From: Tribonema minus
Taxonomy: Eukaryota; Sar; Xanthophyceae; Tribonematales; Tribonemataceae
Assembly: GCA_017506865.1 (NCBI GenBank)
Contig: JAFCMP010000004.1
Location: 372,001-436,000, forward strand
DNA length: 64,000 bases
Direction: 5' to 3'
The notes below the pieces were generated by a model, which ran no database searches, was not told the origin of the DNA, and worked only from the letters and a program-made list of their open reading frames with translations. Below are positions 1 through 64,000 of this stretch, piece after piece (position 1 is the stretch's first letter; each line of letters starts with the position of its first letter). The position numbers and the translations under genes are program-made.

Positions 1-2788
1 CCTCGTCATCAATCTCGCGCCAGGCAACGGCTGCTGGCTCACAGAGAATCTTTGCAACAGCTGGACAGCATCGGAGCTATCAGTCTCGAAGACTACAGCA
101 GCGACAGTGCGGATCCTGACGACAGCTCGACCGCTGCTTCTTCTCTACAACTAGACACCTCCAGACCGGTATCAGCATGCATATCGGTGCAATGCGAGCC
201 AACCCCAATGTCAGCCAGATCGAGCCACAGCAGGGCGCACTCGGAGAGCTCGTCATCGCAGGCGGCAGCCGCGGCGGACACGGCACGGTGCATTGTCAAC
301 GCAGCAACCGTAAACAACCCCCTCCTGTCCATAATGAACACGGCAGCAGAGGCTGATCACGACGCTCTGCTACTGGCTGCGGAGAGAGGAGATTCGGCAG
401 CGGTGGCGTCCGTGCTGGGTATCGAGGAGCATCAGGCATCTGCGGTGGCGCAGCAGCTGATAGCACCCGCGTTCCATCCGGATGATGCGCGCAGCGCAGG
501 TCAGTACACCATAGCAGCAGCAAACATCGTGATTTGACTTGCTGTGATTCTTTGTCGGCATTCCTTCCAGTATTTCATCACTAACACGAGTAGCATGTTC
601 CGAGCACTGCGCATCCGCCTCAGACTCCATGATCATGCGCGCGCATCATGCTACGGTGCTGCACTGCGAGGCCAGCGGCAGCCTTTCCGCTCAGTGCCTG
701 CCGCTGCTGCGGGCGCAATGTGTGTAGCGATCGCGGTACTCTTTGGGGCTGAGTGTTGACATGCATGACTTCCAGTGAGTGCACTGCAGCGATTGCATAT
801 GTTACATGACATGTACGCACATAATGACGTTGTTCTCCACATCTGCAGACAATTCGCAGCGCTGCATCTCGCCGCCAGTAGCGCCCGCTGCTCATTGCTC
901 AGTACTTGCTGCTAACATAAATGATCGCGGTACATGTTGGGGCTGGTTGTTGACGTGCATGCCCGCACAGACAACTTCACGGCAGCAGCGCTCAGACTGC
1001 TGCTGAGCGCTGGTGCAGACGTCACCCACTCACAGTTTGTGTTGAAGTTGGTAGTAGAGTGTGCAGCGGCTGCGTATCACATCGCACACGCACACACGTC
1101 GCACGTCACGGAGAGAGAAGCAGAGAAGGCTACTGAGGCCGTCAGGGAGTCCGCAAGCAAGACCGCAGCAAAACTGCTCTCACCGTCACCATGTGCTCGC
1201 ATCCCCGTTTAGAGGCATTCACGGCAGGACATGAAGCTGTCACCCCCGGTGCAAAGGCGGAAGCCCCATCCGATCAAACCCCACTTGTCTGCCCCATCGT
1301 CTCGCAGACAACTTCACGACGCTGAACAACGCGGCCAGCAGTGTGTTGAAGTTGGCATGTAGTAGAGTGCACTTCTCATTTTCAGCGGCTGCACGTTACA
1401 TTGCACCCACTTCGCGCGTCCCCCAAGCCCGCCCGCCCGCCCTTGCGCCTCGCAGACGATTTTACGGCGCTGCACCACATGGCCAGCAGTGTGTTGTGAA
1501 GTCGGTAGTAAGAGTGCACTTCTCATTTTCAGCAGCTGCACGTTACATCACACCACTTTGCGCGTCCCCCAAACCCCCTTTCCCCCCGGTATGTCCCCCC
1601 ACGCCTCGCAGACAACTTCACGGCGCTGCACCACGCGGCCAGCGGCGGCCACGCAGCAGCGCTCAGGCTGCTGCTGAGCGCTGGCGCCAGCGTCAGCGCT
1701 CAGAACCGGGGCGCCGAGACCCCCCTGTTCCTGGCCTGCTACCACGGGCACAGGGAGGCTGTGCGGTGGCTGCTCGCGGGGGGGGCGCGGGTCGACGCGT
1801 GCAACGAGTTCGGCGAGACGCCCCTGTTCTATGCGGGTGAGGCGTGCTGAGCACTGTCGCTGCTGCTGCTGCTGGTGGTGCGGGCTGCTGCTGCTGCTGG
1901 TGGTGGTGTTGGTGCTGCTGCCGCTGCCGCCGCTGCTGCTGCTGCTGCTGCCGCTGCTGGTGCTGCGTGTGTTCGCCGGCGGTGATGCCATGTGTGTGCT
2001 TGTGGGTTTTGGGCGTGGTGTGGTGGCAGAATGCGTAGTAGTTGAGGTGCTGTTCAGTACGGTGACGGCTGAGCTGAGCTGCTGCTGAAGTGACCACCAG
2101 TGTTCCGCATGTATGCAGTCAGTTTCGCATACACTCATAACGGACCCCGAAGAGCAACATACTGCTACCATCAAATGAACCAAAATCTGCCACGCTCTGC
2201 AAAATGTTGCCTGCGGCTGCTGGCGACTGCGCATCAAAACAGTAATGATAGCAGCGTGATGACACTGAGACATGTGCACAGCACAGCGTCCAAGAGACAG
2301 AGCGTATCAGGCTTGCCACAGCTCATGTGAGCGCAGTGCTCAAAGTGGCAAAACTGCGGTGCAGGCTGGCAGCAGCTTTTGAATGGTCTACAAATTGGCC
2401 GACAATCTCCTGCCTATCAGATGACACGTGTGAGCTTTCGGTAGTATGTGTATGCTATTGTACCATGCAGATTCGCGCATCTTCCGGCGATTGCCCAGAT
2501 TCCAGTCAACATTGGTGTGTTGACAGCCTGAGCGTGAATTTTCCACCCGGCATCATTGCTCAGCATTAAACACTGATCCAGTGACTCGACTCATTGACTC
2601 GGTGTCCTGCAGCGCGGCGCGGCCACCACGAGATTGCTGAGCTGCTGCTGCAGAACGGCGCTGATGCTGCGGCCCAGAACAAATTTGGCGAAACCGCCGC
2701 TGAAGAGGCGGAGGACGAGACCTTGGCAGCGATGCTCAACGCTGCGGCGCATGCACCAGCGCGCGCTGAGGGGCGCAAGTTTTACTGA
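1..2788 (+). CDS. Ankyrin-repeat protein, 3' part (exons <1-499, 1612-1836, 2613-2788)
   Basis: The reading frame is open from the left edge, so the 5' end lies outside the window. Three exons join in phase (499, 225 and 176 bp; 299 residues visible). Splice sites are a GT donor at 500, acceptor AG at 1610-1611, donor GTGAGG at 1837 and acceptor AG at 2611-2612. Exon 1 is Ser/Ala-rich and ends in one weak ankyrin-like unit (DALLLAAERGD). Exons 2 and 3 encode three good ankyrin units: TALHHAASGGH, TPLFLACYHGH and TPLFYAARRGHHEIAELLL. The protein ends in a short polar tail at TGA 2786-2788. Ankyrin repeats are protein-binding scaffolds; nothing visible identifies the partner. The splice phases and the continuity of the repeat across both junctions make the structure firm. 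The upstream domain is unknown. Confidence 0.85.
849..1611 (+). repeat. Decayed copies of the head of ankyrin exon 2, with acceptor-side intron
   Basis: The sequence around the true acceptor (CAG then ACAACTTCACGGCGCTG, 1609-1627) recurs upstream at about 849, 967, 1306 and 1454. Each copy starts with a CAGACAA- or CAGACGA-like string. The copies from 967 on are followed by shared intron sequence containing GAAGTTGG/CGGTAGTAG, and two carry CTTCTCATTTTCAGC. The two nearest units are about 150 bp apart and very similar; the outer ones are more diverged. Only the copy at 1612 runs on into a full ankyrin reading frame, so the others look like decoy acceptors or dead exon heads. Confidence 0.7.
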
Positions 2789-3594
2789 CACTGCCATTGT
2801 GAGCAGCGCTCAGCGTTTTAAAACATGCAATGAGACATTGATGGTTGATCTTCGGGCAGCGTGCGTTGTGCTGCTCGTTTGCTATGCTGTGTGTGTGCAT
2901 GTGCTGCATGATGATACGCCAGCAATGCGAAGGTGCTGGCAGATGCTCACTGGGCATCTGATGAAGTGGCTTGCCCGCAAGCTGTCATGGTGCATGAAAG
3001 ACACAGCAAGCATATGCCGCGCTGTTGCAAGCACTTTGAACAGTTATTGGGAGGCACACGACTGTATCATAGTTGCAGGTCATAGTTTCAAGTCGGGGGG
3101 TGCATGCGATGCATCATCAGCTGCGACAGCCACCATAATGTGAAGTCACAACTTGATGATGTAATACACAGTGTATTGGCGAAGCCATCGCCTCCATATA
3201 TTTTTTATTGCTTGAGTTCATGCACATCCTTTGCCTGTTTTTTGAGGTGCTCCTGTCCATCGGCAAGTGGGCTGTTGGCATTGCCAAGCTGGCAAGCTTT
3301 TGTTCTGCTTTGAAGTGCGCTGTGGCATTGTGCATGCTTGTCTCATTCAGCAAAACCTGAATGTCCGACAGCGCCGCTGCGGTTGCTTCGCCATTGAATC
3401 GCAGCGCAGTGCTGTGATACTCATCGCAGCCATTGCTTCAGTGTACTTGAGTTCATGCACGTTGTTTTAAGGTGCTCCTGCCTGGTGGCAAGGGGGCTGT
3501 TTTGAATGCGCTGTGGCATTGCTCAGTGTCCGTTCACTAGGTGGCAGTGCTCGGAGCTGGCCTTTTTCTTGGGGCTGTGGGCGTGCTTCGAATG

Positions 3595-3775
3595 CAATTT
3601 AGCAGGCCCAGAGGTTTTGCCTTCAAGTATTGTGATTGTCTAGCAAACACAGAACCTTGCTGGTGTCAGCATCATCTGCCATCCCCTCTTGTAGCTCCCA
3701 AGGACCAAATCACATAAGCACTAGCATACCCCCCTCGCAATGTGCACTAGCTACCCATCAGAATAAACGAGCATC
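3595..3775 (-). repeat. Diverged copy of the first exon-intron junction of gene X
   Basis: This segment matches 7330-7465 in the same orientation. Shared strings include CCAGAGG, GCCTTCAAGTAT, AACACAGAACCTTGCTG, TCAGCATCATCTGCC and AGAATAAAC. The source covers gene X intron 1 and the end of exon 1, so this is a stray copy of an exon edge plus intron about 3.7 kb away. Confidence 0.6.
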
Positions 3776-4481
3776 TTTGAATGCAAGTAAATCAGGGAAA
3801 AACTAGTGAATTGTGCAAGGCCAGTCGATCCTCTGACTTGCAAGCATTGGCTGGGCGCCATGGAGCATGGCACCACAATATTGCCTCGTGCATGCTACTT
3901 TCTCTCAGCATCAGAGCTTTGCCAGGCTCTGCTATAACTAAGAGCAATTGCAGGTTGAGCGCAGGTACGTCTCAAGTCAGTGTGCATCTGTCAACAAGTG
4001 CTGTCATCTTCTGTGTCCACATCAATCACTGATGGTCTAAAGCGTGCGGCACAAAGTGGCATCGGGCATACACATGAAACAAAGTGCCCACAACAGCATG
4101 GTAGAGCTCAGTGCACATGAGCTTTCTCAGCGTATATTTGTGCATGTACGTGTTGCGCTGATGGCGGGGAGGGACGCAAGCACCGTGTCAGCTATTCTGT
4201 GTGCAAAGCCGCCCTCAGCTTGTACATCGATGCTTCGTTTGTTGCCACCAAAGCCCGTCGGGGCTCTTCTGACATGTAACATAGAAGTATATATATATAC
4301 ACAGCATGGGCGCTCGGGCAACTGCAGTTTGCCCAGTGCACTCATGCATGATGAAGGGCTGTCCTCTCCAAAACGATCGTTGTGCAGGTCCTGGAGCCGC
4401 CAGCGGCGATGCGCCATTTGGCGCCACTACAACCCCTCGTGCTGTGCTGCTGCAGAGCCAACGCCCCTACTGCTCTTGCTC

Positions 4482-4955
4482 CTACATGGAATGTTGCTAC
4501 TTGAAACGCAATGCGTTTGGCCCGCCATTCAAACGTCCTTCAAGTTCTTTGAGCGGCAGTCTCGAGGTGCGCACACAGTTATGGCTGGTGGTGGCACCAC
4601 TGCTGGTCTCACTTCTACATAGGATGCCGCTGCTTGACACGCGATGCGTTGGCCCGCATTTTTAACACCCTTCTTCGTGCGGAGTCCTGAGGTGCGCACG
4701 CAGTATGGCTGGTGGCACCACCGCTCCTACATGTGATGCCATGCATGCTTGACATCGATGCGTCGGCCTGCCGTTCACACGTCCTTCTTCGTGCAAAGTC
4801 CTGAGGTGCGGACGCAGTATGGCTGGTGGCACTACCGTGACCGCTCCTACATGTGATGCCATGCTTGACATCGATGCGTCGGCCTGCCAGTGCCGTTCAC
4901 ACGTCCTTCTTCGTGCAGCTGTCTTGATATGCGCACGCAGTCGTGGCTGGTGCCA
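4482..4955. repeat. Tandem repeat, four units of 111-133 bp
   Basis: Units begin near 4482, 4615, 4726 and 4846 with CTACATG/AGGATG-like strings, then GATGCGTYGGCC, CACGTCCTTCTTCGTGC and CGCAGTATGGCTGGTGG. Two of the spacings (111 and 120 bp) are multiples of three. On the minus strand a frame from about 5234 to 4662 stays open across the units and repeats a segment containing PPAILR and RTPHEEG/RTLHEEG. Whether it is translated is unknown. Confidence 0.7.
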
Positions 4956-5387
4956 CACGGGCAAGCAGAGGCTTGGCAACGCAGCCCGCCCAATCTTTGG
5001 CGCACCACAATGCCCTGTCGATCCAAGGCAGCGAAGCTGCAGGCATGAAAGGGTCAAGCACCCAGTGCCATCAGTGACGGGCGAGGAACGGAAGTCTTGC
5101 AAGACATTTACAGAAACAAGGCGGCGTGTGGTGGTGCAGTGTCGAATGCCACCAGTAACCACTTCCGCCCACAACACAGGCCTGAAGAAATGCTCCTCGA
5201 TGAAATGTTGTGGCGTAACATGTGACACAGTCACTTCGGTGCGTCAACTTCAATGGTACCCTTGCGCTTAAGGGGCAGAAACTCTGTGACCCTACACAAC
5301 ATGCAACTATGAAACTCTTATGAAGTGCTTTGTGCAGCGATGTGCTGTCAAGATCAGGTACCCGGCTGGACCAAGGTATACTCACCT

Positions 5388-5840
5388 CTGGCATCCTCAG
5401 CCTCCATATGCTCAATCACCACAAGAACGCGCATAATCATGCAGCCACCAGCCAGATTAGTACGTGTAGAGGTGCAGTATCAAATGCGCGCCATCGTGAC
5501 CTCGGCCATGACCAAAGCCTGAAGCGATGCAACATCATGTACTTCGTATGTACCTTCAAGTTTCACTTGAAGTTGTATTTACCTCTGGCATCCTCGGCCT
5601 TCGTGTGCTCAATCACTGCCAGAATGCGCATGACCAGCCACCAGCCAGACTAATACATGCAGTGGTGCAGTATTAAATGCGCGCCATCGGAACATCGGCC
5701 GTGCCCAAAGCCTGACGCGACGCAACATCATGCATGTACCTCAAGTGTTCCTTGAAGTTGTACTTGCCTCTGGCATCCTCGGCCTTCACGTGCTCAATGA
5801 CCGCCAGCAGGCGCGTGACCAGCCAGTCTGGAACGCCACG
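5388..5840 (-). repeat. Exon tail of gene X present three times (period about 190 bp)
   Basis: The end of gene X exon 3 with its donor and about 120 bp of intron occurs three times. The exon-end sequence (minus strand GATGCCAGAG) is followed by GCAAGT at 5767 in the copy attached to the full exon, by GTAAAT in the middle copy (about 5585) and by GTGAGT in the outer copy (about 5390). Shared flanks include CATCGGCCGTG- and CAAAGCCTGA-like strings. The outer copies are exon edges without exon bodies. Confidence 0.75.
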
Positions 5841-7734
5841 GAAGCAGGGCGAGCTCTCAGTGAGATGGACAGCGTGCTCCCATGTCGTGTGCCCGTGCGC
5901 TGCCAGCAGTGTGGCCATGACACATTTGGCGTCCATCACTGGCAATATGGGGCTGTTGACCAAGGCCATTTGAAGCTTCGTGCATGCCAAGACCGGTAGC
6001 AACGGGCCACCTACGCGCATCGGCGTCACAAGAGGGACAGAGGACGAGTCTTGTCAGCATGCGCAAAGAGCGATGCAGGGCAGGCACACAGACCAAGCTC
6101 CCACATGGAGCGCATTACGAACCGACACGCTGGTTGTGTGACACAAATCGACGTTTTGATGCTTGTACTGACACTGCTGACTGATGCAGATTACTGGTGT
6201 GACGCATACTTCAAGTATCGCATGTGCAACAGCGTCAAAGCTTGCCACTAAGAAGAGCTGCGCACTTAATAGAAGGCCCTCTTTGTGCAATATCAGAACT
6301 CGAAGACTAATTAAAAATGGGCGTTGCGACGTCACGGACGCCATGTCTGGGTGCTTAGTGAACTAATCCTACAATTGATGACAGTTCGAAAGACTACAAG
6401 ACCAGTCGTTGATATATTGATCATCATGATGGCTGCGAAGTATGAGACGCTCAAAAGGGTGTTGCGGGGACTTAGAAGGCACAATCGCGGGCATGTGGTG
6501 GGAACCAGAAAATACCGTCGTGGGCACGTAGCCTCTGGCCTTCAAGTCCACCCACGAGAATGTTGGTCTTGTATATATTGAATCAGGGTTGTCCAAAGCT
6601 ACAGAAATACACGACAGTCACTGTCGCATTTTATTATGTAGCGATCAGCAGTATCAAGAAACCTAAAAATCTTCGGGCTTGATGTTTCACCTTTCCTGTG
6701 AGGAAAATCGCTGTGCGCAACCCACGCTTAAGCTTGCTTGCTTGCATTCCCAAAGCGACACAGGAGTTTTCGACTAAAACAAGGTCAAGACGAGTGCAAA
6801 GAGTTTGCTGTGCGTGAAGGAGGCAGACGCTATAGCGACCATGCACAAGCGCTTGCCGCTCAGCGTTATCTTTGAAGTGTCGTGCCAACAGTGGCTCAAC
6901 ACACCACGCATCGAAAGCGCACCGCTGCAAAGAGCTCCATCGCTAGTGTGCGGCGAGACTGCAGCATCAGGCACTTGATGCCGGACAAGCAAACCTCTGA
7001 CACGACACAGCCGCCCACCTGCTGAATGACGGCCTTTGAGTTCCTCCTCCGTGACATCCTGATAAGGGCGCACAGCGTCCATCAGCTGGATGCGGCACTC
7101 TATCTCTTCTCGTAAGGCATCAATCAAACCGCGTTTCTGCTTCGTCGCCTTGGCATAACCCAAACTGTTCTGTGCCAACGCCAGCGCTCCAGGCTGCCGC
7201 TGGAAAACATAGCGAAAGTACTCTCGCATGCCCCACTTCGCCTCTCGCGCCACAAGCTGCACAAGTTGCTTTGGCGCCGTCACTTTGCGCCATAGCTGTT
7301 TGATGGGTGGTGTCCTGCATTTGACCTTCCAGAGCAGCCCCAGAGGCTTCGCCTTCAAGTATCATGATCGTATAACAAACACAGAACCTTGCTGATCTCA
7401 GCATCATCTGCCCCGCATCCCCTCTGCTACAAACACACCTGCGCACTCCAGAATAAACCATCTTGAAGTTATCATGAGTAAGTGTGAACCGTCCTTGGTG
7501 TTGACGAGCAATTGCGGCAGCCGAAGTGAAACTGTGGCACGTGCTTCTTTTGACAGCAACCCTCCCCAAGGGTCCACCTGAAAGTACCACGAGCGAACCG
7601 GGTGGTGGTGGCGAGCAGGTGCGCTTTATGCTTTTGAAGTCCAAAGCAGGTAGCGAACGGCATCGCAAGCGTCGAGGCGGCCATCTCTTAAGCCCAGCTG
7701 ATGCAGCCTCTCCGATACAAAAGTCGCAGGTCAT
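5768..7734 (-). CDS. Gene X: protein of unknown function, three exons found, 3' end not resolved
   Basis: Exons are 7734-7439, 7314-7019 and 6010-5768. The junctions agree in phase: exon 1 ends two bases into a codon, and exons 2 and 3 end one base in. Candidate start is ATG at 7734, but the frame is open for some 20 codons upstream, so a spliced 5' exon is possible. Exon 1 has CDFCIGEAASAG and a PPPPGS stretch. Exon 2 is basic and probably helical (KQLWRKVTAP, WGMREYFRYVFQRQP). Exon 3 has LPVMDAKCVMATLLAAHGHTT and PDWLVTRLLAVIEHVKAEDA. I do not recognise the family. The exon 3 donor is GC (GAG|GCAAGT), a minor but accepted class. Downstream exons were not identified, so the gene is incomplete or decayed. 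Confidence 0.5.
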
Positions 7735-8176
7735 CTGCAGAGCCTTGCCATGGTGCGCCAAGTGAGCGCTCAGGCCAAGTACACCCTGTTCAGTAAAGTT
7801 GATAGTTGCTGCTGATGACGCTGGTCACCACTCTCTTGTGTAAGGCATATGGCTCGCTCTGGGTATTCCTGTTACAGAAATGATTATTATTCTAGCATTT
7901 GTGGCTACCAGCAATGCTGCAGGAAAAGCTAACACAGGTCTGCTCTCCGTCCAGCTTGTGCACGCACTTCGTTGCACTGCACGTGGAAATATTTACTGTG
8001 CGCACTGCTGCAACAGGCTGGAGTCTCAGCTCGTTCAACTTGTTATTACTGCCAAACTCAAAATGCGACTGGATGCTGTCGTCTGCCCTTGCAGTGGCCC
8101 TGCCAGTAGCCATGTCACGTGGTGGCACTCAGGCTGCTACTCCTGAGCATCATGATGCGAAGGCTTGAAGCTGCAG

Positions 8177-8995
8177 CGCTACATCGACGAGCGGGAAGAG
8201 GAGCTGACGGGTATTCATGAGGATATTGCCAAGCTGGAGGCTGCCCTTGAGTTGGCATTGTTCGAACCAATCAGCAAATGGCTGGACACTGAGGATGCAG
8301 CGAAGGCCCAACTGCGGCACCTGTATGACGACGTGCTTGCTCTGGAGCGGCTGCTGCACATTGACAAGCTGCTGCTGAACAGAGACAAGGAGCAGTGCTG
8401 TTTACTTCTGCAGCAGCAGCTGGACGGTGGCGCAGGTGGGTGCACAGGTGCAAGTGCGCAAATGTTGAACTTTCAGCTGCCTAGGTGTGAAGTCCAAGCA
8501 TGCACACTGCTGGTGCGCTTCAAGTTGAAGTGACGTGACGCATTCATAGGCCAGGTATGAATCGCACTGGCCATCGCCCTGCACCGCGCTACATCGACGA
8601 GCGGGAAGAGGAGCTGACGGGTAATCATGAGGATATTGCCAAGCTGGAGGCTGCCCTTGAGTTGGAATTGTTCGAACCAATCAGCAAATGGCTGGACACT
8701 GAGGATGCAGCGAAGGCCCAACTGCGGCACCTGTATGACGACGTGCTTGCTCTGGAGCGGCTGCTGCACATTGACAAGCAGCTGCTGAACAGAGACAAGG
8801 AGCAGTGCTGTTTACTTCTGCAGCAGCAGCTGGATGGTGGCGCAGGTGGGTGCACAGGTGCAAGTGCGCAAATGTTGAACTTTCAGCTGCCTAGGTGTGA
8901 AGTCCAAGCATGCACACTGCTGGTGCGCTTCAAGTTGAAGTGACGTGACGCATTCATAGGCCAGGTATGAATCGCACTGGCCATCGCCCTGCACC
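8177..8995 (+). repeat. Near-identical 410-bp tandem duplication of a coiled-coil exon
   Basis: 8178-8587 and 8588-8995 are direct copies with about four substitutions in 410 bp, so the duplication is recent. Each contains an exon rich in Glu, Leu and Lys ([31 protein letters not shown]), typical of a coiled coil, ending at donor GCAG|GTGGGT (8435 and 8845). Copy 1 has an acceptor (CTGCAG, 8171-8176). Copy 2 lacks it because its left junction is intronic sequence, and that junction places an in-frame ATG at 8557 ahead of the exon. Confidence 0.9.
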
Positions 8996-11900
8996 ACTGT
9001 CTGGTGCAAGTTTGTTGCCATGCTGATGAAATGAGCTTGCGCCTTGTCTCAAGCGCCGAGCAGTTTCCACAGCCACTGCTTCATCAACAGTGCCTGTGGT
9101 GTGCTGTATGTATTTCTGGAGTTTCTGGTCAAGCCAGCAAAGCAATGGCTAAGCTGTGCCACTTATGCAGCCCTGCTGTTGCTTCTTTGTTCATGCTTTT
9201 TGAGTTTACTGATTGTCAGTCCGGACCACAACTGCAGATCTGGCCGGAGTACTTAAGAAAAACAATAGTGAAAGTAATGGGTAAGTGCAGTGAATTGACC
9301 AATAAGCAGTCACCAGCCGGCATGCTCTACCTGACACCATCCAGAGTGGCAAGAAAATTCATCAGAGGTGTGAGGGAGTAGTATGTCACTTGATGTAGTG
9401 TTGCAGAGGCCAGGATATGGTTGGTGCTTGATTGCGGTAGGGGTGCCCCATCAATTCTCAAGGCACCCCCATGATATTTTCCAAGGATGTCAAGGATGTT
9501 TTCCGTACGTCGGTTATAGTTTGTGTCAAATGTATTGTTTCAAAGTATTTTTTGCAAATATATGACTCAAAGTATTCTTTGCAAATATATGAGAAGCATC
9601 ATCCACCCAAATTGCTTTGCCGCTGTAGAAACGGACGTTGCCAAATCTTGTACCGCTGTAATTTATCTTGAAGTTGCCAAAGATTTCTTGAAACAGGAAA
9701 GAGAGAAAGTGGCCCTCCAAATAAGCACCTTTCAATTCATATTTCAATGGCTCTGCACGAAGTGCCATGACAGGACTAATTTCAGTCCTGCAGAGCGTAA
9801 ACGAAGTGTGTATTCTATACTGTTCTTCCTTACCGTGCATCGCACTGCAGAACATGCCAGCTAAATCTACATTAAATTTTGATGGACCTGCGTCAAAAAG
9901 CCTCAAGTGTGCGTAAACAGCCGCACAGTCAGTGGCTTTGTTTCTGGAAAACGAATGCTTCTGCAGTGGCCTTTAAGTAGTTCCTCACACTGTACCGGCG
10001 CAAAATATTCAAATGCTGCCTATGTAAGAGGTTGCAACATGATGATGCGACACAATAAAACCATCTGGGGTCTGCACACAATACATTAACAGTTTTGTTG
10101 TGCATCCAATTCAGAGAATGCGCAATGAAATGTTTCATCGGTACCGCCTACTAGCAAAAGGTACCTGAGCCACCGCATGCGTGTCCACACTTGGGCTGTC
10201 AACCATGTTGTCACGCCCACTGGAAGGAACAACATATGTATATGAAGCGGCCTCACGTACTCCTCGCAATACTTCGATCAGTGCAGGTGCAGAGAGACCT
10301 AGCCTCAAACTTGATGTCGGTCCTTCCATACTTAATCCATTTAATGAAATTGTTATTAATAATCGCAAGGTTCTTCCGATCAATCCTTATTTCAAAAAAC
10401 TTTGGCAACATTTTTGGTGCTCTACTTGCATCCAACTTGCACTTCAAGCGCCACTCTGGCCATGTACAAATTACAATATCAACTCACCTGCCTCTGTTGA
10501 CGAACCTCGTGCCCATTTGATTATTCTGGCAGCGTTGAGGCATAGTGCTGGCACTGGAGGGTCACTATCTGCAGGTAAGCTGCGGTCGATGCTTTCATGT
10601 ACACTGTAAGGCATGGTGGCGCCACGCGTAGCTTGCCATCCAGCACTGAAGTCTGAACTAAAGACTCCCATGTACACTGCAAGGTTTGGTGGCGCCATGC
10701 AGAGCTTGCTGTTCAGCACTAACTTGAAAGTCTGAGGTTCCAAAGCAACCAACATATCACAAAGCAGAACACATGCCAAGTATATGGTGAGAGCCACGTT
10801 TGCGCAAAGGTATCAAAGGTAGTTGAAGCACGTCGCCTGCTATTATTTTTGCGCACGGGCCACGTGTGTGACATGGATGTAGGTCATCAGACACAACTCA
10901 TCAGATCAATATGCCTTACTAGTAGATCAGAGTTTCGGCTGCTGCGTAGTTGCTGAAGCAGCTTGAAACCTGTGCCCCAAGCATCGAAACATGTTTTTCT
11001 GAGCTTGTGGTCTCTAATAATGTAGTGTTGGCTGTGATTTGCTCAAGCACTAGTAACTGTTGTGGTCCTGCGAGCTTCTTCTGCTGGCTATCTTTTTGCA
11101 GCTCACATGCCATTGCAATGAATGTGGCTACTTTTCCTATGCTGCAGGCCCGCCACCGCCAAGCACGGTGTTCATCGCAGGATCTCCCGTCAGCACCAAC
11201 ACATTTGCGTCCATCGTCTCGCATCTGCCATCTCATGACGAAGAAGCAGGGAACACTGCAATCTACAACCTGCGCCCATACAGCACAAGCATGGACATCG
11301 CACCGCCAGTCAGGGCTATGTTTGCCGGATTTGGCCTCATCGCTGATGCCTTCTACCTGGGTGCCTACGACACATTGCTGCATGCGAGGTGGTTTGAGGT
11401 AAGGCGTACTCGCATCTCTCAGCAAGCACTGTCAGATTTTTCTTACTGGTCACTTGTCAATTGCGAGCTAGCTGCGCGCGCCATTCAAGGAGAGCTGCAA
11501 CTTTATTTCAATGTTGCACGATTCTCAAGTAGAATTATCAAAGGCTGGTGATTGGTGTTTGCAGACTTGTGTGAGCGTTTGCAGACTTGTGTGATAGTGC
11601 CAATTTATGCAGAAGTCAGCTACGCCGTGCCAGGGAAGCCGGCATGCACATGCTCTTGTTTTGTGCTTTAAGTCTGACCTCACGATGATAACTTGAAGGC
11701 AGCAGCACCAGCTGGCTGCGCATACGGCGACTGGCGCCAGTGACTGCTATGTAGTGTAGACAATGTTTCATGCCATCTTTTGGCACACATAAGTGAGTAC
11801 CATGGACACAGCGCAGCCTAGGCTGCTGCGTTGACGCAAGCTTTTCGATTGCATAGGCAACCCGGCCTCCCTTGGGCCTTCATAAATACAAGTCCATACG

Positions 11901-14900
11901 TACCATGGTCCATAACCTATGCTACAACCTACTGACAATTTTGGGGTCAGCCATGCAGATACAGCTACAGTGGCATGGTGTGACAATCATAGCTGCTCGC
12001 ATTGTAGCTTGCACGTCAACCATTATCATGCATATCTCATCAGACCTGCGCGCAGCGGCAGCTTGGCTCGCAGCAGTGCAATATTCAGCGCAGGCTAATG
12101 CGTACCCATCCATGCATACGTGCGTGCTTGCTTGCTGGCTGAAATGGACACTGTACATGCCATTATCATATCATTGACGCGCCACCAAAGTTGACAATGA
12201 GTTTGCTGGTACTTGGCTTCTTTTGCACTGTCACATGTCATTACTACACCATTCAATTTCTCAAGTGAGGCGTTGCAATCAGTTTTGCTGACACTTCACT
12301 TCGGTTACAGAGTCACATTACTATCATATCTCAGGCGCCTCCACAGTTGACAAGCCATATGCATCGGTCTCATGGAGTGGACTCACCACAACCCGTTGGC
12401 TCATGGCATATCCCCAAAGCACATGGCAAAGATGGGCGTGACGCCGACCAATGGCGGTGACAGGCCCCAAAGCAATCAGGTGCCTGCAACGAGGAGCAAA
12501 CTCATGTTTATCTCATAGCCATATGACTCAAAGTTTGAATATTGTTGCTCAGAAGCTGGGTGCTGGCATTCACCTCAATGTTGCGGTTTGTGCCTACTCA
12601 TATGAGCTAGTGCAGTGCTCAACAACAATGAGTCACGCACTGCCTTCGCAGTAGGTCGCATTCAGACATTGATGCTATAGCATGGCAACGCATGCTGCTA
12701 GACTTGCAATCGATGACACTATACTCACAAATGTCTTTGCCGGCAGGGAGCGCACGCGCTTTGCGACATGTCGGCCCGACTCTTTCTGGGCGCTGACAGC
12801 GCAGCACTACGCCGGCATGCCATGCTACAAGAGCTGACAAAGATTTGGCCGAATATCCACTTCGGAACAGCTTTCAACACAGCCGGTAGCGTCCTGGTCC
12901 CAGTCTTATGGTCTGAGGGTGGTTTTCTCGCAGCCATCATCGAGTTCAGAGATGAGACATACTGTTCCGGCGATGCAGCCCTTCAGTGCCAGCGCTACAT
13001 ACAGGTAAGGTAGCAGGTATAGGTGTTGCAGTACATGCAGCTGCTGCCATCGCCACTGCTGTTTGAAGGCGTCAAAAGTGCACGTACTGCGGGTGAACTG
13101 TTTGCAGTCTGCGTATCTACAAGCAGCACTTGCGTTTGCGTATGGAGGCAATTTGCGCGGTGGCATAGTATGCATCATATCATCATCCTGTCAGCCACAA
13201 TAACGAGGTTCAAATTGCAAAAACGACTCGGAGGTTTGATTGCAAACATGAGGTTTGAATGGAAGAAACTGGACCTAAAGGTGGGATTTTTAATTTTGTC
13301 ACAAAGCGTGGATTATGCGTTGAAGAAAATGCTAAAATTTCTTGGACCCAGGTAGGCACTAAACGGTAGCTTGCTTTGTTTCTTAACAACTGACGAGCAG
13401 CGGTCTGGTCCAATTGAACCCCGGATGGTTTTTGGAACCATGAGTCTTTGGACCTCTTAAAAATTATGTCGTTTCGGGCTACCACTGAAACCTAATGATT
13501 TGGTGGATTGCAATATATTATTAATTTTGTCCAAGCCTACGTCTTCCGGTACGTCAATGACAACAGGGCCACCTGAATTAAAAAAAGAACTAATAGTTCC
13601 TGCTGCCTGCATGTTCTTCAAGTTGTCATATCGCTGGGTCATCATGATCTGTACATGCCGGTCCTACTCTTGATGCCAACAGCTTGTCAACTCCTCAGTT
13701 AATATGCGTGCACATTCCATGTTTGGGATTCAATCACTGATGATGGCTCATGTTGGCAAACAAGGGCGCCTACTACAGCGGGTTAAACTCTGCAGCAACG
13801 ATGTCACTGACTCGGCACGATGTGGTCAAGATGTCAGCATGGCCCAGCCTAGCCAGGCATTCCAGCTGTGAAGCCTGACGCAATGCTGCACCTCACATTC
13901 CTTGGCCTGGTGGTGATCTTGTCAGCATATCAGTGCTGCAACCTTTTGGCTCATGCACTCAAACATCCTGCCAGGTGTTCAGGCATTTCACTTATGGATG
14001 TCCATCAGCCTGCCAACTCTGTGGTGCTGACTAATGTTGGTTTCAGGCGCTGGTGCAGTTACCGTCTACCGTACATCTCATCAAGTGCAGGAAAGCTGTC
14101 CATGAGAGTTGCTTGCCTTTTTTCATGATCCCTTGCAATTGCTTGCATTTTCTGCCTTGAGGTTTTGATGGGCTGCTGGCAATCACAGTAATCTCATATG
14201 TCACCATGCCGGTCTATGTACCTGGTAAAATCGCCTGCACTTGGTTTGCTTACTATTGTGCAGATTTTCTATGCAAAGGTGGCCGGCAGGTTCGAGACGG
14301 GTCCAGTTCTGCGCGCTACTGGTGCCCCTGTGCTAGTGATGGCATTTGCCGGCCCCACGTTTGGCACATACGGTACGCAATTGAACCATGCACCTCTAAT
14401 GTTATATGGAAGCTCACTTAATTGTGACCCATGTCAGTAGTAGAGCAACTTGGTAAACCAAACATGGAGCTCTAGATTAAAGGGCACACTAAGTAGCACA
14501 ATTGCTAGCCGAAGTTCTCTTGGATGCGAACTGTTCGACAATCATTATGGCACTACTGCCGTGTCTGATGAATATATAATGGCATCTTCCACAACTCATG
14601 ACCACTGCAGTCATTTTGGTTTGATAAAATATTGGTCTGATGTTGCTGAAGATGTCATTGGCACTGCAAAGGCGACCTCGCACTTTCATGTTGTATATAA
14701 ACCTTAAATACAATTACTCATAAATACAATACTTTTGGTAATGTAGCTTCAAACAGCGCACTGGCGGCTGGCCGTTCAGCAAACGTGCGTCATAATAGCT
14801 AGGGTTGCAAACAAGCGTATTTCCCCACACGAATACGCCGTATTTACATACGCCGTATTTCCAGTACGTAGTTGACGTATTTGGCGTATCTGGGCATATG

Positions 14901-17900
14901 CTGGCACACGCACTGTAGCTACAGCAGACACCTCTCTCTGGTGTGCAACCTCAAGTTCAAGTTGAGGTTTGACGCACTATGCCCTCGTCTACTAGTAGGC
15001 GCTCAGGGTTAAGGGCAGGGTTAGAAAGAGGGTCAGGATCAGGTGTAGGAGCTCGAGGCCACGACGACGACGAGGGTGGCGGTTACACGTGCACAAATTG
15101 TGAAGTGGTGATGGCAGACACCTCTGATGATGGCGGCAGCGGTGCTGACGAGGCTGCTGTACCTGCAACAATTCCTGTCACAGACCACTGCTGCCTGTGC
15201 AGCCATCCATCGGCTGTGTGGCCATCCATCGGTGTCGAAGAAAAATGCGCGTGCACAGAATAAATTTAAACGATCATTGGTTGAAGTTCGGCTTAATTGA
15301 TCATCGAAGGCGAGGGCGGCGTGCCGACCTGTGCAGCAAGGGGGACTGATGCGGCGTTGCCCAAACTGCCGTGTCAAGCAATCCGTGGGCATTTGCAAAG
15401 GGGTCAGGCGTGAGGTCGCTCAAAACTTGAAGCACGTGCCAGTTCCTGGTGCTGCTGTCTCGCTGCTGCTGTCAGCGCCAGCAAAGGAACGCAGTTAACT
15501 GGTCTACGACAACACCGTATTTGCGGCGTATTTGCTCACACAGATACGTATTTAAATACGTACATACGCCCCCGTACTTAAGTACGCATACGGAGTTTTG
15601 CAACCCTAATAATAGCACACTGAGCACATAATAATACAACACCGCTGGTGGCACTCAAACTTTAGCGTACGCGATGAGCCTTGCAGTGTGCAGTGTGCGT
15701 TCAGCAGCTTTCTCCTCGAGTTGCAGTCCTTCCATCGAACGGTCTGTGACTGAGGACGGCTTAGTGGCAACGACATGCTTGTTCTTGCATTGCCTTGCTC
15801 TGGATTCTTTGCAAGTGCGGTGTCAGGGCAGACTTAGCATCTGGTGATTGCTGAGGGACGTTGCTGCTCTTGGCGCAAGCACAACTCGCAGATAGTTAGC
15901 TGTGCATGACCATGTGTTGTCACACTGCTCAGTGAAGTGCAGCGCCTTGCAGCGTCTACATCACGGACTCTTCTACTTGCAGTAGTCTTCGCTGAAGTGA
16001 CTGCAAAGCAAATCTTGATTTAATCATCATGAATAAAAAAACACAGGACTTCGAAATCAATGATTTCAAGACACACTTCTGTATGTGCTTGGAACATTAT
16101 GTAGCTTTTCTGCCTCTTAATGCTGGCAGGCGCATATCTCAAGGACGGCAACCGAGTGGTCTGCGAGCCGCTCAACCCAACTAAGTCTTTGCTGAAGTGC
16201 TTGTAGCAGGCATGCCTACAGTTGTCTTCGAAGCATGATTGCAAAACAAAATTTAAGGGAATAGTTACAGATCAAGACTTCAATCATGTTCCTCTATTTT
16301 TGGGGTCACATCATGTGTTTTTCTGCCTCTTACTGCTGGCAGGCGCATACCTCAAGGACGGCAACCGAGTGGTCTGCGAGCCGCTCACCCCAATGCTACA
16401 TCTCCTCAACCTGAACGGCCGTGATGACGGCGCGCACCTGTCATCGGTAGCTCGCGTTCTGGCTGCCTGTTACGTCAGCGTGTCGTGGCTCAAGAACATG
16501 TATGAGGTCACGGGGCACGTCAATGAGCGCAGCAGCCCACGCGAGCGTGCTTTGCAACGCAACAGCGGAGGTCAAGCCCTACAGGCAACCGTAGGCAGTG
16601 CAGGCAGGAGCCCGGCCACCCTCACTAGACACCAATTGGAGCCCACTGAGACCGTCTCTGACGTCCTGCGTGCCTTTCAGCACCACCAGCATGACTACCA
16701 CCAGCTGTGGATGTCCACCATGGCGTCTCTCGAAACGCTACGCGCCGCTGCGAGTGAGCGAAATGCTGCACGCTGGCCGTGGCCGCTGCCATACCCAGTG
16801 CGCCACAGCAGTTCCTACGAGGGCATTGAGACCCTTGGTGTCCGGCACAAGCTGCTGTTCAGAGCTCGGCTCAGCTCCGCTGCTGCCGGTGGCGCACCTG
16901 GAATGCGTGTGCTCATCAAGTTCACTGGCGCGTACTCACCACAGGCAAGTGGCATGGTGTTTATTAGGATGGTTATTGACTGCTGTCGCATTGCATCCTT
17001 TCTGTTTTCATTTTATCAGTATACACAATGTGTTCCACATCATTTTGCTTCTCAGTGTTTAGTGCAGGCCTAGGGCCTGGCACTTACTTGGGTGAATCAG
17101 TTTTACGTCTGGATGGCTAGGCTAGTTGCATGCCGTTATTGTGTCATCTTTGGATAAATATCCTGATTAAAGCCTGGATCATGCAAACGCAAATACGTGC
17201 TCGTGTTAGTGGCTGCATCCTGTGCTGCGGCGGTCTAAATGTACTGTGGTTTGATCACCCTGCAGCGTTGCCTGTGCCACACATCGCAGCACTTTTGCGT
17301 TGGTGTTGCGCTTGACTCGTTGAATTTTGTAATGCTATCACTCGTATGATCACTTCACACTGCTTTTAAATGAAACTGCTTCACATTGGCACAGCAACAG
17401 CTACTGGCTTCACTTCCATGTCATTTCCATGATGACTTCTTGCTCCGTGACAGGATGTCGCGATGTTCACGCTGTTCAGTTAATCCCGCAAATTGTGTGC
17501 ACTGCCAATAGCAACAGCTACTGGTTTCACTTCCTTGTCATTCCCACGATGAGTGCTCGCTCCATGCCAGGATATTGTTCAGTGAATCCCTTAAATTGTG
17601 TGCATTGCCCGCAGGTGCACGAAGCCTGGGCGCAGGCGGGCCTTGCACCCCAGCTCATCGAGTGCATGCGGCTTCCCGGAGGCCCTACCATGGTTGTCAT
17701 GGCACATGTGCGACAGGATGATGGATGGCGTATGCTCTGCGCGCTGGAGCTCGACAGTGAGGAGCAGAAGGTGGCCTTTGAAACAGCTCGGAACGCCTTG
17801 CTCCGTGCGCAAGGAATTCGGATTCCAGGCGGCGACGGTGTCTCCCGCGCGACGGTGCATGGGGACATTCGCGGTCCCAACATTATGGTGAAGCAGGATG

Positions 17901-18112
17901 AGAGGGGAGCGTGGCATGTGAGGTTCATCGACTTTGATTGGGCAGGGCTAGAGGGCATTGCTCGCTACCCTACATCATTGTTTGATGCACCTGCGCAAGG
18001 CTGGCATGAAGAGGCTCGTGCTGGCCGCCTTATGTGCCAGAAGCATGACACTTTTCTACTGGAAAAGCTGGGGAAAGTGGGTCGTATCGGGGGTAGCCAG
18101 ACCGCAGCCTGA
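8557..18112 (+). CDS. Crinkler-like kinase-fold protein (six exons)
   Basis: Proposed exons are 8557-8845, 11148-11398, 12747-13004, 14264-14372, 16343-16944 and 17615-18112. All phases agree (2007 bp, 668 residues). Numbered on this model, 1-96 is a coiled coil and 97-180 a variable region. Residues 180-300 resemble the nuclease-like front part of Crinkler-type kinases ([19 protein letters not shown]). The C-terminal lobe has a catalytic loop HGDIRGPN (Asp587, Asn592) and a metal-binding DFDW (Asp609) in place of DFG. Such proteins occur in oomycetes, fungi and algae; the substrate is unknown. The donor of exon 5 is GC (CAG|GCAAGT, 16945). Assignment of the coiled-coil exon rests only on phase (0.5); exons 2-6 are firmer. 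Intron insertions are listed separately. Confidence 0.7.
9526..9906 (-). CDS. AT-rich open frame, unidentified
   Basis: An uninterrupted frame of 126 codons is more AT-rich than its surroundings and has a protein-like composition ([30 protein letters not shown]). Its 3' end runs through a short tandem repeat (two copies of a string containing CAAATATATGA near 9555-9595). No family is recognised. It may be an exon, a remnant of an inserted element, or chance. Confidence 0.25.
   Translation of the reverse strand: MRLFDAGPSKFNVDLAGMFCSAMHGKEEQYRIHTSFTLCRTEISPVMALRAEPLKYELKGAYLEGHFLSFLFQEIFGNFKINYSGTRFGNVRFYSGKAIWVDDASHIFAKNTLSHIFAKNTLKQYI
10009..10568 (-). CDS. Gene Y: three 3' exons of an unidentified gene inside a kinase intron
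   Basis: Minus-strand exons 10568-10488, 10298-10165 and 10071-10009 join in phase, with good sites: acceptor TTACCTGCAG and donor GTGAGT for the first, acceptor GAGGCTAG and donor GTACCT for the second, and acceptor GTGTGCAG for the last, which ends at TGA 10009-10011. The product includes [33 protein letters not shown] and a C-terminus [13 protein letters not shown] do not recognise it. The 5' part, upstream of 10568, was not found. If the kinase model is right, this gene is nested antisense in the kinase intron 8846-11147. Confidence 0.4.
10596..10737. repeat. Tandem duplication, 73-bp period
   Basis: Two units, starting at 10596 and 10669 with CATGTACACTG, share GGTGGCGCCA, GCTTG and CAGCACT strings. 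They lie just upstream (in minus-strand sense) of gene Y's first recognised exon. Confidence 0.7.
11806..11899 (+). mobile_element. Solo 3' end fragment of the RLE-class LINE
   Basis: These 94 bp are about 95% identical to the 3' end of the LINE at 18330-21674, here in plus orientation, and end at the same terminal string GTCCATAC. They are flanked by a 9-bp direct repeat GTACCATGG (11797-11805 and 11900-11908), a target-site duplication. This is a severely 5'-truncated insertion in the kinase intron between exons 2 and 3. Confidence 0.85.
13210..13645 (-). other. AT-rich intronic island with minus-strand open frames
   Basis: Inside the kinase intron 13005-14263 lies an AT-rich stretch with two overlapping minus-strand frames. 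One contains [19 protein letters not shown] and the other [13 protein letters not shown]. The composition differs from the flanks, which suggests inserted DNA, but no terminal repeats or family signature could be seen. Confidence 0.3.
14800..15608. mobile_element. Non-autonomous hAT DNA transposon, 809 bp
   Basis: The element starts TAGGGTTGCAAAC and ends GTTTTGCAACCCTA, giving terminal inverted repeats of about 12 bp. It is flanked by a perfect 8-bp duplication ATAATAGC (14792-14799 and 15609-15616), the hAT hallmark. Subterminal regions are packed with GTATTT, ATACGCC and TACGTA motifs in both orientations, as hAT transposases often require. No transposase is visible; one 94-codon plus-strand frame (14979-15263) has Cys-rich strings (CTNCE, HCCLCSH) that could be a relic of a zinc finger. 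It sits in the kinase intron 14373-16342. Confidence 0.85.
15977..16400 (+). repeat. Duplicated head of kinase exon 5 with its acceptor
   Basis: The sequence leading into kinase exon 5 (CTGCCTCTTACTGCTGGCAG then GCGCATACC, 16324-16351) has an upstream copy at about 16110-16183 that includes the acceptor and about 55 bp of exon. The upstream intron is also duplicated (CTTCG/TGCTGAAGTG and TTCGAA strings near 15980 and 16190-16230), giving a period of about 205-210 bp. The outer copy has no exon body. Confidence 0.7.
17395..17612 (+). repeat. Duplicated intron end before the last kinase exon
   Basis: Two units about 117 bp apart (from about 17395 and 17512) share AGCAACAGCTACTGG, TTTCACTTCC, CAGGAT and AATTGTGTGCA strings. 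Only the second runs into a functional acceptor (GCCCGCAG, 17607-17614). Confidence 0.75.
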
Positions 18113-18329
18113 GAAAACACCCTCAACTGACACATGGCGCTTTTCACCTTGTAGGAATACACAAATGCTGAGTTGCAGCACCAAGGTTGTGCCACTGGTA
18201 TCGTCTGATATCATAAATGTATCCATATTTTCACAGCTATGCCGCTGTTGTCTCGCTCTCATGCATTCTGCTTTGCCTCTCATATCCCTTTGTCCTAGTT
18301 GCAATACAACAATACTGGTGCTGCTGTAC

Positions 18330-21300
18330 GTATGGACTTGTATTTATAAAGGCCCAAGGGAGGCCGGGTTGCCTATGCAATCGAAAAGCTTGCGTCAACG
18401 CAGCAGCCTAGTCTGCGCTGTGCCCTAGGAGCTTGGATACCGGCGCCGCAACACAGCCCAGCATTCGCGCTCCACGTGTGTACGCCATGACGCGCTCCGC
18501 CAACTCCCGCGCCAGCGATATGCTCAGCTCAATGAGGATCTGACGCTTAGCTAACCCGGCCTTGCGTAACACATCTGCCTTCCCCCCCCCTGAGCACAGT
18601 GCTGAGTGCATTGCCAACTCCTTAACAAAAAGGCTTGTCTGCTTGCCCAGCCGTCCGTACGACTCCTGCACGAATGGCACAAAAGCCCAAGATGACGTCA
18701 AGGTGCCGGTGTGGTGCTTGCCCTTCGCGTCCTCCCCCAACCCAGCAGCATAGCCGTCCGTGTTCGAGGCATTTGTTTTGCCTGTCAGGTACGAGCTCGC
18801 TGTGGGCGCGCGCACACTTGTGTCTAGCACTATTCCCTTGTTACGGTATGCACTGCTAAAGTGCAGACACCCTGGGTCAATGACTGTGTCCGCCCGATAC
18901 CCCGGTACCTTGAAGACGCTAGCGTCCTCATTGCGGACAATAGAGACATGGTGCTGTCTCAAGATGCGCTGCAGGCACCGCTTTTGGGCAGTGTGTGTCG
19001 CGTTGTGCCCCCGTATGTGCTGGCTGGGGCAGCTGATCGCATGCGTGGAGGTGGGGCTCACATCACTGCACCGCCATGGGCACACCTCGCCCTGTATGCC
19101 CCACCCGTCTATGAAGATCGCAATCAAAATCATCGTGGCTGCTGCCATACTGGACATGGGCGCCGCACCCGGGCGGTCATTGGCAGTGGGTGGCACGCTC
19201 ATCCACGCCATTGCCCCGGACGCACGCTGGCTGCGCAGCTGCGCCAGGACCCGTGCGCTAGCCTGTTGGCGGCGGCGGCTGGTGTCGCGCGAGTCACCAA
19301 TAGGTGCAGCCTGCGTCGGCTTGCCCACGGCACCAGCCGAGGCAGCCTCTAGGTCCTCCACCAGGCAATCCTCGTATTGACGTCGAAGAACATTTGAAAG
19401 GCCGGCTTGTAGTCCGTGCGTGAAGTGACCGCGCCGGCGGCGGGGCACTACCTTCCTGCAGATCTCATCAGCATAGGCCTCCCAGTCGTCGTCGTCGTCC
19501 TCCTGCCCGCCGCTGCAGCTGCTTTCTTCCGCGCTAGTTTGTGTTTTAGCGGGCGTGGAAGGGGCAGCCGCGGCAGCGGCTTGAGGGCCAGGTACGGTCG
19601 CCGCCGCAGCGGCCGCCTCGGCGCCAGGCACAATGCCGTGGGTGTGTGGGGCTGGCTCAGTGGTCACTGTCTCCGTGACGGCAGTTGCGGCGTAGATCGC
19701 TTGCACCGCAGTGGGGAGCGTCGACGCTGCGGCCGTCGTATCTGCTGCCCACTGTAGCAACGATGCTGGGAGCTGCTCGGCCACAGCTGTGCGTGATTTT
19801 TCGCCGCCATCAGCTGTCAGCGCTCGCGTAGAGCGTCGCACGGCCTCGATGATTGGCGGCAGTCCCTGGTCCTCGCGTATTGCGCATGAGTGCTGCGCGA
19901 ACCAGGTGACTGCGCCGTGTTCATCAGTGCCGAGCCTCAGGGCCCCTGCTGCCACAGTGGCATGAATTATTGCCGGCCTCAGTGTTGTGCATGCCTGGGC
20001 CGTGTATGCGGCTGGTGCCAGTAGCCCCAAAAGCGGCATGCCCAGACCGCCTCGTCGCTCCGGCAACCGTGACGCCCGCAGTGGCACTGCGATGTCCGTG
20101 AGTTCTGGCGGGCCCAAGCGCGGCAATACCAGCACGCTGCCACTGCTGGCTTCCTCATTGTCACCAGCAGTGCAGGCGGCCAGCAGGTGTGACTTCATGG
20201 CTGCCGCGGTAGAGCAGCCGTGCAGATGCAGCATGCGTTCGAGCGTCCATGCACAGAACCCGTCAAACGCGTGCAACCATGTCTCACTCAAAGCCGTGTC
20301 AACGACCCGAGCTAAGAAGCCCATGCGCTTCGTCAGTGACCTGCGTAGAATGAACTGTGCTGCCTGTAGGTGATGCCGCGCCATTCCAGCTAGCTGCCAC
20401 GACAATCGCCATGTCCCTGCGTCGACAAGATGCTTGCTCATGGCAGCGTGCACATAGGTTGGGTGCCCTACCGGTACCCCGACCGACGTAAAGCCCTGAC
20501 TGGATTCTGGCATGGTGGTGTCCACAAACGGTATGTCAAGGGCGCGCAGGCGTGCTCTGGCCGCTTCATCAAACACTGTGCCGCGCATGGCGATGGCCAG
20601 CGACTTGTCTGGTCGAACGCGTAGGCCCCCTGCCGCCAGCCGGCGGATCACCTCTGCCACCCCAGCGGCCGCTGCATCGTCGAAGTAGGCAGCTTGCAGC
20701 ACGTTGAGGTCATCCAGGAAAGCGCAGTGCGGGGCTGGCGGTTCCGCTGTGCTGTGGCCGTAGGCCGGCATACTGCCGGGCGTCGCATTCACTCCATCAG
20801 GGTAGAAGAGTAGGAAGGCCGCTGCCACTGCAAAGTACAGCGGCCCTAGACGGTCCCCTTGCTGGCACCCTAGGTGGGAGCAGATAATGCGAGCTTCACC
20901 GTTCACCTCCACCCGCATCTCTGGGGCAGTGTCACCACAGTATACGGACTCAAAGTGCGGGAGCAGTTCCGGACAGAAGAGCATAAGCCCCCGCACAATG
21001 GCGGCGCGATCCACACTGTTAAATGCGTTCTCACAGTCCAGTTGGATAGTGGTGCCATACAGCTCGTGCCACACGCGCGCGCGCGCTGCCACATGCTCGA
21101 CGCCAGACCGGTATCCTACGCCAAACTGCGACATGGAGGCCAGCAGCCCCGATATCTTGCCCTTGACACTCCGTGCCGCTGTGGACCCGAGGAGTCTGCG
21201 CCAGACACTGGAGCAGGCGATCGGACGCCGCTTCTGTCCTATGCCTGAGAGGGCCGCGGCGCGGAGAAGCCGTTGCGATTGCTCCGGCAGCAGTTCGGGC

Positions 21301-21674
21301 TCAACAAGCAGCGTCGTGAACACCTTGGCCAGGTGATTGGCGAATGCCGGTTCCATCACATCTGATTCTGAATCACCAGCTAGTCCTGGCGAGGCACTGC
21401 TCACGGGGCGGGTGGCTGCTTTCACTGGTGCACCAGGCCCAGCGGCCATCAAGAGGTGTTCATAGCGTAGGCCGTCCAGCCCTCCTGCCTTCCCCGCCCC
21501 TGCTGCGGACAAGGTCGACAGTATGTCTGCCGCCTCCACCTCGAGGCGCCGTCCGGCTGCGCTGGCAGCATCCTCAGGCCTATCGCTGTGATCATGTGCC
21601 TGACCCGATTCGAAGACAGGACTGCCGCTGCCAGCTGGCCCGGTGGTCGTTGCCACCCCTGCGCTGTGTAAGCA
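18330..21674 (-). mobile_element. RLE-class LINE retrotransposon, 5'-truncated, recent insertion
   Basis: A 3345-bp insertion is bounded by a perfect 12-bp direct repeat GTGCTGCTGTAC (18318-18329 and 21675-21686). Its 3' terminus, ending GTCCATAC without a poly(A) tail, is confirmed by the solo fragment at 11806-11899. It carries one uninterrupted frame (reverse transcriptase and endonuclease), about 80 bp of 3' UTR, and no recognisable N-terminal DNA-binding region, so it is probably 5'-truncated. The intact frame and perfect target-site duplication indicate a young insertion. It lies about 200 bp past the kinase stop, in the opposite orientation. Confidence 0.9.
18408..21674 (-). CDS. LINE polyprotein: reverse transcriptase, zinc knuckle, restriction-like endonuclease
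   Basis: The frame runs about 1088 codons from the element's 5' edge to TAG at 18408-18410; upstream it continues some 27 codons into flanking DNA by chance. Reverse transcriptase blocks in order are RPIACSSVWRRL, QLDCENAFNSVDR, GCQQGDRLGPLYFA and AFLDDLN (a FLDD active site in place of YxDD). A thumb region follows (FTSVGVPVGHP), then a C-x3-C-x8-H-x3-C knuckle (VCPWRC). The C-terminal domain has GYRADTVID and GIVLDTSVRAP, consistent with the PD-(D/E)xK-type endonuclease of R2-like LINEs. By analogy with R2-like elements it would make target-primed reverse transcripts in the nucleus. The clade cannot be fixed by eye. Confidence 0.85.
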   Translation of the reverse strand, partial: CLHSAGVATTTGPAGSGSPVFESGQAHDHSDRPEDAASAAGRRLEVEAADILSTLSAAGAGKAGGLDGLRYEHLLMAAGPGAPVKAATRPVSSASPGLAGDSESDVMEPAFANHLAKVFTTLLVEPELLPEQSQRLLRAAALSGIGQKRRPIACSSVWRRLLGSTAARSVKGKISGLLASMSQFGVGYRSGVEHVAARARVWHELYGTTIQLDCENAFNSVDRAAIVRGLMLFCPELLPHFESVYCGDTAPEMRVEVNGEARIICSHLGCQQGDRLGPLYFAVAAAFLLFYPDGVNATPGSMPAYGHSTAEPPAPHCAFLDDLNVLQAAYFDDAAAAGVAEVIRRLAAGGLRVRPDKSLAIAMRGTVFDEAARARLRALDIPFVDTTMPESSQGFTSVGVPVGHPTYVHAAMSKHLVDAGTWRLSWQLAGMARHHLQAAQFILRRSLTKRMGFLARVVDTALSETWLHAFDGFCAWTLERMLHLHGCSTAAAMKSHLLAACTAGDNEEASSGSVLVLPRLGPPELTDIAVPLRASRLPERRGGLGMPLLGLLAPAAYTAQACTTLRPAIIHATVAAGALRLGTDEHGAVTWFAQHSCAIREDQGLPPIIEAVRRSTRALTADGGEKSRTAVAEQLPASLLQWAADTTAAASTLPTAVQAIYAATAVTETVTTEPAPHTHGIVPGAEAAAAAATVPGPQAAAAAAPSTPAKTQTSAEESSCSGGQEDDDDDWEAYADEICRKVVPRRRRGHFTHGLQAGLSNVLRRQYEDCLVEDLEAASAGAVGKPTQAAPIGDSRDTSRRRQQASARVLAQLRSQRASGAMAWMSVPPTANDRPGAAPMSSMAAATMILIAIFIDGWGIQGEVCPWRCSDVSPTSTHAISCPSQHIRGHNATHTAQKRCLQRILRQHHVSIVRNEDASVFKVPGYRADTVIDPGCLHFSSAYRNKGIVLDTSVRAPTASSYLTGKTNASNTDGYAAGLGEDAKGKHHTGTLTSSWAFVPFVQESYGRLGKQTSLFVKELAMHSALCSGGGKADVLRKAGLAKRQILIELSISLARELAERVMAYTRGARMLGCVAAPVSKLLGHSAD

Positions 21675-21686
21675 GTGCTGCTGTAC

Positions 21687-23323
21687 TTGCCTCTTTCTCA
21701 CCTCTGCAGAGGTGGTGGCATGGCTGCAAAGCTGCTGAATGCACACATGCTGCAATGCTCATGGCACGTGCCAAGGGTTGACCGGTGTTGTGTGATAACG
21801 TTGAGGTTCCCTGTATGCTTACCTAAGTATGTAACACGCGTTTGCGCGTGCATTACACATAGTTTAGGCAGCTGGACACATGCTGTACACAATAGGCAGG
21901 TCAGACGCGTATCAGCTTGAAGTATGACGCACGGTGTACTCTATAGCGTGTTGTGATGCACATGGCGGAGTTGTGGGAGAGGGGGGGCAGATGTGCGACA
22001 ATTGTGGTAATCACCTGATGGGGGGGGGGCAGCCACTTGACGGTGTCGGTGAGAAGTGAACGTCAGTGCGCAATGCACCCTCAAAGTGTGTCAAAATCCA
22101 TGTATATTCTAGTGGCAAACTAATTCATGTAGATGCTAGCGGCAGCTTGCAGGGAGCATTCCAGCAATTGAGTAAAGAGGATTATGCATTTGCACAGCAC
22201 ACAAGTTACTGTTACTGTTCTTTCTGTCACCAAGCAGTGCACAGCCCTGGTGTATTGAACGCAGATGGCTTCAAGTTGTCGCCCAGTCCAATGTGTAGAC
22301 TGCCAGGTCAACCTGCTGCAAGTTGTTGCAGACGCCGGCCCACGGTCTGAAGCTGGCTCGTGCACGGTTGCAACTGGCTGGAGTGGCAGTGCTCATGACG
22401 TTCTATCATGCCAGTGGTTGCCCAACTGCGCAGCACTAGCCAACACAAAGTAGTTTGCGAATGTGCGGCCATAAGCATCAAGTGCAATCGCCACGCAAGT
22501 CAAATGTGCTTTTGACTCACATGTTGAGGCACTCTGGTGACGTATGCCACTTTCATGATTGGCAGGCAAAGCTCTTGAAGGCAGCCCATTGGTACGTACT
22601 GTTACTGCGTTATCACAGCATGGGCGCCGTGCTTGTCAGCATGTGCAGAGTATACGTGTTGCATCTGTCGCAGCAGCGCGCACAGTGCAATCGCGGCGTC
22701 ACTCTCAGCGCACAGCTACACTTGCCAACAGACGTACGCACATCACATCACATAGATCGGCAAACATAGAGCCTCCAGTGTCATCAGTGACGCACATGGA
22801 TATCAACGGCACAATCGGCCGTTGATGAAGCTGTGCCAATCCATAGATATAGCCCTGCTTGTATCATTGGTCATATGACATATATATCATTGACATGACG
22901 TGTTTGTCACTGTGACATACAGCTCCGCAAAGCAACAATAGTGCATGCGCCGCGTCAGCAGCTGTGACAGGCACCAGATTGTAAAGTTGCAACTTGACAA
23001 TGGCGTACACCATGTACAGATTGCAACCACAGAGTCAAATACAAGTGTCGTATCTCTGATGCATGCTGCCAGTTGAACAAGGTGAAGTTGTGACTGGAGT
23101 CGTAAAACATGATGTGGAGCTGAAATGCATTGAACTGAACCGTGAAGCCACAAGCACAACACACACACATGCATCACTTGACGCAAGCGAGTCAGCCTGT
23201 GTCCGCATCAGACAACAAGCTGCGATTCACTCTAAGATCCAAGGAAAAATCATACACAGAGACGGACAAATTCAAATGAAATTGTGAAGTCACCATGGGG
23301 CAACATTCATTCAAAAGCAAGCA
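21687..23323. other. No gene recognised
   Basis: The stretch holds short open frames only. The longest protein-like one is at 23063-23287 (+, 74 codons; VVTGVVKHDVELKCIELNRE). There are G-runs near 21975 and 22021. No splice-supported exon or repeat was seen. Confidence 0.4.
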
Positions 23324-23654
23324 ATGAAGCAACTGCCGCCCGGGACAGGGGTTCTTGTGATGCAAGAACGGCGCTCACGGCAGTGCCGTCGCAGTGCAGC
23401 AACAAGGGCTTACACACGCAACCAACAAGAAGATAATGCTGAGCATCACAGAAGGTAAGGCGCAACGCTAGGCTGAGCGCTGCTAAGCGGACCTGCACCC
23501 TTCAGTAAATGGCAGGCAGAGAGCCCTGAAAAGCTGGCGGTGGTGCACGACGCACTAAGTAGCGTGGACGCATGCCGTGCGTCCGTTGCTGTAACCGCTA
23601 TCACAGAACGCCGTCGCTGCCGCTGCACTTCAAGTGCAAGAGGGCCCGGTGCAG
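23324..23654 (+). CDS. Possible small gene, two exons, unidentified
   Basis: ATG at 23324 opens a frame to donor GTAAGG at 23455. A 51-bp intron ends CCTTCAG at 23505, and exon 2 (23506-23654) continues in phase to donor GTGACT. The product is Arg/Gln-rich at first, then has SPEKLAVVHDALSSVD. A third exon could not be fixed. The splice phases support it, but composition is ambiguous and both strands are open here. Confidence 0.3.
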
Positions 23655-24120
23655 GTGACTCTCCTGTGCGTTGTGGAGATGTGCTCATGTCGAGCATCAC
23701 TGATGCACAACACCCAAGCATCGCTCCGAAAATGCTCGCCAGCGGTCACCTGTGTAGCATACTCCCCCTCTCTTTCTCTAGTTCTCTCTTTCGATGCTAG
23801 CGAGTCAGAGCCCTGAGGGGGCACCGGCAGCACACGAGCTGCGAGGCCGCAGAAAGAACCGCTGCTGCAGCAGGTCATGGCAATGGTGATGCTCGACCGC
23901 TGCTGTGCAGTGGCGGCTGCCGGCGCTGCCATTTATAGCAGTACAGCCCACAACATCACACCGGCACCGCCAACATCCACATGCCCTCCAAAACTCTTTG
24001 GCACGGCGCCTGAATTCGAATGCCCAACAACTGCCACCACCGCACCGAGCACTGCCACTATGGACTGCTGCGTGCTACACCCCCCATCCCCACACCAGTC
24101 CCCGGCAGTAAACAGGAAAC

Positions 24121-24320
24121 TCTACGCATCGCGCTTCGCATATTGCGGAACGGCACTGAACGCGACACGCTCTACGCATCCCGCTTCCCCAGCTGTGCAA
24201 CGGCGGTGAACGGAATACGCTCTACGCATCGCGCTTGTCCAACTGCGCAACGGCGGAGAACGGTACACGCTCTACGCATCGCGCTTGCCGAACTGCGCGA
24301 CCGCCAGCGCGTGCGCGCAC
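24121..24320 (-). repeat. Four 50-bp tandem units covering the acyltransferase stop codon
   Basis: Units are exactly 50 bp apart, each with TCTACGCATC (24121, 24171, 24221, 24271). The 24271 unit contains the true stop (TAG, minus, 24274-24272) and the last codons of the acyltransferase. Each downstream unit again encodes an AV.Q..KRDA-like peptide and a TAG in the same relative frame. Confidence 0.9.
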
Positions 24321-27300
24321 GCCCCCCCGACCTTCACCGCTGCCCACACGAACGCCGCCGGCAGCGCCAGCGCCGCCGTGAAGAACACTCGCGCATCCTG
24401 CGACACGCGCACGACGCGCGCCTCCCCAGGGAAACGCCGCTCTTTAATGAAGGTCTCGAGGAGCGCGTCCTTGCGCGCCCAGGCGGCGTCGAGCCACGCC
24501 TCCGCGCCGCCCGCCGCCGCAACAGCACTCATCTCGTGCGCGGCGACATGAATGTGCGCGCGGCCGCAGCGCTGCGCCGCCATCAGCTTGGCCATGCTGG
24601 GGAGTGTCACGTCTCGCGCTCTCTCGTAGCCCATCTCCCACGTGGGGACCTCGCCGCTGTACCCCTCGTACGCGATGGTCAGGTCGTAAACGGTGCCGCT
24701 GGGGACGTCCTTGAGGCAGTCGAGGCACGCCGCGAAACCCGTGGTGCGCGGCAGCAGGAGGCGCTTGAGCTCGGGCCGCCCTTGCTGCGTAGCGCCCGCG
24801 TGTGAGCGGTGAGTGGTGCGGCAGGTCAGTTGAGGGCCTAACCCTTAACCCTACCCCTAATCTGAACCTTGCCCTAATTGTGAACGGACTGCTCTGCTGA
24901 AGTGGTGCTTGCGGCTGTTGGGTGCGTGCATACCCCAGGCATGAGGGGACTACTGAGGTGCATGAGGTGACGTGCCCATCGATGACTCTAGATACTGCAA
25001 GTATTACCTTGTGCCTTGAAGTTTATACAGTTGAAATTAGGGTCAGGAGTAATCTCTCACTGTACGTGTAACGCAAAGCTTGCTGTGCAGGGCGCCTGCC
25101 GAAATGTCCAACAGTGTGAGCGCTGCTGCAGGTGCAAGGTACAATAGAACAAGCACACCTGCTTCTGTACCCAGTCGCGCATCATCATCACAGCAAAGAC
25201 TGCAGGTACAGATTGGCTGCTCCTTGCAGTGTGATGCATTTTGTCTGTATTGATATACGTCTCCGTCAAGGGTTGAAGTACAGCCACTCTGTATTTCTGC
25301 TCAGTCCGGTCAACAGAATACACAACATCCCTGCATTAATGTTGTATGCAGAAGCGCAACTGAAAGCATCACAATGCCCAAAGGTACTGATATGATGCCT
25401 TAAGTTCAAAGCAATAAAAATGGGCACCAGACCAAACTGCCCAAAATCAGGCACGAAATTCAGGATTCGTGCCCCTCTCACCTTCTGTGCAAACGCAGTG
25501 GACTTCTCTAGGCTGGTGGTATTCATGGTGGTGCCCTCTGGAAAGATGACCAGGCGCAGCGGGGTATCATCATGCACAAACACCTGCAGCTGCTGCATCA
25601 GGTGCTTCTGGTCCACCTGCCAGTCGCGCCGCAGCATGATGAAGTCCAAACCCTGCCATTAGGGTTTGCGCAAGCAGGGGGGAAGTGGAGGGGGAGGGGA
25701 CAGCAGGTGAGGCATTGCGCAAATAAGACTGCACCAGCATATGCACTGAAGCAGTGGTGATGTGGCTGAAGTTGCACACCTCTGGGGTTTGGGTTAGAAC
25801 TTGTAGGGCACGTGATGCGTAGATATGTGCTTCTGTTCCACGGCAGCTACACAAAGCTCAGGCCCTGTGCGCATGGGGTAGGCAAATGCGAGTCGGAGGG
25901 TGCAGTAAATAAATAACATTAGCAGAGGAATCAGCATTGTGGAATGCCCTCCGGCAACGGCATAGCGTGCTTTTGAGTGCATCGCAGTACACCAGATGTA
26001 CTGCCAGGGTGTACTGCACACAGACATGTACTGCAAGGGCATATGCGCGCTGTAGCAATGGCTGTTGAAGGCTGCGCAGCTGACGACGGTGAGATGCACC
26101 GTAGTCTTGAAGTGAGTAACGTTCAGCAAGGTTTTGCTCTTGTGGGTACTCGTCCTGCAGTGGAGGACTCCGCGACTGACTGAGCATGCATGCAATGGCG
26201 TTTGCAGTGGCAATTCCTTCAACCAAGTATCTGCAGCTTGATCTACGGCAATCGTTCAAGTTCCCAGCGATGTGAACAAATAATCCGCAGTATGGTCAGC
26301 TCCCAATTACGAATAGTTTTTTCTTGTGATGTTTTCTTTTCCTTTTCTGTGTGTATTTTCAAGGTAGCTTTCCTGCAGAAGACATGTGGCGAGGCACAAC
26401 CGACAGCCTTGCGGGCGAGCCTGCATGAAAAAGTAGGCAGTACACATAACGCCTAAAAATGTCATGCTTCGGCACAGGCATTGCATCGGGTGGGAAGGAA
26501 CGAACAAGTCAGCAGTTAAAGACAAAAGTCGTAGACAACCGTGGCGATATGGAATGGCGCTTGCGTATACCGTCAACTTGCAGTAAATCCAGAATTCTTT
26601 TATCAAGATGTAACGGTAAGTTGCCATCGTAGTGGATCATTGTATATGATTCGCTTATGCAGGGGAGCACATATCAGTGCCCTGCATAATGTCAATAGGT
26701 CGAAGAAAGTGCAGCTATTACGTACGACATAGGTTCTCTTTTTCAACATGACGACGGACGACCCGGGACGGAGAGGAAACTGGGCAGCTGGAGTTAGAGA
26801 AAGGAGGCTTACCCTCTAGCGCGGCGAAGCTAGGGGGTCAGACAAGACTCCTGACCCGCGCTCCGCCTGCTACGCTACTGCTCGTAGGTGAGGAAAGGAG
26901 AACGCTACGGATAGCTCGTGCTAAACAACCTGGAACCTCCATGTCGCCGCATGGATTGGTTCAAAACCCGCGTCATCACCTTCTACACGACGCGCATTCA
27001 AGAGCGCTGTCACTAGCTGCTGAACCTCTGTGTTGGGCTGCCGGCTGGAGCTGGCCTACAGAACACGTGAGACTGTTCCAATACTGAACACCCATGCCTC
27101 GAACGCTAAAAGCTTGCACACAGAAGCCTTTTGACTGGTGGATACGGTGGTACTGCTTGACTCGTGGCCAACTGCTGCAGCAGCGGCGACCACGGTTATT
27201 GGTGGAAGGCACTTGCGGCTAACCATCCCTTGTCGCCTAGAGCTCTACGATCTTTTGATTCGTTTTCATAAAGCCATGATAGTATGAATCATACTGTATG

Positions 27301-28310
27301 CTGATACTAGATGGGAGTCCGATTGCCTCAGTCACTGTGCATATAACTTCCTCGCAATTTGATCTCCGTCGCTAGTGAGCGGTAACCTCACGAGACAACG
27401 CATTTGGCCCATACATTTTGGTCATGCAGCGCGGATGCAGCAGGCATAACGCGCCCCCAGCTGAAAAACAAATGCCGAATCGACAGGAAGTACAAGTTGA
27501 AGTAACTCATTTACTTCCATCGAGTGCGTACCTTGAGTCCCCACCCCACAAGCGGCATCCTTCCCAAGTCCGCCTTCAGAATAAACTTGGCGTACGCGTC
27601 CTGACCGTAGGCGCGCAGCAGACACCAGGGGTACCACCAGTCCGCGTCTACCTGGTGGTTGGCAATGACGATTGCCTGGGAGCCATCGCAAAATTCGTCG
27701 CCGGTGACGACCATTTCTACGGGGGGTAGCACGTACGATATGCCGCGTACGAACAGCAGCTGCGCGTATTGGGAGTTCTGTGGGGGGGGGGGGACGAGCA
27801 GTTGAAGTTGTCAGAAACTGCGCATTGCGTGTTGGTAGAGACACTATTAGACAGCAGTGCTGCTATAATAAACAGGAAAACCGGCTTTGTGCAGGACTGT
27901 AGTGTTTAACATAATGTCACAGGTCCAGACATTCACACATTGTAGAGGTGTTGCTGTCTTCGGCCGTAGACCGCGCAGGTGACTTGCAACCAAGCACAAT
28001 AGTGTGACTAAACAGTATTTGGCACCCAGCTAAGCCAACAACTGCGTAGCAAGAATCCCATTTGAGAAGTACGTATCGAGAATCCCATTTGAGAAGTACG
28101 TATCAAGCTGGCAAACGCGAGCTGATAAAAGAATGGCAGAGGCGCAGAGACCACGGCACAAGTCTGATCAGCTGCCTTACCAGTTTCCGCTTGAGCTTGG
28201 GAGAAACGAGGTATACCACCCAGCAGGTGATGAGCAGCATCACATTTACGCCACCCACCACCAAGAACAGCAGCACCCCGCTGGTGTAAATCCTTAGAGT
28301 CCTCGTCCAC
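24272..28310 (-). CDS. Lysophospholipid acyltransferase (AGPAT/LPLAT family), four exons
   Basis: Exons are 28310-28181, 27777-27532, 25652-25482 and 24784-24272, all in phase (about 352 residues, against roughly 375-390 for plant and animal relatives). The first exon enters mid-codon after a pyrimidine-rich acceptor, so a short 5' exon with the start is missing. Exon 1 encodes a membrane segment (GVLLFLVVGGVNVMLLITCW). Exon 2 has the catalytic NHQVDAD (NHx4D) and KADLGRMPLVGWG. Exon 3 has LRRDWQVD and the substrate-binding FPEGT. Exon 4 has LLLPRTTGF and the C-terminal WLDAAWARKDALLE, then a second hydrophobic segment. Members acylate lysophospholipids such as lysophosphatidate or lysocardiolipin in ER membranes; the exact substrate cannot be read here. 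The stop-codon region is tandemly repeated downstream. Confidence 0.9.
26280..27275. other. Inserted or repeated DNA in the acyltransferase intron
   Basis: Intron 25653-27531 is long. 26280-26460 is AT-rich with a minus-strand open frame (to 26627). 26748-26980 is GC-rich and purine-rich and codes for nothing I recognise. 27173-27275 is a member of a dispersed repeat with the core GAGCTCTACGATCTTTTGAT, also found at 54937-55034 (reversed) and 60030-60102. Confidence 0.5.
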
Positions 28311-28895
28311 CTGTTGATTGAAAAAAGTAGGGCGGGCGCAGGTGTGAAGAGCCACGTGGCTGAGAACGAGGAGCAATATGCGCGAGCGAGAGACCAAAGC
28401 CGGGTCGGCACTGCATATCAATGCAATAGCGCAATCACTAATTAGCACTTAAACGTGCGACAGCTTGACGATCTGCTGCCAAGTGATGTGCATCCTGCGA
28501 CTTGTAGAATCACAGCACATCATTCTGACCAGCTCCCTGAAGCATCATCAGGGGAGAACTCGAGCAGCAGCTCCTGCAACAGCAGTATACACATGCTGTG
28601 CTGCTGGACCACTGCTACATTACGGGCATGCTGTGGCGCATACAGTCAGCAAACGCACCTCGATTGCTCCACTGCATTGATTTTTGGGAAAGCCATCACG
28701 CCTGTGAACACCAGAGCAACAACCTCCGGCCAGCCCCATGAGGCCGTTAGGCTACGTATCGCCGCGGTTATTGTCGCCATCCGCGCGACCGCCTCCTCTC
28801 GACCACGTGATCACACCTTCTTCTGTCGAGAAGTTCAATGGCAACTTCAAAGGCAAGTTGAAGTGTTGGATCGACGAACGAACAACGGTGGTGGC

Positions 28896-30053
28896 ATGAG
28901 TTCCCAGCAGGCTCGGGTCGCTCCCCCTTATGTGCTTCAAGTATGCGCAAAGAACAATCGCCTGCCACGTGAGGCCTGGAGTCTGAACAAGGAGGTTCTG
29001 GCGTCGGTCAGGGAGCACACCTCCTGCTTGGCGCGGCATTCCGGCACGGACACGCCTACGTCAGCCCTGCAAGCCATTATACAGGACAGGCGGGTCGTGG
29101 AAATGACCCTTCAGGGTGAATTCGGCCCACACCCCGTCTGCCTGCCTGACACAGTGCAGAGCCTGCATATCCTCAGTGACTTCGCCGGGCGCCTTGAGAC
29201 CCCGGAAGGACTCTACAGCCTGCACCTGCATCAAATGGACAATATCCATCAGGTATCCAAGAGGACAGCGGCACAGCTGGAAGAATTGTTGGCGTTCATG
29301 CCCACAAGCCTTACACACATAGTCTCCAACGGCGATCCACTTGACTTGACAGGCTTAGAGTGGACCGACGAGGACCAGTATGTTGAAACAGGGATACCGT
29401 GGCCATCCGGGGTCAGAGAACTGGAACTCTACAATGTCAACGCTCCCTATACTTTACCACCAAGCTTGCGGTCCCTGACCCTTGGTTTCCACATAAAGAG
29501 CGTTCCGCACATATTCCCGGGTTGGTCCTTCTCTTTGCCGCGCTGGTTTTCGACGCTACCATTGCCCAGCAGCCTGGAGTCTCTGCGCGTTCACATTGGC
29601 AACCAGTACTGTGCGAGCGCGAGGCACTGTGAGTTGCCTCCATTGCCAGATGGCCTACGCAATCTTCATGTGGACTTCGACGGTGTGCAATCGGTCACCT
29701 TCGTCATGGGGTTCGGGGAGTTCCACATGCCTCACCCATTGCCGTCTGAGCTGCGTACATTGCGGCTGGACGCTCGCTGCTGGCCCAGCGCTGGCCTGCA
29801 CCCGCTACCGCAGCACCTGGCGACGATAACCATCGATGTTGCCAACCTGCAGCAGCTGCGAAGCTACGCCAATTCCATCGCTCGCAGCCACTTTGGCGCA
29901 GACATGCAGCAGGCCCTAGGGCTAGGGCTTGCAGCACAGCAGGAGCTACCGCCGCCCACCTTCAATGTCAGGGAAGGACGGCGATGCCTGGTGGTGGAGG
30001 GGCCGATGTGCACCTGGCGGCATGCGCCACTGGCAGGGGCTGCACAAACGTGA
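28896..30053 (+). CDS. Intronless leucine-rich (LPxxL) repeat protein, paralogue A
   Basis: A 385-residue frame starts at ATG 28896. The frame is open further upstream, but this ATG is chosen because the paralogue at 35948 starts at the same MSSQQARVAPP. The C-terminal two thirds carry irregular repeats of the form LPxxLxxLxL/V (LPPSLRSLTLGF, LPSSLESLRVHIG, LPDGLRNLHVDFD, LPSELRTLRLDA), resembling FNIP-type or other leucine-rich repeats, which are protein-interaction surfaces. The N-terminal part (NNRLPREAWSLNKEVL) could be an F-box-like helix set, but that is weak. It is divergent from the acyltransferase, with under 600 bp between them. Confidence 0.75.
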   Translation: MSSQQARVAPPYVLQVCAKNNRLPREAWSLNKEVLASVREHTSCLARHSGTDTPTSALQAIIQDRRVVEMTLQGEFGPHPVCLPDTVQSLHILSDFAGRLETPEGLYSLHLHQMDNIHQVSKRTAAQLEELLAFMPTSLTHIVSNGDPLDLTGLEWTDEDQYVETGIPWPSGVRELELYNVNAPYTLPPSLRSLTLGFHIKSVPHIFPGWSFSLPRWFSTLPLPSSLESLRVHIGNQYCASARHCELPPLPDGLRNLHVDFDGVQSVTFVMGFGEFHMPHPLPSELRTLRLDARCWPSAGLHPLPQHLATITIDVANLQQLRSYANSIARSHFGADMQQALGLGLAAQQELPPPTFNVREGRRCLVVEGPMCTWRHAPLAGAAQT

Positions 30054-30624
30054 GCAGGGGGAGAGAGAAGGTACACCAGATACGTCGAGCTGGATGCAGT
30101 CTGCGTTGGGTAGCGCATGCTGCAGCCTAGCCTGCAGATCAGTTGACACCGCAGTGCTTTGAGACGACTAGTCTGTACAGCTGTGCAGCAAGCAGCATCA
30201 GAAGTAGTGCCAGAGCAGCACAGCACGATGAGTGGTGCAACATGCATAGCGCTTTGTCGAAGTTGAAGTAGTTGAAGTATCAAGTACAGCAGCAACAGGC
30301 CTCCTTGAGAAACGCCTGCAGCTGCTGCTACAGGTGCTGTTGCGTCGATTTCTGCTGCGCATGGAGAGGCACAGGATCAACCGTTCTGCTGCACCATTTG
30401 TTGTGAGGCGACCCTAGGGTTAGAGGGGGCTATTTAGCCATATTCTGCCACACTGGCTTTATGCCGTATTCTACCATTGCAGATGCTTCATGCTAATCAC
30501 TTCGACACCTGTAAAACCATGCTATAAGCCTTAGCGCCTTGCTCTGCTTGTACTTGCCAACCATGGTGGCCTACCTGGGTTATTATGGGAGTTAGGGGGC
30601 ACACCCTTTCTCACGGCACACGGG

Positions 30625-30984
30625 TCATTGCTGGGTCGAGGGAGGAGCGGGTGAGGTAGTCAACAGCGGCTGGTAGTAGCTACACACACGACACACGCGC
30701 ACAGGAGACTGGCGCACCCCAGTTCCCACATTGGCATCCAAGACAGGTGCTAGAGCCTGTTCCAGCTTCCGCCTGTACGAGCAGGGGCGGAGGAGCGTCC
30801 GAGGTTTTCGGCTTATCTTGGAAAGCAGATTCCGCTTTGCCACAGCTCGCTGGATGAGGACCTTGTGCTGGTAAAGCGCAGTTGCCTCGCTCATCGAGCT
30901 TCCATAGTCGGCCTGGAGCTCTCCTGGTTGGCTCAGCTTCTCGTGGAGCTTCGCATTTTCAAAACAAGGGGCGTGCTTCTTCAA
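30625..30984 (-). CDS. Small basic protein, unidentified
   Basis: A 119-codon frame from ATG 30984 has good protein-like composition (YQHKVLIQRAVAKRNLLSK, RKLEQALAPVLDANVG). It is divergent from the gene at 31156, with 171 bp between starts. Its last 36 or so codons lie in the left 336-bp direct repeat, so the same C-terminal sequence exists again at the right repeat without the N-terminal part. No family is recognised. Confidence 0.4.
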   Translation of the reverse strand: MKKHAPCFENAKLHEKLSQPGELQADYGSSMSEATALYQHKVLIQRAVAKRNLLSKISRKPRTLLRPCSYRRKLEQALAPVLDANVGTGVRQSPVRVCRVCSYYQPLLTTSPAPPSTQQ

Positions 30985-31155
30985 GTTCCCTTGCTGACAG
31001 CAGCACGAAGGAGTTCGGCTTCCCTCTGGCGGTCGCTGCTTTTCATTAGGAGTGGAGCCTTGCCGCTCATCTCTTGTTAGCAGCAGCTCGTCCTGCTCTC
31101 TACGTTACCTACAGCAGCAGCACAACAGCAACAGCACTGCTGACTCAGTGGCAGC

Positions 31156-32952
31156 ATGGACGCCACCACCCTCAAGCTGCGCTCGAGAATGGAGGCGGGG
31201 GGGGAGAGTCTACCCTACCACTGTCACCTCCACGGCATGTTTCAACACAAGCGGCACGAGCATGTCGCTAAGCGTGCTCTGATCGAGTCACAACTTTGGG
31301 CGTGGGGAGAGCCGATGCTCAACGTACTGGATCTGGCCGGCTGCAGTGGCGTTTCTGTTACGGAGGTGCTGGGCATGCACGACTTTGAGCTGCACGGCAA
31401 GTTGCGCGAGGCAGCCACAGCTTTCAGGGAGACAAAGTATAGAGCAATACGGCTCGAGGCAGCTCTGGAAGCAGCATATAGCACAAAAAAGCTGCTTCAG
31501 GCGCGGATTGCAGAGTTGGAGAGCAAGCTTCAGCAGGTTCAGCAGCTGCCGCAGCGGGAGTTGGCGACGGTTTCAACGCAGGTTGAGCTGGCTCCGGTGT
31601 GCTCAGCGTCCACGCAGGTCGAGCTTGCGCCGGTTTGCTCGGTGTCGACGCAGGTACAGCTGCATGAGGCGCTCACCGCAGCACCAGCGGCGGCGCCTTC
31701 ATCTATGCGCGCTGGCGACAAGGGCGCGCGCGGCGGCGGCGACATGTCAGCTGCACTCCCAGCGCCAGAAGCAGCGGCGCATCCATCTATGTGCGCTTGC
31801 GACAGGCGCGCGCACGGCAGCGGCGACATGTCAGCCGCTGTTTCAGCGCCGACAGCAGCGGCGTTTCCATCTGTGCGCATTTGCGACATGCGCGCACATG
31901 GCAGCAGCGGCAGCTCAGCCGCGCTTTCAACGCCAGCAGCAGCGGCGCTTTCATTTACGTGCGCTGGCGACGGGGGCGCGCAGGACAGCACCAGCACTGC
32001 AGCTGCGCTCTCGGCACCAGCAGCGGCGGCAGTTTCAGCAGTGCGCGTGCGCGATGGGGGCGCGCACGACAGCCGTCGCACTTCAGCTGTGCGCACCACG
32101 CGCGCTTGCAGGAAGGACGCGCACCGCAACGGCGGCATGTCAGCAGCTGCGCTTTCGGCGGCGGAAGCAGCGGCGCCTTCATCTGCGCGCGCTTGCGGCA
32201 AAGGCGCGCATGGTAGCGGTGACATGCCAGCGCGTTCAGCTACAAGCACTTGCGGCAAGGGCATGCATGGCAGCGGTGACGTATCAGCTGCACTTTCCGC
32301 GCCAGCAGCAGCGGCGCTTCCATCTGTGCGCGCTTGCGACAGGCGCGCACATGTTAGCAGCAGCGGTCCAGCCGCATGTTCAGCGCCCGCAGCGGCGGCG
32401 CTACCACTCAGTCGCGCGCGCGGCGGAGGCGCGCACAACCGTTTCACTTCGGATGCACGCACTGCGCGGTCTACAGCGCTTACATCAGCACGCAGCGGCA
32501 GTGGCGGCGCGTGCTGCAACAGCGGCGGCGCTGGTGCGGCGAGCTCGGCGACGGCGGCGGCAGCGGCGCCTGCGCGAGCGCGCGCCGACATTAGCGCTGC
32601 GCGGCGCAGCATGCGCGCCGCAGGCAGCAGCTTTGGGCGGCCGCTCTCGCGGCGGCAGCAGAAGAGGCGGGAGTACTGGGCGGCACACACGCCCGAGGAG
32701 CAGCAGCGCCTTCGCGACTGGCAGGCGCGGCATAAGGCACAGCACACGTGGCGCTCAACCAAGGAGACGCGTGGCGATGGCGCGCAGCCGCCAGGCGCAG
32801 CAGCAAGGGGGGTGCGCGGCGGTGCTTACACTAGCACAGCACTGTCTCCCACCAGCAATCAGGCTGTGCTCAGCGCATATTGCGCTGACATTTGTGAGAC
32901 ACAGACGGCAGCAGCTCTCTTATGCGCCATGTGTCTCACCAGCGCAGCTTGA
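31156..32952 (+). CDS. Coiled-coil protein with about ten 28-residue Ala/Ser-rich repeats
   Basis: An intronless frame of 598 codons. Residues 1-70 look globular and about 75-135 form a likely coiled coil (EAALEAAYSTKKLLQARIAELE). A short triplicated TQVELAPVCS-like string follows. Residues about 175-430 are degenerate repeats with a 28-residue (84-bp) full unit and some shortened units, of the type CDRRAHGSGDMSAALSAPAA. The C-terminal region is basic (SRRQQKRREYWAAHTPEEQ). The other frames stay open through the GC-rich repeat, but the coiled coil and composition favour this one. Possibly structural or surface-exposed; function unknown. It lies between the 336-bp direct repeats. Confidence 0.65.
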   Translation: MDATTLKLRSRMEAGGESLPYHCHLHGMFQHKRHEHVAKRALIESQLWAWGEPMLNVLDLAGCSGVSVTEVLGMHDFELHGKLREAATAFRETKYRAIRLEAALEAAYSTKKLLQARIAELESKLQQVQQLPQRELATVSTQVELAPVCSASTQVELAPVCSVSTQVQLHEALTAAPAAAPSSMRAGDKGARGGGDMSAALPAPEAAAHPSMCACDRRAHGSGDMSAAVSAPTAAAFPSVRICDMRAHGSSGSSAALSTPAAAALSFTCAGDGGAQDSTSTAAALSAPAAAAVSAVRVRDGGAHDSRRTSAVRTTRACRKDAHRNGGMSAAALSAAEAAAPSSARACGKGAHGSGDMPARSATSTCGKGMHGSGDVSAALSAPAAAALPSVRACDRRAHVSSSGPAACSAPAAAALPLSRARGGGAHNRFTSDARTARSTALTSARSGSGGACCNSGGAGAASSATAAAAAPARARADISAARRSMRAAGSSFGRPLSRRQQKRREYWAAHTPEEQQRLRDWQARHKAQHTWRSTKETRGDGAQPPGAAARGVRGGAYTSTALSPTSNQAVLSAYCADICETQTAAALLCAMCLTSAA

Positions 32953-33278
32953 GTAGCTTAGCTCTTGGGGGCGCTTTCAGCTGTGTCTATTGCACATGGC
33001 AGCGCTCAGCCCATTGTTGTACTGGGCTGTGCACAGTAGCGTGTTTGCAGGTTTATTGTTGAGCCAGGCCCTGTACGCTTTAGACACAACACCGCTTGGA
33101 TAGCATCAGCAGTGTAGTGCTGGGGGCGAATGTCGTACAGGTACCGAGATGCGTTGCATCGACAACACCTGGGCGCACAAACCCACCCGCCCACCCTATT
33201 GCTTTGTTAGTACAATGTCATGCGCAATTTTTCAGCACGTGTGACACAAGCGCCGGGGGGGGGGAGACAAATTGCGCA

Positions 33279-33395
33279 GGGCCATCATGTCGGGGGCGCA
33301 TACAACGGAGATGCAGCGCAGCACCATCATGTTGGGGGCGAATACATGTGTACTGTAGCGGTAGCTGCATAGCGCCATCATGTCGGGTGTGCAGC
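33279..33395. repeat. Three short imperfect tandem units
   Basis: CCATCATGTCGGG or CCATCATGTTGGG recurs at about 33281, 33326 and 33371, in units of about 45 bp. A related GGGGGCGAATGTCGTACAGG lies at 33121, and the string ACAGGTACCG.GATGCGTTGCATCG occurs at 33136 and again at 33854. Confidence 0.6.
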
Positions 33396-33842
33396 CAGCA
33401 CGTATTCGAGTTCTTTGCAGCCACAGTAGCTGATAGACGCCTGGGTGCGCCTCAACCTTGTACATGGCTTGCCACTTGTGCGTGGATGCGCCATGCAGGG
33501 GGCGTGTGTTGTGAGGCGACCCTAGGGTTAGAGGGGGCTATTTAGCCATATTCTGCCACACTGGCTTTATGCCGTATTCTGCCATTGCAGATGCTTCATG
33601 CTAATCACTTCGACACCTGTAAAACCATGCTATAAGCCTTAGCGCCTTGCTCTGCTTGTACTTGCCAACCATGGTGGCCCACCTGGGTTATTATGGGAGT
33701 TAGGGGGCACACCCTTTCTCACGGCACACGGGTCATTGCTGGGTCGAGGTAAGAGCGGGTGAGGTAGTCAACAGCGGCTGGTAGTAGCTACACACACGAC
33801 ACACACACACAGGAGACTGGCGCACCCCAGTTCCCACATTGG

Positions 33843-34990
33843 GCTGAGCTGCTGTACAGGTACCGGGATGCGTTGCATCGCACACATTTCACTACACCAG
33901 CAGCATGATGCTGCCTGTGTTCCTACATGTGATCGTCCTACAAACAAGATTCACAATGCACTGCTCCATGCACATATGCAACGGTGCGTGCCATGATCCA
34001 ACAAGATTGTTTGCCTCTTGCTGGTGGTGAATGTGAGCATGTGTGTGCCTGCTGCTTCCTGAAGCCTGCCCTGCCAATCTTTGGAAGTCATTGAGTGCTT
34101 GCACAGGGCTCGGAACTGTACACCCAAGGCAAGCTGTTTCTGCAGAACTCTTATAAATATGTTCGGCCGTGCTGCTATTGGTCTTATACCCAGCATTGTA
34201 TTAAAGAGTACCTTAAGCTGAAGAATATGCTTCTTCAAGTTTGGTGTATGGCAGCCTCAGATGATGCAGGCACCCTCAGATCATTTGTGTGGGTCTGGTC
34301 TAGTAGTCGCCTCGTGTGGCGCGTTATCAGTACTACTAGGCGTCACAGCAGCCAGGATGCGCTCCCGCCGCTCCTTGGGCCATGCTCGCCCGCCTTTGCG
34401 GTACCCCCACCTCCCAGGCACTACACCGATGGCAACGGTATGCTACGCAAACTTGGCAGCTGCGGTCGCCTGAAGCTGCAAGCAGAGGCACTAGCTGGGA
34501 ACCATCTCAATGGTGCCATCATCGCCAATACCAAAGGCGGCGCCCGACCCGCTGCTTCAAGTCACAAACTTCAACTGTATATGTTAGTTAGATGCTGAAG
34601 AAGGGGGGCCGCCGGCTCTATTCCGAAAATATACAACACGATACGCCGTTCCAAGTATATTTAATGAAAAACAATATGGCAACTGAAAATGACAGCACGA
34701 GAGATCCATAGATCAGTCTCACCCCAACAAGGGGGCGGGGGATGGGACACAGGCCCCAACTCGACAAAGCCCCTATGTCCAATGATGCAGCTGATGTATG
34801 TCCATGATCCACGCCACGAGGGTCGTGTCGCGCGATTTCCCCCCTCTGTGGCTCAAAAGATGAAGCTCAACTATAACTTCAAATTGAAGTTGTTCGTCCT
34901 AACCTAACCGCCGAAACCGCCACTCGCGGGCCTTGGACGCAGCTTTCTGGAACGTGATGGCATGGCTGGGTGTTGTGGAACAATTTGAGG
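33843..34990. other. No gene confirmed
   Basis: A plus-strand frame at 34095-34598 is open but changes composition halfway and lacks clear splice sites or a family signature. Nothing else is supported. Confidence 0.35.
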
Positions 34991-34994
34991 GGCA

Positions 34995-35000
34995 TATAAA
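34995..35000 (+). promoter_or_regulatory. Probable TATA box
   Basis: TATAAA lies 84 bp upstream of the ATG at 35084 in an otherwise mixed sequence, a reasonable position for a core promoter with a 50-60 nt leader. The call rests on position and sequence only. Confidence 0.45.
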
Positions 35001-35083
35001 TCTGAGAGATCGGACCTGCGTGTAAGTCTGGCCATTTATTTTCTCAACCCTGAAGTATCGGAAGGCACAAACAGAGTGGCGAG

Positions 35084-35818
35084 ATGACCATCGCACCCAG
35101 AAGCAGCAGCAGCAGCGGCGGCAGCAGCAAGAGCAAGAGGCAGCACAGGACTACATCACTCCCGTTGCTGCCGGAAGAAGTGGTCGGTGAGATCTTGGCT
35201 CTGTACGATTGTCATCAGCACTGGCTGAGGTTCAGGTCGGCCATGTGCGAACTGGAGATGAATGCATTTGAGATGCGTGCTGGCCAGTTCAGCGACCACG
35301 ATGGCGTGGTGTACCCATCACTGATTAGGGAAGTCATGAGGTTCGATGATCGCCGTGCATCAGCCATTCGGTTGGCAGGAGAAGCCGCCAAAAGAGCAGA
35401 ACATGTGCGTGCAGGGTGTGAACATGGCAACGCGTACACCTTGGTGGGCCATCAAGGCGTCGTGCTTGATTTGCAGAGACTAGCACCGACGCTTTGTGAT
35501 GCCATCCCCTTTCCAGTCAACGATTATCTACCGCGACCTCTGTGGGGCCGGCCTTTGACGCAATTGGCGCAAGTCTGGAGAGGCACTTGTGAGGCTGACT
35601 TGTACTGGGAAATGTACGACGAACACGACTACGGTGAGTTCAAGAGGCCTGTGCCGCGCACTTGGAGCGCCTTGCACATCGGGCCAGTGCTCAGCCCAGA
35701 AACTGTCAATCAGGAGCTGGTGCGGTTCATGGGTGCAGTCACAAGTGGCATCATATGCAAGTGGATCTTTACCCAAAAACAATGGCCTCGGATGCATGCA
35801 TCTACTGTACCACTTTAG
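35084..35818 (+). CDS. Intronless 244-residue protein, weak F-box-like N-terminus
   Basis: A complete frame starts at ATG 35084 after a TATA box. It opens with a Ser/Arg-rich low-complexity stretch (residues 6-20), then LPLLPEEVVGEIL (26-38), which resembles the start of an F-box helix (LPxExxxEIL). The rest has no recognised domain (VGHQGVVLDLQRLAP, LPRPLWGRPLTQL). F-box proteins recruit substrates to SCF ubiquitin ligases; here that is only a suggestion. The broken leucine-rich paralogue B starts 130 bp downstream on the same strand, and F-box and leucine-rich parts often go together. Confidence 0.6.
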   Translation: MTIAPRSSSSSGGSSKSKRQHRTTSLPLLPEEVVGEILALYDCHQHWLRFRSAMCELEMNAFEMRAGQFSDHDGVVYPSLIREVMRFDDRRASAIRLAGEAAKRAEHVRAGCEHGNAYTLVGHQGVVLDLQRLAPTLCDAIPFPVNDYLPRPLWGRPLTQLAQVWRGTCEADLYWEMYDEHDYGEFKRPVPRTWSALHIGPVLSPETVNQELVRFMGAVTSGIICKWIFTQKQWPRMHASTVPL

Positions 35819-35947
35819 TCAGCACGAAGCGCAGCTGCAGTGGCACCAAAGACGGTGAACAACAACTTCTGTCGCCAACGACTTTGCAAACAGGAATGAC
35901 AACAGCAGCACATTTTTGTTAGCAGGCAGCAGGCAGCAAGGCAGCAA

Positions 35948-37070
35948 ATGAGTTCCCAGCAGGCTCGGGTCGCTCCTCCTCATGTGCTCGCAGTCTGCGC
36001 AAAGAACAATCGCCTGCCACGTGAGGCTTGGAGCCTGAACAAGGAGATTTTCGCATGGGTACGAGACCATTGCTCCTGTTCGGCACGGCTCTCCGGCAAG
36101 GACACGCCAACGTCAGCAATGGAGAGCATACTGAAAAGGGGGAGCGTAGTGAAGGTCACGGTCGAAGAGGACTTCGGCGAAGAGCCGGTCTGCCTGCCTG
36201 GCACACTGCGAGACCTGCATATCCTCAATGATTTCGATGGGCTCCTCGACATTCCGCAAGGGCTCCGCAGACTGCACCTGAGTCGCGACGACGATGATCA
36301 TGTTTCGTCTCGAACACCGGCTCAGCTCGCAGAGTTGATGGTGAGTATGCCGACAAGCCTCACAAGCATAATCTTCCACGACGACCCAGTCGACTTAGGA
36401 AACCTGGAGTGGTCTGAGGACGAGGACGAGGACGAGGACGGAGGGTTCGTCGAAACAGCCATTCCTTGGCCTGCGGGCGTCGAAGAACTGGAACTACGCA
36501 ATGTGGACGCTCCGCTCACTTTGCCGCCCACATTGCAGTCTCTCGCCCTTATTTTCGATAAGCACAGAGGTGCGAGTTCAGCCTTAGATTACTTGAACTT
36601 GGGGTCGTGGTTATCCGGGGTTGTTTTGCCACGCTGGCTTTCCACGATGATACTGCCTGTCAGCCTGGAGTCCCTGTTCATCCACATTGGTAAACTCAGT
36701 TGGGGGGTGCGTTGCGAGCTGCCTCCGTTGCCAGATGGCCTACGCTATCTCACCTAGACTTCAACAATTGTGCGGAGGAGTTCCACCTGCCTAGCAACTG
36801 CCGACTGAGCTGCGCACGTTGCGGCTGGGCGGCAACTGCTGGCGTGAGACCGGCCTGCACCCGCTGCCGCAGCACTTGGCAGCAGTCATCATTGACGTCG
36901 CGGACTCGCAGGAGCTGCGTGAGCGCGCAGCGTTCATCGCCCGCCGCCACTTTGGGTACGACGACACTGTGCAGGGGGGACTAGGAATTTCAGCACCGCC
37001 GCTCCCTTTTCATATAAGACATGGAGTGCGCTGCCTAGTGGTGGAGGGGCCAATATCCGCACGCTGGTGA
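35948..37070 (+). pseudogene. Leucine-rich (LPxxL) repeat protein, paralogue B, frameshifted
   Basis: From ATG 35948 it aligns with paralogue A through residue 268 or so (same MSSQQARVAPP, KNNRLPREAWSLNKE, LPDGLR strings). The frame then ends at TAG 36755-36757, where A continues. A one-base deletion near 36751 and a second indel near 36800 shift the frame. After them the C-terminal third (GLHPLPQHLAAVIIDVA, RCLVVEGP) resumes in another frame and stops where A does. B also has an acidic insertion (DEDEDEDGG, about 36418-36445). It could still yield a 269-residue truncated protein. Confidence 0.7.
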
Positions 37071-38961
37071 AGGCCCGGGGCTGCACAGGCGTGAAGGCGA
37101 GGGCGGCATCAACTCGGCGGCTGCGGCGGTTGCTTCTGTCGCAGCAGAGCTTTGAGGCGCTTGCACTGCTGCAGAGCCTCAGGCTAGCGTGCTGTAGCAC
37201 GCGGTGCAACCCACTCTTCAGCAAGCAGCATCCAGATGTGTACAGCAGCATAGTGAGTGGTACAGAACTTTCTGGAGCATGAGCAGTGACTAGTACAAAA
37301 CTGGCAGAGTAGTGATAGTCCGCAGCAGCAACGGGCATCCAAGAAGTGCATCCTCAGCAGCTGTAAAAGGTGCTGCTGCTCATGATCGATACTCGTAAGT
37401 ACATGTTTCATACCGTTCCATTGTGCGTTTACACTTCTCCAGCAGCAGGTTCATCTTGGCTTCAAGTTGCATACTGCAAAAGACACAATGCGCATTAATG
37501 CAACACATTGCTTCAACCAGCGGTCACTGTGTCGAGACTCATGCATTGAGGCTGTATGCCTTACGTTATGCTGCAGCATGGTGCTCAAGGTATATGAACA
37601 TGTCCTTGCTAGCTTCTTGTTTTAATTTTCCTCTTGTCACCTGCTGCTATTCTGTGGACAAGGGCTGGCGCAGTCGCTGTGTTGGCCATTGGCCATGATG
37701 TCCTGTGTATGTGCTGCTGAGCTGATGCTTAGCCGGTGCAACATGATGAAATAGCACCTTGATGCGCACTCACAATAGCATCCATCCTGTCAAGCCAACC
37801 CAGAAATGCATACGGTTGACCTAGGTGAGCTCAAGGCAATACCATTGTTTTTGCATCATGCAAAATATATGGGGCATTGTTATTCTCATACGCGTAGTTC
37901 ATGTAATGCTTGCGCAGCAACCCCAGTAATTTGCAGCCATGTACAAGATAGCTAGGTATGAATGCGGCATCGATTGTGGCAACCTCTAGACCCGCACAGC
38001 ACCTGCATGCACTTCAATCATGATGCAACTTTTACAGTCACTCCTTCAACTGCACTTGACATTGCTTGCGGCAGTAGCGCGGCAGTATGCTCCTGGTTCC
38101 AGTGAGTCAGGCATGACTGCCACAAGCTTTTGTTGTAATCAGTGGAAACTGCCGCACGTCCCTGATTCTATAGTGAGTCAGGCATGCCCGCCACAAGGTT
38201 TGGTTGTAGTACTCATGCATGTATGCATGCATGCTGTCCAGCACTGATTTACTGCATAGTACTTAGGGTTTAGGGTTGGGGATCACCAGTTGCAATGCAG
38301 GCCCGGGCAATACCTGTTTACCGTGTCACTGATGAAGGGTGAGTAGTTTACGGGTGGTGAAGAAGCTGACTCATCGGATGGCATGTGCTTCGCTGCTCTT
38401 TAGGCTGGGCATTGTGATGGTCAAGCATGGAAATGCAGATGGTGGAAGTTACCGAGTGATTTACAAATGAACCATACGTGAGCACAGGGTTCCCTGTGAT
38501 AGTGCCTCAGTACAACTTGAAGAAGCAATGAACGGCCTGCTGAGGACAAGCCAATCATTGGAGAGTCGAGCAGCAGTCCCAGGATTTCCTGCTCTCAAAA
38601 TTTGAACAAAGCGGTACTGAGCATTGAACAGCTCAGCTCAGATGACCATTGTTGCGCTTGACAGCTGGCATGACACTACAGCAGGCCCTTCATGATGGCG
38701 GCAGCGATCGCACAGCGCGAGCGCATGCAGCTGCTAGGTCACTGCCGCCATAACCCTACGGAGGGGCTGCGGGTTCTGTTGCGCTGTGCTCATGACTGCA
38801 GTCTCAACGCCCCGTCAGTATGTGTCATGTGAACATGTGGCAAAACGCTCCATTGCGTTTCCCAAGCGCTGCATGAGCTTCTAACTAGTGTGAATTGACA
38901 CCTGAAAGCGCACGACGTACGTAGGTACTGCAAACAAAGCAGCACCACCATCATCACCAGC

Positions 38962-38994
<33 letters not shown>

Positions 38995-40881
38995 GGCGGC
39001 AAATAAACTAGCAAGGGATCAGTCTACCGCCAAGAAAATCTGGTGCTGCTGCGCTCCTCTGCACTCGTCCATTTGCCCCTGCCAGTGCCACTCTGCGAGA
39101 CAAGGGCAGGGTTGAATGGACTGTGCTGCTTCTACCTGTACCCTTGTTTCTTCTTCACTGACGGCAAAGAGGGGCCAGCAGCCATCACCCCAGCTCGGCT
39201 GCAACATGAGCCATACGTCAGGCGTTTACGCTACCTGCTAGGCTTGCATTTGTCTTTGAGTACGCCGTAAGTACGTGGCGCAAGCCATGCGCACTTGAGC
39301 GTAGCTCGTCTGCTGCCACGTCCATCATCGCAAAAAAAAAATGATGGCAAACTCCATCAAATTAAGGCGTCACTGGGGGGTAAGTGAGGCGAGTCACTGA
39401 TGCACGAGAGGCGTGTCACGAGGTAAGGCACCGCAAGAGTGAGTGTGTGTGTATGATGTGCTTCGCGCACTCAAGAGAAACATCGTTGACCTCGGTTGAG
39501 AAGGCGGACTCTGTCACTTTTTTCAGTGCGCCTCGTTGCGCTCAGCCATCGCTCTCGCGACCAGTCAGCTTCAGACATGTTCACGGCACCAAGTTGTGGG
39601 GAGAATAGACAGACCTTCGCTCATAGCCTCTCAGCGTTGAGACTATGGGCTCGTATGTAAAAGCAAAAAAGCACGAGCAGTCACTCGGACGCTGTCGAGC
39701 CGCATTTCCAGCTGGACTGCATGCCAGCTTGACATGCCCGTCATGTGTATGGGGAGAAAACATGACACACAGCAGCCCCCGTCTCTACTAGCGCCTGCAG
39801 CGCAGAAAGCCGCCGCTTCTACCACTGGCGCGTAGGGCAGCGCCGCTTCGAGGCAATCAACCTTATGCGGAAGTACACAGCTTTGTAGTAGACGTAGTTG
39901 TACGAGAATGCAGCAGTTGCGCGACCTGGTGGAAGATGACCGAGGTGGCGTGCTTCACAACGCAGACGAACACCCTTCCGACAGCCCTGCAGGGGCAGGC
40001 ACCATTCTCGTACAATACTCGTGCAAGGCTTCTGGCGATGATCCAGGCGCTCTGCCATGGTGGACATCTGTGGTAGGTGTGATGCCCACCAAGGCTGTCT
40101 GCATCATGCTCTCGTGTGGTGAGTTATGGTGTTGGCAGCATTGTTAAAACGGGCGTCACCCACCAAAGATGTCGACCATGCAGGGCGCTCGGAGCATGGC
40201 TAGCAGCCTTACACGCGAATCGTACGAGAGAGCAATGCCTACTCCGGGCTCTGCAGGGCTGTCGGAATTGTGAGTTCGTCTGCATCTGTGAAGGTCGCGA
40301 CCAAGAAGCAGGCCCCCTTTCAATCTGGATTGCAGTTTTCAGGTGGCGCATATGCACCCTGCTGAGCAGCCTGCTGCTCAGCTCTTAGCTGCAGCTGTAT
40401 TCCGCTGCAGCCGACCATCTGCTAACGCCTTAGGCATGTCCCTGCTTCAGTCCCTTTCTCCCCACCTGCAAACTCTTAACCTAGCTCCCTGTAGAGTGTA
40501 TGCCTGGGCAGCACCATGATGCAGATACCTATATGCACGTGCATAGCCGCTGCAGCTCTGGTACACTATATGTACATTTTCAAGCCACAGTGTCGTGCTG
40601 CTGCAGCGCGCTTGCTGAGCCCTGCTGCTGCTCGCGCGGAACCACTGCATGATGCTGCTGCATGCCAGTGCTGCTGGGCTACACCACTCAGTAGGCTACT
40701 GGGCCAGGCGTCCAAGCGCCCAGCACTTCAGCAACAGCAGTCGCACAAGCACAAGCATCAGCACACCCAGCCGAGATTGGCATACAAGTAGAAGTATAAG
40801 TTTTGATCCAAGAGAGCGTGTGCGTAGATCATGGTCAGAGCGTCAAGTGTGTCTTGCCAAGGGCACATTTCAGTGACTTTT
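37071..40881. other. Sparse region with exon-like segments only
   Basis: No complete gene was found. Plus-strand exon-like frames end at good donors at 39268 (GTAAGT after LLGLHLSLSTP) and about 40117 (GTGAGT after MPTKAVCIMLSC), and a frame at 40187-40388 has LGAWLAALHANRTREQ, but their phases do not join. On the minus strand 39960-39831 reads as a possible last exon (AFSYNYVYYKAVYFRIR then stop). A telomere-like TTAGGGTTTAGGGTT lies near 38265. Confidence 0.35.
38961..39000. repeat. GGC trinucleotide run
   Basis: An almost pure (GGC)n tract, preceded by CAG and ACC triplets (38941-38960) and followed by AATAAA. It is not part of a recognised gene. Confidence 0.9.
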
Positions 40882-41097
40882 GGTGGTATTGTGGGGAGTG
40901 AGCAAGGACTATCATGATGCCTGCACAGACAGGGGGCTGAATGTCAGCAACGAAGACCGCAACTCATCGGTCTGGAAACACTCATCGGTCTGGAAACACA
41001 TCAGTCTTCATTGGTCTTTGTTGCGGTCTTCATTGCTGACATTCAGCCCCCTGCCTGTGCAGTCATAGTCCTTGATCACTCCATAGTGCCACCACAC
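40882..41097. repeat. Long inverted repeat (foldback) with about 80-bp arms
   Basis: The left arm 40882-40963 and right arm 41023-41097 are reverse complements with few mismatches and a small bulge (shared AGGGGGCTGAATGTCAGCAA). The loop of about 60 bp holds two copies of TCATCGGTCTGGAAACAC. The RNA of either strand would form a long hairpin. It fits a foldback element or MITE, or a small-RNA precursor. No target-site duplication was identified. Confidence 0.85.
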
Positions 41098-41298
41098 CTC
41101 ATTGAAATGTGCGCTTGGCACGTGTCTTCGACTTGGGCAAGCAGTTGCTGAAAGCCATGAACATACTATTGGTACATTGCGCCCTTGCAATTCCCAAGCG
41201 CATGAGCTCCACCACTGTAAATTTGACACGTAAACGGCCCACTCACCACTATGTAGCAGTATTTTATTTATTGATTCTCGCTCGGGGGGTGAAAAGGC

Positions 41299-41619
41299 TC
41301 AGACGGTGGAATGTCCATGGACTTGCAACAGACCAGAATCTACCTTTGTGTCTGTGGACACCCTGAAAGTCTGTACATGCCGATATTTTGACGAAATGGC
41401 ACCGATCTGCTGTGCAATAACACGGCAATCACAATCACATGCGACACAGGTTTTCATGTTTGCACTTTTTACAACTGCAGATTCATTGAGCACTGTGACC
41501 AGGCTTGGCGACAGTTGAGGAGTGATAATTGCAAGGCAGTGCAAGCTTGCTTGTCTGTCAAAGGAAGCCTGCGTACAATACTTCCTGACTTGACCAATCA
41601 CATTGGCACACAAGTCCAA
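41299..41619 (-). CDS. Possible exon, unidentified
   Basis: A minus-strand frame of 106 codons with protein-like composition (CANVIGQVRKYC, HCLAIITPQLSPSLVTVL, VACDCDCRVIAQQIG) ends in a stop at 41299. No start codon or clear splice acceptor was identified, and no family is recognised. Confidence 0.3.
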   Translation of the reverse strand: MDLCANVIGQVRKYCTQASFDRQASLHCLAIITPQLSPSLVTVLNESAVVKSANMKTCVACDCDCRVIAQQIGAISSKYRHVQTFRVSTDTKVDSGLLQVHGHSTV

Positions 41620-42080
41620 CTCTGACTATCTGTAAACTGCAGCATGCCAAACAGCGCATAAAGGTGCTCAGTGCAATGTGGCAGCTACAGGAACACACCA
41701 TGTATTTTGAGCCGGCATCTCAACTCGTAACCGTCGGGAAACGGATTCGACTCAATGCCAGGCTGAGACCGTGAAAGCCATGTGCACATTGGGTGTTGAG
41801 CCACGCGACTCAGAGACTCATACCCGCTCAACTCAGACTCACAACTGCTACTCTCAACCGCTATACACGCTGTCGGCAGGAAGCCACAGAGGGGGTGTAC
41901 CAGACCCAACGGCCAACGTGAAGCGCCGACATAAGGGCCACGCATGCGTGCTCTCTTATCATGGACATGCATAGCAGCTGAGGTGGCTCTATCGCTCGGC
42001 ACCACGCCGGACGAAACCGCACTGCAGCTGGTGGTATACCAGCCCGCCCCCGCAACAAAGCGCACACACAGAAAACACCT

Positions 42081-45000
42081 TCAGGCCGTCTGCGAAGGGA
42101 CACCATCCCCCGCATGCTGCGCCGCGCTGCCAAAATCTTGTGGCGGCCGCCGCTGCCGCCACTTCCACAGCGCCAGGACCCTTTGCCGCGCCGGCCGCGA
42201 AGGCGACTGCGCTGGCACTATCGCTGCTGCTGCCGCAGCAGACGCATCTGCTGCGGAATGATGGGGGGCGTGTATGCTGCCGCCGCCGCTGCTGCAGCCA
42301 TCGGTGGCGGCGTCCGCGGCGGCGCAGCTGCGGCAGGCGGCATGATTGCCGGGCGGCGGCGGCGGCGGTGCAGGGCGCTCGCGCTTGTGCCGCAGCAGGC
42401 TGCCGCTGCGTAACTGCCGCAGCACGCGGTGAAGGCGTGCGTGCTGCGCACTCGGCATGCTCGCAGCGGCTGCATCGCTGCCATCAGCAAGCGGCAGTTG
42501 CAGACGCTCTTGATCCTCTTGCGCCGCCGCTGATGCCAGTGCACGCGTGCCATTGCTCGCCTGTGGCTGCTCTTTCTGCCATGGGCACATACCGCCGCTT
42601 TGCTCTGCAGACGCAGTTGCTGTGCTCGCCAGCACTTCCGCGGTGGAAGGAGGCAGCGCTGGGGCAGCAGCTGCCACGCCGTTGAGCGCTGCTGCAGAGC
42701 CTCTAGACGACAGCGCCGCGGCGGTTACAGGGCCGTTGAGCACTGACTCCTCTCCCGCAGGCTCCTGAAACACCGATGCAGTTTCTCTGACATCAGCGCC
42801 AGCCACAGCAGCTGTGGCAGGCACGCCGCCGAGGTCCGCCTCTGAGCACTGCTGCAGCACCTGTGACGCCTGTAACCGATGATTGTCGTCTGCGCCATCG
42901 GCGGCGGCAGCGGCGGTGGCTGCTGCGGCTGCGGCGGCGGCGGTAGGGCTGCTCAGGATGGCGACTGCTGCTGCAGCTGCCAGCACAGCCACTGCAGCGC
43001 TCCATGTGTCTGTGGAGACTGACGCGGCGCTCCACGCGGCGTTCCCTGTGCTGCTGCTACCGACCATTGCTTGCTCTGGGGCCGTCTCAATTGAAGTTTC
43101 TAACTCTGGTGCGGTGGTGGTCAAGGCGCCAGCCGGGGCAGAGTCTGGCATTGCCGCTGCTGCTGCTGCTGCTGTCGCTGCCGCTGCCGCTGCTGTGTCC
43201 AGGTCTTCGGCGATCATGGCCTCGCACATCTGGCGGCAAGCATCCGGGCAACAGGCAACGGACATTCATCGAGCTCCATAATCAATCAGAAAATGGCGAT
43301 GCGATGATACTTTCAACAAATGCCAAGTGAATGGCGCCCTGGAGATTGCACATTGCGCTTTGAGTTTATGAGCAGCAGCTGGTTGCTACCACGCGAATGA
43401 GGAATGCACTGCTGGTCGTAATCGACACAAATCTGCTTATGGGGATGCACGTGACAAGTGTCTTTTTGTCCTGATGCGGTGCAGCACCATTGTGTCCACC
43501 GCCAACCAAGCCAACTTCAACTGAACCTGAATGTTCACCTTTGTCCCCCTCGGGAGAAAGCAGTTTTGAGCTGACTAAAAGTTTCTAATGGTGCGGTGCA
43601 TGCAGATCATCGACGCCTGTGCGGCGCACAACCAAAGTTGCATGTATCTGACAATCCATTTGACCTGGAGCAATTCGGCCCTGTTGCAGCGTGTCAGCAT
43701 GTCCAACGATGCATCATGCGGCACTATGGTTTCATTTGACACCTTCACAAGAGAGGTGGCGAAACAGACTTTACAGCTGGCATCAGGTCTGGTGTGTGCC
43801 AATACAAAACATGACCAAGTCGCGTGTCTGACAAATCATTTGACCTGACACAATACAACCCTGTCACTGCGTATTCGCATGTCCACGCCGAGGCTCATGC
43901 GGCTCTATGGTTTCAACTACACCTACAAGGAGATTGGCAATACAGACTTTATAGCTGGCATCAGGTCTGGTGTGCTGCCAATTCAAAGGAAATTTAATAT
44001 ATTTGCGCTCAACAATGTTGATTGAAAGTACAAGTCGCAGCAATTGTGCATACGTGCATACCGTAGCATACGCTCCAGCGTATGCGCAGTCCTACTGCGC
44101 AACGCAATGCGCAGTCTTGATGCATAACGCCATGTGCTGTCTGGAGATCGATCATACCATGCATCCATGATCGCAACGTCATAGTACACATAATAGCAAA
44201 GTCAATGCCCAGGCAGGGCCGCAAAATAAAAAATACACATGGTATCACATTCATGCGTGAGCAGTGCACGCACACGGCCAAGCGATAATGTGACAGAGCA
44301 CTGACCTGGAGGAGCTGAGCCCTGCTGCAGGGCTTCAGCAGCAGCTTGCACGGTTTGTACTGCGTGACCGCTTCCAGCATCTCGCATGCGATTTCGCCTG
44401 TGCCACGAATGTGATAACATGGACGCCGAGGGTGAGGGACGACACAAATCTGTGACTGATGGCCAGCACTTCATTGTTGTCTGAGCTGCAGTGCACACAT
44501 CATTAGTCTCCACACAGACACCGTCTACCGATGTATAGGTGATCCGGAATACATGGGTTCAAGCACATGATTTTGCAGTTGTGACTTTGAGATCCAGCAT
44601 GAAATTCATGCGTAGTGGGCAAGACAACATTTTGGCTCCGCCAAACACGCTATCCCATTTCCTTGAGGGCCCTCATTATGGCCTCTATGTACAATATGCG
44701 ACTTAAAGCGTCATATTTCACATTTGGCGGCCGGCGCCGGTCTACACAACCTTGATTTAACATGGCTAAGTAACACTGACGCGCTTCAGGAAGGTGTGAT
44801 CGTTGCACTTGCCTGTCAGAAATATGATGGGTACCGAAGAGGCCAGCTGGCGTATGCGCGCCGCCGCCTCCTTGCCCCCCATCTGCAGACACCGCGACAC
44901 ATCGAGTGTTGGTGGTGAGGGTATGCATGGTATGGCACCCCAATTAAGGCTCTTCTAGCAAACGACCAAAAAGCTTTGACCTGCTCGATCTGCGAGCACG

Positions 45001-48000
45001 TCGCTTATTACTGCATAGTCATTGTGACGAAATTGAAGAGCATGGTGGGCTTCATGCCATCAGCGTGACTGGGAAACTGGGATGAGGACTGGGGTTAGGG
45101 TTGAGCGGTCAGAGGTGAATAGGGCCGACAAACTTGACTTCCTTAGCATACCACATACTCGGTACGCATTCCCACTCATAGAACTCGCCATGTCTCAAAC
45201 TTGGCATGCAGAATCGGTGTACTTGTGATTTGAGAAGCCTGTTATTGGTGTGGTAGACATCATGGAAAACAACGCGCCGGGCCCGCCCTGAATAACAAGA
45301 AGAATCGCCCCTTGACATCCCTTAATAAGACTTGCCCTCTGCATCGTAGGCAATGTGCCGCGCACTGTCACTCTAGGGATAGCTTGACGTGCAACAGCAA
45401 ATTGTGTGGTTTATGCCGAAGCAGCCACCGTAGCTGCAGCAAGCCCTCGCCTTGGAGCTGAGCGCGCATGTTTGTGGAAAAATAAAAGGAAACAACAATG
45501 TACCAGACGTATTAATCAGACAAGTCCCAAGCTGGGTACGTGGGTACCTTGGGCATGTGGACGTCCAGGATGCAGACGTCAAAGGGCCCATCCTGCAAGA
45601 GCAGGCGCGGTTCAGGGCAACAGCGAAAACAAGATGGCATAAGGAGGAGAACGCATATTCACCACGTTCTCCACAATGCGAGCGCACATCAGCACGCACA
45701 AACAATGGTCTTCACGGAAGACGCTGCACTCAAGCGATGTGCCACAAAACGCGGGTGGTGCTGCCTAACCCTGACCCTAGGCCATGGATTCAGTGCTCAA
45801 CAGGCATGATGCTGGGCTGGCATTTGCAGCTAGTGGCAGCACCTGTTCGCGCCAGCAGTACAAAGCGAACAGCGTGTAGATACGTCCAATGCCATAGCAG
45901 GATGCATCTCTCAAGATGTCATAGAAGTCTTTCTTGAAGTACGTGTTTGCACCCCTGTCAGTTGTGGCTTTCACTGCAATGCTGTCACTCCTGCAACGGA
46001 TTTCATAGCTGTTTCTGGCACAACTCCGCGCATGTAGCTCATCCTGTATAATCATACACTGAAGTGCTGACAACACCTCTGCCTACTGTTGGTGTGAGGT
46101 GTGTTCGTGATGCAGCATGCAGATGCTTCTTTGCTTCAGCATATTGCTATGTTCGCGGGTGCAATCAGGCCCTGCAATCTACACAACTATGCCTCTTCTG
46201 TAATGTTTCTGCAATGCCAAAAGCATACATGCGCGCTGCAGAAGCATAAGCATGCCCAAACCGAAACAGAGTTGAAGTCCAGGCATCAGCAACCTACAGC
46301 AGGTGACGCACATGTTCAAACTGGTCAACAGCCGCGGCGCCGTCGTTGACCATCTTGAGGTCTTCATAGTATCATGTGCAACAACAATGTTGAAGCCAAG
46401 CAGCAGCAATCTTATGGCAGGTGACGCACATGTTCAAACTGGTCTACGGCCGCAGCGCCGTCGTTGACCATCTTGAGGTCCGCGCACTCTCCCTCCAGCA
46501 TGCGCCGCAGCACCTGTGGACACAGTGCGATAAACGGTTGCTGGATTGGCACTTGTGCGATCACTGTTTGCGATCACTGTTTGCAATGTGCCAATGCGCT
46601 TGTGGACATGCGCCAATGCATTCGAATCAGTCGCCTAATAAAGATCGCCTAAAAAAGACAGCTCACATTGCAACAAATGGGTACTGCCAGTCACATTGCA
46701 GTAGTGGTCACTGGGTTGACACTCTCGTGCTATCACTGTTTGGGATGTGCCAATGCACTTGTGGACATGTGCCGATCACTGAGTCGGTCGCCTAAAAAGG
46801 ACAGGTCCGAGAAAATCGGTGTAGAACTCACATAATGGATTGTTGAGTCTGCACCAGAAAAAACTACAGCTACCACACGCAGAGAACGCACGCGCACACA
46901 CACGCGCTCATAGGCTCCTTCATCTACAATTCAACTTGAAGTTGAAGTTGAAGTTCACCTTGCAGTTGATGCGGTTGTCCTCAGCGACCAGCACGCGGCT
47001 GCGCCTCAGCGCCCCGAGCGCGCCCGTCGCCCCCGCCACATTCAAGCTGTTTCTGCGCAGCTCCGCGAGCGACACTGGGTGCTCTGGAACGTCCGCACTT
47101 GCAGTTGAAGTTGATAGGCACAGGTCCTCGGGCTGCAGCGGCAGCGTGCAGATCATGACCGTGCCGCGCGGCGCGTTGTCGTGGAAGGAGACGGAGCCGC
47201 CGAGGCCGTCGGCGAGGGACCTGCGTGGCAGTTACAGGTGTGTGTCAGTTACGAAACGATGTCTGCCTCCGGCTGAGACTGTGCTGTGTGACACATTGTG
47301 ACCTGCACGCCCGAACCATCGCCTCCCCCTCCTGTGTGCCCCCTGCTGGTTCCTGTTTTTTTTGCTCCATTCTGTGCCGAAATTGCTGAAAACTTTTAAG
47401 TACGATGTCGTTACCAGCACCAGCGGCGCAGCTGGGTGCAGTGCAGCGCGCTGCCGCACAATAACTCAGAGTCGCCGAAAAACCTGAGACACATGGAGAG
47501 ACTTGCAGTAGCCAAGAGTATCAACTAACAATGGCACACAGAGCTAACGCTGGCCCCAACTTCGAGAGTGGACATGCTTTGTAAAGCATTGCTGTGGAAG
47601 TTGCCCAGGCCATCAGCCAGGCATGAATTATAGGTAAACGAGGGGAAGTCAGTTATCACATCCAATGTCCGGTGCGTCACCGGAGGGACCAGCAAGCAAA
47701 GTTCCAGATGGCGCTACAAACCTTCAACTTAAGGTACATGCCACATGCCGTTGTAGCACCAATTACATACCATGGTGGCGATTTTGCCTTGGTGATCACT
47801 GATTTCATAGTGACGACCGCAGTGTTGGACAGGGGCACACCTGCATTGCAATTGCTAGGGCGTACACTCACTACGATTCAAGCGCTAGCTTGGGTATGTC
47901 TTGAGTGACACTAATGGTGTCAGCAAGGGCATCTGCTCAAATAAATGAATGAATGAAAAGTATGAATTCATGACCATTGTGTACTCACTTGCAGATGGCC

Positions 48001-51000
48001 AGGCCCAAACCGCTCCCGCTGCAGGGAACAAACAGAACCACCAACCATAGCGCTTATGTATCGGTAACACTCTGTTAAAAAAAAATGAGCTGCGCTCAAA
48101 GAATATTGCAAACAGCATGGTGTGTTGAGTTCAACAGTAGATAGACTGCAGAAAGCGGCGATGGCAGCTTATGGCATAAGCGCCCTGCCAGTAAAGTTTC
48201 ACATCGCCCGAGGCCAAGATGGACTTATGGCGCAGTTGCAGCGCCTGCATGACGTCATGCACATGTGCAAGCCCAACTCTGGAAAACAGCTTCAACATTA
48301 AGATTTTAAAGTCGAAGGTGACGAAAACGATTTGAAGAATTTGCACCAGCAACAATGTCAGCCCTTTCCTGGTAGTAGTCAGATTTCTCATGCGAGCAGC
48401 ATGCAGCACGCTCTCGCACCGACGAATGCACCCACTCTGTGCAATTCGCGACTACCTTTGAAGTGCCAACACTGCAATGCAATACCTATCTTCGTTGTAT
48501 GCACACACCTCAAAATATGCGATGATCATATATCAGTGCTGTCAAAAGAGGTCTTGCGCGCACGTTTACGGTGCAAGCAGATTCTGAGGTCGAAAGTGAC
48601 AAGACAACGAACCATGTAACAAAACAGTGCTCATCCTTTCCTGGTGTCATGCAGCTTGCTTACCTATGGAGCATACAGCTTGTAGTCAACAACTCAGAGC
48701 GCTGGCAAAAGTGGTCTTGCAGCAGTTGTTGAGCACTGTTGCGCGCCTGTTTACCTGACATAGTCCGTATTGGTGGTGGTCAGGCCCATGGTGTGAAACA
48801 GCAGGTCTCGGAATTCATCAGGAATGCCTCTGCCCGTGTCGGAGACAACCATCTTCAACTCGCACTTGTCAATGTCAAGTGCAATCTCCACAGTCACCGA
48901 GCCCTCGTCGGTGAACTTGACGGCGTTGCTGCAAAAGTGCCGGGGGGTGGGGGGGGGGGGGGGAGTTGAAGTGGAGGATTGGACTTGAAAACTGCAAGAG
49001 GTACCTGATCAGCTCTGGTATCAAACCTGATGTCGCTGTCACCGACAGCACCTTCAACGGTGGCTGGTGTGTTCCCGTTAGGCGCATACATGTTGTGACA
49101 AACGTGTTGTCCAGAGTCGATGGGTTGACAAACTTGGTGTGCACACACAGGAACGCCAAGCTTGCTAGACCCAGCCTCGCCATCAACAGCCCGTACTCAG
49201 TAAGCCAACTTCAGCAAGTGTGTGCAAGGTATGCATGTATGCAGGACAGCTACCAATGACATAGCGTTAGTTGCAAAGCCTCGCTTTGGGCCACGCAGGG
49301 GGTTATGTAGAGGAGGGGGTCCGGACTCCGAAGGGACAAGCCCCGCATGTACGCACTCATACGAGAAAAGTAAAAATTACTCAAACGACGAGGAAAGGGC
49401 CGTCTTCAAAAGAAAAGCAAAATAACAGCATGCTCTTATCTTATGGTCGACAGTGACCAACCTCGCCCCTGACCCTGACCCCAACAGCAACCCAAACCGC
49501 AACCCAGTGCAAATGTCACCGTATGACATTTCGCCATACTAATGCTCCAAAGTTATTGTAATTGTGAACACGGTTGTGCCATGCCACTGTACCTACTACA
49601 CAAGCACAACAGACACTCTGACTTGCATGCTGCTCTGCACATGCACTAAGGCGCACCAGATGCACAAAGTAATGATCCAGTCTGCGCCATCAGCAATTTC
49701 ACCATGTATACATACAGTACACTACATACCCTGGCGCCCGCTGTAAGGTAGAGTCACGCTAACCTGACACCAGAAAGGACTTGGCAAGATGTACGTCAAA
49801 GAAGAATCACAACTGAAGCTGCAGTTGCGCCTCGTGCCTGAGCGTCTATTTATGAACAAGCACATAGTTGTGATGTGCCAGCTTTGCATGCTACATTCAA
49901 GAATGCAAACAAGGCCGACGACCCCATACAGCAGGGCATTTCTGCAGCCCCAAGTGGACTTAATAATGAAAGTACATTGTTGCAAAAGCCGCTGTCATGC
50001 TCACCTGACAAAGTTCATGAGTATGCGCTTGACAGCCTGCTCATCCGTGTTGATCATGCGGTGCACGTGGGGCACATTGTGCACCAGCTTCACCATCTGC
50101 ATGTATGCATACAAGGGTGATACGCAGAACTTCAGCACACGCACGCCGGTAGTTCAACGTCATACATACATGCATGCTTACAGCACGCGCAAGCTGTTGT
50201 GCAGGCACTACAAAGACATTGTGAAAGGCAACAGCGCAGCGTGTGCTGCTATTCAACATCATAGTTAGCCTTGAACAACACTTGGGTCGGGGGGGGGAAA
50301 CAGTACACGTGGCAAAGCGTCACATTGCTGATTGCTGATTATATCCCAAGAACTTGAAGCGGCAGTCATTCAAAACAAACAGGTGAAGTTATGATCTAGA
50401 ATGATCCTATGTTGATGATTCAACACAGTGAAAGACAAACCATGCAACCATATTCTTTGCAGAGTTGCCACAGGTGCTACATAGACAATGCTCACGAATA
50501 TCTGCCTGCAAAAGCGTATGAATCACTGCAGTCTGAACTGCAACTGCAATGTAACAGCAGATGAGAGTACTTCTGACATTGTATTGAAAGAATATTCTCG
50601 CTACTGATTACTTCGGGAGCCGTATACACTTCAAGGAAGTACACTGCTTGAAGTACCACAAATCAATACCTTGCTATTAGCAGAGCTGCTTAATGTACGT
50701 GGCACGCTGGCAGACATGGCATCCACGTCGCCACCTCGCAATGTCGATATTTCTCATGCGCATACATTTCACATGCCCTAAAGTACATTTTGGCACAAGC
50801 TTCAAAGCACGTCGCAGTACATATCACAATCCTGCTTACAAAATAGGTGTACCTTGGTACTAGCGAGCTGCTGAAGATACGCGACACGCTGCGGCCCATG
50901 GCGGCCATGTCCACCACCTCGCAACAGCGCATGCTTTTCATGCGCATACATTACAAACGCTTGTCAGTACATTGTTTGCGCACTACTTCAATCCACGTCA

Positions 51001-54000
51001 AAGTATTCATCATAATCTTATTTGCAAGAATTGGTGTACCTTGTTTCTAGCGGAGCTTGCGCATACAATACACATGGCGGAGCTGCGCACATTAAACATG
51101 CTTCATAGTACACTGCTTTAACAACACTTCAACGCACGTCAAAGTACATAGAAGTATCATGATCTTGTAAGGATATGTGTACCGTGCATCTAGCGTACCT
51201 TGTTTCTAGCGGAGCTGCTGAAGATACGCGACACGCTGGCAGCCATAGCGTCTATGTCCACCACCTCACGGGGACGTGCGACCTTACTCGCTGCCGCCGT
51301 TGTCACCATCTCGTAGTCCAAGAGGTCGTTGATCACCATCAGCTGAGCAATGAGGCAGAGTTTATGAACTTTATGAGCAAGCAGAGGCAGATTTCATGGA
51401 TTGCATGAGCGCGCGCGCACTCACATCACAGATGAACGTGCACAGGTAGAATTGAGTGCAGCATGCGTGGAATCACTTGGTGCTCACAAGACAGGGGCGG
51501 TACACACTGATGCCTTAGGCAGGCCGAGGTCGTAACCCTAACCCTAACCATACAACCGCATTAGGCAGGTGTGTGGCCATGGCCACGTGTAGCAAGCATC
51601 CGCTACACAGACTGCACTGCTAGTGGGTGTGGTCAGCATTTGCCCTAACCCGAACCCTGAATCTTACTCTTGCCCCTACCGTTATGTTTACCAATACTAA
51701 CCCTAGCCGTTACCCTGACCCTCACTGAATGGTACTATTTAGAAGTATATATTTTCAAGTATGGCGTATGGTACTACCTGGTGATGGGCGCACTCCAGCA
51801 GGTCATCCGCGTGCGTGACGATCAAATCCGAGTGCTACAGTACTTGCCTAATTCATGCATGCAAATTCTTTGAAAGGATATCTGTGAACAGATGATGTGC
51901 ACATTCTCTGTGAGGGGCCCACTATCTGGCAAACCTTGAAGTTATCATGAGCTGTGACCAATCTATAACACAAGTGCACACGTGCAAACTACAACATTGC
52001 GGCCACTACCTGTTAATGGGCGCACTCCAGCTTTACTTTATCATTGCTCAATGAAATCCACGGTTGAAAGTAGAGGCCCATACGTATAATCCATCAACGC
52101 GATCGTTTCCTGTTGATGGGCCCACTCTCAAGTACTTTCTGGATTGTAAGGCAAATCAAATCAGGCATACTTCGGAGTACATGCAATACAGTAAAAAAAT
52201 GCTATTGTCGCCTGCTGATGGCTTACTGCCAAGTGTATTCTGGGTAGTATGGCGAATTAAATTGTGCATAGAAGTACATGTAATACAGTAACCAATGCTA
52301 TTGTCACCTGGTGATGCGCACACTCCAGCAGGTCGTCCAAAGTGGAGCGCACGACATCAGCACGATTGGTATGGGGGGTATCGGCGGGACCCCCCTGCAG
52401 CTGGTCAGGCCCCAGGTTTGCCGTCATCGATATCAGCGTTTGCGTGTTGGACAGAATGCCCTGCGTGGCAAGTGTAAAACGAGATTGCGCAACATCGTGT
52501 GTGTTAAGAAAGGGACAACAGATGAGGTGACAATTTGTGACATCAGAGTCAGCGGCCGTTCGTGGTGCCCCGAAGTTTGTCTGTCAAAGAAGTTAGCATC
52601 AGCATACTGGGCAGACATGTTGTATGCAATGGCGATGCACAGACATAAATGATGTATACCCAATCAGGATCAGAGTTTGAGTTAAAGTTATAGTTACGCT
52701 GCATCATCGCAAGATGGACACTGGGCCGATGGCTTCGCTGTCGAACTGCCTGAGAACGATGTCATGTGCTCATGGCATGCATCCTCTGGTGCAAAGCACA
52801 CGCAGCACTCCTAGCTTACAGTGGCGTGGCACATGGTAGTGCAGCTGCAACTGTTACATGGCAGGTTGCCAGATTTTGAGACTACGACACGCCACAATAT
52901 GCCAAGATGCTCGGTGATTGCGGTGTGGCCATCTGTCCCTGTGCTGACTGCAACAGCAGTAAGGCATGCAGGCACGCTCAATGTTCACATCGGGTGACTC
53001 TTGCACCCCCGTAGACTAGTTAGTCATGTTCACACATACGCTTATGCAACCGTTACATTACATCTGCACAGCACGTTATGTGATCAGGCCTGATGGGCAG
53101 TCCTGGTACTTTGACGTGTACCTCAAGTATGAGAAAACTTGGCAATTCAAAAGTGTACTTTGAAGTATCAGAATGAACACATACATATATATATCCTAAA
53201 GCATTGTGCTTCAGTGGTATAAGAAAGCGGCAAGGTAGTCTGTGTCCCCATGGTGCTACTATGTATGCACAGACTGTACGTGTGCTTACCTGGAGTGGAT
53301 TTCTGCACCAACCACAACGCAGCATCATGCACACAACAAGGAAGCAAGGAGGCAAAAATGTGAGAGAAGGCCTTTGAGCAGGGAGGATACATGTGCTATT
53401 GTGATGATGCCATTGTGACAGCATTCATGGCTGAAGCAGTATGCCATGTTGCCTTATGTCAAAACCTGATTTGCCCGAAAGTGAGCACCAATATAAGCTA
53501 TGCTGACCAGCGATGCAAAGCACTGCTATATGCTGGTTTGTGAGTCGAGTACTACAGTAGCAACTACAGCGCATTGAGATCGGGCTGCTTGCTGGCTGTG
53601 TCACCACAACAGCACCGCGCAATGCATTGTCGCCACAGGCTCATGAGACGGTTGCAACGTGATAATGTGCGTTGATGCATTTTGACAAGATCACGCTGCA
53701 CATATGGTGGCCCTTCGCTCTATTGCAGACAACGGTTGCATTGCCGGGGACCACATGTAGCATGATACCAAAGCGAGAAGAAATCCTTCTGATTGCCATC
53801 CATGATCATGGCTTCAACGCCGTCAAGACGAGCAAACACAAAGATCCGTGACACCAGACGCTGAAACGCTTCGAGCATGCAGCTTGTGTTGGGCTGAGTG
53901 GGTTATCCATGATTGACTGCAAAAAGCGGAGTGTCGCCCTCTTGAAGTTCCGAAAGTCAGCATTCATGGCTGAAGCAGTATGCCATGTTGCCTCATGTCA

Positions 54001-57000
54001 AAACCTGATTTGCCCAAAAGTGAGCACCAATATAAGCTATGCTGACCAGCGATGCAAAGCACCGCTATATGCTGGTTTGTGAGTCGAGTACTACAGTAGC
54101 AACTACAGCGCATTGAGATCAGGCTGCTTGCTGGCTGTGTCACCACAACAGCACCGCGCAATGCATTGTCGCCACAGGCTCATGAGACGGTTGCAACGTG
54201 ATAATGTGCGTTGATGCATTTTGACAAGATCACGCTGCACATATGGTGGCCCTTCGCTCTATTGCAGACAACGGTTGCATTGCCGGGGACCACATGTAGC
54301 ATGATACCAAAGCGAGAAGAAATCCTTCTGATTGCCATCCATGATCATGGCTTCAACGCCGTCAAGACGAGCAAACACAAAGATCCGTGACACCAGACGC
54401 TGAAACGCTTCGAGCATGCAGCTTACGTTGGGCTGGGTGGGTTATCCATGATTGACTGCAAAAAGCGGAGTGTCGCCCTCTTGAAGTTCCTAAAGTCAAG
54501 TGCGCATACCTGATCTCATGGGAGATTGTCCGAAGCAGCCGGTGCATCTCAGCTTTGTGCTTCAACTCCTGTAGAACGGCGATTCAATCATGGGTTACAT
54601 TCCAGCAGCGAGTGAGTCAAGACGGCAGGCGAAAAATTGCAACAAGCTTTCGAGCACAAGACTGCTACAAGCGACGGTCATGGAGCAAATGCTCGAAGCC
54701 GTGGTGGACTGTATAGCTCTTGATACCACCGTGTAAATACGAGCAATGTATCTCGTATCAATGTACGCGACAATAAAGCCCGATGTTGACCCCTGCAGCG
54801 GCAGTCACCGAGTGTACTTGATGTGAGCGGCAGGGTCAAGTCGTAACATGCCAATACCGAGTGCTGCTGTACAGTGCCTGCTGCAAGAGTACCCCGGTAT
54901 TCCCTCGTGAAGGGACTATTGGTGCCTACTAATGGAAACGAATCAAAAGATCGTAGAGCTCTAGGTGACAAGGTGTGGTTAGCCGCAAGTGCATTCCACC
55001 AATAAACGTGGTCGCCGCTGCTGCTAATATCATGGAGTGTGAATGTCAACATAAGATCAGCGACTGAGCAATGCTGCACCGCAATCTCGTGCACCAGCTT
55101 TGCATCCTAAAGACGTGGCAGAGGTTCAACGATTTCTTTGCTTCCAAGGATTGGGCTCCAGGCACCATTGCCAGCACAATGACGGAAGTTCAAATTGATG
55201 ACGCAAATGTATGAGCGTGCACGGGCATGAAAACTTCAACCTGACCCTGATAAGGCCAATGAGAGTGCAACGACCAGACGCAGAGCAATGGGGCAATCCT
55301 GCTCTTTTAAATGTGCGCGCCAACGGTGTATGAGTCACGCAGTGCTCAACTACATCATGGGATTGCTGAAGCAACTTCAGCGCCCGTGTACACCATCACA
55401 AACACATTGATAGTCCAGGAATGCAGACACACAAGTGCAGATGTGAACACTCCAGGGTGGGGAGAGCCAAACCCCAGATTCACAGAAGGAATCTATCAAG
55501 GCTTCACCGCAAGCGACAGGCAAGGCAAGGCCAGAGCGCGGGCCATGGCAGGTCAGTGGGGGGCACTGGGCTTACCGCTTCGAGCGTCTTCTTCAGTACC
55601 ACGTGTTCTGCTTCTCTGTCCTGCATGTTCTTGAGCTCAGTTATGTCCATCACAGTGCCCACCATGCTACGCGTGCCATCTGCGTTGGGTTAGGGTAACA
55701 ATTAAAAATAGGTGTAGAGAATGAGGGCCAGGTGATTTTCCCTGTGTGGCTGTGCAGTTGACGCAAGTCAGACCCTAGGCCAAACCCTAACCCTACAACT
55801 AGAGAATGTGCGATGTAAACATGTGCGCGCTCGTGCATTCGAGATATCATTTGCAGTCAATGTGAGGGACGACGATACTTACCTACCTACTTTAAAGTAT
55901 ACTGCCACAGCACTCAGTAGAGACGACAATGCCCGCAAAACAAACCCGCGTTTGCAATCTTGTTCTTGCGGCCGAGGTGCACGGTGGCGGAGACCCACTT
56001 GCAGCTCTTGAGTTCTGAACTTTGGAAGTGTAATGCGCAACAGGTATACTGCTCTGACGGAGCGCCGTGCACAGCCTTGATCCAGCCGTTACCCAATCCC
56101 TCTGCACCAGCTTTGACTGAGTGCGCTGTCACCATTGGGTTGACTGCATTGTCACGTCATCATCGGGTGACCTAACCCTAGCCCTAGCCCCAACCGTAAC
56201 CCTGAACCTGATCCAAACCCTAACCCTAATTGGCGGATGTTCACGCACCAGCCCTGTCTAGCCCTAGGCATAATTTAACCCTCACCCTGTCACGCCGCGC
56301 CTGGAAAGACAACAACAAGTAGCCAACAACTTCCAATAGGACTGTCAATTTGTCTCTACTACTTCATCTTCATCTTCAACATTATACCTAATCAGCGAGA
56401 CAGTCATAACGCAGACTTTGTGGTGCTTGTGCTCAGTTCTCTGCGCCTGTGCGACTGACCCGCCTTGGTGTAGTCCTTAATGCAGGCCTGCAGCATCAGG
56501 ACAATACCACGTCTCTTTGCTGAGCTGTACCTCATTTCTTCAACTTCAACTACACACTTCAAAGTGCGCGTGCTCAACCCCCCGCGCTTGCGCAGCTGAC
56601 CTGCATTGGCGTAGCTTTCGCTGCAGGCCAGCAGCATGAAGACAGTCCCATCTCTCCTCGCCACCCCTGTACTTCATTTCTTCCACTTCAAATATCCTAC
56701 TTCAGAACGCGCGTGTTCGTGTCTCTGCGCCCGTGCAATTGACCTGCACTGCATTGGTGTAATTCTCTCTGCAGGCCTGCACCATCAGAATAGTCCCATA
56801 TCTCCTCATGTTTCTGTACTTCTACTAATTTCTTCAACTTCAACAGCCCTGTGTCAGAATGCACGCACCTGTTCGGTCTCTACGCCTGTGCAAAATGACC
56901 TGCACTGGTGTGATTCTCAATGCACACCTGCACCCTCAGGACAATCCCATCTGTCCTCCACTTTCCGTACTTCATTTCTTCAACTTCAACAGCCCTACTT

Positions 57001-60000
57001 CAGAGCGCGCATGTTCGCATCTCTGCGATTGTGGAGCTGACCTGCTTTGGTGTATTTCTTGCTGCAGGCCTGCACCATCAGGACGACACCATGCCTCCTC
57101 GGTCTTTCCGTAGTTCATTTCTTCAACTTGAACAGTGCTGCTTTGGAATGCGCGCACATGTTCGTGTCACTACGCCCGTGCAACTGACCTGCATTGGTGT
57201 AGTTCTCATTGCAAGCCTGCACCATCAGGACAGTCCCAGCCCTTCTCGTCACTCTACTCTGCATGTCTTCAACTCCAGCTATCCTGCTTTTTTCAAGTGC
57301 GTGTTCGCATCTCTGCGCTTGTGCAACTGACCTGCATTGGTGTAGGTATCACTGCAGGCCTGCACCATCAGGACAACACCATCCCTCCTCATCACTCTGA
57401 ACTTCATTTCTTCAACTCCAGCACTCCTACTTCAAGTGCACGTTCGCTCTCCGCGGTCGTGGAGCTGACCTGCATTGGTGTAGTTCTCACTGCAGGCCTG
57501 CACCATCAGGACAGTACCATCCCTCCACACCACCCTGTATTGCGCATCGTATCTGGCTCCCGCCTTGCCCGACTCCACGCGAGCCAGCACCTCGCCCTGA
57601 CATGCACAAGCGGATGATTGGGAACCCAGAAAAGTCAGAAACTGCCTACCATAAAAAAAACAAAGGATAGTTTCAGATTGTCAAACGCTGGCGAAGAAAT
57701 ATGCTTGAGAAAGGGGGCCTGGACAAGAACCAAATCTGGCTCACCAGCATGCATGATGTCAACAACAGCAGCAGCAACGGATCATGCATGCGCAGGCAGA
57801 TGTGCAAAAAAAGCTGTGCTGCGGAAATCATTGACGTCGCTGGTCTTCAGACGAACTGCAGTGGGGTGAACCGACAAGTCTGGGCATGAGATGCGGAATT
57901 GACTCGGGATCCTACACATTGTACATTGCAGCACCCCAGCAGCATGGTGTCCATTTTAGTGTCGTACTCTGCCGCGAAAACCTTGTGTCGTTCTCTGCCG
58001 CGCCACCATGTAGCTCATCGGCAAGTTCTGTTGAACTTCAGTGCAACTTCAACTCGCCACGTCGTCTGGATCATACACATTGTACACGGCAGCACTTCAG
58101 CAGCGAGGACTCCTTAATATCGTACTCTGCCGCGATATTCATTAGCTCCATCGGCAAGTTCTGTTGAACTCCAGTGCAACTTCAACACTTCTGTTGAACT
58201 CAGTTCTGTTGAACTCCAGTGCAACTTCAACTCACCACGTCATCGGGGTGCATGCGCCTAATCCCATCCGTGTAACCAAGCGGCTCGTCCCAGTCCTTGT
58301 CAAACAGCCAGTACATGTGCCTGAGGCAGCGCGACAGTGGAGCAGCACACCCATGCGTCACTTCAAGTACTTGCAAAAGACAACTTCAAGTGTTGCACAC
58401 CCAGTAACAATGTGTACAAGGCAGCGGCGAAGCAGACGGCAGCACGACCATGCTTGAGAATAATGAACTTCAACTGGGGCACACGTCACGCGTCTGCACC
58501 AAACTTCAACAGTTGCTATCCGGTCGGCAGCGCGTGTCCTACCCACATTCATGCATGAGCAGGAAGAACGGCCGCTGAGTGGTGCACACAGTCCAAGGTT
58601 TGTGCATACTTCAAGCAGTGGCAATGGTGCGTGGTGCAGCATTGCGATGATGCTCAAAGAAGGGATACTTCAAACCATGACACGAAGCGCTGTATTGCGA
58701 TGCTGCTGAATAGTGCTGATATTGCGTTCATGGCGACGCGCTGACATCTACAAGGTACCAGCACTCGCCTACTACACCACAGGCCGCCGTACAGGTGCGT
58801 CATTTCAAAACTGAGGTTGTTGATGAAGTTGCACAAGACAGCAATTTAAAGCGGAGGGTCAATAAACCTAAACCCGATGTCTTGGGCTCTCGCACACGTA
58901 CCAGGCGAACGACCACTGCATATTCTGCTCGGCCAAACACAGCTGCCGAGTCGCAGTCTCTCCTTCTCCAACATGCTTCAGGGTACGGTCCTTGAAGTAA
59001 CACATGCTGTTGTGACACTGCCGTGCGCGGTGCTGACGCATCACCCATAGCGAGAAAGTGGCGCGTGCACCAAGCTACTCGGCGCAATATGACTGGATAC
59101 AGCGCCTGTCTGATTTGAAGTTCGACAGCACATTCATTCATCACCAAGTGAGGGGGGCAAACAATACACTCAAACAGCCACTGTGTAGGGACGTCACCTG
59201 TTCCATTTGATCTCGCCAGTATCCAGATTCAGATCCCAGCACCCCAATTTGGTTGTGTCAATCGCCTTGAGGATACCATCCGACCTGAAGCTTTCATCTT
59301 CGGCTGTCCGAACCAGCAAAAAACAACAAACAGCAGCGCAGGCAGTGGTACGTCAGCTGTGATGGCGGTGCTGCTCCAGGCAGAGACCGTGCTACTGAGG
59401 CTCTATGCATGTTGAAGGATCTGATTTTGACGTGGATGAGGGCTGCGCCCTGCAGCCTCTGCGGGTACATGCATAATATGTACACACGTGCTTCAAAATA
59501 TGATGTGATCACATCTAAAGCACATCGAGCATAAAACAGTGGCTCAATTGAATGCTTGTCAATTCGCTCGCAAGCTTTGTGCAAGTGCAAACCCTAATCA
59601 TAGGTTATGGCATCGCTCAGTCTTTGCAACTGCGCTGAGCACCGGTGGCCACGCTTCATGTGCGCAATGGCCAGAGCAGATCAAGGCCACGGCGCTGAGG
59701 CGTCCCGCAGCAGCGTTGAAACAAGGCTCTGCAGTATCTGTCAGCTGTCGCTTTAGTTGGCAGTAACTTTGTGGACGCTTTGCACGAGCACTCGTGCTGC
59801 TCAATAGCAAAGCACTGACATACTATAATTTGCATTGATACCGTACTAGCAAAGTTTGAGATATTGAATCTGATCGGCTGAGTGGATGTTCACTGAGGCC
59901 ATCCAAGTCCACTGCCTGGGTAGGCCACGCCGCTTTCAGCATGGTCCGGTCAGTTTTCACTGAGGCCATCCAAGTTTGTTGCGTGAACAGGCTACATGCG

Positions 60001-61145
60001 TCGATATCGATGCAGCAGCGCCGTCACAACATGAAGGCACTTGCGGCTCACCATCCCTTGTCACCTGGAGCTCTACGATCTTTTGATTCGTTTTCATCAG
60101 AGGCAGCGCCACTCGCTAGGCATGGCAGCCCAGGGGAGCAGCACCAGTGTGTTGGCAGCTGTCATGTGCAGCATGGCTCAAGACACCAGCGCTTTTGTCG
60201 CGCAGGACGTCGTGCTGAGTGACCAGCGCGATGATGAATGCTGTTCCGACCTCCTGCTCGTACATTGAATGCACTACATGGGCTTTTGCTGAAATCCGGA
60301 AAGAGCCCTGGGAAAGCCATCCAGAGATATAAGCGAAGTGCAAAAAACAGCTAAAAGCCAATACAGGCAGCGGTGCTCAGTGTTGACTTTGCTGCAGAAA
60401 TGCTATCACAAGTACTGTCGTCGTCTTGCTATTTGCTGTGAGACTGGCTTGTGGGAAGTTCATCATGCAGGAGCGGTTTTCCCATGCACAAGTGCTGGAC
60501 TGAGGCAATAGGCCCAACCGTTGCCGCGCATGTGTGTCCTCTGATATGTCATGATATGCAACAACATCACAGCTGTGTCTTGACGCCTTCAGCACTGAAG
60601 TCAGTGCTTCTACTGATCATTGCTATATGCAGCTAATGCAACATGCAAGCACCTCACTGCTTATACCCTTGGTAGGGTATGCCGAGAGCTGCTGGTGTAA
60701 AATGCCTGGCTAAAACTGTGTTGTCTTGATCCCTGCAGCATGCTGCTGCTTCTGCACAACGAACAGGCAATGCTCCTGATGCATCACCTTCCAATCAAGT
60801 ACTGGGTAAGCCTTGACAAGTTCGATGTGCATTGCTTCATGAGGTGCTTCGAGCGCCAAGAAAAGTAGGTGAATTTCACCCTGATGTGTGATGTCGCGCC
60901 CTGACTGCACACTAAAAGATTACGCTATGGTGATGATTACTCGATCGGCATTGAGTGTGCACAGAAGAAGCAAGAAACGCCTGTTGTTGTCAACCCTGCA
61001 GTCGAACGTTGTACCAGAATTGTGTACCTGGATGCACAAGGCCAGCATGCCGTTGCTCCGTGAGCCGCTCCAGCGCCGCCTTTGCAGCTGCCACGCGAGC
61101 AGCGTCCATCGCTGGCTCCGGCATTTCGTGCGATTGCGATGCCAT
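42081..61145 (-). CDS. Hybrid PAS sensor histidine kinase, 19 exons, 991 residues
   Basis: Exons: 61145-61028, 59303-59198, 58320-58236, 57596-57470, 56014-55946, 55679-55576, 54568-54510, 53302-53290, 52460-52308, 51342-51199, 50096-50005, 48928-48755, 48018-47989, 47220-46959, 46513-46430, 45592-45548, 44882-44813, 44397-44306, 43229-42081. All junctions are in phase (2976 bp). The start ATG follows an in-frame TGA. Domains: PAS-PAC about 50-195 (CWDLNLDTGEIKW, GTVMDITELK); HisKA with phospho-acceptor His220 (ISHEIRNPLQG); HATPase with N-box SNAVKF (Asn358), G1 DTGRG (387-391), G2 GSGLGL (416-421); receiver with acidic pair 505-506, phospho-acceptor Asp550 (ILDVHMPK), Thr578, Lys600; Ala-rich tail 610-991. 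No membrane segment is seen, so it is probably a soluble sensor; the ligand is unknown. The exon 17 donor is GC. Confidence 0.92.
43637..43985. repeat. Tandem duplication, about 181-bp period, in the last histidine kinase intron
   Basis: Two diverged units, from about 43637 and 43818, share CTGACAA, CATTTGACCTG, CGCATGTCC or AGCATGTCC, TATGGTTTCA, CAGACTTTA and GCTGGCATCAGGTCTGGTGTG. Neither holds an obvious splice junction of the kinase. Confidence 0.75.
46260..46513 (-). repeat. Duplicated tail of histidine kinase exon 15
   Basis: The exon 15 end with its donor (plus-strand GTGACGCACATGTTCAAACT at 46421) has a copy 118 bp downstream in gene sense (46303), with about 55 bp of exon-like sequence (GCGCCGTCGTTGACCATCTT) and adjoining intron. 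The copy lacks the exon head. Confidence 0.75.
47989..48018 (-). other. 30-bp microexon (histidine kinase exon 13) encoding the G2 box
   Basis: It is bounded by CCCTGCAG and GTGAGT. Flanking exons 12 and 14 both break two bases into a codon, and the 30 bp restores GSGLGLAIC, the expected G2 box between the F-box region and GGSVSF. Without it the protein would lack the G2 ATP-lid motif but stay in frame. Confidence 0.9.
50690..51250 (-). repeat. Decayed tail copies of histidine kinase exon 10
   Basis: The true exon end (51199-51260, minus strand SVSRIFSSS) has a good copy at 50855-50935 (SVSRIFSSS again, donor AAG|GTACAC), a poorer one at 50695-50745 and a fragment near 51050-51090. The copies include donor-like ends and shared intron strings (CAAAGTACAT, ATACATTWCA), at irregular spacing. 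Confidence 0.7.
51775..52330 (-). repeat. Decayed tail copies of histidine kinase exon 9
   Basis: The exon 9 end and donor (plus-strand ACCTGGTGATGCGCACACTCC, from 52306) recurs at about 51776 (about 50 bp, best preserved), 52008, 52105 and 52207 with CCTG.TGATGG-like strings. Intron strings such as AAGTACATG.AATACAGTA are shared. Confidence 0.7.
53290..53302 (-). other. 13-bp microexon (histidine kinase exon 8) in the H-box
   Basis: The sequence is TTGGTGCAG, then AAATCCACTCCAG, then GTAAGC. Exon 7 ends ...ISHEI plus two bases and exon 9 starts with a complete Gly codon (GILSNTQ). The 13 bp supplies R-N-P-L-Q, giving ISHEIRNPLQGILSN, the H-box consensus. Both phases fit. Skipping it would shift the frame right after the phospho-acceptor His. 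Confidence 0.9.
53421..54498 (-). repeat. 539-bp tandem duplication filling a histidine kinase intron
   Basis: 53421-53959 and 53960-54498 are direct copies with about eight to ten differences, so recent. Together they make up most of the intron between exon 7 (54510) and the 13-bp exon 8 (53302). The second copy ends 11 bp from the exon 7 donor. Confidence 0.9.
54937..55034 (-). repeat. Dispersed repeat, reversed copy
   Basis: It matches 27173-27275 (about 90%, opposite orientation) and more weakly 60030-60102. The core is GAGCTCTACGATCTTTTGAT, with GGCACTTGCGGCT-like flank strings. The family is unknown, and no terminal repeats were seen. Confidence 0.7.
56450..57535 (-). repeat. Array of about eight copies of the histidine kinase exon 4 tail, about 142 bp apart
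   Basis: Units occur at about 56456, 56598, 56740, 56896, 57038, 57184, 57327 and the true exon end at 57470. Each has, in minus-strand sense, a TTGAAGTTGAAG-like string, then about 60-70 bp resembling the exon end (DGTVLMVQACSENYTNA, with variants such as CSESYANA), then a CAG|GTCA donor and about 50 bp of intron. The seven extra units lack the exon head and a canonical acceptor. Substitutions differ between units, so they are of graded age. Confidence 0.9.
57905..58235 (-). repeat. Tandem units beside histidine kinase exon 3
   Basis: Two units, from about 57909 and 58071 (about 162 bp apart), share GGATC.TACACATTGTACA, GCAGCAC, GTACTCTGCCGCGA and ATCGGCAAGTTCTGTTGAAC. The unit boundary holds ACTCGCCACGTCGTC, a decayed form of the exon 3 end and donor (ACTCACCACGTCATC, 58230). 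Short CAACTTCAACT runs follow. Confidence 0.7.
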
Positions 61146-63928
61146 ACTTCACGAGGCCATGCGCCAAGAGAAATGTGTTGCGACCCCGACTGCCAGCGCC
61201 GAACCGCGTAGAGTGCAATCAGCCGATCAGTGTCGCATCAGCAGCAGCAGAGCCGGTTGCTCGCCTGCCATGCCTCAATACTCGCGCCAGTGATACTCCA
61301 GTGATACTTCGATGTCAAAGTGCAACCAGCGAAGCGAAAGCTCGATGAAGATCAAGCCATCCCGACAATGACTGCAGGTGGTTCGACGTACCACGCTCGC
61401 CTTGCTTCCACCGCTCCTCCTCGCACACTACCTCTCGTTCGTAATTGCAGTAGGCCTTTCGCCAACCGAAGGGTCACACAACTTGAAGTGTGACTTTTTT
61501 TGTTGAAGTGCAGAAGCTCGCGTGCGTTACTCTCATACTGCGGCCGAGAAGGTCCACCACCCGCTCGATCAGCAACATGGCGGAGGAGGAGGTTTTATGA
61601 GGCCGATCAGACCGATCAGGACGGAGGATGCTCACCAGATCCACTTCGTTGCAGAATTACCTATTGCCGGACATGACTCAGCTTCATTGGCGCGGTCCAT
61701 ATTGCTTGTACGCACTGTCCACACTGCCCTGCTGTTAGCGGGGCTCACGGTCGCTGGGCTGCCTCAAATGGAGGCTGCCTGCATCAGCACCCTGCAGTGA
61801 GCACGCACCAACAGCTGCTTCGGACGGCGAGACAGCGACAAGCTGAAAGAGGAGGACATCTCTCGGTGTTTCAGTGAGGCTGTTTATGTGGGTGTGCAGG
61901 TCTTCAGGCAGTCGGCGTGAGCCTAGCATGATGCCTCGTGTTTCATCTTGACGTACTGTGCAAGCAGCGCCTTGTCTGCATGCAATGCCAGAAGCTGCGA
62001 CCATGTCATTGTCAGTGCCAGCTACGCTACCTCCGGAGTCCGCAAGTGACTGAGATGATGGCCGACAGCTGCTTGTCAAGCGTCTTGAAGTATGGAATGC
62101 ACATCAGGCATCTAATGCAGTTCCAAGGCAGATAACAGCAGCACAGTTTGGCTCAGCATGTCCAGGCATTGTGAGTCTCAAATGAGCGCCGCACACAAAA
62201 AACAATGTCGGTGAGTTTGCAACTGACCTCAACTGCTGAAGTCAGTGCATGGTGACGTTCCCGTGGATGATGTGCTGGAATGGATGCGACAGTCGATGAT
62301 TGATGGCTTGCTGCAACAGTCGCGTCCCAAAATCAAACACCTGCACGCAGCAGCGCCTACAGTGTGCCCTGAACATGTTGTACTGCTACGGCACAGCAAA
62401 TCAGCATTTGCAGCTTATACAATGCCCTGTTTCAACCAAATTATGCAGAACAATGTTTCACTGCAACTCCAGGATCATGCTGCGCCAGCAAGTGGCTGAG
62501 CATATCCTGACGGGTCATATTCAACTCAAATAGAAAGCGTGTTTGTCCAGCCTGCCCATGTGTGAACATATGGCGTCCATGATGATGCCATGATGATGCA
62601 CATTGCCATGAATGCAGTATGGGGATGCCATCCACATTGACTACTGCACTCAATGCGAGAGAGCTGCTACACGGCGTCAACTACATGCCACAGTGGAGGG
62701 TATGGCTTGTATCCCTCTACACCATATGGGACTGCAATGCGACCACTCAACAAACATCCTGACAGGCAATTGCTCCAGTCATGTAGCCACAGCAATGTAT
62801 GTGTGGAAGCAGAGTGCAGTTGCAACGTGAACAGAGCTTGGGGACGCATGCTGATAGCTTCTAAAGCTATGTTGACTGCAGCAGCATCGGTGGCGTGCCA
62901 CAGCAGGCAATGCCCAGGATTGTGATGTGTCCATAAAAACCGCATGACATTGACTGCATGGTAGGTATGTAGGTGCTACTAATAGGTCTAGACAGGCCTG
63001 CTCTAAAAAACTACTGCCATGATACATGTGCAACCATGCTAAAACACGCAGGCAAACGCGAGATACGCACACACATGCAGCACAAGCGGGAGTCGCTCAA
63101 AGCACGGCGGCAGCGGGACTGCAGATCTCGTAGCTCTGTAACGTGCGTCGGTGTCATTACATTACTTGAAGTTGCGCTGGTCTGCGCCAGCGCTCCCTGA
63201 CGCTTACAAACGGCTTGTCACATGCGCAATACTTACACGTCGTCAGGGGTCAAAGCTTACCGAAGCTGGTTCGCTGCGTGCGTCATGGCCGGCTCTCCGG
63301 GCAAGCGCCCTGCGACACTGGCTCTGTGATACACAGCGCCCCCCCCCCCCCCCCCTCCCCCCCAATTGCCGGCCACCTCCGCCAGCTCCTGGCACAACAC
63401 TGCTCCCCCCCCCCCCCCCATCCCGGCACATCATCAACAATTGCGGTATTGCTGGGGCTCACGAACATACTGTCCCTTCCTGATGCTGCCGCGGCCCCAT
63501 CCCGCCTAGGCTGCCGGGCCCGCTTTCCCAGACACATAACCCCCCCCACCACTCACCACGATGCCAGCAGCAACAGACGCGCATGCCTCAGTGGTATGTT
63601 TACCTCCACCGCTGAGAGACGCCGCCTACCCCCCCGACCCAATGCCCCCTGCGCCAGCACCACACGCGCGCCCTAGTTGAGGCCGCGGTGGCGTCAGTGC
63701 TCAGCGTGCGCCAGGTATGTACGTATACCCCCTCTGAGATGTGCTCCCCCCTCCGCACCCTTGCCGTCTGCGCCAGCACCAGCCGCAACTCGCCTCAGTG
63801 GCACTTCTTCAGGTCCTCAAGACCCGCACAGGCGTTGATGCCGGGGGGATGAAGGTACCCCCCCCCCCCCCCCCCCAACCCCCCAACACCCCGCGCCAGC
63901 CCCCCAGACGCGCAGCGCGCCGCCGCCC
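61146..63928. other. Upstream region of the histidine kinase; no gene confirmed
   Basis: A minus-strand frame ending near 62456 (TRFLFELNMTRQDMLSHLLAQHD, after acceptor-like CATGGGCAG) could be a last exon of another gene, but no partner exon was found. A plus-strand frame 62245-62499 overlaps it. C-runs occur at 63339-63363, 63404-63420 and 63859-63877. Confidence 0.35.
63339..63420. repeat. Homopolymer C tracts
   Basis: Two almost pure poly(C) stretches of more than 15 bases each lie within 80 bp, with further ones at 63859-63877. Their lengths may be unreliable in the assembly. Confidence 0.9.
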
Positions 63929-64000
63929 TCAGTGGTACTTCTTCAGGTCGTCGATGCCCGCGGTCGCGTTGATGCTCATGATGCGCACGCGGTGCATGCT
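63929..64000 (-). CDS. Last exon of an unidentified gene, cut by the window edge
   Basis: A minus-strand frame enters from the right edge and ends HRVRIMSINATAGIDDLKKYH then TGA (63931-63929). A diverged copy of the last 16 or so codons plus stop (INACAGLEDLKKCH) lies at about 63795-63840, and a shorter trace near 63588. The tail duplication parallels the acyltransferase. The family cannot be told from this fragment. Confidence 0.5.
   Translation of the reverse strand, partial: SMHRVRIMSINATAGIDDLKKYH

Follow-up and report, generated by a model that had tools for sequence, protein, structure and literature searches.

The mutational status of splice junctions and the way in which introns grow are open questions in the field, and both are raised by a 64,000-nt stretch of DNA (the window; positions 372,001 to 436,000 of contig JAFCMP010000004.1) from Tribonema minus, a xanthophyte stramenopile. 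An initial annotation of the window reported exons of unrelated genes with decayed tandem copies of a single exon edge and its adjoining intron, and proposed either a duplication process that prefers boundaries or selection that retains the copies as decoys. The question is therefore whether splice junctions are duplicated more often than the sequence around them, and what becomes of the copies. We consider it probable that this genome undergoes local tandem duplication of ~157-bp units, with those spanning a splice junction truly in excess, and that the copies are hidden by splicing and then decay.

Genes and sequence context of the window

The source assembly, of which the window is a part, comprises 158 Mb in 554 contigs. 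A histidine kinase (HK) gene occupies the minus strand from about 59.3 to 44.3 kb, where a profile of 25 homologues matched PAS, HisKA, HATPase, and receiver stretches; its exons were placed with this profile and its splice sites by eye, and some of its exons were not located. Pfam matches support the ankyrin (Ank), kinase-like (APH-type), and acyltransferase (Acyltransf_C) exons, the APH match of the kinase-like gene falling in a later ORF (17333-18109), and the putative exon of gene X is defined only by an ORF and a splice-like end. Apparent GC donors were read by eye at 44813 and 5768, and at oriented positions 280 and 3708 of locus L065. Introns repeatedly contain a TTCAACTTGAAG-like motif, sometimes directly after the donor (46930-46967, ~58220-58236, L048, and L051).

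Several other features were observed. A minus-strand ORF of 1116 aa (18408-21758) has a reverse-transcriptase match of 29.5 bits, the Pfam cut-off being 29.6. Two related single-ORF genes, 28896-30053 and 35948-37094, are 67% identical, the first with a weak, sub-cut-off FNIP-repeat match. Two large imperfect palindromes occur at 39944-40302 (~70% self-complementary identity) and 40855-41120 (~74%), and dispersed repeats of up to 98% identity link 27177-27269, 54923-55024, and 60033-60105; 30399-30734 and 33507-33842; and 11804-11903 and 18326-18425. Elsewhere in the assembly, HATPase matches on contigs C179, C90, C21, C223, C144, and C112 run through several hundred amino acids of frame without interruption and have a bacterial look; these contigs are probably contaminants.

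Tandem arrays of the window

Self-alignment under five BLAST settings, together with TRF, gave 15 tandem arrays with units of at least 30 bp in the window, while Markov-1 resampled sequence (6 stretches of 10 kb) gave 0. The six arrays of the HK span are identical in an earlier, single-setting list; the single-setting self-alignment behind the HK coverage test described below missed the ankyrin pair. An exon edge is crossed by 9 of the 15 arrays, in line with the at least nine exons first reported, although exon numbers could not be matched individually because some HK exons were not located, and 6 of the 15 cross none. Where an edge is crossed, it lies inside the duplicated unit, and the copies are direct and head-to-tail; some copies take the form of spaced short blocks (e.g., 53 bp at a copy distance, d, of 167 in L051).

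All three kinds of edge that had been described (acceptor, donor, and stop codon) were found. On the plus strand, the ankyrin acceptor array (1277..1643) has ~32 bp of the head of the exon starting at 1612 in its unit and decayed copies upstream, and the acceptor array of the kinase-like gene (15984..16393) has 51 bp of the head of the exon starting at 16343, with a copy at 16130. On the minus strand, the gene X donor array (5373..5826; d 193-197) includes 58 bp of exon tail ending at the last exon base, 5768, where the real copy reads GC and the aligned copy GT. The remaining donor arrays belong to the HK gene, also on the minus strand. That of donor 57470 (56412..57539; ~7.7 copies, d 141) holds 69-70 bp of exon tail in its unit, and its pair, when realigned, gave an identity of 0.83 over 138 columns. 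Donor 51199 (50667..51267; d 183) has several copies with ~69 bp of exon tail, and donor 46430 (46265..46480; d 118) has 51 bp of exon tail at 88% identity. Only 12 bp of exon lie in the array of donor 58236 (57904..58247; d 161) and only 9 bp in that of donor 52308 (51977..52316; d 102), which was entered as 52307 in the HK coverage test; a 71-bp match near 51.8 kb (~51808) includes a longer copy of the exon tail of donor 52308. Lastly, a 50-bp unit at the last acyltransferase exon (24120..24298, minus strand; 3.6 copies) contains exon tail, the stop codon (24274-24272), and 3' sequence.

Among the arrays that cross no edge, one in an intron of the kinase-like gene (17393..17609, plus strand) stops 5 bp short of the exon start at 17615, and a young intronic duplication of the HK gene (53419..54498, minus strand; d 539, ~98.5% identity) starts 12 bp past donor 54510 without reaching the exon. 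Another young duplication (8171-8995; d 408, ~98.5% identity) likewise crosses no exon edge defined here, two arrays (4464-4956 and 43635-43987) cross none, and one (31531-32822) lies inside an ORF. Arrays in long ORFs like the last were also seen in L020, L022, L025, and L027 and are perhaps in-frame or low-complexity repeats.

The claim that the unit straddles the boundary instead of copying the exon was borne out in the HK gene, where both edges of one exon were found in 0 of 6 arrays, one edge in 5, and none in 1. Best-pair identity ranged from 66% to 88% across the HK and gene X edges, so that the arrays differ in age, again as had been noted.

Arrays and their units elsewhere in the genome

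The density of arrays in the window is ordinary for this genome: they cover 13.0% of the window, whereas 20 further stretches of 10 kb, with 80 arrays among them, gave 17.1% (from 2 to 42%). The median unit over 59 arrays was 157 bp, and 45 of the 59 units were between 100 and 200 bp, the detection threshold under-representing units shorter than about 100 bp. Of 25 clusters outside the window, 19 contained exon sequence, 4 were purely intronic, and 2 (L042 and L043, with undefined exon limits) were set aside; 3 of the 19 (L064 905, L059, and L052 889) are copies wholly in exon, and L059 and L064, as probable paralogs, are not independent. These two kinase loci carry a decayed exon-tail copy at similar distances (d 199 and 189), and this similarity suggests that the duplication may be older than their split. 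A complete duplication of a dynein donor in L065 consists of 86 bp of exon and 46 bp of intron, a 132-bp unit at 90% identity.

At 32 hand-tabulated edges, the exon part of the unit measured 9-101 bp (median 53), with a mean share of 0.37 and a maximum of 0.66; a uniform share was rejected (P = 5.5e-4). At two more ab initio edges, array ends lay at -107 and -139. Outside the window, 21/85 donors and 12/84 acceptors were arrayed (P = 0.12), and with the HK gene added the figures were 26/100 and 12/98 (P = 0.018).

Coverage of exon edges and the position of array ends

For boundary preference, the initial annotation had put forward a comparison of edge overlap with array density. Run as coverage, this comparison showed no significant excess. 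The six HK arrays make up 24.6% of the span, and 5 of its 29 edges fall within them, compared with 6.67 under random placement (P of at least 5 = 0.86), and 5 of the 6 touch an edge, compared with 3.48 expected (P = 0.14). At kinase-domain edges elsewhere in the genome, 13/59 (0.22) lay in arrays, against an intron coverage of ~0.2. Coverage at these 59 edges was flat at ~0.19-0.24 over the 50 bp of exon next to the junction and on the intron side as far as 400 bp, the limit of the sampled stretches, past which it drops; deeper in the exon it was 0.114 (50-100 bp) and 0.003 (100-150 bp).

Since arrays are long, coverage and array touch are weak tests of where arrays begin. In an end-position test, we measured how far from the splice site each array ends on its exon-proximal side. 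HK array ends fell at -70, -69, -51, -12, -9, and +11 of donors, with further ends between +307 and +570 of donors or acceptors. The homology-anchored sample comprised 71 kinase and dynein edges outside the window; here 16 ends lay on the exon side within 100 bp of the splice site, 0 between 100 and 150 bp, and 11 on the intron side within 300 bp. At 98 filtered ab initio edges from the 20 stretches, 17 ends lay on the exon side within 150 bp and 8 on the intron side within 300 bp. The density of ends in exon ends was thus ~4 to 6 times that in the first 300 bp of the intron in both samples, and a control of 591 pseudo-donor sites was flat (0.010-0.022 ends per site per 50 bp). The combined count was 33 vs. 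19, a density ratio of 4.7 (P = 3.5e-8) assuming a 110-bp exon target and using a statistic chosen after part of the data had been seen, the 20 stretches having been viewed before the formal count. Boundary preference, as first claimed, is thus supported in part, by the ends of arrays and not by their coverage, and the excess over the intron level suggests breakpoints in exon ends.

The ab initio gene finder recovered 21 of the 29 HK edges, a score that is not independent because its training data included the HK splice sites. Our filter dropped exons that were shorter than 60 bp, had low coding scores, or lay more than 60% inside arrays; under a looser filter, 46/138 edges of the 20 stretches lay in arrays, a count inflated by repeat-rich ORFs. 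Decayed exon edges within introns can prompt false exon predictions, as happened with this gene finder inside an HK array.

In both samples the first 50 bp of the intron were nearly free of array ends (1 at the 71 edges and 0 at the 98). This pattern is consistent with a different account, in which duplications arise mainly throughout GC-rich transcribed exons, those confined to constrained exon are purged, and those that extend into intron sequence persist, so that the junction as such would be nothing special. Frequent repeats inside some long ORFs also agree with it, but part of these may be just low complexity, and breakpoints uniform over the exon predict exon shares of up to 1, whereas the observed shares stop at the maximum given above. 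We regard such an exon-wide target as rather unlikely.

Age and visibility of junction-crossing copies

The flat coverage at HK and kinase edges could also mean that there is no boundary preference at all: if duplication were uniform and exon-internal copies purged, copies straddling a junction might simply stay visible longer, their exon copy being conserved and undeletable. Many intron parts do lie near the detection limit (~0.65 identity). Detection on exon-masked sequence gave 11 rows, at ~9 edges, that reached into the exon, compared with 4 ends in the 300 bp of intron next to the edge. Straddling pairs are shortened by such masking, and we estimate that this result taken alone is compatible with uniform duplication.

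To compare copies of like age, we restricted the combined sets by the identity of the intron part. At 78% identity or more, the count was 10 vs. 8 ends, a density ratio of 3.4 (P = 0.009), and at 74% or more it was 12 vs. 9 (P = 0.003). The kinase and dynein set alone was not significant after age matching (4 vs. 6 at 78%, P = 0.27; 5 vs. 6 at 74%, P = 0.15), whereas the ab initio edges alone gave 6 vs. 2 at 78% (P = 0.006), so that most of the signal after age matching is due to the ab initio set. The non-significant kinase and dynein result favors uniform duplication and the combined excess argues against it, as does the non-uniform exon share of units.

Simulation bears on both sides as well. 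We simulated two-copy donor duplications, 70 at each point, using one indel model and an unchanged bit threshold; straddling and intronic pairs were detected equally up to a mu*t of 0.13. From there on straddling pairs were favored, with detection of 0.87/0.73, 0.61/0.27, 0.21/0.06, and 0.10/0.01 (straddling/intronic) at mu*t of 0.18, 0.23, 0.28, and 0.35, an advantage of 3.5-fold at 0.28 and ~10-fold at 0.35, where few pairs are detected. Summed over the simulated ages for a constant-rate history (our own sum), however, the advantage was just ~1.2-fold. We read the real junction excess as ~3 to 5-fold, with part of it due to visibility, and longer visibility may explain part or all of it. Considering these results together, uniform duplication seems unlikely to us, and we favor a real excess across junctions, one that would reflect where duplications arise beyond which of them stay visible.

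Fate of the copies

The exon part is more identical than the intron part in most rows, as expected if the copy alone decays. Splice dinucleotides were intact in 25/37 copies (17/26 donor and 8/11 acceptor), near our own neutral estimate of 0.69-0.77; two misaligned rows, HK donor 57470 and one from L024, in which several units were aligned together and the exon identity came out as 0.00, are included in these totals. The splice dinucleotides of copies thus decay near-neutrally, which does not support the suggestion that selection keeps the copies as decoys or alternative splice edges. A few copies do have an exon part better kept than expected, such as a 52-bp acceptor copy in L030 (1.00, compared with 0.65-0.77 for the intron part). 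Considering the near-neutral loss in both donor and acceptor copies, we find selected decoys very hard to credit.

A model of junction-crossing duplication

In the model that we favor, the genome would gather local tandem duplications with units mostly of 100-200 bp. Among those surviving in genes, an excess would straddle a junction, one breakpoint lying ~10-100 bp from it on the exon side and the other from some tens to ~190 bp away on the intron side. The original splice site would still be used, so that the mRNA would be unchanged and a spare exon edge left in the intron; because the copy is hidden in this way, survivors would concentrate at junctions. The array may gain further copies, which would then decay, and introns would presumably lengthen in this way while retaining fossil exon edges.

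More tentatively, splice junctions could be hot spots for tandem duplication of ~150 bp in T. minus, and a junction-centered process a main route of intron lengthening that leaves datable exon-edge fossils; we hold this to be possible but not probable. If junction-centered duplication were common in one genome, exon-edge fossils would record many dated events, and junction preference, donor-acceptor asymmetry, and the passage from spare site to new intron would become testable. Among the matches listed in a literature search (titles and abstract openings, with most subscription journals outside coverage), none described tandem duplication as preferring junctions across a genome, and none was a paper on the Tribonema nuclear genome.

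Comparison with known systems

Like introners, the arrays described here are repeated sequence tied to introns. In the part of the introner source consulted (PMC9860276), however, such elements insert into many genes, whereas the 141-bp HK unit, the sole unit searched, was confined to its own array: all 8 of its matches lay there in a genome search skipping very common words, and similar copies dispersed over the introns of many genes were not found for it.

Intron gain by tandem duplication has been reviewed (PMC3443670) and, as far as the portion of that review considered here goes, resembles the Tribonema case in that a local intragenic duplication doubles splice signals. The model described there copies an exonic AGGT segment or whole introns, whereas the Tribonema unit consists of one exon edge and mostly intron. 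A closer likeness of segment is offered by the RdRp gene of potato, in which a tandem duplication across one intron-exon boundary gave rise to a new intron, with RNA reads (PMC4974935); there, too, the duplicated segment crosses one splice junction. The initial annotation had similarly suggested that duplications create or shift introns in this genome, and the potato gene is a precedent. Unlike in potato, where an intron was gained, the Tribonema copies sit in existing introns of many genes, each adjoining a working site, and no intron gain or displacement was observed; we therefore consider intron creation highly improbable here.

A candidate for the physical process in Tribonema is the repair of staggered breaks by fill-in. 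Duplication by this route involves staggered breaks, Pol alpha-primase, and end joining; the breakpoints of the Tribonema arrays are decayed beyond reading. Small tandem duplications are documented to arise from such fill-in (PMC8355091), according to the abstract and introduction of that work, which concerns human and mouse cells and insertions of less than 100 bp and whose abstract and introduction mention no junction preference. As in the Tribonema arrays, the duplications described in those sections consist of a short local sequence copied head-to-tail.
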